Shown: piece after piece, positions 1 to 64,000 of the stretch | Position numbering within the stretch: the stretch's first letter is position 1 | Layout: the number at the start of each line of letters is the position of its first letter | Source of the DNA: Perkinsus olseni | Taxonomy: Eukaryota > Perkinsozoa > Perkinsida > Perkinsidae | Length of the DNA stretch: 64,000 nucleotides | Reading direction: 5' to 3' | Assembly (NCBI GenBank): GCA_013115135.1 | Contig: JABANP010000011.1 | Coordinates: 62,001-126,000 of the forward strand | Made by a program: the position numbers and the translations under genes | Notes under the pieces: generated by a model | Seen by the model: only the letters and a program-made list of their open reading frames with translations | Database searches by the model: none | What the model was told of the DNA's origin: nothing

Positions 1-21
1 TTTCTCTGCTTATCCACTCAT

Positions 22-2240
22 TCACAGTTGAACACGCAACCGGAAATTCCATCGGTACTCCCTTCCTAGTACCTCCTTCTGCTTATATCCCATGCAGCTA
101 AGATCCTGCACTGGGAAGCATGGCCCTCCACCTTCATAAGGGTCATCAGCCTCGCATTTGAAGCCGCACTCACCCATATACACCGACCTGCCACGACGAC
201 GAAGGCCTGATGTGTCATCCGCTCCTAGCCCGCTAACCTATGCCATCCAATAGGACACATATCGTAGTTGGGTATGCATTTACGAGGAGGCGGGAGGGGC
301 ACCCGCTGCCATGCTGATGGATCCTGACCAAGTGACCAACCACTGCTTCCGCTATGTCAGGCCGTACATCTAACCCACGATGTTAGGACGCAGCCAGAAA
401 AAGGGATAGGCTCGAACTGTCGACTATCATGAATTTACGCGACATACTGGTAAGGCGCATCATCCCCGCTTGGCAGTTCACCTTGCCATGACTTGCCATC
501 TCGTTAGCCCACTTCTCGTAAGCCTCATTTCTTCCCTTGTGCTTCCAGGGCCGCCCTCTGGAGTATCTCCCCGTTCTTAAACCCTATCTCCTGCACCCTA
601 TGAAGCATCTTCATAAATAAGCCTGTAGGGTCACCAGGCAGGGCAGGGGTAGAGACCGCATAAGGAAGGTGGAATCCAGGGAATAATACCATACCATCCT
701 CAAGCTCCCAACATTTAGTGACAACCCAAGACGTGGAAAAACAAGGACAACCTCGATCATCATACCCGCGTAACAGGAAGGATATTTAAATAGCAGATAG
801 CAGATGATATTAACAGGAGCCTCGCTAAGTCGTGAGGTTACGCCCATAACGCCGAGAATAGCACCACATAGGGCGACGTGTCGGGGACTAGGAAGCTTAC
901 GCAATCAACTGCATACACCCTTGTCGACCAATTACCAGCCCCTTCTATGAAGCCCGCCTCGACTGGGTTACCGACGACAACAACTACCCCATCGTGCAGA
1001 AACAGTGCTAGTAAGGATACATGCTGCAGAAACATCCGGTCACTCCTCCCCACCGATGAGCAGCCCATCCGCATCACCATCATGCTCCATCATATCCTGA
1101 GCCTCCAACTCAGCTACGCGTCGGGCCTCACGCTTCTTCAACCGAGCGGCCTCTCGCTCGTGGTCAATCACCTTCCATGCCTCCTGTACCTCCGCCCACT
1201 CGTACTCAAGTCTACGGCGGTATGCTATGGCCATCTCCTTAGCCCTGAATACATGCAAGCAGTTCCATACCATCCCTTTGGTTACACATCTTTGATTCAC
1301 CTGTCGAACCCCCACTGGCCGACTCTGAAATAACAGCTGCAATTGACGAAGTAGTTATGTTCATAACACCGCCGCTTGAACTGGACTCTCCAGGACCCGC
1401 TCGGATGCCACCTCACCCCTACAGTCAAAAGATACCATGCAAGTATCTTAGGTTGACCACCACACCTCTCACACCGCAAAGATACTTCGTCCATTCAATT
1501 TGCTTGATGAGCTCTCTAGATTCATTCGTACCTACAACCATATTGAGGGGCTACCTTTCACCTGCCATCCCCACCTGCTCTGAACATCCTCCTTATGTAC
1601 CCGCTAGCCATAACGCTCTTCGGTATCGCCATGTATGATATCGGCCTGAAAGCAGCTAGTGAAGACCACAATGATGGAGGGATTTACAAAGTGAATTCGA
1701 ACATCTCAATTTACGTCGCAAGTAAAAGCATTTAATCGGTATTAGTCCAACTTCAGTACAATTGTAATGTGGAACCAAGCTGCAACCCGGTTCAACTGGT
1801 GACGGACCTCACCACCCAATCGCGTATGTGGTATTACTTGGGGACATAGTGAGTTTGGTGATGCTGCAGTAAGCGGCCTTTATGTGATCGCCGTTGCCTT
1901 ACTCGAACCTTCATACCCCTGATCGACCATCAGTGCAACGCACCAGCCCAACTCCACGGAGGCGATAGACTTCCGTGTCTAATACATTCTCCACGATGAC
2001 TAGGAGCAGAAAGCCACATATGCTCATCCCCAAGCTTGGATACTTATGAATCCACTCTGTCGTACACATTAGTACTACCGAACGACAGCCCGCTTCTACC
2101 TGATCTGCCCGGTTACAGGGGCCAGCGTCCCACCCCATCCCAGCGATGCGGCCCAGGCTGTCGGCCTTAGTAGGCTCGAAAGGGCCGATAACATAACACG
2201 TTACGCCTGCCACCCAGGTCCCGTCCAAATTGAACAACAC
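22..2240 (-). CDS. Unrecognised minus-strand coding fragments at the window edge
   Basis: I do not recognise this region. Several minus-strand segments look coding but I could not join them. One (187 to 22) follows a CAG acceptor and ends in TGA at 22-24; it encodes a four-cysteine stretch containing GECGFKCEADD and CFPVQDLSC. A segment near 530-470 encodes NEAYEKWANEMASHGK. Another (about 1280-1040) encodes a charged, probably helical stretch including EWAEVQEAWKVIDHERE, ending GGEE. A fourth near 1494 contains the pair CERC, as in zinc-binding sites. A fifth runs 2240-1911. They may be exons of one gene lying just downstream of the SR-protein gene on the same strand, or parts of an old mobile element. 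No function is assigned, and the long plus-strand frame at 878-1333 looks like a shadow of the charged segment. Confidence 0.3.
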
Positions 2241-2351
2241 AAGAACTTGAAGTATTCCGAGTGAGTACGTATCTTCGATTTTATCTACTTAGTAAACCAG
2301 ACACCGCTGCAATGGCTGAGCCATTATGGCTCTCCTATTGTGGAAGGCGAC

Positions 2352-3666
2352 TTAATAACGATCTCGGGAGCGAGAGCGCCTGAAGGTAAAGGAAAAGTAG
2401 GTGAACTGGGGCGGTGAAGGCGACGCGGAACCGATACTAAATACTGCACGTGGAGACTAGAATTAGCGATACGGCCTGGCCGTAGAGGCGTCCCTGCTCC
2501 TCACCTGCCGTAGGAAGGGGAACGGCGACGACTCCTGCCCTCTGAGTAGTAGTCACGGTCACCTCTGAAGTTTTGAACAGTCAGTATAACAACCGGGATG
2601 ATGCAATATTAACCTTACCCATATCTGCCACCGTAACCGCCACCGTAACCGCCACCATATCCTCCTCGAGAGGGCCTTCCGCCTAACAGTGACACGGCGT
2701 GGTGGCCACTAACAGCCATGCTACCAGCTCAGCCTATCACCTCTATACTCATCATCTAGCTTTCGCATGGTCCTTGGCGACTTCCGTCGCTGCTTGGCTA
2801 TCTCCACTTCTACAGGACAGAGACGGTTCGCATGCTCAACCTCTCCTATTCGGTCGACTGTCATTACCAACATAGTTGCTGCCGAGCCTCTGGCCATCCA
2901 TGGAGTCCCTCGCTTCATCAGCGTCTCTAGGATCATCGAACTCGACAAAGCCGAAGCCTCGAGGCCTCTTGCTGTAGTAGTCGAGGGGAATGTACACGTC
3001 CCGGACATAACCAAAGCGCTCGAAGGCATCACGGAGCCTCATAGGGTTGAGATCGTCAGGCTGAAAAGAGTGGCTGGTGATGCTGAGATATCCAACCCAG
3101 AAGTTTCTTACAAGGTTTCTGACTAGCAGACTGCAGGACCCCTCACGAGCTCCTCCACGACCGCCAGGGGTGCGAGAACGACTGCGTTCCCTCCTGCCCG
3201 CTGGACGACGAGAGTCGGACTCCGAGCGACCTGACAGGCCAACAGTGACACTGTTGAAACTGGTGATGAACAACTTCCTACCTCGGCTGCCGCCCTGCTC
3301 ACTGCGAGATCTCGAGCGCTCATTCCGACTACTTCCGCGTCTACGACTATACGGACTTCTGCTGCGGCTTCGCTCCTCCCGACGGTCTCCACTATCACCC
3401 CTCCTACTCGATCGTACCGAGTCTTCACTACCGCTCCTACGACCCTCAGATTCCTCGCGTTCCTTCACAGGACTCTTCTCTTCGGGGGCGGGCTCCTGAT
3501 GCTCGCTAGCGCTATGCTCGACAGCCCTGTCCTCCTGATGCTCGCTAGCGCTACGCTCGGCAGCCTTATCCTCCTCCTCTCTGGTAGGAGTCTTTGATCG
3601 GCTACGCTCCGCCCTATCGGAGCTTTTGGAATAGGATCTGGATCGACTACGGCTGGCAGACGACAT
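2352..3666 (-). CDS. SR-type splicing factor (RS-RRM-Gly-RS)
   Basis: An RNA-binding protein of the serine/arginine-rich family, expected to act in nuclear pre-mRNA splicing. Seven exons join in frame: 3666-3282, 3230-3112, 3060-2868, 2809-2741, 2682-2619, 2564-2505 and 2379-2352, giving 918 nt and 305 residues, with GT-AG at all six introns. The order is an N-terminal RS-rich region with many RSRS runs, one RRM with RNP2 (SLLVRNL) and RNP1 (GFGFVEF), a helix ending KLDDEYRG, a glycine-tyrosine stretch of repeated GGGY, and a short RS tail ending RSRSRDRY. The start at 3666 (MSSASRSRS) is preferred to the upstream in-frame ATG at 3732 because SR proteins commonly begin this way. A repeated block, ASEHQE, occurs twice in the acidic part. 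The RS region before the RRM recalls SC35-like/SRSF10-like proteins; the exact orthologue is not certain. Confidence 0.87.
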
Positions 3667-3785
3667 TAGGACAGTGTAACGGCGGTATCTAGCTACTAAA
3701 TCATCATCACTACTCCCACCATAGAACACCACACGAACGATTACTTAGAAATGACACTCAATCGACACACATGACATGAACGACG

Positions 3786-6526
3786 TCAACCCTGTTGGGC
3801 GATTCTCTGATCGTTCTCCTCATCCACGAGCGGGGTGGGATTATCCTCGGCGGCGGCATTGGCGTCATGAGGATGTGTTGTGGCACCGACCATCTCCAAC
3901 TGGAGTGACTTTACGATATAAACCCGCAGAGTACTCCTACCACGTTGGTTTCGCTCTCCTTCTCCATGCACTGCTGAAGTAACGCTTCGTGGTCATCTAT
4001 GATCTACGACAGCGGAGTCCAGATGATGAACGAAAGGAGTGGTATGAAACGCGCCCATATGAGCTTACGACCTTACAGTCCTCACAATTTCCTTTGCCTC
4101 GTAGAACATATCCATCTCGCCGTTGGCATCTACGAACTGCCAAACATACGACTTGTGATAGAATAACTACAAAAAACAGCCGAGCGCTTCAGGGTAATGA
4201 CTCTGGGTCCGAGTAAAAAGCCTAGCCCGTCTGTCACCCGCTCCGTCGCTCAGAATCATAGATGGCTATCCCCTACTTAACCTCACCTGCAAAAACTTCT
4301 TATACTGTCTCAAGAACATCGTCCTGACTGCAGTAGTGTTAGCCAGGAGGCACCCCTGACGATCGCTAGGAGCCATGAACGGTTTACCATCACCGCCAGA
4401 AGGTATGGTGGGCGGTACGCCAACAACACCGACTTTGAATCCGGACTCTGAGGATAGAAGCATGGAGAGGGGTCGCCAGGAGCGTATTTTCATGATGAGT
4501 CGCTCGAAGCAAACATCGAAGAGATCCGACGGCCAGCATAACCGCGACTGAGTCCGCGTCCAGCGTAAGGCCTCTCCCTCACCAATCCACGGTAGGAATC
4601 GCAGCGCTGCACGATAGCTGGCTTTGGGATGACATAGGCCGTTGATCGCTTGCATGGCATCCACCTGAGAAGATACCAAGGGCGGGTAGGAAGACGGCGA
4701 GCCATTCAGAATGCTACCGCCTGCATGGGAGGGCCAACAGTGCCCGGATCTCCGTCGTGACGGGGATCAGTACCTCTTCAGATACAGTGACAAGGGATTG
4801 AACCCACGACCCTCTCTTCCCACCTTAGCAGTACGCACACACTCAGATAGCGATTCAACCGCAGCGTCGGGCCAACATCGCAGAGGAAAGCTCTTGGGCT
4901 CAAAAGAGGTCAACAACTATATCCTTGGTGGAGAAGGATTCATGCCTACTGCGCCACGAAATTAATCAGTATTTGTCCGGGCAGAAAATTGACACTACCT
5001 ATGCCGCGACGCATGGCGCACCGGCGATAATGATACGATAGGATACCTATAAACGGGGGTAGGGACCTAAGATACTACACAGGACCGATGGCGGGCGTAC
5101 AGAGGCCTCTACTATGTTATGGACTATCTCCAGCAGACTAGCGTTGATCATGGACTCGAAGCGCAGGGAGGTCGTACAAGCCGACACGACTTGGGAGATG
5201 AGCCGGTTGAGATGGTAGAAGGTCTGAGACGACCACCACGCACCATCGGAGCCGATTCTCGATAAGTACCGGATTCTTGACTGCCAGTCGATCACGGCAT
5301 AATTTATAGGCCGCTTGATTATCAAGCATGAGGGAGAGATCACAGACAGCCTTGCTGTATGCAGTAGCGAAGAGACAGTTGTATCTGATCGAGCCCTGCA
5401 GAGATCACCACTCGGAAGTACTACGGTTCAACCGCTGAGCTGCTGTATTCGGCACTGGGGTACAGCACGGGCTCTAGGATAACCTGAGAGCTATTGTGAG
5501 ATCCCCTGCGATGCACAACTGAGCCACCTCAGCCCAAGTGGTCACGCCGGGAAGGATCGAACCCGAGTCCTACGGCAAGGTACGTCCGTGTCTACCTTTT
5601 TCTCGAACTGTTCCCTCAAAGCCTCCAGCAGCTCACAGCCGATCCCTGAGCCCGTCCCTCCACCAAAAGAGCGAAAGGTCTAAAACATCGAGAGCCCACC
5701 AGCGTGTGCTAGGATATCAGCGAGCGCTCACGAAGAATCCTGCTAGGTTGGAGCATTTATCAGCCTCCTTCCGCAACCTGTCCATCATCTCGTCCACTAT
5801 GTGGTACCTGCCAAGACCGTTCTTGATCTATGGTCGCCCGATACTCGTGCGACTTCAAGCACGAACTCAGCTTGCAGTTCGATCTTGAGAGATTGTGCCT
5901 TATCTCAACCCCCCGGAGTCAAGCGACGAACCACCCTGGTATTACTCGATCGCCTGCGTTCGGCCTTCGAAGAAGTTACTGCGGCAATCTTGCTTGTACC
6001 CCATCACTTGCTCAGGGTTATACAGATCACGCCACTTGGAGCGCGGCCCTAGTATCTCGTGCTTAGTACCTGAACATCCTTTAGTCGCGGGTTCGATCCC
6101 ACCCGACAGCATTTTTCACTTGGATCAGTGTCCATGAATAAGGTTCGAGGGACGTGCTGCCCTGATGGAGTCTCGTGAAAGAAAGTGTTGAAGGGATCCT
6201 CCATCGACCCGACGGACTCGTCACTCGGCATTGTTCCTGATCAAGAAGGTCATCCCTCTAGGTTTCCGACTTAACATGCTCCTCAGAAGGGGGCATTCGC
6301 CCAAGCTGCTTGTTAAAAACAGCGTAACCGACAGAAGCCCCCTCTATCGAAGCTCGTGATCACACTGAGTTGACTCGGAAAAGGCGCTTCGATAAACAGG
6401 CGGACGAGCTCTCTCCCATGCTCTACCGTCGGGTTCAATGCCATGTTCAACACAGAAGAGCTCCCAGACCTTCTGGCCCACGGAACATCCAGCCTGGCCG
6501 AGATGGCACGTGATGACCTCTCGCAT
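3786..6526 (-). CDS. TUBA: Divergent alpha-tubulin
   Basis: The alpha subunit of the tubulin heterodimer, a GTP-binding component of microtubules, here strongly diverged. Exon 1 (6526-6427) starts [13 protein letters not shown] and runs to HGIEPDG. Later exons give MPSDESVG...FNTFF, the segment around [15 protein letters not shown], the GTP signature FGGGTGSG near 5650, [18 protein letters not shown] near 5200, a FEPKSF segment near 4890, SGFKVGVV near 4440, [11 protein letters not shown] near 4310, and C-terminal exons down to the stop at 3786. The catalytic Glu of the alpha T7 loop appears kept ([11 protein letters not shown]). Lys40 of the acetylated loop is replaced by Glu (SDES for SDKT). 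The tail is long, contains [15 protein letters not shown], ends QQG, and lacks the usual terminal EEY. At least nine introns are present. It is alpha rather than beta, gamma or delta because of MREV, MPSD and the E254-like residue. The residue-level alignment comes from memory of the family. Confidence 0.88.
6070..6119 (-). other. 50-nt intron with antisense tRNA T-arm-like motif
   Basis: This intron separates the DP|S codons of the tubulin gene. On the plus strand it contains GGTTCGATCC at 6090-6099, matching the RNA polymerase III B-box/T-loop consensus, followed by a T5 run at 6112-6116. Its boundaries are set by frame continuity of the tubulin sequence, with GT at 6119 and AG at 6070. Confidence 0.55.
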
Positions 6527-6681
6527 GCGAGTGTAAGACTAACGATCTGACCGTCATCCGACACTCGATGATCCCAAGGAAGTGCAACCAAAATCGAGAG
6601 CAACACCGTGTTAATTATTAGTATGAGCTGCCGCTGGGACCGCCTCTCCTGTCAAAGCCTCCTCTGCAGTTATTTCACCTG

Positions 6682-7211
6682 TTACGACGCATAGGAACAT
6701 CTGGCAGATACCAGACACTTGTGAGGTACCAACCATGGGCTATTAACCCCGACCAAGCCACCACGAGTCAGCGCCGCGGTCAGCCCGTCGGAGTCCGCTG
6801 ACTCAGCGGACCACGATGAACCCGACCTACCCGGGGCATCTCGCCTATCCACGAGATGCACGACGTTGTTATCCTGCAGGGCGGCCGCGCAGTCCCTCAG
6901 AACATATCTGTCTGGCGAGGCTCAACACCCCAATACGCGAATTAGACGTTTACGAAGTCCCTTACTCGTCTTTCAGCTCCTCTCCGGAATGCAATAGGAT
7001 TTGCTCTTCTACCGGTATGCCTGGCAAAACAGCAGATTTTATTCCAATATTGAAAAGGTCCCTCACCTGTCTTCTTGAGAGTGTAATTCTTCAGCATCGA
7101 CACCTTGTCACTCTGGCTCACTTCAATCCACACTGTGGCCGCTGTCTTAACGTTCACCACGAAAAGTAGCAAAGGCGGTGGAGGAGGAGGCACCACGGTA
7201 ACTTCCTGCAT
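6682..7211 (-). CDS. Ubiquitin-like-domain protein
   Basis: A small protein built on a ubiquitin fold. Three exons (7211-7067, 7020-6966, 6907-6682) give 426 nt and 141 residues with GT-AG introns. After MQEVTVV and six prolines comes VNVKTAATVWIEVSQSD, matching ubiquitin strands beta1-beta2. KTGIPVEEQILLHSGEELKDE then matches ubiquitin [21 protein letters not shown], and NNVVHLVDRR matches STLHLVLR. The C-terminal di-glycine that allows conjugation is absent; the chain continues into a Ser/Asp-rich tail. This suggests an integral UBL domain, as in UBL-adaptor proteins, rather than a conjugated modifier. The 3' end is uncertain: a further intron after VNSPWL could lead to a different terminus. 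It lies about 150 nt upstream of the tubulin start on the same strand. Confidence 0.65.
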
Positions 7212-7550
7212 TCTGGGGCACCAAACCCTGAAGCGACTCCCATGGTCCCCGAGCAACGCAACAGAGAGGAGTAGCCCGCTGAACGGAATTGTTACAGGAA
7301 ATAATCTTAGCACACGTAAGTCGTATTTTAGCAAGCATTTAACAGCTACCTCACATGGTGGGCGCTGGGCTTGTGCACACTACTAGAAGAGAAAATCATA
7401 ATTCCACTGAGATACAAGGTTGTGATGGAGTGAATGATTGTATACTTATCATTGATCACCATAGTCTAGAAGGGAGAGACGCATGGAGCGTCGACAGAAA
7501 CAATAAGGAAGAGAGAGATACAGTAAGTAACAGCGGGAACAGGAACAACA

Positions 7551-8230
7551 ATGGCGTCCGACAGAAGATATGGCCTAGCCAACTCAGCACAGGGCCGACA
7601 CGCTCATATCTCCTACCGCACCAGACTCGTCGGCAATAATATAAAACAATGGACACCATACTCAACGAACTCGAATGGAGATTCGAATCAGAAGGGGATA
7701 CACGTCCGATAAACGTACCATGCTCAGTCCTAGGGCCAGAGCCATCAATAACCAACACGCCTTTATCACCAAGCACCTCCTCGACCCTCGGAAACTCCTG
7801 GTTTTCGAAGATTGAAGCCGAGGGTCGCGCCACACTAGTACAAGGCCGAATAGTCGTCTGCCACGACGAAGAGCGGAAAACCCTTCCTCTGAGCAGCACA
7901 CTTCGTACCGCGTTGGAGGGATAGCCTCTAGCATCACCTCATGATTGATGGAAGTAGCAACTCAATTCGCTACTACAACGACGATTGTCCCAGTTAGAAC
8001 TGGTATTATCACAAGAAGAAGATGAAGTCACGGAATACACACGAAAAGCAGAGACTACTGGCCTCGATGAGGATGTTAGTGAAATAGACAGTAATGATGG
8101 TTCCGCTGCGACCCACGGATTGGAAGTCCGCGCTTGTGGCGGTAATGGGTATGTAGAAGAGGGCGGTGAGGCAATGATAATCAAGCCAACTTACGACAAC
8201 GATGGTGTCTGCGGGCTGAATGAGTCTTAA
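7551..8230 (+). CDS. Possible small gene, unrecognised
   Basis: Weak evidence only. A plus-strand frame from ATG 7551 begins MASDRRYGLANSAQG and continues through ISYRTRLVGN, a stretch that looks conserved in style (axonemal inner proteins often carry an RTxLVGN-like motif, but this is recall, not a match I can verify). Other frames nearby encode HAFITKHLLDPRKLLVF near 7770 and an acidic segment, LSQEEDEVTEYTRKAE, at 7985-8230. I could not find introns joining them cleanly. The region is purine-rich and lies between minus-strand genes, so it may be a degenerate gene or chance open frames. Confidence 0.2.
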
Positions 8231-8838
8231 GCGAATGAAAAATCCACTGTGGGGGTAACCGCGCTATGACGGCCACAACAAAGCGATACAGGCGTCCGGC
8301 GATCGGGAAATCGAACGATAGAGGAGTAAGGTTGTTGCTATACAGTGGAGTTCTTAGACTGCCGCTAGACACATGAAGGAAGATAAACTTAGTAGCAGTA
8401 TCAGTCTAGTGATAGTAATAGTAATGGTAGACAGGAGAATCGTAACTTCAACGACAACAATAGCAAAAAGAGAGACAACAACAACGACAAGAATCAACGG
8501 AAAACAGAAGGATTTATTCTAATAACACCATCAAGACTACCACCGACCCCGGAAGCTCCTTTTGTGGAACCGGAAAATGCGAGGTCAATCGAAATTCAAG
8601 TGGTAGCTTGACGAGAACAATGAGAAATCCAGAAAATGGGATCGTCTCAGATAAGTGAACATCCGATGAATGCAGCTCAAAGAGCATAGAAAGCAGAAAC
8701 TAGACTGCTGCTGCTGCTGTTGCCGAGCCCACCACAAGGTTATACAGAATTATCGGACATTGCCTTCACTAAGACTTCACACGTGATGTCAACAACGAAA
8801 GAAGAATGAAGCAACTTCGCAGTGGGAGGGGGATATCC
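8231..8838. other. A-rich intergenic stretch with a CTG microsatellite
   Basis: No coding sequence is supported. The stretch is rich in AAC/GAC-type runs around 8440-8510 and contains five CTG units at 8705-8719. It probably holds the 3' flank of the minus-strand gene that ends at 8839. Confidence 0.4.
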
Positions 8839-9984
8839 TTACATACCGTCGAAGGTCTCCACCTTGATAGATGCCTCGGGCTCGACGACTTGCTCACTAC
8901 CCAGAGCACGAGCAAGCAACGCATCGGCAGGATTACGGAAAACAACGAATCCGGTCTTCGGAGGTACTCCACGACGAGCGGTGCATCTCGCCTTGAGAGG
9001 CAGCATCAGAACGTGCTCGACAGCACCGTCGTGACCAAGGACCGTATCGAAGTAAGCCTTCAGCTTGAGACTGCAACGAGCCCCTAGCTTATGACAACGC
9101 TTCACCATCAACACACGAGCTTGGCATTCCGTCTCATCTTGAGGGAGTAGCATCTTAACGTCACCCAAGGCCATCACACCACAGATACTCGGAGTTCCAT
9201 CAGGCAACTCGCAAATCTCATCGATTTGCATCAGATCCTTTGACCCTGGGATCGAGACCAAATCGTTCGATCCAGGTAGGATAGGGTTAGAGAAACTGGT
9301 GACGGTGATACGAGAGCCCAAGCGACCAGGCATGCACAAATACCCCGCCTCTTCTTCGGTTCGCATGATAGCTACACAAACCGCACACCGAATGTCATTC
9401 AAACCCGTAGAGGCAGGACTAATGACAAGAAGGACCCGACTGGCGTTGCTGAGCTGATCGATGATCCAGTTGGCAGAGGGTGGCGAGGACGCTAACCTCG
9501 CATGAATGGCGAGCATCAGACGCCTCTCCTTGGGCGAGTCCAGTAGACCACGAACCGAGTCTGTGAGGGACTCTTCGTCAGCAAAGAAGGACAACTCAGG
9601 AGGAGAAACATCAGCCAAGGGGTAGAGAAAGCGACGGCGACTTCGTAGCATTATCATCAACAGTACTGATGCTACTGATATTATCCTCCAAGTCCTGCAA
9701 GGAGGTCTTGAGGTACTCAGACGCCGTCAGGAGTTCACTGTTCTTCGGGGTCCGGCAAGAGGCGGGGTCCAGATCAAAGGCAGCAGCGGAATCAATATTC
9801 AGACTGCCATAGCTAGCATTGTGGCGGCATCAGCAGTTGTGCTGACACTACCCTCGGAGGGCGTTTTAGATAATGGCAACAACATAGAAGAGCTCGATTT
9901 GGGAAGGCTCTTGTCGCAAGAAGTTACAGCCGAAACGGCAGAGTCTGGTGCTTCGATCGTGGGAGAATTAGATAGGAAATCCAT
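8839..9984 (-). CDS. Unrecognised protein, possible RRM-like C-terminus
   Basis: The main exon is an uninterrupted minus-strand frame of 273 residues ending ASIKVETFDGM at 8839. Its beginning (MMIMLRSRRRF at 9660) is probably internal, because an upstream frame starting MDFLSNSPTIEAP at 9984 and a second segment, NSELLTASEYLKTSLQDLE, around 9700 also look coding. I could not place the introns with confidence. The last 60 residues contain KTGFVVFRNPADALLARAL, which resembles the RNP1 strand and second helix of an RRM (family usage KGFGFVxFxxxxDAxxA), but RNP2 is not clear. The middle contains short hydrophobic strands such as RVLLVISPAST. No function is assigned; it ends well clear of its minus-strand neighbours. 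Confidence 0.5.
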
Positions 9985-10649
9985 TACGGAAAAAGAGAAA
10001 TAACAACTGCACAATACTACTACAAAATCGGCGTGAATTGCAAGTCGACAATTCGTATTTCCACCAAGCACGAAGAAAAATAGGTGTTGACCATAGGTCA
10101 CACCAAGGGCCGATGGTTCCTCCCTTCTCAAGATCCCCATAATAGCGCGACCTACAAAAACCCTACAGTACACCTCCGATACCTGCTCACGGCTCGTCAT
10201 AGCAGAGCTCTGATGCGTTCATGGATCAGCTAGTAACACAAGAGAGTTACACTGCTGGTAACTTGGGACACAAGGAAAGCTTAAACCCGCTCGCAGGAAC
10301 AAATAAACGGCCGCGTTACTCTTCAGACTCCCTAGTTGAACCGTTCGACTTGAACGACAGCTAACGTCGATAGTATCGACATGAACACCCTCCTGCTCAA
10401 GCTTTTCGGAAGTTGTCCTGATGCGAGCTATAGCAAATCAGGACAGATACGAGCACGCGAGCACAATCGGCTGTTACCAACCGAGCGGCCCGGTGTTCAC
10501 ACATACCGCCCCCGCCTTCGAATATATCACTCTCACTATCACTCTTACTCACTGCTACACTCCCCTATGCTGGACGCACAGCACACTCTAGGACCCATAG
10601 CTCCCAGTCACCGACCAGCACGCAATAACACAAAGTCTGTCTCCCTCGG
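9985..10649. other. Intergenic region
   Basis: Lies between the stop of the pecanex-like gene (10650) and the putative start at 9984. The plus-strand frame 10381-10653 is rich in His, Ser and Tyr and shows no domain or splice logic. I see no gene here. Confidence 0.4.
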
Positions 10650-13600
10650 TTAAACATCATATGATACATGCAGAGGGCCGGAGACATACACCGGGTACTC
10701 AGTAAGCTGCACTGTTAAGTTCCTCAACATCTCCTCATGCTGTTGTATGCTGTATCGCTCCTCATCGTTGCTAGCAAAGTACTTCAAATCCAACTCAGAT
10801 GCGCTTGCTATTGCATCGAAGGACACGGTGTTCAATCGCGCTACATTTACGTTGCTCCTCGTCGCTTCTCGCCAAGTCAGTCTAATGACACCACTAATCG
10901 AACCACTGGGCTCAATAACGAGCGAGAACAAAGAGGGTGTCTTATCAGCCATCGCCTCCTCCCACCCAGCTCCACTAACGTCGCCTATGAACCTGAACTC
11001 AATCGTGAGGGCACACAACATGATATGGTGATACCACCTTGAATTAGTCGTACAATCATCAACAACCTCAATGGCGCTCTCAGTGGATATGTCATCTTGG
11101 CCAGTCGTGACGAAGGTCTCCAACCCTGACCGGGCCATACAAATCAAGGGGTCCTAGGAGGAGCAGTCAGGCCTCACCGAGAGCACAGCCTCTTCGAAAT
11201 GCCTCAGAGGACAGACCACCTGTGAGGGTGTCGCCACTCTCCTTCCACGCTCGTGCTACCAGGCCAGGCCCTCCGAGGGCCGGGTCCGCCCCAAAGCGGT
11301 CCACCAGACTTGCCTTCTGCGAGAAGAGCCTCAACCACGCGCGACCTCGAGAGCAAAACCATGCAAGACTGAACAAATCTTCTGAGCGACCATACCGGCT
11401 TTCCCTCTGCGGAGTGGAGCCCAGTCAGGGCCTTCTGTGCTCTCAGCACCTTCTGCAACGTTATTGGTCGACCTAACAACAGAACAAAGCTGTAAATAAA
11501 CAAAATCCAACTCTTACTTCGTCGCATAGAGCAGCACGTCCTGCAGAAGCGCATCGACATCGTCATCCTCCCCCACACTCCTCTCAGAAACCTCGGCAGG
11601 CTCGAAGCTTCCGCGGGCTACAGCGGAGCGATCACATACTCGCCGATCAACCGGAGGCGTGGTGAGGATCCCAAGGCAATCAGCTAACTCGTGAGGGAAG
11701 TACCCCACAGCCGTTTCATACTCGTGCAGGATATCTTCCACCTCGAACTCAAGAGTATCTTCCAGCCGTTTCACCATGACCAGCAGTACCATACCGAATC
11801 CTTTCCAAATCGCTCGGAGGCATTCCTCAGAGGTGATAACTCCAGCCAGGCTCAGCCTCGAGTACTCATAGTGTCCCACTGCCACCTTGCTGTCTATCGG
11901 TCGCATGGCCCACACCCGTCGTTCCCCCGCGAAGGAAGCGTCCACCGCTCGGGCCTCCGTCTGGTGGCAGCTAGTCTGGTCGGCGAGCTCAGAGAATCTG
12001 AACTCGATGATACAACCACCGTACCACCTCCTCAAAACCCTTCCGACGAATAACAGACTCTCCTCAGGCGCTCGGAATAGTAGTAGGTCATTCCCGGGAA
12101 CTCCGAAGAGACACCGAGTGGCCTCCACCAGACCACCGTGGACCATCAGAGCCCGACAGAGTGAATCCCTGCAGTCCCGTCATCACCAACTTGTCACCAT
12201 CCCCTGTAAAAACTATAAGGCGATGGCAACCACGGTCGGAAGACAAAGAGCGGCGCGGTGAACAACGGCAGGGGAGCGTTCTCGTTAGACAAGAAACAGG
12301 AAAGTGGCAGCAGCACCGTCGACAGACCAGCGAACACCTCCCTTCCACGATGCCGTTGTTTAGGGGCCCGGAAGGAATAATACATGAGGAGCCAAACCGA
12401 AGTGAAAGCCCTTGGTGACGGATAATACTTTTCTGCACGAAAAAGGTCCGCAGCCATCAGCAAAACCGCTGCCTGTTGGAGGCTATCCGGGTCCTCATCA
12501 TCGTACCACACCAGATGGAATGCTGCTACAACTGTCACTGGTAGGCCCATGGGAAACGGACGCATTCCGGCCGTAGCACTAGCGAAGTGACGTATAGACA
12601 GCCAGGCCACATACCCCTCACTGACGGCTTCATGGTGGGCAAGAAGGTAAACCAGACTGACCAGCAATGAGCATCGAGCGAAAGCAGCCACCAAGAACCG
12701 GCTTGCTACTTTGAACTGGAGAATAACACATTCAGCCAGGCCAAGGCTCAAGGCAATCCACCAACGGATCGGGCTGGAGTTCTCGACCTGGCGAAGAGCG
12801 AATCCTAGGCCGACCCCTGCACTACATACTACGACCTGTCGAACGACTGCCCTCAGCCGACAAGGCAAGAATGGAGGGATAAGACCAACGAGCACACCAA
12901 TGATGGAGTAGAGCAACAAGTGAGTCTCGGGAAGGGCCAACGCCAACACAGCGACTATGGTGAGAGGCACTATGGGCACAGGGTTGGTAGTACCACAGAA
13001 GTGATATGATACGAACTCAACCAGCCACAGGCAGGCATCCTCGAACCTCGGAAGAAGGCCGACTGCCCACAGGAGCGGGCAAACAGCGACTACCAAGTAA
13101 ATGGCGGTGGCCACTTCCTCATGGGAAGCCTTAATAGCAACACAGCCGGCTATCAGGAGTGGTAGTAGGGTGAGGGAACGAGAGAGCGTCGGGTCTAGGA
13201 CTGTACGGGACACCATTGGGGCCAGCTCGAAAGGAGCCAACCCCGTTATAAGAGAGAAGCCGCCTGCGGTCGCCACGGCGATGGCAGAGAGGAGGAAGTA
13301 AGCATACCCGCGGCTGGAAGCCCAGACCAGCAAACCGAAGTTGATTCCAGCAACTAGAGGCCGTACAAATAGGGATTGTTTGGCGGAGGCCGCCCCTAGT
13401 CCCCACCGGACAGCCCCGGAAAGGGTGTTCACCTCCTCATTGGTATCGTAGTCATTCCAAAAGATCTGCGAACCGGGGATAGAACTCGGGACCTTTCGAC
13501 TACGAGCAATTTCCCGAACGGCTATCAATAGTAGAGTGCTCACCCCGCCCCATACTCCGAAGATCGCAGCCAGCTCCCATTCGCTGGCCCCGCTCGCCAG

Positions 13601-13795
13601 GCCTCGAGCAACCAGCAGACCCGCTAGCGGTACCAGGCAGACTACCAGCTGTATAGCCGAAGCCAAAGCCCACCAGCGGCCACAAGGAGGAGGCCTCAGC
13701 CCACCTAGTACCGTACTCCACACAAAGCGGCGTAGTACGAACAATCCGCGGCCGTCATCCAGCAGGTGGCCCGCATACGCTTCATTACTAGACAT
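10650..13795 (-). CDS. Pecanex-like multi-pass membrane protein
   Basis: A large membrane protein with a cytosolic pecanex C-terminal domain; animal pecanex acts in the secretory pathway and affects Notch signalling. The start at 13795 (MSSNEAYAGHLL) is preferred to 13870 because FVWSTVLGGLRPP follows at the point expected from family N-termini. The first exon carries many hydrophobic segments (for example LVVCLVPLAGLLVARG and LTIVAVLALALPETHLLLY) and ends near LFTAPLFVFRPW. The next exon (about 12150-11514) has LFGVPGNDLLLFRAPEESLL, IIEFRFSELADQTSCHQTEA and IDSKVAVGHYEYS, which match the pecanex C domain (LELQxTSCH, then hydrophobic helices). The final exon (11147-10650) has NDEERYSIQQHEEMLRNLTV, close to the family motif NDDERYSIQxHxxLLRNLxVQ. 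The exon near 11480-11167 is less clear. The N-terminus is much shorter than in animal pecanex. Confidence 0.75.
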
Positions 13796-14460
13796 AACCA
13801 AACATGTGGAAGAATACCCTGTGCATGACGGATCGAGAAGCAGGCAGAGAAAGGCACGCGAGGAAGACACGCGCCACAGCGTTGATAGGAAAATTCACAC
13901 GCTGGCCCCTCAGAGTGCGTTGGCGATCAGTGTTAGAGGATTCTTAGTCATGCCTCGCTCAGAGAACGGGTAAGACCTTTTACAAATAAGTCATCATATC
14001 GAATCTTCTCTCATTGAAAGCACTTGACGCCAAGACGAAACGGTTAAACGAAAAATAGATTAGTTTTGTTGTTGTTGTTGTTGCAAGAGTATCATCAAAT
14101 GAGTAGTACTAGTTGTGCATCAGTTCTCTTCTGAATAACCTGTGCAACAACAGGAGTGATAGGTGGTTTACCAGTACATTGGAAGATGGTCTATCTTCAA
14201 CAGAGGAGAGCCGTCCAACGCGGGTACCTCAGCTAATGCGGTCATGACCAGCATATTGATGGCGACAGACACGAGCTGATAGTAGGCGGAACTAGAGAGC
14301 TTTGACTACATTCTGTGTCTCAATCCGAGCGTCTGTGACGTCTTCGGGTCTTTTCCACCTCACTTGGCTTCGCCTCAGTCATTTCTGAGAATGAGAACCG
14401 TCACGTCAACGCCTTCCCCCTAGTCCTTCTACCGATCCCTGGAGTTCTCCTTGTTCTCGT
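13796..14460. other. Intergenic or 3'-flank region with a GTT microsatellite
   Basis: Contains a GTT repeat at about 14064-14083. Minus-strand segments near 14360 (MTEAKPSEVEKTRRRH) and 14270 (LVSVAINMLVMTALAEVP, open to TAA at 14168) look partly coding and could be extra terminal exons of the atlastin-like gene to the right; I could not prove this. Confidence 0.3.
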
Positions 14461-17400
14461 TCAGAGTAGGAAGATCTGCTGTGTGATGCAGCGCTGGTGG
14501 CTGTATGACATCGATGACCTAAGGTCACTAGTCACACCCAAGATGGACACCTTGAGTTGGACTACCTTATGATATACCGGTCTGAGGCTAGCTGAACAGT
14601 CGCTGGCGAAGCTTCGGGCCACCGCTACTAAGTGCTGCTTGTCAGGATGCTCTCGGACCTTCTCCGCGTACTACAATAAGAAGTGGAGGTAACGAACCTT
14701 CATCACAGTAATGGGAATCAAGAGACTTATATCACATGAAAGTTGCGGAGTTTTTGGTATAGGAATGGGAACGTGGGGCGAAAAAAACTGCGACTACAGA
14801 AAAAAACCAGTTGAAGTTCTAGAACGATGCTCTCCGCAGCGCAGGGCAATGAGCCCCCGAGTACCCCTAGCCCAAGATTCACCGACTCTTTGACCATCTC
14901 CATCAAGGCAGACGCAGCCGCAACCTGTCCACGGTCGCGATACCTGAGGAAGAGTATTCTCCCGAAGCACAGAATGGTTTGGTCTTACAGTAGGAATACA
15001 TTGACACCGATGACGACAATGATGGTGAAGTAGATCGAGAAGAGGATATTAGAAAACCTCACGCATGTGTCAGAGTACCTGAAACAGTAGTAGACGGCAC
15101 AGCAATGAGAAGAGGCCTTATTACCAATCACAGGCGAAGTCAGAGAACTTATCCATGAGATAGAGTACAATGACCAACACTGTAGCCCCAGCGAAGGCAG
15201 CTAGTGACTTGTCCATACGGCGCTGGTTCTCATCCTTATAATAGTCGAGGAGACCCTAGGCAGACAAACGCTCCGCCACCTCCATGATAGCTACGAGACC
15301 ACGCTCCCTTCCGCCATGCCGATACGACCAACGTGCTGCTTCACGTCGTGTTAAGCGAACGTCGAGTAAGTTCCGCGATAGTTGGTACGAAAATCGAGCA
15401 GCGAGCGTTGATCTCCTCACATCGATTTCCTTCACGAGCTCGTCTTTCGTCTTCTCCCTCTCATCCTACCAACAAACCATAATCTAGGATCGAGCAGCTC
15501 TACCCCTACATCAGGGCCGAAGAGTGTCTGCTTAGAGAAGCTCTGCAATGCCATGGTCTTCGCCTTTATGGAAGCACGCTCGAGCTGATCCGGCTTAATT
15601 CCACTACCAGTCTTCGGTCTAAGGGAACAACCACCCGCGAGTAACAGCAATCTCAGAAGCCTACAAAGACCAAGCGGTTTCGTTGCGGTTGTATTAGATA
15701 TTCGCTCGTGTGAGGACGGCTCGGCGCGGTTGTATAATGTAAAACTTTTCTCAAACAACGAGTGTGCCCAACACGGTCCTTTACTACCCCATAGCTGCCT
15801 CCATATCAGATTTATAAGTATTGATGGCCTGTTCCTTACCCAAAAGATTACTGCTACGCGCCATGGCCTGGGTGAAAGTAGCAGCAGCAGGAACAGCGTT
15901 GGCGAACGCCTGAGGGATAAATGACCGCTGCGCCACGAGATTCAACGGCGACTACCTCTACGAAGGCATTGACGACAGGGCCGAAGGTTTGCGGCGAGAG
16001 CGTTTTCCCGAGGATGCTCTTGGCGTGGAGATGAGGGTCAGTGAAAACCGAACGAACATAGAGATCGAGGAACCTAAGCAGTATTCACATCCTGCAGGTC
16101 CCTGGTTCGAATCCCAGCACAGACCTTATGAAATCGGGATCAATATCAGCCAGTCTTCCCGACCATCCCTTCTTCTGGATCTTCAGACCGGGATGTGGCA
16201 GACAGAAGCACGAGACACTCTCGAACATTTTGTTCAGCGCCACTGCGGTGGAGTCATCTCGCACGCGGTGCTCATCTAACACAGTCGACCGACCATTCCC
16301 AAGTTATCCCTAATAATAGCGCTCGATCTACCGTATACGAATGCCCAGGCGCGATATAAAAGATCCGGATAAGGAGAATCGCCAACAACCCGTGTATTCA
16401 ACAACTAATAGGGCCCTTATCAAAGACGCGGGAATGGTTGTTGAAGTTCGAACTCCTCAATATCGGTGGAAGTGGTGTGGTTTGGCATGACTGCGACCGG
16501 TAAAGAATGCTCACCCATATGCTGATCCAAATGCTCCTTCATCTGGGCTACACAATCCTTGACGGACATATCATCATCAAAGTTAGCCCAATCTCGAACC
16601 AGGAACCTCACAGGAAATAAAGATACTCACCATCAGCCCGACCCAGCATCATCACAACCCCTGTACTACTCCAAGCACTGGAAGGGCTTTCCTTCCTGGG
16701 CGTTCTCATCTCCGGACACACGTAATGCCGCCGAGGCCACTTCCATGAAAAAGTGAAGATTTTCGACCTGACACTCAGAATGTGCCCGATTACACCGTGA
16801 CAGGTGATTACCTTTATCCTCCTGAATCTGCTTGGATATATTATAGATTTGTTTGCTAGACAGCACAGCAGTGAGACCGAACACGGTGGCTGATTGTTCC
16901 TTCGTCATCTTAGAGTCCCATGCGCCCTGCAAAAACAAAGGCGTCCGGATGCGAAACTCTACACCAGCTGTAATAGAGAGTATCAGCGGAGAGCGCGAAC
17001 CCTTCCCTGCCACCCCCACGCCCTCACCTGAGTGTCCATCAGAACCAAGGCTACCTTCTCCCCCGAATGCAGTTGCCTCACAAACGGAATCGACCAGACC
17101 CAAATACCCTCAGTACACCTGATAACAATGCCTCTCTACCTCCCGCCGTCAGACGCACGTTACTTGTCCATGCCAGGCCGCCAATGGAAACCATGCGAAT
17201 CCGAAGCCCGTTGCCCTTCTTGCAGGCAATCGCCCTGAACGAGACAATCCAACCGACTAAACCGATCTGCCCTGTTACTACTACCTGAGCGACCAGCCAT
17301 TCTGGCGCTTGGAATTCAGCATTGAAACTACTGCCCCTCCTCTTGTTAAGCGCAGCGGGATCCCCTGAGAAATGCACGATCAGTCCGGCAGTACTGAGAG

Positions 17401-17851
17401 GGCAGACTTACCCAAGGGATAGTAGGTGTCCTCCTTGCCATCAGTGTAACGGAGGTACCTTATAGATCGTCAATAGATGGTCGGATGCAGAGGTCACTCT
17501 ACTTACCGCAGGAACAGATCGAGCATGAAACTTTTACCAGTGCGATAAGCTCCCATGATGGATACTACTGATATCTTATCGCAACCGGTCGCTTCGAGAT
17601 TCTTCGTGAGTTCGTCCATGGCGTCGTCGTTCACACGAACCTACCAGCGGAAATAGTAGCCCGCTAAAACCAACATCATCATCGAATCTGTTGAGCATAC
17701 CACTCCCGAAGATGCTCAGACAGTCCACACGGAAGAGTGACCCTCTATTCCCTACCTCATTATCGGCCATCTTAATAGTCACTAGTTGAAGTGGTCTGCC
17801 CTTCGTGACCTCCACCGCCTGTGGTTTGCTGCTGTCGGTGGTTGAAGTCAT
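14461..17851 (-). CDS. Atlastin-like (GB1/RHD3) dynamin-family GTPase
   Basis: An ER membrane GTPase expected to fuse or shape ER tubules. Exon 1 starts MTSTTDSSKPQAVEV and contains RPLQLVTIKMADNE; the next has the P-loop GAYRTGKSF near 17550. Further exons give YTDGKEDTYYPLGDPAALNK, then GAWDSKMTKEQSATVFGLT (the DTQG region) and LSSKQIYNISKQIQEDK near 16850, the guanine-specifying FLVRDWANFDDD near 16600, and VSCFCLPHPGLKIQKKG near 16200. A helical segment, AFANAVPAAATFTQAMARS, sits near 15890. Two hydrophobic hairpin segments follow near 15150 (VLVIVLYLMDKF; SIYFTIIVVIGVNVF), then a C-terminal tail containing YAEKVREHPDKQHL. This order matches atlastin: G domain, helical bundle, two-pass hairpin, cytosolic tail. 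The 3' end is uncertain: a TGA at 14461 closes one model and further exons could reach 14168. More than ten introns are present. Confidence 0.85.
16074..16124 (-). other. 51-nt intron with antisense tRNA T-arm-like motif
   Basis: This intron splits the codon in FIR|FLDLY of the atlastin-like gene. Its plus strand contains GGTTCGAATCC at 16104-16114, an exact B-box/T-loop consensus. It parallels the tubulin intron at 6070-6119 in length, in the orientation of the motif relative to the host gene, and in a GGATGT shortly before the acceptor. Confidence 0.55.
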
Positions 17852-17989
17852 TTATCAAATATAATATAAAGACTTGTAGGAGACTGGCTCACTCACCGGC
17901 TGCATCAGAATCCTCGTTAGCAGCGCGCCCAGGGAAGTTGGTGTGATGGAGGAACCTGCTGGGGTAATCAGCGAGGGAACGTCAACCAA

Positions 17990-18391
17990 TCAGCCAATAC
18001 GCCACAGCCAGCCCTCAAATGAGCCTGCAGAAGCCCGATAAAACTCTGTGTCCTGATTCACAGCCAGAAGATCAGCCAACACAACACAATCTCGGAGGAA
18101 ACATGCGGTTAGAAACACCCGCGAGCTTTCATGGGAACTAGGACCAGCGCCGAACTCATGGATCCAAGCTTGTTGTGGAGCGGACGAGTTGGTGATGGGA
18201 ACTGATCGTAACCAACGAGCGGCCAGGGCTAAGGCCCTAGTGAAACTACGATGCAAAGCCGCCAACGCAATGGTTACGCGGCCCGAGGGGGCCCTAACAG
18301 ATCCTTCGGTAGACCCTGACTGGACAGAGACCGCTGAATGATTCGTGAAAGAAGCCACTGAAGATGGATGAGATACTGATGCCGTCTGCAT
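17990..18391 (-). CDS. Hypothetical protein
   Basis: An open minus-strand frame with plausible coding character: from Met at 18391 (MQTASVSHPSSVASF) to the stop at 17990 it encodes about 133 residues with an amphipathic middle (RVTIALAALHRSFTRALALAA). The frame extends further upstream to 18472 (MFCCFIYSTYML), which could be a hydrophobic N-terminus if that start is used. I recognise no domain. It lies between the atlastin-like and aspartic protease genes on the same strand and may be a single-exon gene or part of a longer one. Confidence 0.35.
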   Translation of the reverse strand: MQTASVSHPSSVASFTNHSAVSVQSGSTEGSVRAPSGRVTIALAALHRSFTRALALAARWLRSVPITNSSAPQQAWIHEFGAGPSSHESSRVFLTACFLRDCVVLADLLAVNQDTEFYRASAGSFEGWLWRIG

Positions 18392-18502
18392 TGAATTGAT
18401 CTTGAACGAGACAAACAAGATGGCACAGACATCGTCTAACATGTAGGTTGAATAAATAAAACAACAGAACACACGAGCCTCACAAACGTGTCCAGAACGA
18501 CG

Positions 18503-19780
18503 CTAAAACGTTTGTTTACAACGGGGATTCAAAATCTCCATCCACGACTGCTTAGAAACGACCTGTTTCTCAACCGGCTCTTGGGGAGTTGCAAGACCAA
18601 TAACATTATCATCGAAATTGACATGAAGGTTGTAGTCCATGAAGAAGGACTGACCGAGTACGAAGATACGCGAAGGACCGAGAAATCTAATTCTGTTGGT
18701 GAGTAAAAGGGCACACCAATCGTTCTCACAAATCTGAGCATGGTTACTCAAATTCACTTCAAAAGACGATTCGGCGCCAACTTCGTCAACCACGACAGGG
18801 AGCTGTCCAACGAGATTCTGGCGGACCCAAATATGCCCGCCCTCATCCGAGTACGCCAGCAACTCGGCCTCTTGCTGCTGATGTGTCGACTCCGACCAAA
18901 GGACGTGGTTGAAACCAAACTCCGCCGTGATGGCTGCCAATACCATAGAAAATACATCGGTCGGAAGTTTGGTTCTAGCAGTACCGGTGTCAACGACAAC
19001 CTCAAGATTCGTTTGCCTCTCCGACAAGTCTATCACTTGATCCGTCGTGGACGGACTCTTCACTCGAACCACCGAGGCTGCTATCGCGGAAGCTTGCCTA
19101 GCCCACCGAGGTCTCACGAGAGGGAATGAATTTCATTCAATGAAATAATACTCGTTGCGTTGTGTGGTTCCCTGCCTAGCACCAACGAGCCACTGATGCC
19201 AACATACAACTTCGAAACGTGTATCGAAAACGCGGTCTCAGAGATTCCTCCGACCTTAACAAGTTGCTGGAGAGCAGATGGTAACCTCTCGGTCGTCGTG
19301 GTGGCTGGGGTGATGCTCAGCCCCAGAAGAGCGTAGGGTTGAGCGCACCGGTCTAAACCGTTGTTACCAACCATCAGGCCGATCTGAAAGTTTCTAAACG
19401 GCTTCTCACGTCGTCTTCCGAAACGGCTTCTAAACGTTCAACGTCGCATTCCGAACGACGATATCAACAGTACATCCACTAATGAACTTGAGCTTGTGAG
19501 TTTCTTGAGTTCGCAGACTGTCGAGGTCACACGGGTCAGTCGAAGGGCAGAAGTAGCAACCAGTGACGAGGTGCTCGCAGGAGCCTGGGCCCTAGAGACT
19601 TTCATACCAACCACCGTACACCAGGTGAGACTCAGCGCTTCCACTGTCTACAGCAAGCTTCAATGGATAGCCATCAAAGTTCATCTCAGCCCTATTGTGC
19701 TGCATCGGGAACGATAGCGACGAAGAGGCGGTAACCGACCTCCACGCCCCTGCCGACAGAAGTACAGCGGCTTTCATCAT
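18503..19780 (-). CDS. Pepsin-like aspartic protease (A1), possibly interrupted
   Basis: A secreted or vacuolar endopeptidase of the pepsin family. The start at 19780 gives a short hydrophobic leader (MMKAAVLLSAGAW), then FDGYPLKLAVDSGSAES with the first catalytic Asp (codon 19648-19646). A cysteine-rich stretch (GSCEHLVTGCYFC) follows. Next comes a 52-nt intron (GTTTAG...TTTCAG) before IGLMVGNNGLDRCAQPYALL, and then SGSLVLGREP. The last exon has VVVDTGTARTKLP with the second Asp (codon 18991-18989) and FVLGQSFFMDYNLHVNFDDN, the usual A1 ending. Two joins are problematic. An in-frame TAG at 19594-19592 lies between the first active site and the Cys-rich stretch. The passage from EIHSLS to QASAIAASVV works only with a 20-nt intron (GTGAGA...GCTAG) or a frameshift. 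The gene is therefore either intact with very short introns or decaying. Confidence 0.75.
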
Positions 19781-20335
19781 TGGAAGACAGCAAGAACCCT
19801 ATGACGCGCCAACCGCGAACTGCTCAGTTCATTCGACCAGAAATCTCTGCCAACCGCCAACTGGTGTGTCTTACCTATAATGTAATGAGAGAGTGAGCGA
19901 GGAGCCGTACCGAGGATTATTTCTCAATATGCGGATATTTCAGAGCCGCTTTCAAAGTCGCTCTTACCTCAGTCGATCGCTAATGTGGTAAATTCCGGCG
20001 CGGGGTCGGACGGGTTACCCAACTGAAGGAGGCCTCTGAGCTGCTTCCTGCAAAAATGTTCCTGGTCAACCATTTCATGCCCAAGGGCGCGCCAGCGGCG
20101 CGGCGTTATAGCCGCTAGCCGTCTACTCACAGTGTGAGTTCACACCCTTGACCTCGCTCACAATTTTAGATAACTATGCTCGATAAACGTCCCATTGTAA
20201 CTAGTATAACTCATTACATCACATTTGTATTATTTTGTTTCCACTTGAAAAACCTGCACTGAAACGCACAATTTGTGTCACCGTTGTGAAAATGCAGAAG
20301 AGTGTGTGTTTTCCGGCCGAGCTGTAGAAAGCGAG
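19781..20335. promoter_or_regulatory. Divergent intergenic region between minus and plus gene blocks
   Basis: The strand of the genes switches here: the protease gene starts leftward at 19780 and plus-strand genes start from 20336. No gene is evident. Two inverted repeats stand out: a GC-rich one at 20088-20102 (arms CGCGCC/GGCGCG, 3-nt loop) and a 15-bp palindrome at 20125-20139 (ACTCACA-G-TGTGAGT). A bidirectional promoter is inferred from the layout only. Confidence 0.4.
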
Positions 20336-20789
20336 ATGAGCGCTTCGGAGAAATTGCGCAGTCTCGTCGACGAGGTGCGGGAGACGGTATTGGTCCGAAC
20401 CGCTTGTTGAGGGCGCAAAACGCTGTGGCGACTTCGCTAGATCCAGCTGCTGGCTCCCTCGAATGCGGCAAAGCCTTGACGATGAGTCGGTTGTGCGGTG
20501 TGAACTCACGAGTAAGTAAGGCTTCGACCTCATTGGACAATCATCCATCCTCTCCCGCATTCGATGGCGGTATTTGCATGCATCAAGGAGAAGCTCGTTG
20601 CAGAAGTACACGGAGTCGATGGCTGCCAGGAGTGTTGTTGGTGGAACATCAACTGGAAGTGATGGAAGTGATCACCGAAACTCTCGTGATGTAGTTGGAA
20701 CGCTGAAGTATACAACAAGTGCAACACTGTACTGGTTAGAATGGATTTGGTGGAAACTCTTGATGGGGACTTCTTTTGACCTTCAGTAG
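20336..20789 (+). CDS. Small hypothetical protein
   Basis: The likely start at 20336 reads MSASEKLRSLVDEVRET, followed by a good donor (GTATTG). A middle exon contains RMRQSLDDESVVRCEL, with a strong donor (GTAAGT) at about 20513. The last exon reads IGQSSILSRIRWRYLHA, then LQKYTESMAARSVVGG and a Ser/Gly/Asp-rich tail to the stop at 20789. The pieces look coding and are separated by plausible short introns, but I recognise no family. It ends 14 nt before the SPX transporter start, so the two could also belong to one transcription unit. Confidence 0.35.
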
Positions 20790-20802
20790 TTGTTACGTTG
20801 TC

Positions 20803-23800
20803 ATGAAATTCACCTACCAACTGGAATACAACGCCTTTGGTCCTTGGCATGATGGCTACATACAATACAAGAGGCTCAAACGGCTCATCAAGCAACAACG
20901 GCATAATCTGGCCGCCACTGAAGAGGGAGCTACTATCACCCCTGATGATGCCTGGCAGGTGATGAGTCTCTCAGTGGAGAATATTGTCAGAAATGCGTTG
21001 ATAATTTTAGGAGTTCGAAAAGGCCCTGTGTGCCGAGATGGATCGTATCTCCACATATTTTTACAATGTAATACCGGGATGGTGGAGGGGCACGGAAAAT
21101 CGCAGGGTATTGGTCTACTACATTCCATATATACCAATGTCTCATGTGAGTGTATCTTCTGTCGAGTAAAACTGTGAGGCTACCATCTACTGCACGGGAC
21201 ATCGTTTCCGTGAAGTCCGTAGAGCTGCTCGAGTTGCAACGGTTTTACGGGATTTTCGAGAAGAGTGTTTTTATTCCCACATCTTATTCTTATTCCCACA
21301 GTTAGTCACTGTGAGGAGGGAAAGAATAGCATCCTGCACTTATTTATTTAAGCTATCCCCTTCTGCTTGACGCTACGGTCAAGGGTGATGGCATAGTAAA
21401 AGCGGCTACGAGTGGACTTTCAGATCTACGCCAGACTGACGACCTCTGTAAAGCAGCATCTGGCGCCAATGGAGGCTCATAAGCATGTTGAATCCAAGCA
21501 TCGGAAGGAGTGTATCGAATTATTCGCTGAACTTAACGAGCTCAAGAACTTCGTGCAGCTGAACTCAGAGGTAATAGGGGGTAACGCGGCTATTAAAACC
21601 AAGCCCTAGGGCGGCTCGTCCTATGCTCCGCTCTATTGAAAGTTCAACATAGGAGCTCTGGGAGTACTTGTAGTGTTTCCAGCGAGTATCTTCCGAAGTT
21701 GCTGATGGAAGTCTTCAGTGATGGTCCTCGAATTCGTTTGAGGCCCTTGAACCTTGATGAAGGGTGTCCCGTAAAGTGATCGATGAACTCTGAAACAAGG
21801 GTGTTGTTTTCTTCGTAGAATGCGGTCGTAGGCTTGCGTCCTTTAGTCCGTTTACCTTGGATACTTATTTCGTTTTTTCAGGGCGCGCGAAAGATCGTGA
21901 AGAAGTTCGACAAGTTCAACGGTACTTCGCACTGTGGGGATTTCATGGCGACATGTCAGCCATTGGTGGCGATGCAGCACGAGGCTCAGACTAATATCCC
22001 AGCAATGATATCAGATGTTGAGACAAGGTAATGAGTGATGGGGTAGGAGAGCACGACTCGCAAACTTCGAGTCGCACACACTCGGGGTCGGACGAAGCAA
22101 CCTCTCGAATCTTCCGCTAGACACCACAGACTCGTCTTAGAGTGACAGTCAACTCACAGAGAGGTGTATTCGGTATAGGGGGACTGGCGGTGTGATATGT
22201 GGTGCAGAAACCGTCGTCTGCTATGCCGTACAATAGCGGAATTCAAATTGAGAGCGTATGAACCTATAGCTGTTCATCAGCCTAATTCCAGCGGTATGGA
22301 GTGGCGCAGAGCTCATCATCTGCATTGTTATTGCAGTTACGCCGAGTACTACTGCAGTGGTGATGTGTCCCTAGCCTTGGAAGAGCTATCCCGTAGCCTC
22401 TCAGAGCTCCTGGTTTGGGATAGAGGTACCATATGGCACGACCTGATCAAACTCGAGAGGTAGTCTTCTGCACTTCAGCTTCTGGCCCAATCATGTCGTC
22501 TTAGGCAAAGAACGAGGCTTGGTACTGTGGCCACTGGTGGCCGACCGGTGAAGTCAGAAGATATGCCGCAGGTTCGTCAAGCTACTGAGACGCAGACCGC
22601 TGCCCCTCCTCCGGAGCTGCTGGAGTTGGGCCACGCTAAGAGCGTCGAGGCGGCGCCTGCGAAGTTACTTCCTTACACCTCAGCAGAGCTGGTCAGTTGT
22701 CTACGGAAGGAGTGGGCTAGCATTGTCGTCTACACGGTCGTTTTCCTTGTTTTCATACTGCTACTTGCTTTGGATATTCCCGGTATGAACGGTGCTGCCC
22801 GACGCTGCCTTGCCGTGTTGTGGATAACGAGTGCCTTCTGGTGCCTTGGGACCCTTCCGCTGCACATCACAGCCCTCGCGGTACCCCTATTGGTAGTGGT
22901 GGCCCGTTGCTTGCCGTCAGCCGGGGGAGACCGTCAGAAGGCAGCCCTGATGGCGATAAAGTCAATGTGGTCAGGCTCCCAGCTCATGGTGCTCGCCAGT
23001 TTCTCTCTGGCGGCAGCGCTGTCCAAGTTGAGGCTCGACAAGGAGATCGCGTGCGTGCTGTTGAAGACATTCGGGGGGAAGAGCCGGGTTCGAACCCTGC
23101 GTATGATGATGTTAGTCGCCTACATAGTGTCAGCGGCTGTAGGCAACGTGGCTGCCAGTGTCCTCTGCATGAGTATAGTATCCCCTATCCTCGATGAGTT
23201 GCCGCAGAACCTCCCCTCTACCTACTCCTACGGTCGGGCTATGCTCATCTCCATAGCGTTTGCATGCAACATTGGCGGTATGACGAGCCCTGTAGCGTCA
23301 CCGCAGAACGTGGTAGCCTTTGCAACACTTCACACAGACTACGGCCTCTCGTTTTCCCAATGGTGTGGTATAGCCATCCCTACCTCCTTCGTCCTTTTAG
23401 TCGCTGTTTCCTTCGTAACACGACCGAAGTACCCCCATCGTAGGGCTAGTAGAGTGCAACAGCCCCTACTGCAAGAGAGCGCCAACCCCGACTACCTCGC
23501 CCTCCCTCCTAGGCTAGTGGCCTCGGCCAGCGGAGCGTTGTTCGGTAATTGGCAGCGTACTGTCGTTATTGTCATTGTTATTGGTTGCATTGTCATGTGG
23601 CTCTCGTCTGGCCTTACTTGTGCTGTCTTCGGGGATACCTCCCTCTCAGCACTAGTCCCACTAGTCTTGTTGTTCTCTATACCCGGTCTGCTCACGAAGG
23701 CCGACTTCCTCTCCCTACCATGGGACGTCTGCTTCCTTCTAGCTGGAGGCTCTTGTCTGGCAATGGCCGTGAAGGACTCTCAACTCCTCGAGATCGCATC

Positions 23801-24200
23801 CACTGGAGCATCGGAGATTCTGCACGGTGCGCCGTTATGGGCGTGTATACTCGGTACCGTAACATTCGTAACTCTCTGTTCCACAGCAGTGTCACATATA
23901 GCAGCCGCCAATGTACTCATGCCGTTCATCATCGCCCTCGGGGACGAGGTGGTCCCCAAGGGTCTCAGGGGTGGTGTGACGCTGATTGCAATGCCAGCAG
24001 CATTAGCCCTGTCCGCCGGTTCGGCCCTCCCCGTGAGCTCTGCTCCTAATGTTAATGCCACTGCTATTAAGAGGCAAGGGGATGACAACAGGCCATGGCT
24101 CCAACCCAAGGACTTCATAGTGCCTGGTCTCATTACTTCCTTGGTGGCTATCGTTGTTATTTCCGGGTTGGGAGCTGTGATGAGCGAGGCAGTGGCCTGA
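20803..24200 (+). CDS. SPX-domain DASS/SLC13-type anion (phosphate) transporter
   Basis: A membrane anion transporter with a regulatory SPX domain, the arrangement of yeast Pho87/Pho90/Pho91, which move inorganic phosphate across the plasma or vacuolar membrane. The start at 20803 gives MKFTYQLEYNAFGPWHDGYI and YKRLKRLIKQQ, the first SPX motif. Further SPX exons supply ELQRFYGIFEK near 21220, ELFAELNELKNFVQLNSEV near 21550 and ARKIVKKFDKFNGTS near 21890 (the KxxKK inositol-pyrophosphate-binding helix). The last exon (22527-24200) is a long multi-pass domain with 10 or more hydrophobic segments. It includes AFACNIGGMTSPVASPQNVV and LSAGSALPVSSAPNVNA, the two duplicated SNT-like substrate motifs of the DASS fold. 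It is therefore probably controlled by phosphate status through inositol pyrophosphates, by family analogy. Confidence 0.85.
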
Positions 24201-24427
24201 GGGTCCTACCAATTTCCCAGAGTCGTAGGGCGTGTATAACTAATAACCTTTCATTCCTACCATTTGTACGTTTGGAACTTCGTTTCTTGGCACGCTGCTG
24301 TTGTCGAGTGTCCCACCGCGGGACAGGCCTCAGTGGAGTTAGTGCAACTCTCTCTCTTGGAGGGTGTCGGGTAGTTGAGGGTAATGGATGGCCGCCGGCT
24401 GTCTTCAGTAAATACCCCATTATTGTT

Positions 24428-26856
24428 ATGTCCACTGAGAACCAATCGACGTCATCAGCCGCTGAACAGGCTGAGCAATTCAAGAAGGAGGGCAATGCTA
24501 TGTATCATGAGAGGAAGTTCAGGAAGGTGATGATGAGGGGAGAGCTCCCGCTGCGGCTTTCTGGCCGTCCAGAACTGCAGCGAGGCAGGCCGGTCATCAT
24601 CTCCCCTGTGCTGGTGCCGCCTGTACCTGGTTCCTCATTAGCTGGGTTGCTCTGGGATGCAGGGAAACTTCGAGTCAATCAGCATTGAACCGTTTTCAAA
24701 GGACTCTTGCGATCTCGGAAGTGCGACTTTTCGGAGCTGGGGTGCTCCGTCTCTATCACGGCCTTTACCGCCATTACGGCCAGAGACTTTCTTTCGGCCG
24801 ACGTTGGCTGGTATGCTATTCTCTGTCGACTATGCTTCTCAGGCCATCGAACTCTACACTAAGGCCATTGACCTTGACGGCAACGTAGCTGCCTACTATT
24901 CGAATCGTGCTTTGGCAAATGCCGCCTTAGAGCGGTGGCAGGAGGTAGGGAGGAGTCTCTGGACAAGGGTTGCGTAAAATTTGGTATGATTGTTTTGACA
25001 ATAGCGGAGACGCTCAGCATTTCTGTGGGCGACTAACCTGCGTAAATGATCATATCACTGGCAAGAGTCTGAATGAAATTCGAGGTTTGGTTGGGCAGGT
25101 GTTTAACGATGCAGAGCATGTCCTCGCCAAGCTTGATAAGAGCCATCATAAGGCGGTCTATTGGGTTGTTAAGGCCAGCAAGGAGATGGGCAAGCCTAAG
25201 GATGAAGTAATTATCATTACCATCATTATGACCGACCCTCGATCGTGCTGTCACAGCTCGTGTCACTTCTGCCGGACAGTGCCGCAGCCATCGCTGAGGC
25301 TTGGGGGTCTGATGACGATGAACACCCAACTCAGAAGCAGCTGGAGTATGCTGAGGAGTAGTGCAGGCGACTCGACAGTTCTACCTCTCTTGCAGTGTTG
25401 CTGGAGCTCAGGTGGGGCGTGAGAATTAGTGAAGCTATTGTCAAGGGACGGATGGACAATTTGCAGAAGATTTTGGAGAAGGTCGGCGGACTCCGCTGGG
25501 TGATGGCAGGAATGCAGTCGCTCAGATACCCGTCGGTTCCTTCCCTTCTAATGTGAAGACCGGCTATACGGCACTGGCCAAAGTAATGGGAAGGTCCCGG
25601 GTTCAAATCCTGGTTGTGGTATATATAAAGTATTTAAATCGTGTCTATACTTCAGTACTACATGGCTCGGAAAGAGTGGGCTAAGGGTCTCGAGTGCTTC
25701 CGAAAGCTCCTGCAATACCAAGAGAAGCGTCTACCAGCCAACGAAGCTTCGACCCTGGACGAGCTGGCCACCACCTACAACAACATTGGTGTTTGCGAGA
25801 AGCATGCTGGCAAGTAAGACCCAGCTGAGCTCACTTCTCGGTGAAATTCAGGGGATCATACCTCCCTTCTTTAAATTCGGTATTGTTGGTTTTACTTGTT
25901 CCCGCAGGCTCGAAGATGCTGTCACAGATTTGCGTAAGTCCCTTGGACTGCAGCATCAGAGCTGGCTCTGACGAAAAGGACCAGAACGTAGGGCGTGGTG
26001 ATTCAGTTGGGCAGCGACGCGTGCCGTGTCTCAGCTTGCCTCGATATGGAGTAACATGGGCTCCTGCCAAGTGTCCTTAGGCAAGATGGATGAGGCTATT
26101 AAGTGCCACAAGAAGGCCGTTGAAATAGCGAGTAGGACCGTGTCTCTAGCTGGGGGTCTTTCGCTCGACTCACAACTCCTTTTCAGCCTCCAAGGGAGAT
26201 ACGCCCAAGTCAGCCCCGTTGATGTTAGCGCTCGCCCGAGCCCTCAGAGATGCTGGCAATAATAAGGAGGCTGATGGTCTGTTCGGCAGAGTCGTCGCCG
26301 TCTGGTCTGGCTTCAGTAAAGTAGAGGACTTAGTGAAGGAGAGCCCTGACGTAAGCACCCTCTACTGGTTCACGTCTTGCCCTATCGCTTCAAAGGAAAG
26401 CCAGATTGGCATTGCTGGTAACGCTTCTTGTTTTCATCGTAGGTCCCTGATGAGCGTCGTCTAGTGGAACTCTACATCACTACAGTGGCCGAGTGGGCAA
26501 TGCTGCAATTGTCATCAGATCGTAAGTTATAATCTTGCTTCGCTCCGCTGAGGTATTTAACATTTTCAGGTGATGCCAGCGTAAAGACAGCCGACTCCAT
26601 CCGCATCATGGAGTCTGGCGTGGCCACTTTAAAGAAATGGGGTCGCCAAGCTCAGGCCTGGAGGCTCCTCCTTCCCATGGCGCAAATCAGCGACGACAAG
26701 AAGTACCTTGATGAGGTGAGCGCGCGCCCGGATGATCGATATGTTTCTTGAATTTTGGCTTTATAGGCTTCCCAAGTAATAGAAGGACTTCCTGAGGCAG
26801 AGCGCGACCTTGCTAAGCAGGCTGTCACCCACGTAAGGCAATCAGCGTGCTGCTAG
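24428..26856 (+). CDS. TPR-repeat protein
   Basis: A helical repeat protein, probably a scaffold or co-chaperone. The start at 24428 reads MSTENQSTSSAAEQAEQFKK; exon 1 ends HERKFRK and joins at about 24832 to AIELYTKAIDLDGN and YYSNRALANAALERWQE, a classical first TPR. Later exons carry EHVLAKLDKSHHKAVYWVV, CFRKLLQYQEKRLPANEAS, LATTYNNIGVCEKHAGK|LEDAVTDL, WSNMGSCQVSLGKMDEAI, LALARALRDAGNNKEADGLF and YITTVAEWAMLQLSSD, and the end is QAVTHVRQSACC with TAG at 26854-26856. The tandem YxNxGxxxxxxGKxxEA signatures resemble kinesin-light-chain or TTC-type arrays, while the N-terminal repeat resembles STI1-type co-chaperones. One conserved-looking stretch has an in-frame TAG at 25359-25361 (LEYAEE|CRRLDSS), so that exon model is unresolved. 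Confidence 0.65.
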
Positions 26857-27357
26857 GCGTTAGGCGAGTGTGCTCTACTGTGGAAGGTAGCTCGAGTCTA
26901 GGACATGAAGTTCATGTGAACTAGGCGTTAGTCTCGTTTTGGGGGAAACAGCGAACTGTAACGAAAAAGGCTGTTCAGCATGTACAAATCAGGCCACGGA
27001 GCAAACAGCAGACATTGGGTCAATGTTTCAATTCTTCGACCACCACTCGCGAGCCACGTAGCGTAGTGGACTCATCCTTGCGTCTCTTCCGTTACAGACC
27101 GTCTATTGCGGTTTTTTGAACAAGACTATCGTACCTAGTGGAGTGTTCGAGCAGGGGCCAACGGATCTATCTTCTCCCATCAGGTCACTGAGCAGATGAC
27201 CACTAAGGCCTGAGTCCCCACGCGCTACCAGAGTACTGTCCTCTTCCACACCCAAGTTTTGGGCTACACAGTTCCTTCGATACGTTTCCTCTGTCTGCCG
27301 AGTGCTGCGTTTGCTGCTATCAATCGACAGAGGATCAGTTTTAAGTTTATCTCGGTC
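26857..27357. other. Intergenic region
   Basis: No supported gene. The minus-strand frame 27103-27564 appears to be the shadow of the small plus-strand gene to the right. Confidence 0.4.
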
Positions 27358-27576
27358 ATGCAACCGACGGAAGTGGTACAGCAGAGTCCACTGGCAAGAA
27401 ACCCTCTGGCTGTCGACCAGGACTGTGCGGTAAGACCTACTCACCTTTTTTACTCCATCATTGCCTATCAGATCTTCGCGATGCGCATGGTGAAGTTGAT
27501 GCAGCAAGGGCCGGATATCTTCACAGAACAGCAAGTCTCTAACCTCAAGACTGACGAAGACCAAATACCGTTTTAA
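27358..27576 (+). CDS. Small hypothetical protein (57 aa)
   Basis: Two exons joined by a clear short intron: MQPTEVVQQSPLARNPLAVD...CA ends at a GTAAGA donor (27430) and continues after CTATCAG (27471) as IFAMRMVKLMQQG, then EQQVSNLKTDEDQIPF, with TAA at 27574-27576. Phase is conserved and the intron is about 42 nt. No domain is recognised. The product is small and partly amphipathic. An earlier in-frame ATG-like start (27259) would add residues, but they look less coding. Confidence 0.4.
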   Translation: MQPTEVVQQSPLARNPLAVDQDCAVRPTHLFYSIIAYQIFAMRMVKLMQQGPDIFTEQQVSNLKTDEDQIPF

Positions 27577-27696
27577 GTAGCTCCACTCGATCCGTTACCG
27601 GGGATTGCGCTTTTCACCATCGTCCACTCGGCTACGCAGTTCTCACAGGGATGTTGCTGCCTTGAGTGACCCTCGGTAGGCCTTCTTCTCTTCCAG

Positions 27697-28027
27697 TATC
27701 GTAACCGGAAGATGCCTCCACGACGACGGCAAGGGCCTCGACTTCACGTGTTACTGCAAGAACATAGTGCCTGATAAGTTCGAGCGGCTGCAGGTAAGCC
27801 GGTCCCGAGCCTTCTAACTCACTACCGCCCATCTCAGCAATGCTGGAAGACCACATCAGAGTCGGGACTCGTGCCGCATGGAGGTGTTTGACCTCTGCGA
27901 CTCTGTTCGGGCCAGCTGGAGCGATCTGGTAGCTGGCTTCGTTCATTCTCGGATCGTATCTCGACCCATGTCGTTCTCAGATGCTCAAGTTAGCTCCCGG
28001 GCAGCGATGCTGTTGTCAAAGACGTGA
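27697..28027 (+). CDS. Cysteine-containing hypothetical protein, 5' end not found
   Basis: Two exons look coding. The first, after a CCAG acceptor at 27696, reads VTGRCLHDDGKGLDFTCYC and ends FERLQ at a GTAAGC donor (27793). The second, best read from the acceptor ACATCAG, continues SRDSCRMEVFDLCDSVRAS and ends RAAMLLSKT with TGA at 28025-28027. The spaced cysteines (CYC, CRMEVFDLC) suggest a small disulfide- or metal-bearing domain, but the spacing does not match the classical CX9C CHCH pattern. The first exon(s) upstream of 27697 were not identified. Confidence 0.4.
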
Positions 28028-28139
28028 AAGCCCGGCAAGATCGTCAGGCCTCGAGAGGCGTTTCTAGCGTGCTATAGCTCTCGAGTGTTGAGTTGATCAA
28101 GGAAAATGCAGCGGCAGCATCTATTTGCTTGTGTGTGTG

Positions 28140-29220
28140 ATGCCTACCAACCCAATCGTAACTTATGTTGACTCGTTCCTAGCCAAAGGGATCGCGGCAG
28201 CCACCAAGGACAACAGTGCCTCAGAGCCCTCAGAAGACTTCGAGCAAGGTATGGCGTGGTGTCACCATCACAGTTCGATCCACTTACGTCAGGTTACCGA
28301 AGTCTTGCGGTGGAGTCAAACCTCCTCAGTGGACTCTACTGGTTAGTTTCCACGAAGCAGCTGGTGTCCGGCTACGCTCCTAAGGAGACTGACGGCATTC
28401 GGCCAGTAGTGGAGAAGTTGCTGAAGAAGTGTTATAGGAATGGAGGCTTCGCTAGCTCCCCGGCTACTCGAACTCCGACCGTAATTGCGACCACATCGGC
28501 GATGCAGCTGGCGACTATCTTTGGCTTCGACCTTTCCCGTCAGCGAGGGGAGATCGTGGGCTGGCTCCGTGCTCTCATGGCGTCCGAAGACGGTGTCGTC
28601 CAGAGCGGCGCCGCCTTCGATGAGGTCGCCGGTGACATACGGTTCGTCTATTGTGTGGTGCTGAGCCTTACGCTACTGAGCTACCAGCTATCAGCCGCTG
28701 AAAGTCAACGCCTGGCTCGGTGGATCTGTCGGTGTCAGACGGCAGAGGGCGGGTTCGGGCAAAGGCCTGGCTGTGAGGCTCATGCTGGCCACACCTTCTG
28801 TGCGGTGGCGACTCTCAAGCTCCTCAATCTGACGGACGGCTTTGACTTTGGATTCATGTGTAAAGTGGCTGAAGCGCAGGGTTCTCTCTAATGGGGTGCA
28901 ATGGTCGTCCTGGGAAGCCAGCGGACTCCTGCTACGTCTTCTGGGTCATGGGGTCCTTGCGTATGCTGGGGCAGATCCCAACCCACGACCACTGGCTCGA
29001 TACTCGGGGACTCACAGACTTCATCGAATCGTGCTTCAATGAAGATGTAGGCGGACTGGCTCCGAATCCGGACTGTCCGGCGGACCCTTTCCACACCCAC
29101 TTCGGGTTAGCAGGGTTGTCGATGGCTCTTGGTGGCGGTAGAGTGAGGTTGGGCACGGTCGAGCTTGAACTACGTGAATTCTGTATCGAGAAGGCCTTGG
29201 TGAAGAACCCTACACAGTGA
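28140..29220 (+). CDS. RABGGTB: Rab geranylgeranyltransferase beta subunit, with two frame breaks
   Basis: The catalytic beta subunit of Rab prenyltransferase, which adds geranylgeranyl groups to Rab C-termini together with the alpha subunit and the escort protein. Exon 1 (28140-28248, MPTNPIVTYVDSFLAKG) joins at 28293 to GYRSLAVESNLLSGLYWL after a 44-nt intron. The alpha-alpha barrel repeats are visible: NGGFASSPATRTPT, AGDIRFVYCVVLSL, EGGFGQRPGCEAHAGHTF, CNGRPGKPADSCYVFW, VGGLAPN...DPFHTHFG. The zinc ligands Asp and Cys (ADSCY) and His (FHTHFG) are kept. Frame is not continuous. From TDGFD the conserved sequence passes into LDSCVKWLKRRVLSNG by a one-base shift near 28841-28850, and then into CNGRPGK by a second near 28893-28896. 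Both spots lie in homopolymers (TTT, GGGG), so assembly error is the simplest explanation, with a pseudogene second. Confidence 0.78.
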
Positions 29221-29441
29221 GAATAGTGGTCCAGGTCCTGTCGACCGCAGTGGAGAGGGCGCCAACCGGCAATGGTACGGGCCACGAGGAGAGCGGAGCT
29301 TGCCGCCTAGTAGCGCCATTGGTGTGATGCTGGAGTGTTTTTCTTACGGACTGTGCTTTGGATTGGAGGGCATTGACCGACGGTGTCGCTATTTCTAGCT
29401 TGTTCTTGAACTCTGCCTCCTTTTAAGGATTGTGTTGTGGT

Positions 29442-29837
29442 ATGTCAACGTCAAATCTCTCCAGCGCTGTGAAGTGAGTCCTGCTACTCTCGCGAGGACG
29501 GAAGGTTCTCTTGTATCACAAGGAGTCCATTGACCGCTATATCCTCTTAACTGTTATAGGTCCGCTGAAGAAGCGTACGTTTCTAGACCTGATCCACTGA
29601 CTGGACGGCTTAACCATGTGGACAGCACTTTTAGTAATGTAGACCGTCTCTTCCGTAGGGGTCGTTATTTCCCCTCCAGGCTGGACTACCGAGGACGATG
29701 GCGATAGCGATGGTATTTGCCTAAACGAGGTATGAACTCGATGTCGCGTTGGGGTATTGTGCGTTGCTGGTAGGCATTTCCAGGTGGCAGTCTATGCTAT
29801 CCTGGGCCCGGGGTGCTCTTCGAGCTTAACTGTCTGA
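29442..29837 (+). CDS. Possible small acidic protein
   Basis: Short exons on the plus strand: MSTSNLSSAVK ends at a GTGAGT donor; SAEEA follows a TATAG acceptor. Another exon reads VVISPPGWTTEDDGDSDG and ends CLNE at a GTATGA donor. VAVYAILGPGCSSSLTV ends in TGA at 29835-29837. The splice signals are good, but one intron phase is unsettled and the product is not recognised. An overlapping frame (29813-30007), rich in Gly, is an alternative reading of the last exon. Confidence 0.3.
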
Positions 29838-30649
29838 GGCGTTACACTGCCGTGCGGGATGATCTAGCCTTGGCATTAGGCAGGGTAGTGGAGAGCGGAG
29901 GGGGTGGTGGTGGGTTCGGTGCAATCACTGTTGCGCCTCACATTGAGTGCCCTCGAGGCGGAATTTATGTTCTTTACTTAGGTAAGGGTGTTACGTGCGA
30001 TGAGTAGAGGACCGAGTAAATGTGGTATTGACGAGGAGTCGCTACGTGGCCCGGGTGCAATAGACATACGGAAAATGATGACTAACTCTGGTAGAATAAC
30101 CAACGCGGCTACAGTAAGTTTGCGCTGACGCCGATCCTTGTGGTAGTACCCCCGTCGAAGTTCTATGGGCGACTTCAAGAGGAGACCGAGCCTCGATCAA
30201 CTTCCTCTAGCGCATCGAACTCAGGGAGTGGACAAAGAAGCAACCAAGGATGTGATCCATGATCGAGGTGGTGTCTCGCTCTGTTCGCGGACGTACCTCA
30301 CGGTACGGTTGCCCGTGATGACCGGTTTACAGTGCTTATACTCTTCAGGGTTTGATCTATGGCTCATCGCCGCTGAGCAAACAACTGTAGCTTGCAGTCG
30401 AGGTGATCTGTCCCGAGCCAGGCAGACTCCCTACGTGAAACTCAAATGAATTCATGCGGTGTTCTTGTGTGTTACTCAGACTTTAATTGGATTGCGTTAT
30501 TGTGAGTGTTGGGAGCAAGGTAGCCATCATCAACCGGGGAACTACGGCCGATAATAGTCTGACTCACGGAAAATAGGAGAGGGAAAGGAAAGCATCATCA
30601 CTGCTGGGACAAAGGCATTCGGCAACTTCCAGCAGTGGTCTGGTTCAGT
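29838..30649. other. Intergenic region before the helicase gene
   Basis: Contains open frames without recognisable domains (for example VVPPSKFYGRLQEETEPRS near 30150, followed by a Ser-rich run and a stop). These could be exons of a small gene, but splice logic is lacking. Confidence 0.3.
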
Positions 30650-33600
30650 ATGGGTCCGGCGAAACGGCCTCGTCCGCTGCTGTCAGTAAAGTCGTGCAGC
30701 AGTGCGCCGTCCACATCCCCACAAAAGAGGCTGAGGGCTCTTGGTGATGTGACGCCGCTCGGCGGTAGAGTGTCTCACCGTAACGATGTGAGAGAACTCT
30801 CAGTCAGCAGCAGCAGCAGTAGTGAGAGTAGCGACAGCGGTAGCGAGTTGGAGCTGCAACTGAACCCGGATCCGCCGGAGGCCTTGGGGAGGCTGAAAGT
30901 GGAGAAGTGGTATAAAGAGCAGATCAGGCCAGTTGAGAACGACCCGGGTTGTGAAGCTCGATATGAAGAAGTGAGCCCAGAGCTGGAGGGCGCGTTGTCC
31001 GAGACCATCGTGGGGGGCTATAGGAAGGTATGTCAAGACGCGGTTCTCTATTACTGCACATCACTGATGGTTCCATTGTTGAAAGATACTTCACCGACAG
31101 CACGAGCATGACGAAAGCTCCGCTGGGGGGCACTTGAAGTTTTACACTCATCAAATCAGAGCTCTCGAGGCGATAGCACTGGAGGACCGTAACGTGTGTA
31201 TCTGTACGGCGACGAGCAGCGGCAAATCACTCGCCTTCAATTTACCAATTCTGAGCTATATTGACAAGCGTGAGAAATCAATGCCGACGACCTGCCGTTG
31301 AGGCTGTCTACTGTCAGATCCGGACACCACAGCGCTTTATCTCTATCCGACGAAAGCCCTGGCCCAGGACCAACTTCGTGTTTTGAAGCAGCTTGTAGAA
31401 GGTGGGCTCTTTGCTTCTCACCGGTTACTAGAGTTTTTCTGGTAGGCACCGATATCGTGGTGACGACCCTCGATGGCGACTGTGACACGACGGCCCGTGA
31501 GGTGGCCAGGTCTCGAGCCCAAGTGGTGCTCACCAATCCTGATATGCTGCATTGTTCGCTTCTCCCCCAACACAGACGATATCAGCGACTGCTGGGTAAC
31601 CTGAAGTTCGTGGTCGTGGACGAGTGCCATACGTATCGAGGCAGCTTCGGCAGTCATGTTGCCAACGTCGTTAGACGGTAAGGTGGGACCACCTTCAATC
31701 TCGGAGATGAATCATGCGGGAGTCACTAATTACCCGTTCCCTGTGTGTTCTGCTGGGGGATGCAGGGCTGGCAAAGGTTCTCTGCGGCGGTCGTCGTGTC
31801 CTAGCCGAATATTATTGCAATATCGGCGGTTGCTCAGGCTCCGACGTGCATTCGATTGGCATCAGAATAAGCGGGCAGTCACCGAGCGGCGCGATCTACG
31901 TTTCATCTGTTGCTCTGCCACCATCGGGAATCCTTCCGAACTCATGGCGAATCTTACAGGTTGGCCTGGTCGCCAGCGAAGGGCTCGCCACGTAGTGTGA
32001 ATCTACTTAGGACTTTCGACTACTACCGGCCCTAATGACGTAGTGAATGGTATCACTACCATCGGAGTTGATGCCGATGGGGCGCCGCGAGGGCCCCGTT
32101 GGGTAGTCATATGGAGACCCAGCGACTACAGTGAGAAAAATGCAGGGAAGGCTGCAACTGAGGACGCCGTCAAAGTGCGGGGTGAAGCGATGGTTCCTAC
32201 TCGTAGATCTAGTTGCTGATCAGGACAAAGTCACTGCTCATATTCTGAATACAGCAGCTGGTCTGGGCCAGGAGACGTCTGCGGGTTTCGTAGCCGATAC
32301 TTCCAAGCTGATGGCCACACTGGTTCAGATGGGCGTTAGGTACCGCGTTAGGGCTCGCTCCTTCTATCGAATCTGGGGAGTACTCCTTCAGGACCATATG
32401 CTTCGCCCGATACCGGCAAATGGTGGAAATAATGCTCTCTAGGGTCAGGGCGTTGCTGAAGAAGGGGACAGAAGGCCAGGCAAGATCACCAGCTCAGCAA
32501 TCCGTAGTCGCCTGGTAGTCCTGTGTCCTTCCAGGTCGTGTCCTATCGTAGCGGCTATACGCAGGAATCTCGGCGAGATATCGAGCAGCAGATTTTCTCC
32601 CACAAAGTGTTGGGTGTGATATGCACCAGTGCACTCGAGCTGGGTGTCGATATTGGCAGTCTGGACTGCTGCATTTCGATGGGGTATCCAGGGTCGAGCC
32701 ACAGTCTACAACAACAGTTCGGCCGGGCTGGAAGGGTGAGTGGGAAGTCAGTCTGCTTGCTAAGCCGCTCTGCCTACTTGTTTTATTTTCTTCTCTTTCG
32801 TGTGGAGCTAGCTTGTCGCATAGAACAGCTCAGAGAACGGCAACGGGAGCTCGGGAAAGAACGAGCCGCGTGGTTTTATGCAGTCTCACTATCGACTGCC
32901 CCACACGCCCTCTGTTTCAGTCGGGCCGAGCAAGTCTTTGCATTCTCGTTACTCGAGAGACAGACCCTATCGATCAATGGTTCTCAGCACAGCCCGAGCG
33001 TCTGATGGAAACCTTGGGTCAAGCCGAGGACGCTCCTGTACAATGGGACAACGAGCAGGTGACAAGTCCCCTCGGCGCGGAACCTCCGGGGATCCTTCGA
33101 AGGCAGATTCTACCGAAGCATCTTTTGTGCGCGGATAACGAGGTTGAGTTCCTCTCTATCGAAGATGTTGCGAAGTACGCGGGGTTTGAGAATGGCGGTG
33201 CTACCAACTCAGCTGCAGGTATTGGCCACCGCCGACGGACGAGCGAATGAAGAAAGAGTATGACGCCATGATCAGTAAAGTGCGGAAGGAATCGCCGTTC
33301 GCTAAGAAGCCGCACGCGAAGGTGACCACCAGGTTGAGCTCACTCTCATGATGCTGGCTTGGGGCTGCAGATAAATCTTCGCAGTATCGACAACCGAAAC
33401 ATCAAAGTTGTCACGCCGTCGGCCGACGCTCGGGAAGGCGACAAACAGATAGACGAGATTGACTATAATAACGCATTCTTCTACCTGTGAGTTGAGAGGG
33501 TCGTACTTCCCTTGCGGCACCATCACGCTTTATGCGAGACTGGAGGCGCAGCTAAATTTACTGTCTTAGGTACCCCGGCGCGACGTACATGAACCAAGGG

Positions 33601-34822
33601 ACTGAGTACAGGATCGTTGATCTTGATTTGCGATTCGATAGAGCCATCGCTCGCCCCATGAAGTGAGTGCTACCATGGTGTAGCAGTAGTCTGATCTTGG
33701 TCGTAGGCATGAGTATTATACGAAGAGTCGGGACATCACCGATGTACTCTTCATGAACATCGAGAGGGAAGCCTCCGCACAAGTCCCGTACCGTCTATCG
33801 AATGCTCCTGTGGAAGCTGACGTGCACCTCCGATTTGGTGAGAAAGATGGGCTTTCGCTCCGCCGGGCAGGACAAGTGATAAGCCTTTCTCTGGTGTGAG
33901 ATGGCCGTACACATCGAATTTGACCCTGTAAATCGTATTAGCCGGTGAGAAGTTGAAAAAATTGCGATTGTGGGGGAATGCGGCCCGTACGTCCTATTGA
34001 ATGTGTCGTTGATGTCAGGTCGAGTAGAGATCTGCACTGAGGTCTACGGTTACAAGAAGTTCAATAAGCATACGGGGAGGATAGTCGAGACCATAGGCGG
34101 ACTGGGCCTGCCGAAAGTGAAGTACTTCACCAAAGCCACCTGGATAGAATTCGATAAGCAGTTCGCTCTGCAGTGGGACGAAGGGGACTTCAGGTGAGCG
34201 ACCGCTATGCCTTCAGGGTGGAACTGCTCTCCTTTCTGCCTCGTTTCCCTGGTAGTCGTTGCTGTGATGAATTATCCCTTTGGCCTCAGGGCTGCCCTTC
34301 ACACATTCAGTCATCTATGGCTGAGGTCTGTCCGTATCCACCTGTTGTGTGACCAGAGTGACGTCAGCACTCAATGCCCGAGTATTGATGATGTTCGGGA
34401 ACGGCCGTATACAGCAGTCGTATTCGACACCAAGATAGGAGGTGAGAATACATCATGTTATCTTCGGCACTTCGGATGCTCTTCGCTCACTAAGACCTAG
34501 CTGAGCCGGTACTGGGAGTTGGGTTATAAACTCACACACGCCCTCGGGTGATTCCCATCAGGTATTGGAGTAGCATTGGCAGCATTCGGTCGACTGCGCC
34601 AAGTGCTAGAAACCGCCTTAGAGATTGTGAGCACGTGCGATTGCCTTGATGGTGAGGTGCCGACGCGTGCCGAATTCCTGTTGATGTTTCCTTCCCCTCT
34701 CAGATGGGTGTCCAAAGTGTGTCCATCTGTCGACTTGTGGCTCCTATAATGACCTCATCAACAAGCGCGGCGCGATAAAACTTCTCAGCGGCGTGATTGA
34801 ACGTTTGAAGTCAGAGGACTGA
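30650..34822 (+). CDS. HRQ1: Hrq1-type DEAD/H helicase with DUF1998-like zinc domain
   Basis: An ATP-dependent 3'-5' DNA helicase of the Hrq1 family, linked in yeast and archaea to crosslink repair and genome stability. The start at 30650 reads MGPAKRPRPLL and precedes a Ser/Glu-rich low-complexity stretch. The helicase core follows: THQIRALEAIA (Q-like motif), Walker A ATSSGKS near 31210-31229, LYLYPTKALAQDQLRVL, DECH box VVVDECHTYRG near 31620, SATIGNPSEL, the YAETS-type motif as ADTSKLMATLVQMGVR, YTQESRRDIEQQIFS, TSALELGVDIGSLD, and motif VI QQFGRAGR near 32730. Downstream are DTDPIDQWFSAQPERL, the winged-helix-like HLLCADNEVEF, INLRSIDNRNIKVV, EIDYNNAFFYL, GYKKFNKHT and a terminal four-Cys cluster (CDCLDGCPKCVHLSTCGS), which is diagnostic of the family. 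It ends RLKSED with TGA at 34820-34822. Many short introns are present. Confidence 0.88.
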
Positions 34823-35825
34823 ATCTCCGTGCGAGTATCGTTTCATTCTGACAACCGGAAGAGTTCTGAGTTTCAAGGTAGCCTCACCGTGGTGAACACT
34901 TGAAGGAACGGCGCGTGTGTGAGTCTACAGTTAAACGTCAGTACCGGCTAAGACTTCCGCCGGTGTGCTTATTTCTTCGGGGGCTTCATGCACGAATCGG
35001 CGTAAACAAATGGTTCATCTCGGGGTTCCATTCGAGCTTGGAAGCTTTCCTTTCCTCCGCGTACGGCGTGCTGAGCCGAAGCGGTTGGTACTCGAGGATG
35101 TACATCTACCATGATGTCTTCTCGGCAGCACCCAACATTTTCCAGCCCACACATTCCATATGACACCTTCCTTCACTGACCTCATATTGATTCGTGCCCC
35201 GGAAATAGAGGGGAAGCCAGCCCCTGAGCATGCCGATGTGAATTGCCGCCCGATGATGCAACATTTTCGGGCGTGCGCGCTGTACGAGCGCGAGACGGAA
35301 GTCGAAAAATTTTCTTTTGAGCGCTTGTCAAATTCCATGTCTCTTCCGCCGTAACCCCCGTTGATAGTGGACGGTCAGAGAGCCGCCACGTCCTTCCTAA
35401 TCAGAGGAGGGTTAACCACATTCGCTGGGAGCCGACTGACGAATTTGCATATGCTTGTCGTCGTCCTAGGACGCTGATACGAAGAGTATTCCTGTACTTG
35501 CTTTGATGGCCGTGAGTCCAAGTGCTGTCGAATGCCGCGTTTTGAGATGGATCTTTGGTGTTGTCAATCGGTGTGGGATCGAAGCGTTGTTTCTATCGGT
35601 CGCATCTGATATTCGCAGTGAACGAAGCCGTCGCAGTCGAGCGCGGTGGTACTCTGCCCTCACCTGCGGAAGAGGCGGAACTACTCTTCTGAGGCGGCTG
35701 CTGGCGGACCTCCTCGATTGATGAAGTTAACTTTCACGTTTTCCGTTCGTCCATCACTCCCGTCTGAAGGCGAACTCCCCGCAGTCCCGCATCATTCCCA
35801 GTTGATTCTCCTCGAATCGCTACAA
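34823..35825. other. Intergenic region upstream of the tandem array
   Basis: About 1 kb without a supported gene. The frames at 35015-35338 (minus), 35160-35354 and 35503-35721 (plus) lack domains or splice logic. The region separates the helicase from the first gene of the paralogous array and may hold its promoter. Confidence 0.4.
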
Positions 35826-37485
35826 ATGATAAAACGCTGTCCAAGCATCATACATCTTCACCTAGCTCTGGTCCTTACTGTACTCTGTGGCCTAGCCAGT
35901 GGAATGCGGACAGCTGCCGAGGTGCCGGGGCCTGGGGTATCGGTCGGTTCTGAAACACGCCTGGAACATCCAAGTGGGTGCGAGTGATTATATGGTTCCA
36001 GGAGGATGGCGTGATACTATCATTGCGAGGGAGCATTGTGCTGGTTCCCTTCAGCTGGACGATTCGTTCGAGCTCGGCTTGGAAATCGGCTCGGACGACG
36101 TGTCACTTGATGTCGCCCTTCTGAATAGCGTTGGAAAGGTAAGCTCGTCAGCGTCATTATCATCATTACGGTTTGATCATCAGGAAGGTGGTGGCACTGT
36201 AGCATCCCCTACAAGCTCGGTTACCTTCGGCAAACCCTTGGATGAGAGGGGTCCGCGTATTGTGGAGATGAGTTGCAAGCCCCGCATCCCCATCGGGCGT
36301 GAGGAGCAAGCCAAAGACCACCGGGCCTACTACTTCTTTCCCGGCGGAATAACGTAGGCTTGCGATGCAGCAGGGTCTGCCGTCTGGCCGGATGTTGCTG
36401 CTATGCTTGGGTCACCGGATTTGAGTGGTGTCAGATGGCTGGAGTTCGCCGATTTCTCGCTGGTTAAGTCCTTCTCTCGGCAGCTGGTGTCAACACTCGA
36501 CTCTGAACTTCGAGCGTATGCTGCTAATAGGACTTGTCAAAGGATGGCTGAAAGAGTAGATGAAGTGATGGCGGAAATGGCAGAGGACACGGAGATTCAC
36601 GACCTGGTAGAGGGTCTCCATCTGGAGGCTCGCTTAGACTAGACAATCGGCACTCCGAATCCTTCAGGACCCTCCTTTCTTCGAGCTCCACAATCCGTTC
36701 CCCATGGATGCTTCCAGGCCAGCCCATTTCACGGTACTCGGTCTTGTCTCGGCCAGCTTGCGGTCACCTGTCCCTTCTCAGTTGATGCCGCACAGGGTGC
36801 CAGAGCGCTTGAACGGTCATGAGGTGAACTTCGATCCCTTGATGGTGGGTGTCCGTGCGGATCACAATAGGGGTATGCTGCTCAGCCTCTCAGTTCATCC
36901 CTATGTTCTATGGAAACATCACGAGGTATCGGATGATGCTGAGGCGCCCCGACAGCGGGCCCGCCTACTACCTTGACTTCACACTGGAGGACTCCAAGCT
37001 GACGCTTGATGATATGGCATGCCCGAGGAGCCTTCCGAAAGACGGAGCTGGATGGAGAGAAATCGCGAAGGGCGAGTCTGTAGGAAGCTCTGGCTTCCTA
37101 CAACTTTCATACAGGAACCCAGTACGCTTAGAAGGTCTACCTTTGGCGTTGCATCTCGTCTTCCTTTGCAGGGTTTTTCCGGGGAGATGGCCGGAGTTCT
37201 CTTCCCTTGAGAGTGTCAAAAAAGTCACTATGACTCTACCTCACAACTTCAATCAATCTGATGTTGAGGCCGCCATCAAATGGCTCTTACTGGGTCTGGT
37301 CTACGAGACGACGAGAGATGTGGCGGACTCCTGCAGCATCGGCCGACACGCTCATGCACGAATTTTGCGTCCACATGGCTCAGAAACCGGAGAAGGAAGA
37401 GCCTGAGCATAGCCAGAGTGTTCAGACCCTCAAGGGCGTTCTCACCAATCTCAGGGATTCGATAAAAAGTCGGTTGAAAAACTGA
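35826..37485 (+). CDS. Array gene 1 (type A): predicted secreted two-unit protein
   Basis: First member of a paralogous family I do not recognise. The start at 35826 gives a clear signal peptide, LALVLTVLCGLASG, then MRTAAE at a GTGCCG donor. Unit 1 has TVASPTSSVTFGKP, IVEMSCKPRI and RAYYFFPGGIT (phase-2 donor at 36355), then WLEFADFSLVKSFSRQ and a helical stretch to TEIHDL. Unit 2 has DPPFFELHNPFPMDAS, VPERLNGHEVNFDPL, YYLDFTLEDSKLTLDDMACP and WPEFSSLESVKKVTMTLP, then DVEAAIKWLLLGLVYETT, and ends NLRDSIKSRLKN at 37485. Between VYETTRDVADS and ADTLMHEFCVHMAQ the conserved frame shifts by one near 37328-37345. A similar break may lie before 35990. Expected location is the secretory pathway or exterior. 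It pairs with genes 7 and 8, which share module order and a conserved 3' block. Confidence 0.65.
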
Positions 37486-37571
37486 GACCTTCCTGCGACT
37501 TGGTGCCCGTAGCCGTTTGCTGTTCTCTCCTTAGCAGAAGTATCCCTATGAACCTCATGCCACTTTACACG

Positions 37572-37630
37572 TGTTGTGATGTGCTGTCTGTGCATGTAAG
37601 CCCTCTCGAGTTGGGATCCTACGGAACTGC
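37572..37630 (+). repeat. Conserved 3' block of type A genes, copy 1
   Basis: Core TGTGATGTGCTGTCTGTGCA, then TGTAAGCCCTCTCGAGTT and a CTACGGAACT ending. Near-identical copies follow genes 7 and 8 at similar distances from the stop; no copy follows the type B genes. It probably belongs to the 3' UTR. Confidence 0.75.
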
Positions 37631-37890
37631 CGGTATCTTCATGAGACATATAGACATGCCCAATAAGAATATATTCATGAGTGGGGAAGTGAGCGGACTG
37701 TGGCACTGATGGTGTGTTGTTGTATTTCTCAGGCGTCTCCTTTGCTTGGGTGATCCCCTATGTAGTGGTACGGTCTAAGACCTAAGCTCCAGTCCCGTTA
37801 GCAACAGTGCTCGATTTAGTAAGCATTGCTCACGCCCGCTACTTAGTGAAGAGGAGAGAGCGCAGTAGGGGGGGGGGTCGGCGCCCGAAG

Positions 37891-38050
37891 TCTCATGTTG
37901 TCGTCATATTGTGGGTATCGTTGGTATCTTCAAGGATACTGGAAGGTATCCTATTCGAGTGCATTCCTTCTTCTCCCTCAATGTTGCACCCCATCAGCAC
38001 AACCCTCCTCCTCTTGGTGGCTGCTCATGGCTTGAAGAGTGTAGGTCCGG
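37891..38050 (+). repeat. Duplicated 5' block (copy 1) of array genes 2 and 9
   Basis: The 90 nt before the ATG at 37981 and the first exon and intron start are nearly the same as 55305-55465. Shared landmarks are TCTCATGTTGT, ATATTGTGGGTATCGTTGG, TCAAGGATACTGGAAGGTAT and GCTCATGGCTTGAAGAGTG. It probably includes the core promoter and 5' UTR of both genes. Confidence 0.75.
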
Positions 38051-40084
38051 GCAGCTTCGACTCGCCCTCCTCAGCCTCCGGATAGTGTGGCTGCTGTCAT
38101 TCCTCTCAATCGTCGCCGTGCAAGCAGCCCTTAAATCAAAAGCTTGCACACGTGCAGTGTTTCAGACGCTCCACCACCGACAAGGCCAGGCCGGTGATGA
38201 GACATTCCCAGTGAGTGGGGTTACGGATGGTACACGGCTAGCTTCCCTCCCTCATATGTATCAACAAGGAACGCATCGTCACATTCATTGAGGGCAGCGC
38301 GCGCCCCTCTGTGTGAAGCCGTAGTGTTCAGGGCGCCTGCCTCGTAACTCCTCCCAATGTTACCTCCCAGCCTCTATTCGGCAGCCTCGTCAGTGGTGGT
38401 CTAGGAAACACACTGAGGGTAGTAGTGCAACCAGCATGTGCGTTCCTATTCAACATTCTGCAGTACACGCCCGAGAACAGAGTAATCCTGGACGATCTTT
38501 ACGACGGGGCTCCCAAGCCATCTGTGCTCCTTCCCAGCAAGGTGGGCCTCACCAGCTCGTCGCTGAGTTGTCCTGCTGGGCTAGTCCATGGCTGCCAGGT
38601 TTACGGCTTCCTCAATGGTACGAACAAAGCCGCACTATTCGAGGACCCTGTACCGGGCAAGCCCCTCAAATTGGAGGAGATGAATTGTGAAGGGGAGATT
38701 CATGCATTCGCCGGAGGCAAGATGTGAGAAGTCGTGAAGGGTTGACTACCCACCTTGGACCCGGGGTGTGGGGGATTGGCAATAGACGACGTTCGCGCTG
38801 GTTGTCGAAAAGCCGTCAAAGTCTTTCGACAAAAAAGCCGAATTCGAGGCCTGGGCCACGAACTGAGCCTGACCCGGGCACTGTTGAGCGTGGCTTTAAG
38901 CGTGGCTTGGGCCGACTCAGAGCCCGCCCGGGCCACGGATCTTGAGCCCACCTTTATCTAGCCTATGATGTCTCACCTCTTCCTCCTCCTGTTCTCGAAG
39001 GAGATACTCCTTTGAGTACCTTCCAGCCCATTGCCCTTCGTTTTTCAGTGATTTCGACCTAGCCTTCCCTAGTTGGCCCGATCACGCTGGAGATATCAGC
39101 AAGTATCGGATTACGCAATCCAAAGCTTCCTCAGCGGCCTACTCTATACTCTACGCCGGTCTACTGGGAGCTGATATTACTAGAAGGATGGAGAACGGCG
39201 GGGGCAGAGAGAATAGAAAGTCGAGGCACAAGCGGCTAGGCTATAAGAAAGGGCGTCTGTCGCAGTTGGAGGAGGCCATCCGAGTGGAGCGATACATAGT
39301 CACTACGCTCTGTTCTCACATCACTAAGGTAGCAAAGTCATTTTACTATACTCCCATCAGTTGAAGGAGGTGATGTGCGGAAGTCTAGGCGTAGGATTTG
39401 GTCGTTGTTCTCAGGATCAGTCGCACATCGTAGCGAAAGGCAGAGAACGAAACCCGAGCTGTTATCCTGGTGAGGTTGGCCTTCGTTGCTTGACCAATTA
39501 TAGCTCGCCCACCAAGTCCACTTCGACCGTTGACTCTCTCAGGATTTGCCTGGAGCGTGGCAGTCTCCTGACTGGGCTCCTCTGCCCTTCACATTGGAAG
39601 TAAGTTCCGAAAGGACTCCTCAACCCTCCTCTGACTGAGTGGCCGCTGCAGGTCGCCTTTTCTGATGGATTCTATTCCGTGGACGGTTCCTCCACGGGCT
39701 TGCCAAACGCATCAGTTGTGCAGTTCGCCGTGATTGAGGGAAAGTTGACTATGGTCGATCTCAATTGCGGCGAACGAGGTATGCTAGGTTCGATCCGGGG
39801 AGAAGATCCGCCCGACACCTATCATGAGTAGGCTCTGGAACGGCTGACGCGATACTAAGCTCTTTTGTGTAGGTACTTTAGTGGAAGCTTTCCCGAGTAC
39901 CGCGCCCCTCGCTGGCTTCACTGAGTTCTCGTATAGCAACGACAATGTAAACGCGGCCATCAGCTGGATATACACTGGCTTGGTTAATATGAAGACTTCT
40001 CTGATGAAGGAGAAGAAGGAGGAGCCGAGGACGAACCTCAATGCTAACCAACTACTTGCCGGTATCCTTTGCAAGTACCCATAG
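37981..40084 (+). CDS. Array gene 2 (type B): predicted secreted two-unit protein
   Basis: The start at 37981 gives signal peptide MLHPISTTLLLLVAAHG, ending at a GTAGGT donor. Unit 1 contains RIVTFIEGSARPSV, NVTSQPLFGSLVSGGLGN, VILDDLYDGAPKPSVL, VYGFLNGTNKAALFED, LKLEEMNCEGEIHAFAGG, then DFDLAFPSWPDHAGDISKYR and AAYSILYAGLLGADITRR. Unit 2 contains GFYSVDGSSTGLPNASVV, LTMVDLNCGERG, AFPSTAPLAGFTEFSYSN and NVNAAISWIYTGLVN, ending LLAGILCKYP at 40084. Each unit follows the same order: short acidic exon, GxPxPSVL exon, beta-rich exon ending in a Cys and a glycine pair, and an AFPxW exon with a WLYxGL helix. Its first exon is almost the same as that of gene 9. No known domain is recognised; a secreted role is inferred from the leader. 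Confidence 0.65.
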
Positions 40085-40659
40085 GGCTTGAATAGCCCCG
40101 ATAGGCTTCTCTCAACACCAGGGAAAGGTTCATGAATCATGTAGTTGTTGATGTGCTGTTCACTCATCCGTACTCGAGTTTGCATGGGGAATCTCCATTG
40201 GGGATTATGCTGGGTATAGTATCTACGGCCTCAGTCCATCTTTGATAGATTGGCTCCTCCCTGATTCTGTCGAGCGTTATGGCGGAGTGTCTCGATGTAA
40301 CCTTGACGTTTCTCGCGTATGTCGCAGTCCATCGGTAGATGATAACGATCGAGCTGCTAGCCCTACTCTTCTACGTAAGCTGTGCTCAATGGCTCTGTAA
40401 CGCCTGCCAACAGCTGTTGGTATCCTGTCATCTCTGAGAAGTCACTCTTCTAGCTATACCGACTAAACCGCTCCTCATAGGAGTTTATTGGATGATGCCC
40501 TTCAAGCTTGGCCGTGTACTATGTATTATTTACCAGCCACACAGGCTTTTGCGGGCAGGTTAGTACTCCTTCTCAGCGCCTTAACTGCGGAATGGTTATA
40601 CTCAGGAGCTTAATTAATGGTCGATGCCTTTTCTGCAGCCTCTTCTTGTCACCAAGTCA

Positions 40660-42938
40660 ATGATACCGACGATCGATGGCAGCCCCCTCTTCGCCCTTGT
40701 CTTCCTTCTCCAGTACTCCTCCATCTGCGAAGCAACTTGGGGAATGACGAAAGAAGTAGGTTGGCCTTAGTAGCGGGACAGCCTATCGTGCGGTAACTGG
40801 CTGGCTGTGAGCCCTTGAGATGGCCCTGGCAAATCTGACCTAGGTACTTGTCGGAAGGCAGAAAGGAGAAAATCACTTCGAAGTAGACTAGACATGACTT
40901 CAAGATGTGGATATTGCGCAGCGTGAAGGTTTCAGAACTTGCGGGCCTACAAGACGGATCTGCCAAAGTTCGACGATCTCTTCGTATCCAAGTCGAGGGG
41001 GAGGTCAACATTGAAGGTGTGTTCGGGGAGAGTCTTCCAGTAGACAGGCTGCGTACCGATCCATAAGCTAATTTCTCGGTAAAGAAGTACTCTGTATCAT
41101 TATATGAAAGTCAGTGGAGGACTCAGCTAATTTCTCCTTTCTCTCCAGGCTAACGCCTTGAGTGAAGAACAGATTGAGGGTATGTTCAAGGGAGTCCCTA
41201 CAGCCTCTGTCATTACGGTAAGAGGGATAGTGTGCCTGCCTCTCATCATCTGCAGCATGCACGTCATACCCAAAATAGTGGTCTTATCATCAGTCCTCTC
41301 CTGTTATGAAGGCGACTAACTCTATGGTGAAGCTTGCTATCGACGAGAGTGGAGTTCTAGGCATCGCTGAGATAACTTGCCCCGTTATTGTTGGCGACGA
41401 CGGAGAGGAAGAGATCACCAGTGAATCGCGTATATTTATTGACAGGCCGAGGTGAGCAACAGCAGCTCCTGGAGGACCGAGCTCTCATGCTCCTCACTTT
41501 GCTTCGCGCATGTTGGGTCGTATTTTTAGCAATTTCCCTTTGGCCTTTCCCCACTGGAAGAGGGGGCGAGCGGGCAAGAAATACTCAATCAAGGATGGTG
41601 GGAATATGGCGGAGTTGAAGAGGCTCTTATCTACGTCGGCCTGCTGGGGGCAGACCTTCTGGCAAGGAATGGAGGCAGTGCTGTTGTTATAGAAGATCCT
41701 ACTTACGTGCGCCGGTACAAGCGGCAGCGATCTCTGAGCCGCGAGGAGCGCGATGCTGCTGCATCCTGGATTGACGAGTATATGCTTGGCAAGCTCTGCG
41801 AGATGTTCAAGGACCACTCCAAGGTGGGCTTCGACCGAAATGATAACGTCAGCCCCTTCGCCACCAGATACCAAATCACGTGAAGGCTGAGGACCTGGGG
41901 GACGGCCGTGCTCATTTCACAGTGGGGCCAAACCGCGCATTCAACTGCATTTCGGCTCGGAGTTTATGCGTCCCTTGACGATGGTCTCGAGTCCCGACAC
42001 AAGCCGCTGCCCCTTCATCGAGGGGAGCAGCGACTCACCTCCTCATTATATCCTATTGCTGCCTCGTACGATTGTAGTAATGCGCAAGAGAGAGGGAATT
42101 GTCTTGCCATGCTGGTGCTTCCCTTCATGGTACATGTCCTCGCTGACGGACTTCAACTGTGATCGTAGCAGTTGTATGCACATGAATGGATCGGGGCTAC
42201 AAATAATTTCCTCATACACGACTGAGCTCCCAGGATGCATTAACTCTCTCCATAGCTAGGTTTTCATATGCTACATGTCAATGGCAGGTCCCGCATCTCT
42301 TGCCCAAGTCCATCCTCGACAAACCTGTTGGGTTTGCCCCGGCACCCTCGACCTTGGATATCAGAGCCCCTAAGGGACAGAAGATCACCCGGCTACTCAC
42401 CAAAGTCTTCCCCTCTCGCCGTGTAAGGATGAAGCGAACAGCTCTGCCACTTTATGCTCTAACCCGTGAGACAACATCTCTATATGCTTTTCAGGCATCG
42501 GATTCTAGCCTGATGGTGACCTCTAAAGACTCGACTAGTATGGTGGTGTTCACTAGGAATCCTCGTTACAATGTGCTGACGGTTAAAAATGGTACCTGTC
42601 CCTACGTGAAATCGGCCGAGTGAGTTTGAAGCAACTGAGTGCAATCCGCACTCGTGGCTCGATCTGGAAGTGGCTTTCTTCTTAGGGTATTCCCTTGCCT
42701 CTTTCCTGACTATGAGTCCCTAACGGGCTTTACAGGAGCACAGTTCGAAGCGCCGCCTGGCAGGTTGAACTTCAACACTATCAGATGGCTTTATATTGGA
42801 CTGATGGGCCGAGTCAAGGAGCCGATAACGGGCTCTGCTAATGACTTATTTTTGAGGGAGCTTTGTAGATATATTGAGGAGCGACGAGCCATCAGGTTGA
42901 AGGAATTAGAGGATGAGCAGGAGGAAGATGCGGAGTAA
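40660..42938 (+). CDS. Array gene 3 (type B): two-unit protein with one frame break
   Basis: The start at 40660 (MIPTIDGSPLFALVFLLQY) gives a signal peptide ending CEATWGMTKE at a GTAGGT donor, matching gene 6 exon 1. Unit 1 has RQKGENHFE, YKTDLPKFDDLF, ALSEEQIEGMFKGVPTASV, MVKLAIDESGVLGIAEITCP and NFPLAFPHWKRGRAGKKYSI. Near 41605-41625 the frame must shift by one base to reach VEEALIYVGLLGADLLARN and WIDEYMLGKLCEMFKDHSK. Unit 2 has VKAEDLGDGRAHFT, LLPKSILDKPVGFAPAPS, SKDSTSMVVFTRNPRY, LFPDYESLTGFTGAQFEAPP and FNTIRWLYIGLMGRVKEP, ending DEQEEDAE at 42936-42938. It is a close duplicate of gene 6 across exons and parts of introns; the frame break is not shared with gene 6. Confidence 0.62.
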
Positions 42939-43090
42939 CATGAAGGCGTGTTGGTTTTCTGACTGATGTGTTAAATCATGATTCTCATTCCTCCATCATT
43001 AAGGTGTTCATATAACGGAAGAGGCTTGCGTTGATCGTTAATCCTTTCGCCAGCCTTCTCCCGTCTCTTTTCTGTCTACGTATTCCCTCG

Positions 43091-44850
43091 ATGATGTTGT
43101 TCCTCGTCACCGTCTGTTTCCTCGGCAGCAGCAGCGCTGGAACCACCACACTTGGCGAGGCGACCATCATATCGGTAAGGAGCTCTGTGTCAACTCTTCT
43201 TTTTACCTGCCGTCGGGCTCTGTTGAATAGCCGATGATGGTTGTGCTTCACCTTCAGAAAGTAGTACCCCCGTCGGATTGCTGTCCCTCCTTATTCTTCC
43301 CTGGTCGAGCGCAAGGCCTGGTCTGTCACATCACTGAGAGTAGGCAGGCCCATTGGAGTCTGGGGTGGATTCTGTATCCTCAGGCCGACGCCCTTAATAG
43401 CACCATGATGGATTCACTATTCCTGGGCGTTCCTTCGGTTTCGAACCTTAAGGTAGGCGTGGCGAACAATAGAGAAAGCGGTCTCCAGCTCGTTGTGTGC
43501 GGGCAATGCTCTCCTGTTATCTTCCACATCTTTTCTCAGGCGCGTGATACATTAACGCTATCATTGGATCAGCTGGTGAAGTTCTCCCAGAAGGACGGCC
43601 TGCTGTCGGTGACGGAGATGGTCTGTCCGATCGACCCCGAATGACAAGCAGTCCAAGTCTGCAGAATCAGGGACAATGGCCTACATATTCCCTCACCATT
43701 GGACGTAGGCCGTGGTATCTCTATGGCTTGTATGGCACTCGCAGCAGTGCATTACTAACTCAGGAACTTTCGCCTGAAGTTTCCCTCATTGGCGCCTTGT
43801 TCGAGCGAAGGGTACACGCTATTCGATACGCCTTCCCAGCGGCTCTGCAACTCTCACGACGGCCTTACGCCTCCTCTACATTGGTCTGCTCGGGCGAGAA
43901 GGCCGTTGATGATGAGGGCCTGTCGCTGAAGTTCACCCAGGAAGAGCCAGTCCAGGAGGAAAGCGGCACTTGGAATAGTGTGGTCAGTCTACAGGAGTTC
44001 ATCATCCGCAGACTCGTGCCGAATGTACAGGAATGAATATACGGTACGGCCTTTATAATCACTGTACGCTCGCAGTGAGGGATGTGTCTTGCCCTTCAGA
44101 GCCTGCCAACGATCGTCGTGGCGAAGAAGATTAACCGCGCCGCAGTGATGGCGGAAGATGCGACGGTCCTGGTGAGAACTCGCTGGGTGCTGCAATCTTG
44201 CGTTCAGCTGAGCAGGAGTTCCGTAATTGCTGCTGCCTTTTGGTTCATACTCCTCCTCATGATTTATATTCCTCAGGCCTTCCCGAGACCAAGTACCAAG
44301 AAATACGTTCCTGCCCTAGGGGTGAGTGAAAGTCTCTGTCCCACGCAGACTGGAAGTTGATTGATGGTATGCTTAGATGCACCATGCTCCTGCGAATCGT
44401 CCCTATAGAAAGAGCTTCAAGGTCATCTCAACAGTGATAGTGCCGAGGACCTGGATGCCCCAGTACAATAGTGTCACCTTCTGTCTCCAAGGAGATGGCA
44501 GGCTCGCGATATGCTCATTTTCCTGCGGAGGGGAGAAGACAGCGGCTGTGCTAGAGTAAGCCCTTGTCAACCATCCACGGGTATTATCCTCCTTCTTCTT
44601 CTACTTCAGTTATATACCAATACAACTGCCGCAGTACAAGAGCCTTCACCGCGTGACATGCATCAGTTACCGCCATGCTAAGGCAGACACAGTGGAAGCC
44701 TTCCTCGATTGGCTGTACGATGGTATCACCAGCAGCAGCAGCAATGGTCGGAATGGTGGTGACACTTCGAATGCTAATACAGTCTTCGTCAAGTACTTCT
44801 GTGACCGCTTGGCAAGCAATGAGGAGTCGTCCATGAAATTCCTAACATGA
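43091..44850 (+). CDS. Array gene 4 (type B): two-unit protein with frame breaks, possible pseudogene
   Basis: The start at 43091 gives signal peptide MMLFLVTVCFLGSSSAG. Unit 1 has ADALNSTMMDSLFLGVPSVS, LTLSLDQLVKFSQKDGLLSV and VTEMVCP, then NFRLKFPSLAPCSSEGYTLF. To continue with the conserved helix (ALRLLYIGLLGRE) a one-base shift is needed near 43855, and another near 43895 to reach DEGLSLKFTQEEPVQEESG and SLQEFIIRRLVPN. Unit 2 has KKINRAAVMAEDATVL, LPETKYQEIRSCPRG, CLQGDGRLAICSFSCGGEK, IQLPQYKSLHRVTCISYRH and TVEAFLDWLYDGITSSSS, ending ESSMKFLT at 44848-44850. Two breaks inside one exon make this the array member most likely to be degraded, unless the assembly is at fault. Confidence 0.55.
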
Positions 44851-45114
44851 TGTTTGCTGTTACGATGTGTCTTACTCCTTCCTCGGTGCAGCAGAGTTCC
44901 TTCTCTTCGCCCTGGACATCTGCGGTACACCAAGCCTCGCGTGATACCTCTCTCGATTCTTGTTAGGCTTTGCACGACTACGAGCAGAGTATGTCCACTG
45001 CTGGGGTAGTGGGTCCTGTTGGTAGGTTCTCCACGTGCTGATATGAGACATAACTCGCAGAGGGGTTCCTGACCTTTCCAAGATTCTCAGTTCAATTGCT
45101 CACAATCACTAAGA

Positions 45115-47438
45115 ATGATTGGATACCACACGTTCACCAATTTATACCTCGCCTTAACCGTCTTCGACTACGGTACCGTCGTGAAGGGGATGAGGACGGC
45201 TAAGGAGGTGGGAGGAGATAGAGCAGTCATCGTGACTGATACAACGTCGTATCCTCTCAGATGGTACAGCGGCAAAATGATGCGCGCCATGACACCTTCC
45301 TGGTGAGCTCATTTCATCGCCACCCCTCGGCACAGTCGCAGCCCTCCTCCTCGCCGCCTCCTCGCCAAACTCCCTCTATCTCTCTATAATCGATCAGTCT
45401 CGCTATCGTCAACTGCTTGGTATCGACTGCGTTTCAGGGTGCTACTGTCAATATACAGGATGCCGCTTCTGGGGCCCCCCAATTCAGCAGCCTTCTCGTA
45501 GATGGCCAGGAGAACGTCCTCAAGGTGATGTGCTCGCCATTCCCACGTTGTCTATCCTCCTAGATTTGACCCATCTTTACGGAGTTCTGTTTTCAGTCAA
45601 CTCCCGAAATCAAAGAAACACTGGACAACCTCTACAACGGGGCTCCTGAACCTAGCGTGCTGCAGGTAGTAGTATCCCTCAGCTGTTCGACGATGGTGCC
45701 TTCCCCATCCCAGCATGCCCAGCAGGTATACGGCTATCTGGAGAGCAGAGACGAATCCGCTCGCTTCCGAGATCCCAATCCGGCGGAAGCTCTCACATTA
45801 GTGGAGCTTGAGTGTGGGAAGAAGACTTATGTATACCCTGATGGGATCACGTAAGAGCTGTTGAAGGGGAGGTGTTTAATCGGTCGTATGCAAAACGGTG
45901 TAGAGGGATTTCATACGTCCGCCACTTCCAGGAAAAGCCTTCTCTCTTCCGTTGTAGCTGGCAATTGAGCTGCGCCGGTGTTTGCTCGATAAAGTCGCCA
46001 TTCCCCTTCAAATACTGTGGTTGTCACCGCCTAGGTTCGCCATAGGTGTTTGGGACAAATGACGGTACTCCTCTTCACCTTGTTTATCTCCTCAGTGAAT
46101 TCGAACTAGCCTTTCCTAGCTGGCCCGAACGTGCTGGAAATATTTCCAAATATCGAATCATGCAATCCGAAGCCCCCTCAGCGGCCTATGGCATGCTCTA
46201 CGCCGGTCTACTGGGAGCTGGCATCACTAGGAGAATGGAAATGGGGACGCTCGAAAAGTTGAGACCAAGGTCCCAGATGTTCGCGAAACGACGCCAGTCC
46301 CAGCTGCTTCAGCAGGAGCAGCGAGCGGAGAGATATATAACGAAGATGCTTTGTTCTCACCCCCCAAAGGTGCCTGCCGCACATTGCTGCCCTTGGAGGC
46401 TTCGAGACCCCACTGATGCTACTCTCAGGCCCCCCATGCTCGTATAGTTGTCGAGGAAGAAGCCGCAGCGCGAGGGGTTGTCTCGGTGAGATTCGGTCGA
46501 ATTACGGTACTCGTGAAGCTGACGTCAGACTAAGGCGATTGATCCGCTTCTCTTGTGAACAGGACCGAGTGTTGTTCAGGAACTACCGGACAAATTGCGA
46601 GAGGACGTATTGAGGTCCCCGGACACTGACTGGGCTCCCAAGGCCGGCTCATTAGAGGTGAGCGGCCTCCAGTCAAGCCTCGAGGGTCATGTTATTACTT
46701 CAATCGAGTTGTAGTTATGATTGTAGCCCGATGCCTGCTTTAATCTGACTTAATCTGAGTTTGTCCATACAGCTGCCGACTTTCTCGACATAGGATTTGA
46801 GTAGAGCTCGGAAATCGTAGCGTCCGTGAGGATGTTCGCTGATTATAGTGTAGCTCTCTCGCTGGAATCAAGTTGTATGAGATGGAGCGATTGCCATACT
46901 TATCATCCACTCAGATACAGAGACATCAGAAGCATTATCCTAATGCGCCACTCAACTTCACCACCGACATCCATATTGTACAGGCAGCATCGTCGTCCAG
47001 CCAGCAAAGCAAAGCGAGATTGTCTTTCGCCCATTTCATGCTGTCCAGAGGGAGTTTGTTGATGATTAATCGTCGTTGTGGTGATCTCACCGGCGACCTT
47101 CGTTATCCGCTCGACAGCAAGGATGCCGATTCTTACATCGATTATGATACGTACGTACCTGAACGATTTTTGTCATCAGCGATTCTCTTTCGGTCAGGCA
47201 CTTCGCTGGTAGCTTCCCTCAGTTCCCCTCTCTTCGAGGCTTTACCGATTTCTCTTACAAACTTGAGAATGTTGAGGCTGCTATGAACTGGCTATACACA
47301 GGATTTGTAAACAAGGAGACGAGCTTCATGAAAACAGGAAACATGGAACCGAGAACAGACCTCAGCGCCAATCAGATATTTATGGCCTCCCTCTGCCACT
47401 ACCCTATGGATGAGGATGAGACCATCACGTACCTTTGA
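45115..47438 (+). CDS. Array gene 5 (type B): predicted secreted two-unit protein
   Basis: The start at 45115 (MIGYHTFTNLYLALTVFDYG) resembles a leader and ends GMRTAKE at a GTGGGA donor, as in gene 1. Unit 1 has GATVNIQDAASGAPQFSSLL, TLDNLYNGAPEPSVL, VYGYLESRDESARF, TLVELECGKKTYVYPDGIT (phase-2 donor) and TEFELAFPSWPERAGNISKY, then AAYGMLYAGLLGAGITRR. Unit 2 has HARIVVEEEAAARGVVS, VVQELPDKLREDVLRSPD, KARLSFAHFMLSRG, INRRCGDLTGDLRYPLD, FAGSFPQFPSLRGFTDFSYK and ENVEAAMNWLYTGFVNKE, ending DEDETITYL with TGA at 47436-47438. Unit 1 is closest to that of gene 2, and the last exon is closest to the last exon of gene 2. No frame break was seen in the parts I read. Confidence 0.65.
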
Positions 47439-47856
47439 GAATATATCATCGCCTTGTCCCAATGAGTCGCCCCTAGGATTCTTTTAATGATGTCAAGGCT
47501 GTTCATGTGTCATGTGCTGCTGTTCACAATGCGCTGCTGTTCACTGGATATATTCCCGAGTTTGATAATGGTCCCGCCTGATGTAGTGAGTCCAGTACTA
47601 CACCGCGCCACAATTCCTTACCACCAACGCCTCTTGGGGAATTATTTTCATCCTTGCAGCGCCCAAGGCTCGTAGATTACCTTAGTGGGTGAGTTCATTT
47701 CCTTCGTCTGTCCGCATATGGAAGAAACAGGCCTCGCATCGCGCGAAAATTCTTAGCAATTACTGTCAGGTTTTGCTGGGGCCAGAAGGATCGTAGGATG
47801 CTCTCTAGTCGATTGGACGCCTTCCTGCAGTCCGTTTCCCTGCCACCCTCTCAGTC

Positions 47857-49832
47857 ATGGTGTCATCCATCACCGGAATATCCCTCTTCGTATGTCTAGC
47901 CTTCGACTACTCCTTAGTCTGTGAAGCCACCTACGGTTTGACAAGGGAAGTAGGTCATCATAGATGGGAGTGTCTCCCACGAACTAATTGCTGATATCGT
48001 ATTGTATTGTTCTGCACCCCAATGCAGCGCTTGTTTTCTGTCCTAGGTTATTGAGAGGAAGAGGAAAGGAGAGAACCAATTCAAAGTAGAGACTAGTACG
48101 CGTCCTGGCCATTAGAGTCACTTCGTCGCTCAGGATATTCGTGCGCGCAAGACAGATTTGCCATCGTTCGACGACGTTCTTGGTCCCGCAGTGAGGGGAC
48201 AATCGACGTTGAAGGTCAGTTGAGCATTCTGTCGGCCCTTGACAGGCTGAGAGAGGGGATGTATGGCCCAATCGCTGAGTAGATTCGGCGGTGCGTTACA
48301 CTCTCTCTCTTTCTCCTTTCTCTCCAGGCCAACGCCTTGAGTGAAGAGCAGATTGAGGGTATGTTCAAGGGAGTCCCCACAGCTTCGGTCATTACGGTAA
48401 GATGGTATCTACGAGTCCACGCCTCCCCGAACTTCCCACTCCGTCAACATAGTCCCTTATCAATCATCCTGTCATCTTCAGTCATCGCCTATCATGAAGG
48501 CGTCCGACTCCATGGTGAAGCTGTCCGTTGACAAGAACGGGCTGTTGGGGATCGATGAGATGACCTGTCCTGAGGCCGTCATCGACGAGGATGGCGAGGA
48601 GTCCTACAACATCCAATCCCGTATTTTTATTGACACTCCGAAGTGAGCTCACCCTCTGCATCAGCAAGGCGTACTCTGCTTGCTAACTTTGTCAGGAAGT
48701 TCGTATTAGCCTTCCCTCACTGGGAGAGCGGTCGGGTTTTGAAGAGCTACGCAATCAGGACCGATGGGGATATGGCGAAGTCTAAGAGGCTTCTCTACGC
48801 CGGCTTGCTGGGAGATTATATCCTGGCCAAGAACGACAAGAGTGTTGCCATCGAGGAAGATGTTCAATTTCGACAGTTCAAGCGTCAGCGAACTATGGGA
48901 AATGATGAGCGCAATGCTACTGTAGCCTTTATTGACCAGTTCATGATTGATAAGATTTGTAAAACGTACAAGGTGATGTCTAAGGTCAGTAGCCTACAGG
49001 GACTCAGTCATCCTCTCCTGGATGGTGTAATACCCTCCGCGCTGTTTTTAGGCCTACAATCATGTAAAGGCTGAGGACTTCGACGAGAATCGTGTACTTT
49101 TCACGGTGAGATCGAGTAACTCTGCATCATCCGCCAGCGGGTTACTGCAGGTCCCGGATGTCCTGCCGAAGTCCCTTCTCAATAACCCTGTAGGGTTCGC
49201 TCCTCCAGCTTCCTCATTGGAGATCACCGTTCCCAATGGCCGACGGATGGCACGCTCGGGAGCGCAGGCCGCCCTGTCTGCACTTGTAGGACGCGTCACA
49301 TATCCCAGCATCGCTCTGAGGCCTCTTCTTCGCTACTATTAGTTTATCCTCCCTTGCAGTTATCGGGTTCCGAGATGTTGGTGGGACATCTAAAGACTCG
49401 CCTGGTGACTCTAAGGTGGTGTTCACTAGGAACCCGGTCAACAAGAAGCTTATGGTGAAGGAAGCCTCGTGCCCTGGTTTGAAGTTTGCCGCGTAAGTCA
49501 GTGGATACATACTAGTTTGGTTTTCACGTGTTCTCTCGCTCAGGATTTTCCCCGCCGTTTTCCCCGACTATGAATCTTTGACAGGGTTTAGCAAGTCCCT
49601 CTTCGAAGCCCCACCCGGCAAGCACAATTCCAACGCTATTAGATGGCTTTATATCGGTCTGATGCGCCGAGTCAAGGAGCCAACATCCAGCTCCGCCAAT
49701 GACATCTTCTTGAAAGAGCTGTGCAAGTACGGTGAGGAACGTAGTGCCGCCGTGGAGAAGCGAAAGGAAGACGAGAGAGAGGAGAACTCTATCGAGACCA
49801 CAACGCCAGAAGTATTCGACACGAGGCTCTGA
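47857..49832 (+). CDS. Array gene 6 (type B): predicted secreted two-unit protein
   Basis: The best-preserved example of the family. The start at 47857 gives MVSSITGISLFVCLAFDYSL, then CEATYGLTRE at a GTAGGT donor. Unit 1: RKGENQFK, DIRARKTDLPSFDDVLG, ALSEEQIEGMFKGVPTASV (48330-48397), MVKLSVDKNGLLGIDEMTCP, IFIDTPK, KFVLAFPHWESGRVLKSY and KRLLYAGLLGDYILAKND, ending MIDKICKTYK. Unit 2: HVKAEDFDENRVLFT, VLPKSLLNNPVGFAPPAS, GGTSKDSPGDSKVVFTRN, KEASCPGLKFAA, VFPDYESLTGFSKSLFEAPP and NAIRWLYIGLMRRVKEP, ending PEVFDTRL at 49830-49832. All modules stay in frame with ordinary GT-AG introns, so this copy shows that the family architecture is functional in principle. The two halves have the same module order, indicating an internal duplication. 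Confidence 0.72.
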
Positions 49833-50262
49833 GCACGTGTCTAACAACCCTCTTTTACCACACATAAGCTGTTGTTGTGAAGAACATGTTAATGTATATC
49901 CGTAAGCCGTGTAGCTTATTGCGTTGAAACCTCTTCTGGGCTCATGTTTGTTCTTCATCCCTCGGGAGACTGCCACCGGCCAGTCCTATTATGCGAGGGA
50001 GCTCACCTTCGTGCTCCCATCTTCTTACTCCTGTGATTCAACCCGACTCCACGCTTCCATCTGTTGTGAACTCTCTTGCTGAGCAGGGCCTGGGGCCGAT
50101 CTTTCACGTTACTAGCTGCAGCATGGTGTAATAGTGATGATGGGCTCGCAGTTTATCTCTGTTCAACCTGCACTCCGAGGGCAACCGAGTGTCCTGGATC
50201 TGGGAGTTGAAACACCGGAGTCTATGTGCCTTTGTCAGGAGCTCTATCCCTTCCACTCTACT

Positions 50263-52360
50263 ATGTTTTGCCGCTGCCGCCGGCTTCACTTAGTCGGCTC
50301 CTTGATTGCGTCCTGTTGCACGACTGTTGTGTATTGCAGCACCCACAGTAGCGTCAGCAGTACTGGTCAAGTAAGTTCAACCGCTGGCGATAACAACTCC
50401 TACCTTCCGAGGCCGCCGCCGCCATCGATCACCTTACCATCTCATGGGACGTCACTCTCTCAGGACAAGATGGCCGAACTCGACGCTGCGTTTAGCTTTA
50501 TGCAAGACATCGCCCGAAGCCTCAAGAACGTAGCGCCGTCAGCACCCAAGAAGCCACCACCAACACTAACGCGCCCGAAGCCACCTCCAACGTCAGCTAC
50601 ACCCCCGGTCCCCCCTCCGCCATATGAACCTTCGAAGCCTCTTGCACCATTCAAAGCTCCGAAGGGCCCCCCGCCTCAGAAGGTGGAGTCTGAGCTCAGC
50701 TCGCCAGCCTACGCACGGTCCCCACCTCTTTCCTGATACTCAGACACCAAGGGTCTTCTTAGGAACTGACGATCAGTTGTTTGGAATATATCGTATTTGG
50801 GGACTCACTGAGGTACATTTGGGCAGATCGTATTTGCAGAGAAGAAGATACACGAGTTGCCTGTCAGGAGGGCGGCAGCATTAACTCCCCCCGCAGCAGA
50901 GTAACCTTCGTCAGGGAGTCTGCAGAAAATCACCCGCGCATACTGGAAATGAGCTGTCCACCTCGTGTCCGGCGTTCGGAGACTAACCCTCCTCAAGAAA
51001 GTGGCGCTGAAGAAGCGACTGAGCGAGCCTATTACTTCTTCCCGGGTGGAGGGCTATCGTGAGCTTCGGTGGTCGCTATCGCCGCGGTCGGCCGATGGGA
51101 ATTTTCAGGATCCGAAACGTTACCGATCTGGATTTGGAGCGAGATTTTTTCCATGAAAGCCTCGCCAAGAACAAGGAGGCGCAGGAGCCTGCAGCGGATA
51201 GTCTCTGCCAAAGGATCACCGAAAGCGTGCAGAATATGACCTCCGCTCGCAGCCTTGCGCAAGATTGGAAAAATCATGAGAAGGTCAGTAGGAGTTGCAT
51301 AGTCAGGATAATCACGAGCCGCTACTACTACTACTACTAGGCAGATTCACGGCCTCCTCCCCCTTTCTCTTGCCGCTCAATATGATGCTCTCTCAGAGTC
51401 CTCCATTCTTCGAGCTTCATAATCAATATCCCATAGGCTCCCAACACCTCAGCCCATTATACCGTAATACTCAATGCTACCATCGGTCAAATGCCCTCTT
51501 GGACTCGTATACCTTTTGGCCTTTGTTGAGTACTCCTGCAGTTCCTGTCGCGAGCCGTTCCCGAGACCTTGGTCGACTTTCAAGAGGAAGCAGTTAACAT
51601 CACAAACATGAAGGTAGTAACTCTGGCCTTTGGTCTTTTCCGTCTTTCAATTGTCTTCAAAGCTGTCGCATTACTCTCAGTTCCTTCAAGGAACTGCCGG
51701 TGAGAAGAAAACCTATCGAGGTGAAGTCTGAGCCGTCCCCAGAGGGCGTCGTCTATTCCCTCCAATTCGCTGTTGAGGACACCAAGCTCATACTTGAGAA
51801 GATGGTATGTCCGAAGAGGAGCTCGGAGGGTGGGGATAATCAGGGAGAATTGACCCGAGGGAAGAAGAAGAAAAAGTCTTCTAAGAAGAAGGTCAAGGAA
51901 AGTCCGGCTTCTTACTCCTTCAAGCAAGGAATAGAGTAGGAATTACCACCTTCATGCTACAGCTTCTCTCCACGGTTATTAGTATCGCAGGTCATTCCCA
52001 TCCTCCTGGCTTGAGTTCCTCTCTATCTCGCACTTGAAGAAGTTCACTGTGTCTCTGCCGGACGGAAAAAACGAAAAAATCTTCCAGGACGTGAAAGCAG
52101 CGGCCCAGTGGCTCTTAGTCGGTGCGATCCACGAGACCACTTATCTACTACAAACCTCTGAACATCTCCTGCAAGATGAGGATATCACCTATCTCACCAC
52201 TTTCTACTCACCTGGAGATATTCTCGTCCGCCGATTCTGCTATGAGTTCGCTACGCCAGAGGCAGAAGATAAACAAGAAACGGATACTGAGCCTCCCAAA
52301 CTGAGCAGGTTTAGTACTCTTAGAAAGTCGATATCTAAGCGCCTCAGGCTTCAAGAATGA
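50263..52360 (+). CDS. Array gene 7 (type A): two-unit protein with proline-rich insert
   Basis: The start at 50263 (MFCRCRRLHLVGSLIASCC) gives a leader or signal anchor ending STGQ at a GTAAGT donor. The next exon (from about 50464) reads MAELDAAFSFMQDIARSLKN and then a proline-rich stretch (50540-50670; PKKPPPTLTRPKPPP and PVPPPPYEPSKP) not seen in genes 1 or 8. Unit 1 continues VFLGTDDQLFGIYRIWGLTE, GSINSPRSRVTFVRES, ILEMSCPPRV and RAYYFFPGGGLS (phase-2 donor), then IRNVTDLDLERDFFHESLA. Unit 2 has SPPFFELHNQYPIGS, FLSRAVPETLVDFQEEAVN, VVYSLQFAVEDTKLILEKMV (followed by CPK), a Lys/Ser-rich stretch, KKFTVSLPDGKNEKIFQDVK and AAAQWLLVGAIHETT. It ends SKRLRLQE at 52358-52360. No frame break was seen. 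Confidence 0.66.
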
Positions 52361-52440
52361 TCATCAAACGTGCAGCTCATGATAAATTCGTGTTCTCTCC
52401 TTGACAGAGGTATCTTTATGAATATGCTCTCCCTTTACAT

Positions 52441-52500
52441 GTATTGTGATGTGCTGTCCGTGCATGTAAGCCCTCTCGAGTTGGAATACTACGGAACTGC
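52441..52500 (+). repeat. Conserved 3' block of type A genes, copy 2
   Basis: Nearly identical to 37572-37630, including TGCATGTAAGCCCTCTCGAG followed by TACGGAACTGC. It lies about 80 nt past the stop of gene 7. The similarity extends weakly upstream through a TGTTCTCTCCTTGACAGAGG-like stretch. Confidence 0.75.
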
Positions 52501-52678
52501 CGTCAACTCCGACCAGTCCTTCGTACTCCCTTACACATGCTCAGCAAGAGGGTATTCATCACAGTAGTGTACACGACCCTCACGACTGTTGTCAACTGTT
52601 CCACCGAAGATGAAGTAAGCTAGCCCTGAGGGGCGCAATGGACGATGATGGTGAATGATCGAATACATTACGCTTGGA

Positions 52679-54302
52679 ATGTTCAACAGTCTCTTCGTCT
52701 CTTCATGGTGTCTATCATTTGCGCTAGTAGCTGCAGTAGCTTACCTGCAAGCCCATCCGCTCGGGCCTCTCCATCCATCCCACCCTGTCTCGTTATTTCA
52801 GGAACCTAGTGACTCGTTTGATAGAAGCTCATCCCGAATGTATAATGCTTGGGGAATTGGTGAGGTAGACAGGGGAGTAACACTCGCATAGCAAGAGAAG
52901 TATGTTCATCATGAATAGCTTTTCAGGAGGGCGGAAGCATAGAATCTCCCCGGAGCAGAGTAACCTTGGTGAGAGACGCCGGAGAAGAGCATCCGCGTAT
53001 GCTGGAGATGAGTTGTCCACCCTCGTATCCAGAAAGGCGACCTCCGCGAACGAACGTGCCTACTACTTCTTCCCGGCCGAAGGGCTCTCGTGAGTTTCTC
53101 CTATCGTTGTCCTCGAGGCCAGAGTGCTGGAAGCGTGCTCGAGTGTTTCAGAATGCTCGATGTTTATGATGCCGCTTTGAATGAAACCCTAGTCGAGAAG
53201 CTCGATAAAGCGGGGAAGAAATTCCGGGGGAGAAGCTTCGGATGAGCTGTGTCGATGGATGGCCGAAAAAGGTTCAGAGTCTCAAACTTAGCCGAAAGGG
53301 TCAATATACTGATAATGACAAAGAGACGGTGAGAAGGTCGGCGTGATCAGACGCCTTAATGGGTGTATTGTGGGCGACCACTGTGCATGTCGTCGTGGTC
53401 GTGGTCTCAGGGCCCCCCCTTCTTCGAGCTCCACAGTCGGTTCCCCATGGACACTTCCGCACAACCTACTTATACTGTAAGTCTCAGTAGTCGTTGTCTT
53501 TACTCCAATCGTGAGCTAGATCCGGCTAGAACCTGTGCGTGCCTTCACTGCAGTTCTTCTCAAGAACAGTCCCCGAGTACGTGTATGGTAGGGAAGTTGA
53601 CCTGGGTGGACCCTACAAGGTAAGCAGTGAAGCGCCCCGCTTATTAGTGCAATATATTCTTGCTGTCCTCTCCATTATTCTCAGTTCATTCTTGCAACGG
53701 TTGAGGGCGGGACGCGGTATCGAGTTAAGAATGAGACATACCCTCTAGGGTATTCCGTCTCCCTTGAATTCACGGTCAAGGACTCCGAACTACAGCTCCA
53801 GAAGCTGGTGTGTCCGAAAGTGACGTTGGTAAAAGAGAGAGAGGTGGTGAAGAGGGATAAGACTTATGAATTCCCTCAAGGCATCGCGTAGGACTCATCA
53901 GCACCTTGTCGTATACACTCGATCCCCCCCATCAAATCCTTTAGGTCGTTCCCATCGAGATGGCCTGCGTTCCCAACTCTCCAACACGTTAAGGAGGTGT
54001 CCGTGAGACTCCCTGTCGATTCGCCAATGTCCGATGTGAATTTTCTCGACGTCAAGGCAGCCACCAAATGGCTTCTCATTGGTGGCATCTATGACACGGT
54101 TTATGAAATGGAGCATGGGGGCCTGGGAGATGAGCAGACCTCCTACCTCATGCATTTCACCTCTGCAGTTGAGTTGTTCGCACGCCAACTCTGTTTCGCT
54201 TTCGCTGGTGAGCCGAAAGGCAGCGGAATTTTCGGTGGGGCGTTCAAGAGCTTCAAAAGGATGATGCAGGGGACCTCTCGGAGAGATAAGAGCCCGGAGT
54301 GA
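52679..54302 (+). CDS. Array gene 8 (type A): two-unit protein with one frame break
   Basis: The start at 52679 gives signal peptide MFNSLFVSSWCLSFALVAAV; an in-frame ATG at 52655 is an alternative. Unit 1 has EPSDSFDRSSSRMYNAWGI, GSIESPRSRVTLVRDAG and MLEMSCPPSYPERRPP, then a one-base shift near 53030-53050 is needed to reach NERAYYFFPAEGLS (phase-2 donor). Next come MLDVYDAALNETLVEKLDK, GPPFFELHSRFPMDTS, VPEYVYGREVDLGGPYK, YSVSLEFTVKDSELQLQKLV, the beta exon end YEFPQGIA, WPAFPTLQHVKEVSVRLP and DVKAATKWLLIGGIYDTV. It ends GTSRRDKSPE with TGA at 54300-54302. It is most similar to gene 7 but lacks the proline-rich insert. Confidence 0.63.
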
Positions 54303-54367
54303 AAAGCTCAAGCGTTATTTCATGTTCTCTCCTTAACAGATGTATATCCATGAATATCCTGCCACAT

Positions 54368-54424
54368 GTATTGTGATGTGTTGTTCGTGCATGTAAGCCC
54401 TCTCGAGTTCGGATACTACGCAAC
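54368..54424 (+). repeat. Conserved 3' block of type A genes, copy 3
   Basis: Carries TTGTGATGTGTTGTTCGTGC, TGTAAGCCCTCTCGAGTTC and a diverged CTACGCAACT. It follows the stop of gene 8 by about 65 nt. Confidence 0.72.
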
Positions 54425-55304
54425 TACCGTTAAGTTTGACTACACCATTTTCACGTCAGAGTTAAAGGACGTCAGTTCAGATGAAACAAAAGAAGCTTCT
54501 AAATATTCTTAATTCTAACGATTCCAAATAATTTTCGAGAAAATTATTCGGAATTATGAAGCAGAAGACGGTAACTTTAATTAAAAAAATTCTAGCCCTG
54601 AATTGGAGAATAAGTTCTACTTCGAGAATAATCTCAATTTGAAGCCGCGCGCTACGCGGGGCGTCACTTGCTAGATACACAGGAGCGACGCCGTGATGGA
54701 CTCGGACTGCAGTTTTTGTCTACCTCTGCACCTCTCAAGACGTGTCCCGGTTGTTCTTTGAGCCGGTTGCAAAACTTCGTCGCGAAGTGGTCGGCCAGCG
54801 ATGGTCTTCATTAGATACTTAACGGACATGGGTTATTCCACCATGTGCCATGACTGCGGCTTAACAGGGGATAGGGACACCGCAAGAGTCCACACAAGAG
54901 CGTTATCCATGGTAGTTCCATGTCGAGCAGCATGCTTGGGGAATCGAGTAAGAGAGCAAGTGACCAAGGTATTTGGTCAACATTCAACAAGGAGCGATGC
55001 GAGCCCATCACTAGGCCGATGATTCATAATCCCTTCCTTCCGAAAGCCCCTCTAGGCTTATGTCTATGTTAGACAGTCTATCGACTCTGTAACGCCACAG
55101 TGGTCAATGCTGGAAGGCCACGAGGATGAAAGGTTCAAGTGGGAGGATCTCGAGAGCACACGGGTCTCGGAGCCGCCTGCGTTCTGCGAAAGAAGCAGCT
55201 GTTTGACGTAGAAATATAGTTCTTATTGAAATCGACTATATCTCCTTTTTTCTATCATTGTATGGTTCGGTGATAGGGAGTGAGCGCGACGGGTGCCCAA
55301 GTCG
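54425..55304. other. Intergenic region with AT-rich hairpin segment
   Basis: The longest gap inside the array. Between about 54480 and 54640 the base composition is clearly more AT-rich than the surroundings, and 54521-54554 forms an inverted repeat with 16-nt arms (one mismatch) around a GA loop. A GC-rich palindrome (CCGCG-CGCTA-CGCGG) follows at 54645-54659. The frames at 54801-55022 on either strand show no domain. An old insertion is possible. Confidence 0.45.
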
Positions 55305-55465
55305 GCACCCAAGTCTCATGTTGTTGTCATATTGTGGGTATCGTTGGCATCTTCAAGGATACTGGAAGGTATTCGATTCGAGTGTATTCCTTCCTCCCTC
55401 AATGTTGCACTTCATCACCCCAACCCTCTTCCTCCTGGTGACTGCTCATGGCTTGAAGAGTGTAG
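55305..55465 (+). repeat. Duplicated 5' block (copy 2) of array genes 2 and 9
   Basis: Copy of 37891-38050; see that entry. It covers the probable promoter, ATG 55402 and the signal-peptide exon of gene 9. Confidence 0.75.
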
Positions 55466-58363
55466 GTCGGGCGGCTTCGACTCGCCCTCCCCGACTTCAT
55501 TCCGATAGTACAGCAAGACACTATGACAAGACGATTTCCATCTCAGGCGAGGCATAGTACACGAGGAGTATCTTCCTTCGAGCTGCGCGGGAAGCAGCAC
55601 CCAGTAAGTCTTCGTCCTCAGTCCGCGATCGGACGACTCATCACCTTCGCAACTCGTGCCGCACGAAACTAGCTTGACGAGTCGCCAGCGATAGGCCTTT
55701 TTTCGTTTTCAGACGCCTAGACCGAGAGCGAGATCACTCCCGGATGTGACCAAGGTAGCCCATGCCGACTAGCATCCCAACCGTTCCAGGAATGTATGTG
55801 CTATTAGCCGTCTTCGCCCCAACGCGATGAAAGACAAAGAAACAGCTCTCCAGACACTGAGTACGAAGAGGCGCTCAAAGAATTCTACAAATTCGAAGAA
55901 GAGTTGAAGAGGACCTCTGTGAGATGCTCTCGGGAATCGTTTCCCTCGATGGTTCCTCATGATTACCATTTTGTCAGAGACGAGATTCTTACACCGATGC
56001 CGACAACGAGAGGGATGGAAGCGCAGTCCACGGCGACCGATACGGAACGTGACCACTCACTTTCGGGAGAGACTGAAGATGACTTACTGGAAGAAATTGG
56101 TGAATCATACGGCGAGGTGGGCTGCTGCTGCAGCAGGAGGAGAAGGAGTCGAATCGAATGGGCCTAGCGCATGACGATGCTGATATGCACGCTTCTCTCG
56201 TAGGAGCATCTTCCGGGACATGAAGGGCTGATAAGATCACTCTCTAAGGAGGATCTGCGAGAGTTGGATCCCTTATCCAAGAACGTGAGCTCAACTGTCC
56301 TCTGATACGTCCCGACAATACCTCTCATCAGGGCGGTACCTCTGATAGCGAGGAAAGCAGTATTGGCTCTGGGGTAGTAGACCACTCCTCCTCCTCCTCC
56401 TGCTAGCCTGGACTTGCAAATCGTCGTCCACTGCGTCTGCTGTCTATAGACGCTATAGACTAATCTTGTGTCATCTCAGAGCCCCGCCGGTGACTCTACC
56501 ATGAACAATGGCTTTTGGATCTCTTCGTCTGAGGTATGTTCCATCGCTTGTGCGGCATTGCTCTCTTTCCTCTCACAAATTCTTAATCTCCTCGCTCTCG
56601 GCCACCGGCCTGCCAGCAGCCGCTGAATGAATTAAAGATGTTTTTCTCGATCAGGGATTGGATACGGATACAACCCGCAGTGGCCAATCATCCCCGAAGA
56701 CGAAACCGAATGTAAGTATTCACAACGACTCTTCCCCTAGCGGACCTTCGTCTCAGTTAATACGTCACCCAAGTCAAGAGCCCATGCTGCCTTACAGATC
56801 ACTCTTAGTACCAGGAAAGGGGAATACTTTGAAGGTAGTCCGGTAGGAGCAGCAGCGTAGTCGATGCAGCGTCTCAGAGCGGCGTCTTCGCTCCACCATC
56901 ATTAATGGATCCAAAGAAGACTGAGGTAGCGGTTGTTCGTCCAACATCAACAACAATGCACCGGAAAGGCGTTACTGAATAACCCTTCTTCCGAGTCGCT
57001 TCGACTGACTGATGTGTCCCTCAGGAACCACCGAACGACTTCGCTATGGAGGATTACATGATACGCTTCACCAGGCCGAGAGTTGGACAGGAGCTTGGGA
57101 TTGAGGAGTTGAAGTGTCCTCGTAGGAGCCAAGGCACTTTCACGGACTCCTTCGGCTTCGTATTCCCTGAAGGCCTTCGGTGAGTTCAAGACGTTTCCGC
57201 TGAAAACATCTCTGGTAGTGATGAACCGTTTTCGTGCCGTGCAGTCGTTTCAAGATGAGTTTTCCCGACTTCGACGGAGCACCTGCCCAGGAGCAAGTTT
57301 ACACCATACAGCAACAGACCAATCTTTTATCGGAGTCCTTGCGGCTACTTTACATCGGTACTGCTGCCAATCCAGAAGAGGCGAGGAAGCAGCCAGTAGA
57401 GGACACTACAGCTCTACTGCAACCCATAATGAAGGCTCTGTGTAGAATGGTACAAGATGATATCGATTCACATAAGTATGGTGCTGAATACAAGCTCTTG
57501 AAGGTGCGTACAACATAGCTGGTCAAAGGAAATTACCGTTGCTCAGGGCGTTCCTTTCATGAACATTGAGTACTTTACCGCTGAGAGTGGTAAGCGTCCA
57601 ACAGTGAGGGTAGTAGGCCAAGCAGCGACCAATGATACACCTTATCAACACACTCTCAGTTCACATCGGAGAAATTGCCGCCCGCGATGCTTCTCGCCAA
57701 CTCCGTTGACCCTACCAGTTTGAAGGTAGCAGGGTGCGATCATCTCGCACACCTGGTCCCTATGGTAGTCAACCTTGTCATCCTTAGGTAAACGTTCAAA
57801 GCCCCAAGAAGGGTCACCCGTTGTACGTGGTGAAGAATAAGGACTACTCTGTGGCGTTCGTCGCTCATAACAGTCGTTTGAGGGTCAACGCCATGTCCTG
57901 CCCTGGTGATCGCCACACCAAGAAGATCAGCTTCGCCAAGAAATCGGCAAAACCTGCGTAATGAACTCCTGGGTCGCGACTCGCCTTGAAACGAGCCTCA
58001 CACGTTTCCGATATCAGGTTGATGCCAGCTGAGTGGAAGCAGTTTGATCAGCTGAAGTCGCTCGGTGCATTGGAGTTCTCGATCATCGGTGATGCTGAGA
58101 GGAAAGTGATAGAAGCCGCAATCCGTTGGGTGTATGCTGGACTACCTCATATGGTTGAAGAGCCGACTGTGGCAAAGAAGAAGCAGAGAAGGTCGTTGAA
58201 TGGTGATACTGCGAATGGTATGTTTATTCAAACGTTTTGCCGAAGCCAACTGGTACCAGAGGAAGACGAACAGTCGAAGGACAGTGAGCCCAAGAAGAAA
58301 ACGGGAAGCTTTCATGCGGGCAAGATGTTCAAAAGGCTTCTCAGCAGGCCGAGTAGTGATTGA
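55402..58363 (+). CDS. Array gene 9 (type B): predicted secreted multi-unit protein
   Basis: The start at 55402 gives signal peptide MLHFITPTLFLLVTAHG, ending at a GTAGGT donor as in gene 2. Several short exons follow: RGVSSFELRGKQHP, PRPRARSLPDVTK, TEYEEALKEFYKFEEEL, SPAGDSTMNNGFWISSSE, GLDTDTTRSGQSSPKTKPN, and ITLSTRKGEYF. Recognisable unit modules then appear: EPPNDFAMEDYMIRFTRPRV, IEELKCPRRSQ, FGFVFPEGLR, FPDFDGAPAQEQVYTIQQQ and LSESLRLLYIGTAANPEE. The last unit has VPFMNIEYFTAES, EKLPPAMLLANSVDPTSLK, LYVVKNKDYSVAFVAHNS, AMSCPGDRHTKK, EWKQFDQLKSLGALEFSI and VIEAAIRWVYAGLPHMVEEP. It ends KMFKRLLSRPSSD at 58361-58363. It is longer and more diverged than its paralogues, and the early exons are the least certain. 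Confidence 0.6.
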
Positions 58364-58458
58364 AGCGTTGGCAGCAGCAGCAGCCCACACGATGGCATCG
58401 TCATGATCCTTTTTCTCTGGTCTGTGCATGAACTGATCGTCTCGTGTGTTGCATGTCT

Positions 58459-58907
58459 CCTTGCCACCCACTTGTTGTTCTCCTCGTGTTTTTGTGGTTG
58501 TTTATCACTCCGTCCAGCTCTGCGTTCATTCAAGTTCAGTATGCTGGTGGTCTCATCTATCGCGTCACATCCGGCCTCGAAAGCAGCGTACGGATATCAA
58601 ACGAAGAATCTCAGCCTCCCTTGGCCATCCGCCTTTCACGCCGTCAAGCATTTGATCTGTACCTCATTACCTACGAGCGCCACAAAGTATTCGCGTGTGC
58701 TTCTCCATAAGAGTAACTCTTAAAGAGTACGTTTTTCTTTGCCCGTACCCTGGCACACAACCATGCTGTTACCAGCTTACTCATAGTATCATCCTCTGTG
58801 ATACTATTGAGTGTGGTCTTGCAACTACTCAAACGAGCGTTCTCGCCAACCACTTCGATTTCGAAGGGCAGGTGAAGCGTTCCACCCAAGGATGCATGTT
58901 GGCATAG
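58459..58907 (+). CDS. Small secreted or membrane protein, exon structure unsettled
   Basis: The start at 58459 gives a strong signal peptide (MSPCHPLVVLLVFLWLFITP) followed by SSSAFIQVQYAGGLIYRV and a frame open to a stop at about 58710. A donor at 58687 (GTATTC) could splice to about 58729, giving either a second hydrophobic segment (LLIVSSSVILLSVVLQLL) or, in another frame, a tail with HSIILCDTIECGLATT to 58907. No similarity to the array family was noticed apart from the leader. It is the last plus-strand gene before the convergent separase gene. Confidence 0.35.
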
Positions 58908-59171
58908 TGCCCGCTTCTACAGGTGTGATTGACTGGCGGTGGTAAATGAACTCTATCTATTATGTACTGACCCGCTGAGTCAAGAGGGCCATTAGTGCTT
59001 GCGGTCTCTTGTGTTCGGCTCGAGGTTTGGCGCGCGCGGTAAGAACCACTGCTCTTGTCATTGGCCCAGTCCTCGCACCTCTTCAGAACGCTGAGGTGAA
59101 CAACCCAGAGAAACAGTCGCTCTAGCACAGCACTTGGCAACTCTGTACAAGCTGGTACGATGTGAGAAACT
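58908..59171. other. Convergent intergenic region
   Basis: Lies between the 3' ends of the plus-strand small gene and the minus-strand separase. No feature is identified. Confidence 0.4.
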
Positions 59172-62100
59172 TTATATCATCAGACATGACAATGTACTTA
59201 AATGATACGGCTTGCATAACACACAAATGCTCCTCCAGACAGCAGCTCCCAGCTTGACCTTACTCCGGGCTCGCCTCGCTGACGTCGGTAAGTCGGTTGA
59301 TCGGCTGACATCTGTGTCTCGCTCATTAGAAGTAACACACCACGTCCGCAATATCTCCATGCTGAACAAGTCGCACTCCCGGCCAAGAACTTCCCAGAGT
59401 GTACCGACGACACGGGCGCTTCCCTCCAACTAGGTAGTGATGAGCAGGAGGAGTGGCCTCGAACCTACGACAACGCGAGAAGGGCGAGCGAATCCAAGTT
59501 TCTCACTAACCTGCTGTTGAGTCCTTCAGTGTCTGGTGAGCGCACCGAGGCACAACCCATAAGTAAAGCGTCTGCGCGTAGGGCCTAGCAGAAGGGAGGG
59601 GTGAGGATGCCAGAGTGCGCTTCAATCTACCCGCTTCTCCATTCCGCTAGTGGACCAATACTGCCCACCGCCACTGTGGCCCACGTACAGAAAAACCTGC
59701 CGAGTCGCCAACGCTGCGATAACATCTTCAACCGGAGGCTCAGCGCCTGAAGACTGATACAACAAAAACGCAAAAACAGTGGTCTCTCACCAGCTTGTCC
59801 CTTCCAAAAGTCATTAGCCAACAGCGGCTCAAGTTTCTTGTTTGACTTGTTGAGATCGCCGCTGGGGTCCGAGCACGTAATAGCCTCCATTGCCCTGTGC
59901 TGGACGAGCCTCGGTCGCATCCGACAACAGCAGGTTGATGGAGCCTCCTCTCACCACTGGATGCTCCCTGAAAACTGCCGAGATGCCCCCCACTGAAGAC
60001 GGTACAGTTACCCTGTGAACATGAACTCAATCGGCAAGTTCATCAAACACGGTGCGAGGAACAAGTAGAGTGGTGAAGGTCGAGAGCCACTGGCGGACGT
60101 GAGGGATCTGCAAAAATCGTGCTTCAACAGCCTCTGGAGGACTTGCCTTCCCACCTCTCGTTGATGGCATCAAACTCGAGAACAGCACGGATCGCCTGGG
60201 TTGCCTTCCGACGTGCGAGTGGCTCGGGCAAGCTGTCGAGCGACTCCAAGTAAGCCTCAGGCGACGTGCAGCCGCCCTCCTCTGCTAGCAGCAGCGCAGA
60301 CCAGTCGCCGAAAAGATCTTTCTTTAAACGCTGCAATGCCTTCTGCGCTCTTCTCTCGTAGTCTTCCCGATTCCGCCAAAATTTCTGGCCGTCCTGCTTC
60401 GACTCGACAGCGAGGCGGACATCAGCAATGTTATCCGCTATAACTCCATCGAAACCAGCCGCGGCTCGGAGCACCGATTCAGGAGGGGCTCGGGAGGGGG
60501 AGCCAAGAAGCATCGACCTGATGGGAGGTATTGCTATCTATCAGAGCGATGGAATGAATGGCGCACCCCAAGGGAATCTCCGCAGCATCCAGAACTTTCC
60601 GAGATGATCTTGCTCTATGAAGACCGCGTTGAAGCAGACAGGACGACAGCTAGAATCAACTTCATGCGGCCAAGCGGATTCGCACAGTCTACGAAGGAAT
60701 CTTGCAGGAAAGAATGCTAGAGGTGGTTTGACTGGTAAGTGCTACTCTCGTCGCTGAAGGCGATGGCGAATGAAAGCGGGCAGATCGTTATCGGATGCCC
60801 TTTCTGAGCATCGATACTCCGACAGCATAAACAGCGCTGCTCTTGAGGACCATGAAACTGAGAGCAGACGCCAGTCACTCGCCGAGGGTCAACACGTCTG
60901 CAACATCGTGCAGAGGATCGGACTACTTGCCTGCAGTGACAGCGGCTTCGGCCAAGAAATTCCTAATCCGTACTCTCTCCTTTTTCGGAACTTTGCAAAG
61001 CAACAGGTCGCCGAGTAGAGCGAGCAGCAGCTTGCCGCTCCTTCGAGATAGCCAGGCGTTCTCAGCGTCCACCACTGCTCTGTTGAGGCATGATCTTGCT
61101 ATCTCGACCAGTCTCGCTGTTTTCTCAATGTACGGACAACACTCTTTGTACTGTCTATTCTCCCATTGACGTTCTGTGATGGCGTTAGGCCGTGGTTGTC
61201 TCTGACCCTCTGCGTCACCAACGCGCAGTAAACTTTCCACGCACCCGCCGCAGACTACGCGCGCTGGACGAGCGTCGCATCGATCGCTGTGGAGGCTCTC
61301 AGCTCTGTGGATCTCACTTGCGAGCGAGGGATGATCACGCTTCAACCAAGGGTATTCGAAGATGCCCTTGTCAGTCTGATAACACCCGACTAGCTGAACG
61401 GCCAGCGGCGTCCACCCACCACCTCGTCAGTGATGCTTCTAGCAAACTCATCAGCCACCGTCCGAATGACCTCGTTGGGGCAAGCAGCGCACTTCCGGTA
61501 AAAGAACAGAGCCCCTCGTTTGGAGCCCATCTCATCGTGGGCGATCCCTGTCAGCAGAGGGCTGCTCTGTACGCGGTCACCACCTGATGCGCATCTTGCC
61601 ATAACAAAGGGCAGGGAGTTCCTCACCCTCCATGCCCCCGATCCGCCGCAATCGCTCTCCTCATCGAAGAGCTGCCTCGAGATGGCGTCCGAGCCGCTGG
61701 TGAAAAGCCTCTCATCCGCCGGCGGCCAATGGAGGAGACGCAACTGAGCGGCATTCTGGCGAGATAGGCAGTCCTGTAAGGCCTCACCAATCTGAGACCA
61801 AGGGCTGCCCGTAGAACTGCCGCTAGGCCCTTGCAGTGGAGCCACTCCAGCACGGCCATTAGTAGCCGTGGCCGCTTCCACCCTTCGTCATCGAGCACGT
61901 CGAGGACATTGCTGCTGAGGTCTTGGACGCTCGTGGAGGTCCACAAGTTTATTGCGGAATCGGTGACGTGGGGAAGCCAGAGATCATCAGAGAGGCTGTC
62001 GCCATGAGAGCGTATGTCGTGATAGAGGCTTGACTTGAGCACACGAAGGAAGGGACTGATTGGGCGGGAGGGAAGGCTCAGGTGTGCAGTGGACACGACG

Positions 62101-63760
62101 AGCCTAGACGGTCACCTTTCAGAGCTGCCCATAAGGACTATGCATGCTGCCTGTATTTGCACGATATCTTCATACACTGTGTGGTGAGGGTAGTGCTAGA
62201 TGAAAAATCAACTTGGATAAATTACAACACCCCACGGCTGCGATTCTTCTGGAGTCGAGGAGCTGTGGAGGATATGCAGTAGACCGGACTTCGAACCATT
62301 GCTGCCATCACCTCTATGTCCCGTGCCATAGTCGCATCCACTCCTGTGAGTTCTCCTAACAGCGGTATGAGGACGGACCTCACCCTGGAATTTTCGAACT
62401 CCAGCTGCGCTGCAGCGGCCGCCTTGGACAACAGAATCGAGCACAGCGTAATTCTGATGCGATCAGAGAGGGTTGAATCGTCGATAGGAGGCCAGGAAGA
62501 AAGTCCAGGGGCATCTGACGGACCCATCGGCGGGTCTGCGAGGCCGTGTCGGCTACCTACGTAAGCTAACAGCTTGCAGGAGTCGTACATCGCCATGTCG
62601 ACCACGACTTCCTCGTGCAGCAGCAGCTCCCGTATTGGTCTCTGTAGAGCCCTGATAGCCCCGTCGCCAGTCGCCGATCTTGAAAGTAACGGCGAGAGAA
62701 GAGCTAGGGCAATATGGCCTACCGTGCAACAGTACGCAGTCTGATGATGTTGGTCATGATATTATCAGATGAAGGCGAAGCGACGAGGTCCTCGGACATG
62801 AGCAACGATAGTGTTGTGAAGATCTCATCTTTTGTCCTCGGACTCTTCTCGCAAGGGGCCAGCGACCACAGCGGCTGCGACACAAACGTATCGAGCGTCC
62901 ACGCAGCAGCGCACGACAGTCTCTACCCGAGGAGTCGGAGGCCCGACGAGAGTCGAAAGTCTGAAAATCTGCTCAGGACGGGTAGATCGCAGTTGGCCAA
63001 GTCATTCTCGTTACCAAGCAGTTTACTGGAAATACTCTCTGCGAGACGGGTGATCGGTTCGAACTTGTTAGGTGACTGTATTTCTATTTTGATTTCCTTG
63101 AGGTATGATTCATGATTAAACTCTGGCCTTAAAAATAATGCTGTCCGTGGAGGCCTTGTGGCCTGACGGCTCGGCGGCCTTTGAGCGAGAGAGAGGACGT
63201 CCTATGCTCATCAAAATCGCCCCCATACAATACAGTACACGTCATGGTTTCTAGTTCTCATGCACATCCATCTTTCTTTGTTCTCACATGATATCGCTTA
63301 CGAGTTAGCATTTCTCGATAATAATCTATGCGTTGATACACCTCAAACACTCGCCGGAGTTCGGAATCAAGAGCGTACACGAGGGTGAGCGAACGCCCTC
63401 CTCACCAAGACTGGCTAGATCCGTGCCATGGCTGCCACCCACCAGCCTCGCTATTCGTGCGCCCAGCAAAGAGCCTGGCAGGGCTGGCATCACTTCGTTC
63501 TCGGTCTTCCCAGAGGCCAGCGATCTCAGCCTCAGCCGGAGCCCCTGCGGTTTTAGTTGAACTGCTTTGCAGACAGCCCGACGACTCTTCGAATTCAGCG
63601 AGCCCTGACGCGTGAACGGTCGCTTGCGTCGGCGCCTGAGAGGGATTACCGCAGGAAGGTCCTTGATGATGGCGTGGAGGAGCTCCTCAAGCTGCTGTGC
63701 ATGGTGGGTGCGAGATAGCTCGGTAAGCTTGTCGACGACAGTCGGGGAGCCGTCACTCAT
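59172..63760 (-). CDS. ESP1: Separase (peptidase C50)
   Basis: The caspase-like endopeptidase that cleaves cohesin at anaphase. The likely start at 63760 reads MSDGSPTVVDKLTELSRTHH. The N-terminal two thirds are helical and poorly conserved (for example DLANCDLPVLSRFSDFRLS near 62950, LSSNVLDVLDDEGWKRPRLL near 61890, and CCPYIEKTARLVEIARSCLN near 61100). The catalytic part is clear. The pre-catalytic helix FWRNREDYERRAQKALQRL near 60360 is followed by FGDWSALLLAEEGG; LDPSGDLNKSNKKLEPLL near 59850; the catalytic His in LYVGHSGGGQYW (His codon 59678-59676); the catalytic Cys in LLMGCASV (Cys codon 59554-59552); and EGSARVVGTLWEVLGRECDL then FSMEILRTW, which matches the family GSPAVVANLWDVTDxDIDRFS. 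The stop is at 59172. Compared with the usual YxGHGSGEQY and LMGCSS, the residues next to His and Cys are altered, but the dyad is kept. It faces the plus-strand block convergently. Confidence 0.86.
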
Positions 63761-64000
63761 GAATGGAGGGATCGATGAGGGAAGACCAGGTCCCGGAGGA
63801 TTGACAACGCAGACCACGGGAAGGCCAGACTGTAGCTAATTCGTGGTGAGGGATTATGACAGGTCTAAGGCGATCTCCAGCCTATGATGGGCCACCTTAA
63901 AGGCACTCGGTGACGGAGGCGCCCCTCACACGCAACACGACCTACCCTCAGTGAACGGTGAGGAGCCTTCATCGCCCTTCACACGACGGCAGGGCACGAG
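63761..64000. other. Probable upstream region of separase
   Basis: The frame continues open a little upstream of 63760 (to 63817), but MSDGSPT looks like the natural start. No other gene is visible before the window ends. Confidence 0.35.

What the first reader, a model, noticed from the sequence alone, without database searches (positions are those of the whole stretch)
35826..58363. Nine-gene tandem array of an unrecognised secreted two-unit protein family
Nine consecutive plus-strand genes share a leader exon and a repeated unit. The unit runs: a short exon, a GxPxxSVL exon, a beta-rich exon with a conserved Cys (MxCP or LxCG) often ending YYFFPGG or PDGIT, and an exon with AFPxW followed by a VEAAIRWLYxGL helix and an LC-containing helix. 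Most genes carry the unit twice. I know no named family with this signature. Tandem secreted paralogues in a protist often serve host interaction or surface coating, but that is inference.
Basis: partly seen in the sequence, partly recalled or inferred. Interest (0 to 1): 0.88.

Follow-up and report, generated by a model that had tools for sequence, protein, structure and literature searches.

The report
Clam parasite's tandem two-domain gene family
Nine neighbouring genes in the clam parasite Perkinsus olseni, plus a tenth elsewhere in its genome, encode an undescribed family of apparently secreted proteins built from two related domains; their role is still unknown.

Summary
The array is real. 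The window is Perkinsus olseni; its contig has the length of the contig of FOZ60_000820, which is gene 3. Nine plus-strand genes (35826-58363) each begin with a hydrophobic leader exon and carry a repeated unit: a beta exon with an invariant Cys, then a helical exon with a near-invariant second Cys. The helical exon is detected in 15 of 18 expected units; the first units of genes 1, 7 and 8 are a divergent variant placed by position. Profiles of first and second units match each other (E 1e-6, far above 100 shuffles) and form separate clades, so one internal duplication preceded the gene duplications. Synonymous change exceeds non-synonymous in 8 of 9 exon pairs. A tenth gene lies on contig C112; thirteen database proteins, all P. 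olseni, belong to the family. Pfam, NCBIfam, PHROGs and PDB searches gave no credible match, and the structure models are too weak to assign a fold. Secretion rests on hydropathy; host interaction is a guess. Four window units change reading frame in this assembly. I rate it a new, so far P. olseni-restricted member of a known kind (lineage-specific secreted tandem family), not a new mechanism.

The parts
35826..37485 (+). Gene 1: leader 35826-35921; divergent unit 1 (beta exon 36184-36353, YYFFPGG); unit 2 beta exon 36894-37075 and helical exon from 37172. The frame changes between the two helices of unit 2.
37981..40084 (+). Gene 2: leader 37981-38040; unit 1 e3 38599-38723, e4 39049-39328; unit 2 e3 39652-39778, e4 39873-40084
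40660..42938 (+). Gene 3 (NCBI FOZ60_000820, P0002): leader 40660-40755; e1 40936-41016; e2 41149-41217; e3 from 41294; unit 1 e4 read in two frames in this assembly; unit 2 e3 42495-42619, e4 42686-42938
43091..44850 (+). Gene 4: leader 43091-43174; e2 43384-43452; unit 1 helical exon around 43778-43906, frame changes after helix 1; unit 2 e3 within 44377-44556 (weak, E 1.7), e4 44610-44850
45115..47438 (+). Gene 5: leader 45115-45207; e1 45438-45524; e2 45597-45665; e3 45726-45850; e4 46096-46369; unit 2 e2 from 46580, e3 ending 47150, e4 47198-47438
47857..49832 (+). Gene 6: leader 47857-47949; e1 48134-48214; e2 48328-48396; e3 48482-48642; e4 48696-48984; unit 2 e1 49052-49105, e2 from 49151, e3 near 49386-49492, e4 49544-49832
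50263..52360 (+). Gene 7: leader 50263-50370; proline-rich exon within 50464-50706; divergent unit 1 around 50865-51283; unit 2 e3 51691-51935, e4 51991-52360
52537..54302 (+). Gene 8: leader placed at 52537 by comparing with the start of P0007 by eye (finder was given 52679); divergent unit 1 around 52924-53090, whose beta exon changes frame; unit 2 e3 53685-53887, e4 53945-54302
55402..58363 (+). Gene 9: leader 55402-55461; long acidic/serine-rich insert exons about 55547-56711; unit 1 e3 57052-57179, e4 57245-57503; unit 2 e1 57547-57609, e2 57672-57725, e3 57788-57957, e4 58018-58363
   Evidence: P0008

Best explanation
A Perkinsus olseni gene family, so far seen in no other species, encoding proteins with a cleavable-looking hydrophobic leader and two homologous domains. 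Shown: gene anatomy, paired homologous units, purifying selection, presence in other isolates, a tenth copy elsewhere. Inferred: the leader sends the protein into the secretory pathway; the two conserved cysteines of each unit form one disulphide that ties the beta half to the second helix; the pair of domains acts as a non-enzymatic extracellular binding module (surface or released), diversified by tandem duplication. A host-facing role in the clam is the most likely single use, but is not tested.
For: Nine-gene anatomy. Hydrophobic leader in 10 of 10 genes looked at, best 9-residue Kyte-Doolittle mean 1.63-3.02 (gene 8 and C112 leaders were picked with the help of database proteins). Exactly two Cys in 13 of the 14 units typed through both exons, three of these rows taken from database proteins P0003 and P0010; the fourteenth has three. 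Unit 1 against unit 2 profiles: hhalign score 44.5, probability 91%, E 1e-6, against a maximum of 16.5 in 100 column shuffles. Tree: units 1 and 2 on separate sides of one branch, support 94/98, 92% of 200 bootstrap trees. pN < pS in at least 99% of bootstraps for 8 of 9 exon pairs. Thirteen database proteins over three searches, all labelled P. olseni. Tenth gene on C112.
Against: No experimental or transcript evidence was available. Leaders were judged by hydropathy alone. Both structure models are poor (mean pLDDT 53.0 and 41.8), so the disulphide and the fold are untested. Four window units and one C112 unit change frame in this assembly, so some copies may be dead. Nothing seen links the genes to the host. 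Restriction to P. olseni rests on word-seeded searches that scored only about 8000 candidates each time. The ninth exon pair (leaders of genes 2 and 9) shows no excess of synonymous change.
Confidence: 0.45

Rival explanations
1. The proteins are structural: components of the thick wall of Perkinsus resting stages or zoosporangia, or of a secretory compartment, not host-facing.
For: Same data as the best explanation: secretory-type leaders, Cys pairs, small tandem family. Gene 7 has a proline-rich stretch and gene 9 an acidic serine-rich insert, as some wall proteins do (recalled). Sequence alone does not separate the two readings.
Against: The other seven genes showed no such stretch to the eye; no dedicated test was run.
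Confidence: 0.25
2. A decaying array: most copies are pseudogenes and the family has little present function.
For: Reading frame changes in units 1.2, 3.1, 4.1 and 8.1 and in the C112 copy of this assembly.
Against: Synonymous change exceeds non-synonymous in 8 of 9 exon pairs. Database proteins from other isolates read through without a break over unit 3.1 (P0003), the unit 8.1 region (P0007) and the C112 gene (P0010). So these breaks are polymorphic, assembly errors or unseen introns; I could not tell which.
Confidence: 0.18
3. The unit is a diverged BTB/POZ-type domain (the ...LYTG... helix and LC helix look similar), so the proteins are adaptors.
For: Recalled resemblance of VEAAIRWLYTGL and the LC helix to BTB.
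Against: hhalign of the unit profile against five BTB sequences from the PDB: probability 0.09%, score 9.7; 16 of 100 column shuffles score as high. PF00651 finds two places in the genome, C357 and C175, neither in the array. No BTB among Pfam hits of the members scanned.
Confidence: 0.03

Closest known systems
Lineage-specific tandem secreted paralogue families of protist and fungal parasites (general kind, recalled)
   Same: Short hydrophobic leader exon, tandem copies, fast sequence divergence, no outside relatives found
   Different: Two-unit architecture with a mostly fixed exon-phase pattern and one Cys pair per unit; no host-interaction evidence
P. olseni hypothetical proteins FOZ60_000820, FOL46_007064, FOZ62_011034 and FOZ62_011035
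   Same: These are family members: gene 3 itself and relatives of genes 5-6, 9 and 8
   Different: Deposited as uncharacterised, and some models fuse neighbouring genes or cut an exon; their names do not mark them as one family
BTB/POZ domain (Pfam PF00651)
   Same: Superficial LYxG helix and a following L.C helix
   Different: No profile similarity above shuffled controls

Membership tests
P. olseni two-unit leader family (this report) | Hydrophobic leader exon ending in phase 0 | tested here: met
   9 of 9 window genes and the C112 gene have a hydrophobic leader. The phase-0 end is modelled for 8 of 9 window genes; for gene 8 the models from other starts did not give it, and the leader at 52537 and that of C112 were only read by eye
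P. olseni two-unit leader family (this report) | Two homologous e3+e4 units with Cys in each exon | tested here: met
   e4 in 15 of 18 window units, e3 in 14 of 18; unit 1 and unit 2 profiles match, E 1e-6; units 1.1, 7.1 and 8.1 are not recovered by profile
BTB/POZ (PF00651) | Profile similarity to BTB | tested here: not met
   hhalign score 9.7 against a small profile of five BTB sequences, 16 of 100 shuffles equal or better; no BTB Pfam hit
Any Pfam-A family | Score above the curated cut-off | tested here: not met
   10 exons, 3 proteins and the members of A1, A2 and A6 scanned. Best hits are below cut-off or marginal: Med14 E 0.0042 (only gene 3 records P0002 and P0003), Ribosomal_S7 E 0.018 (unit 6.2), NOPS 0.08, BpuSI_N 0.082, Microp_apicomplexa_10 0.22, one member each (cut-offs were shown only for Med14 and Ribosomal_S7)
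Any fold in the PDB | Confident structural match | tested here: inconclusive
Secreted proteins | Signal peptide by a trained predictor | not testable with these tools
   Hydropathy only
Secreted effectors of the clam host | Presence at the host interface or in secretions | not tested
   No expression or proteomic data in the tools used

The most novel reading that the evidence does not exclude
A new protein domain (one beta-rich half and two helices joined by a single disulphide), born within the Perkinsus lineage and used as a fixed pair, forms a small variable family through which P. olseni contacts its clam host.
Probability: 0.25. Interest if true: 0.65.

Novelty: new member of a known kind. 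Interest (0 to 1): 0.45.

Why it matters
The two literature searches that asked for secreted or expanded Perkinsus gene families showed none about this one (13 of 13 papers listed, 15 of 756 listed; titles and abstract starts only). A defined family with profiles, exon anatomy and relatives in other isolates gives candidates for what the parasite displays or releases in clams, and its reading-frame differences between isolates can be checked directly. The two-unit layout with a single ancient internal duplication is a clean case of a lineage-restricted domain being amplified.

Tried and rejected
Gene finding: runs 12, 13 and 22 of my own finder gave unusable models., corrected by eye with database proteins, replaced them; one search was run at two exon penalties, and the looser one adds spurious tiny exons.

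A first genome search with a DNA pattern for VEAAIRW found 0 exact matches.

Possible further genomic copies on C135, C235, C797 and C290: rejected, no e3/e4 profile match better than E 0.081 (e3) and 4.5 (e4).

Programmed frameshifting: the frame changes in 1.2, 4.1 and C112 lie in the same linker between helices, and Perkinsus mitochondrial genes do use frameshifts (PMC9550989, passages seen). I set it aside for these nuclear genes because unbroken forms exist in other isolates for C112, 3.1 and 8.1; for 1.2 and 4.1 I have no other isolate to compare.

Restriction to P. olseni: no tool here held the P. marinus or P. chesapeaki genomes for direct search, so absence there is not shown.
Full report
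What and where. The window is from Perkinsus olseni: the database hits to the array are P. olseni hypothetical proteins, and the contig holding the window (C13, 359,303 bp) has the same length as the contig of FOZ60_000820, which reads gene 3. The genome held here is 61.5 Mb in 968 contigs.

Checking the observation. The first runs of a home-made gene finder failed. With an intron-length cost it found genes 2 and 6 unaided. Models of genes 3, 4, 7 and 8 were partly wrong and were corrected by eye. The finder has no preference for intron phase, yet phases repeat: leader, e1 and e2 end mostly in phase 0, and in the better model of each gene the e3/e4 intron is phase 2 in 13 of the 14 units where it is joined. 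Annotated proteins from this and other isolates show many of the same joins, though some fuse neighbouring genes (P0001 joins genes 5 and 6; P0006 joins genes 6 and 7).

Significance. HMMs of e3 and e4 made from 13 units recover e4 in 15 of 18 expected window units and e3 in 14 of 18. Thirteen of these units were in the training set. The untrained ones are gene 4 (e4 E 6.3e-6 and 5.5e-7; e3 0.012 and 1.7 for its first and second unit) and the C112 gene (e3 E 9.8e-8 and 0.013; e4 0.014 and 0.012). Unrelated sequence gives nothing better than E 2.2. First units of genes 1, 7 and 8 score at chance (e3 E 1.5 to 6.8, no e4 hit).

The two units are homologous. The profile of six first units aligned to the profile of nine second units gives hhalign score 44.5, probability 91% and E 1e-6; 100 column-shuffled controls average 9.3 with a maximum of 16.5. 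In a tree of 16 units (six first, ten second) the two sets fall on either side of one branch (94/98; 92% of 200 bootstrap trees). So the internal duplication probably came first and whole genes were copied later. Pairs in the tree are genes 2 and 5, genes 3 and 6 (both units), genes 7 and 8 with 1 (second units), and gene 9 with C112 (first units 99/96; their second units do not pair with support). The order suggests that the block of genes 2-3 was copied to give 5-6. The leader regions of genes 2 and 9 are 90-92% identical over about 166 bases, which suggests a recent exchange.

Selection. In 8 of 9 paralogous exon pairs pN is below pS in at least 99% of bootstraps; the exception is the 20-codon leader pair of genes 2 and 9 (0.21). 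The pairs come from only a few gene pairs and are not independent, and dS is saturated in 4 of 9.

Other copies. Single-protein searches of the genome found one further gene, on C112 at 366.9-369.0 kb, minus strand, with two units and 37% identity to gene 9. Weak hits elsewhere were rejected. Copy numbers are lower bounds. Across three searches of 5.8 billion proteins, 13 proteins were found, all P. olseni, none with a precomputed Pfam domain; each search scored only about 8000 candidates. FOZ62_011034 and _011035 both have a contig of 17,786 bp and correspond to genes 9 and 8, so part of the array seems kept in another isolate.

Relation to known families. No Pfam hit above a cut-off was shown among the members scanned, none in NCBIfam (73), a chance PHROGs hit at E 0.42 (84), and no PDB sequence better than E 0.99. 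Two AlphaFold2 jobs gave weak models (mean pLDDT 53.0 with 19 sequences; 41.8 with 9 sequences). In the better parts the units show several strands followed by two helices. No structure match is meaningful. A resemblance to BTB domains was tested and failed.

How it may work (inferred). Hydrophobic leaders in all ten genes and exactly two cysteines in 13 of 14 complete units (the fourteenth has three) fit a secreted protein with one disulphide per unit. No catalytic motif or transmembrane segment after the leader was noticed, but neither was tested with a dedicated tool. A paired, non-enzymatic binding module is the simplest reading; contact with the clam host is plausible and untested.

Frame changes. 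In this assembly the frame is interrupted in units 1.2, 3.1, 4.1 and 8.1 and in the second unit of the C112 gene. Unbroken forms exist in other isolates for 3.1 (P0003), the 8.1 region (P0007) and C112 (P0010). Whether these are assembly errors, alleles, unseen introns or dead copies was not resolved.

Papers. Searches were read as listings with the start of abstracts only; PMC9550989 as passages. None described this family in what I saw.

Noticed in passing
window 37885-38050 and 55308-55471: The upstream and leader regions of genes 2 and 9 are 90-92% identical although their units are distant, which suggests recent gene conversion or a shared promoter block.
   Followed up: partly
window 37521-37632, 52391-52502, 54318-54429: A repeated block of 112 nt lies just after the stop codons of genes 1, 7 and 8 (85% and 62% identity to the first), a possible shared 3' region.
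   Followed up: no
window 1-35000 and 59000-64000: Neighbouring genes include a CitMHS/Na-sulphate symporter-type transporter (22464-24197), a prenyltransferase (28172-28888), a helicase C-terminal domain (32508-33002) and an RRM protein (2839-3744 minus). A 566-aa open frame at 12197-13894 minus has no Pfam hit.
   Followed up: partly
window 43778-43906 and 37172-37403; C112 unit 2: Three of the five frame changes lie in the same linker between the two helices of a unit; coincidence, shared mutation-prone sequence, unseen introns and assembly error were not separated.
   Followed up: partly
window 55547-56711: Gene 9 has long extra exons rich in acidic residues and serine that were not seen in the other window genes; they are also present in P0008 and P0013 from other isolates.
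   Followed up: no
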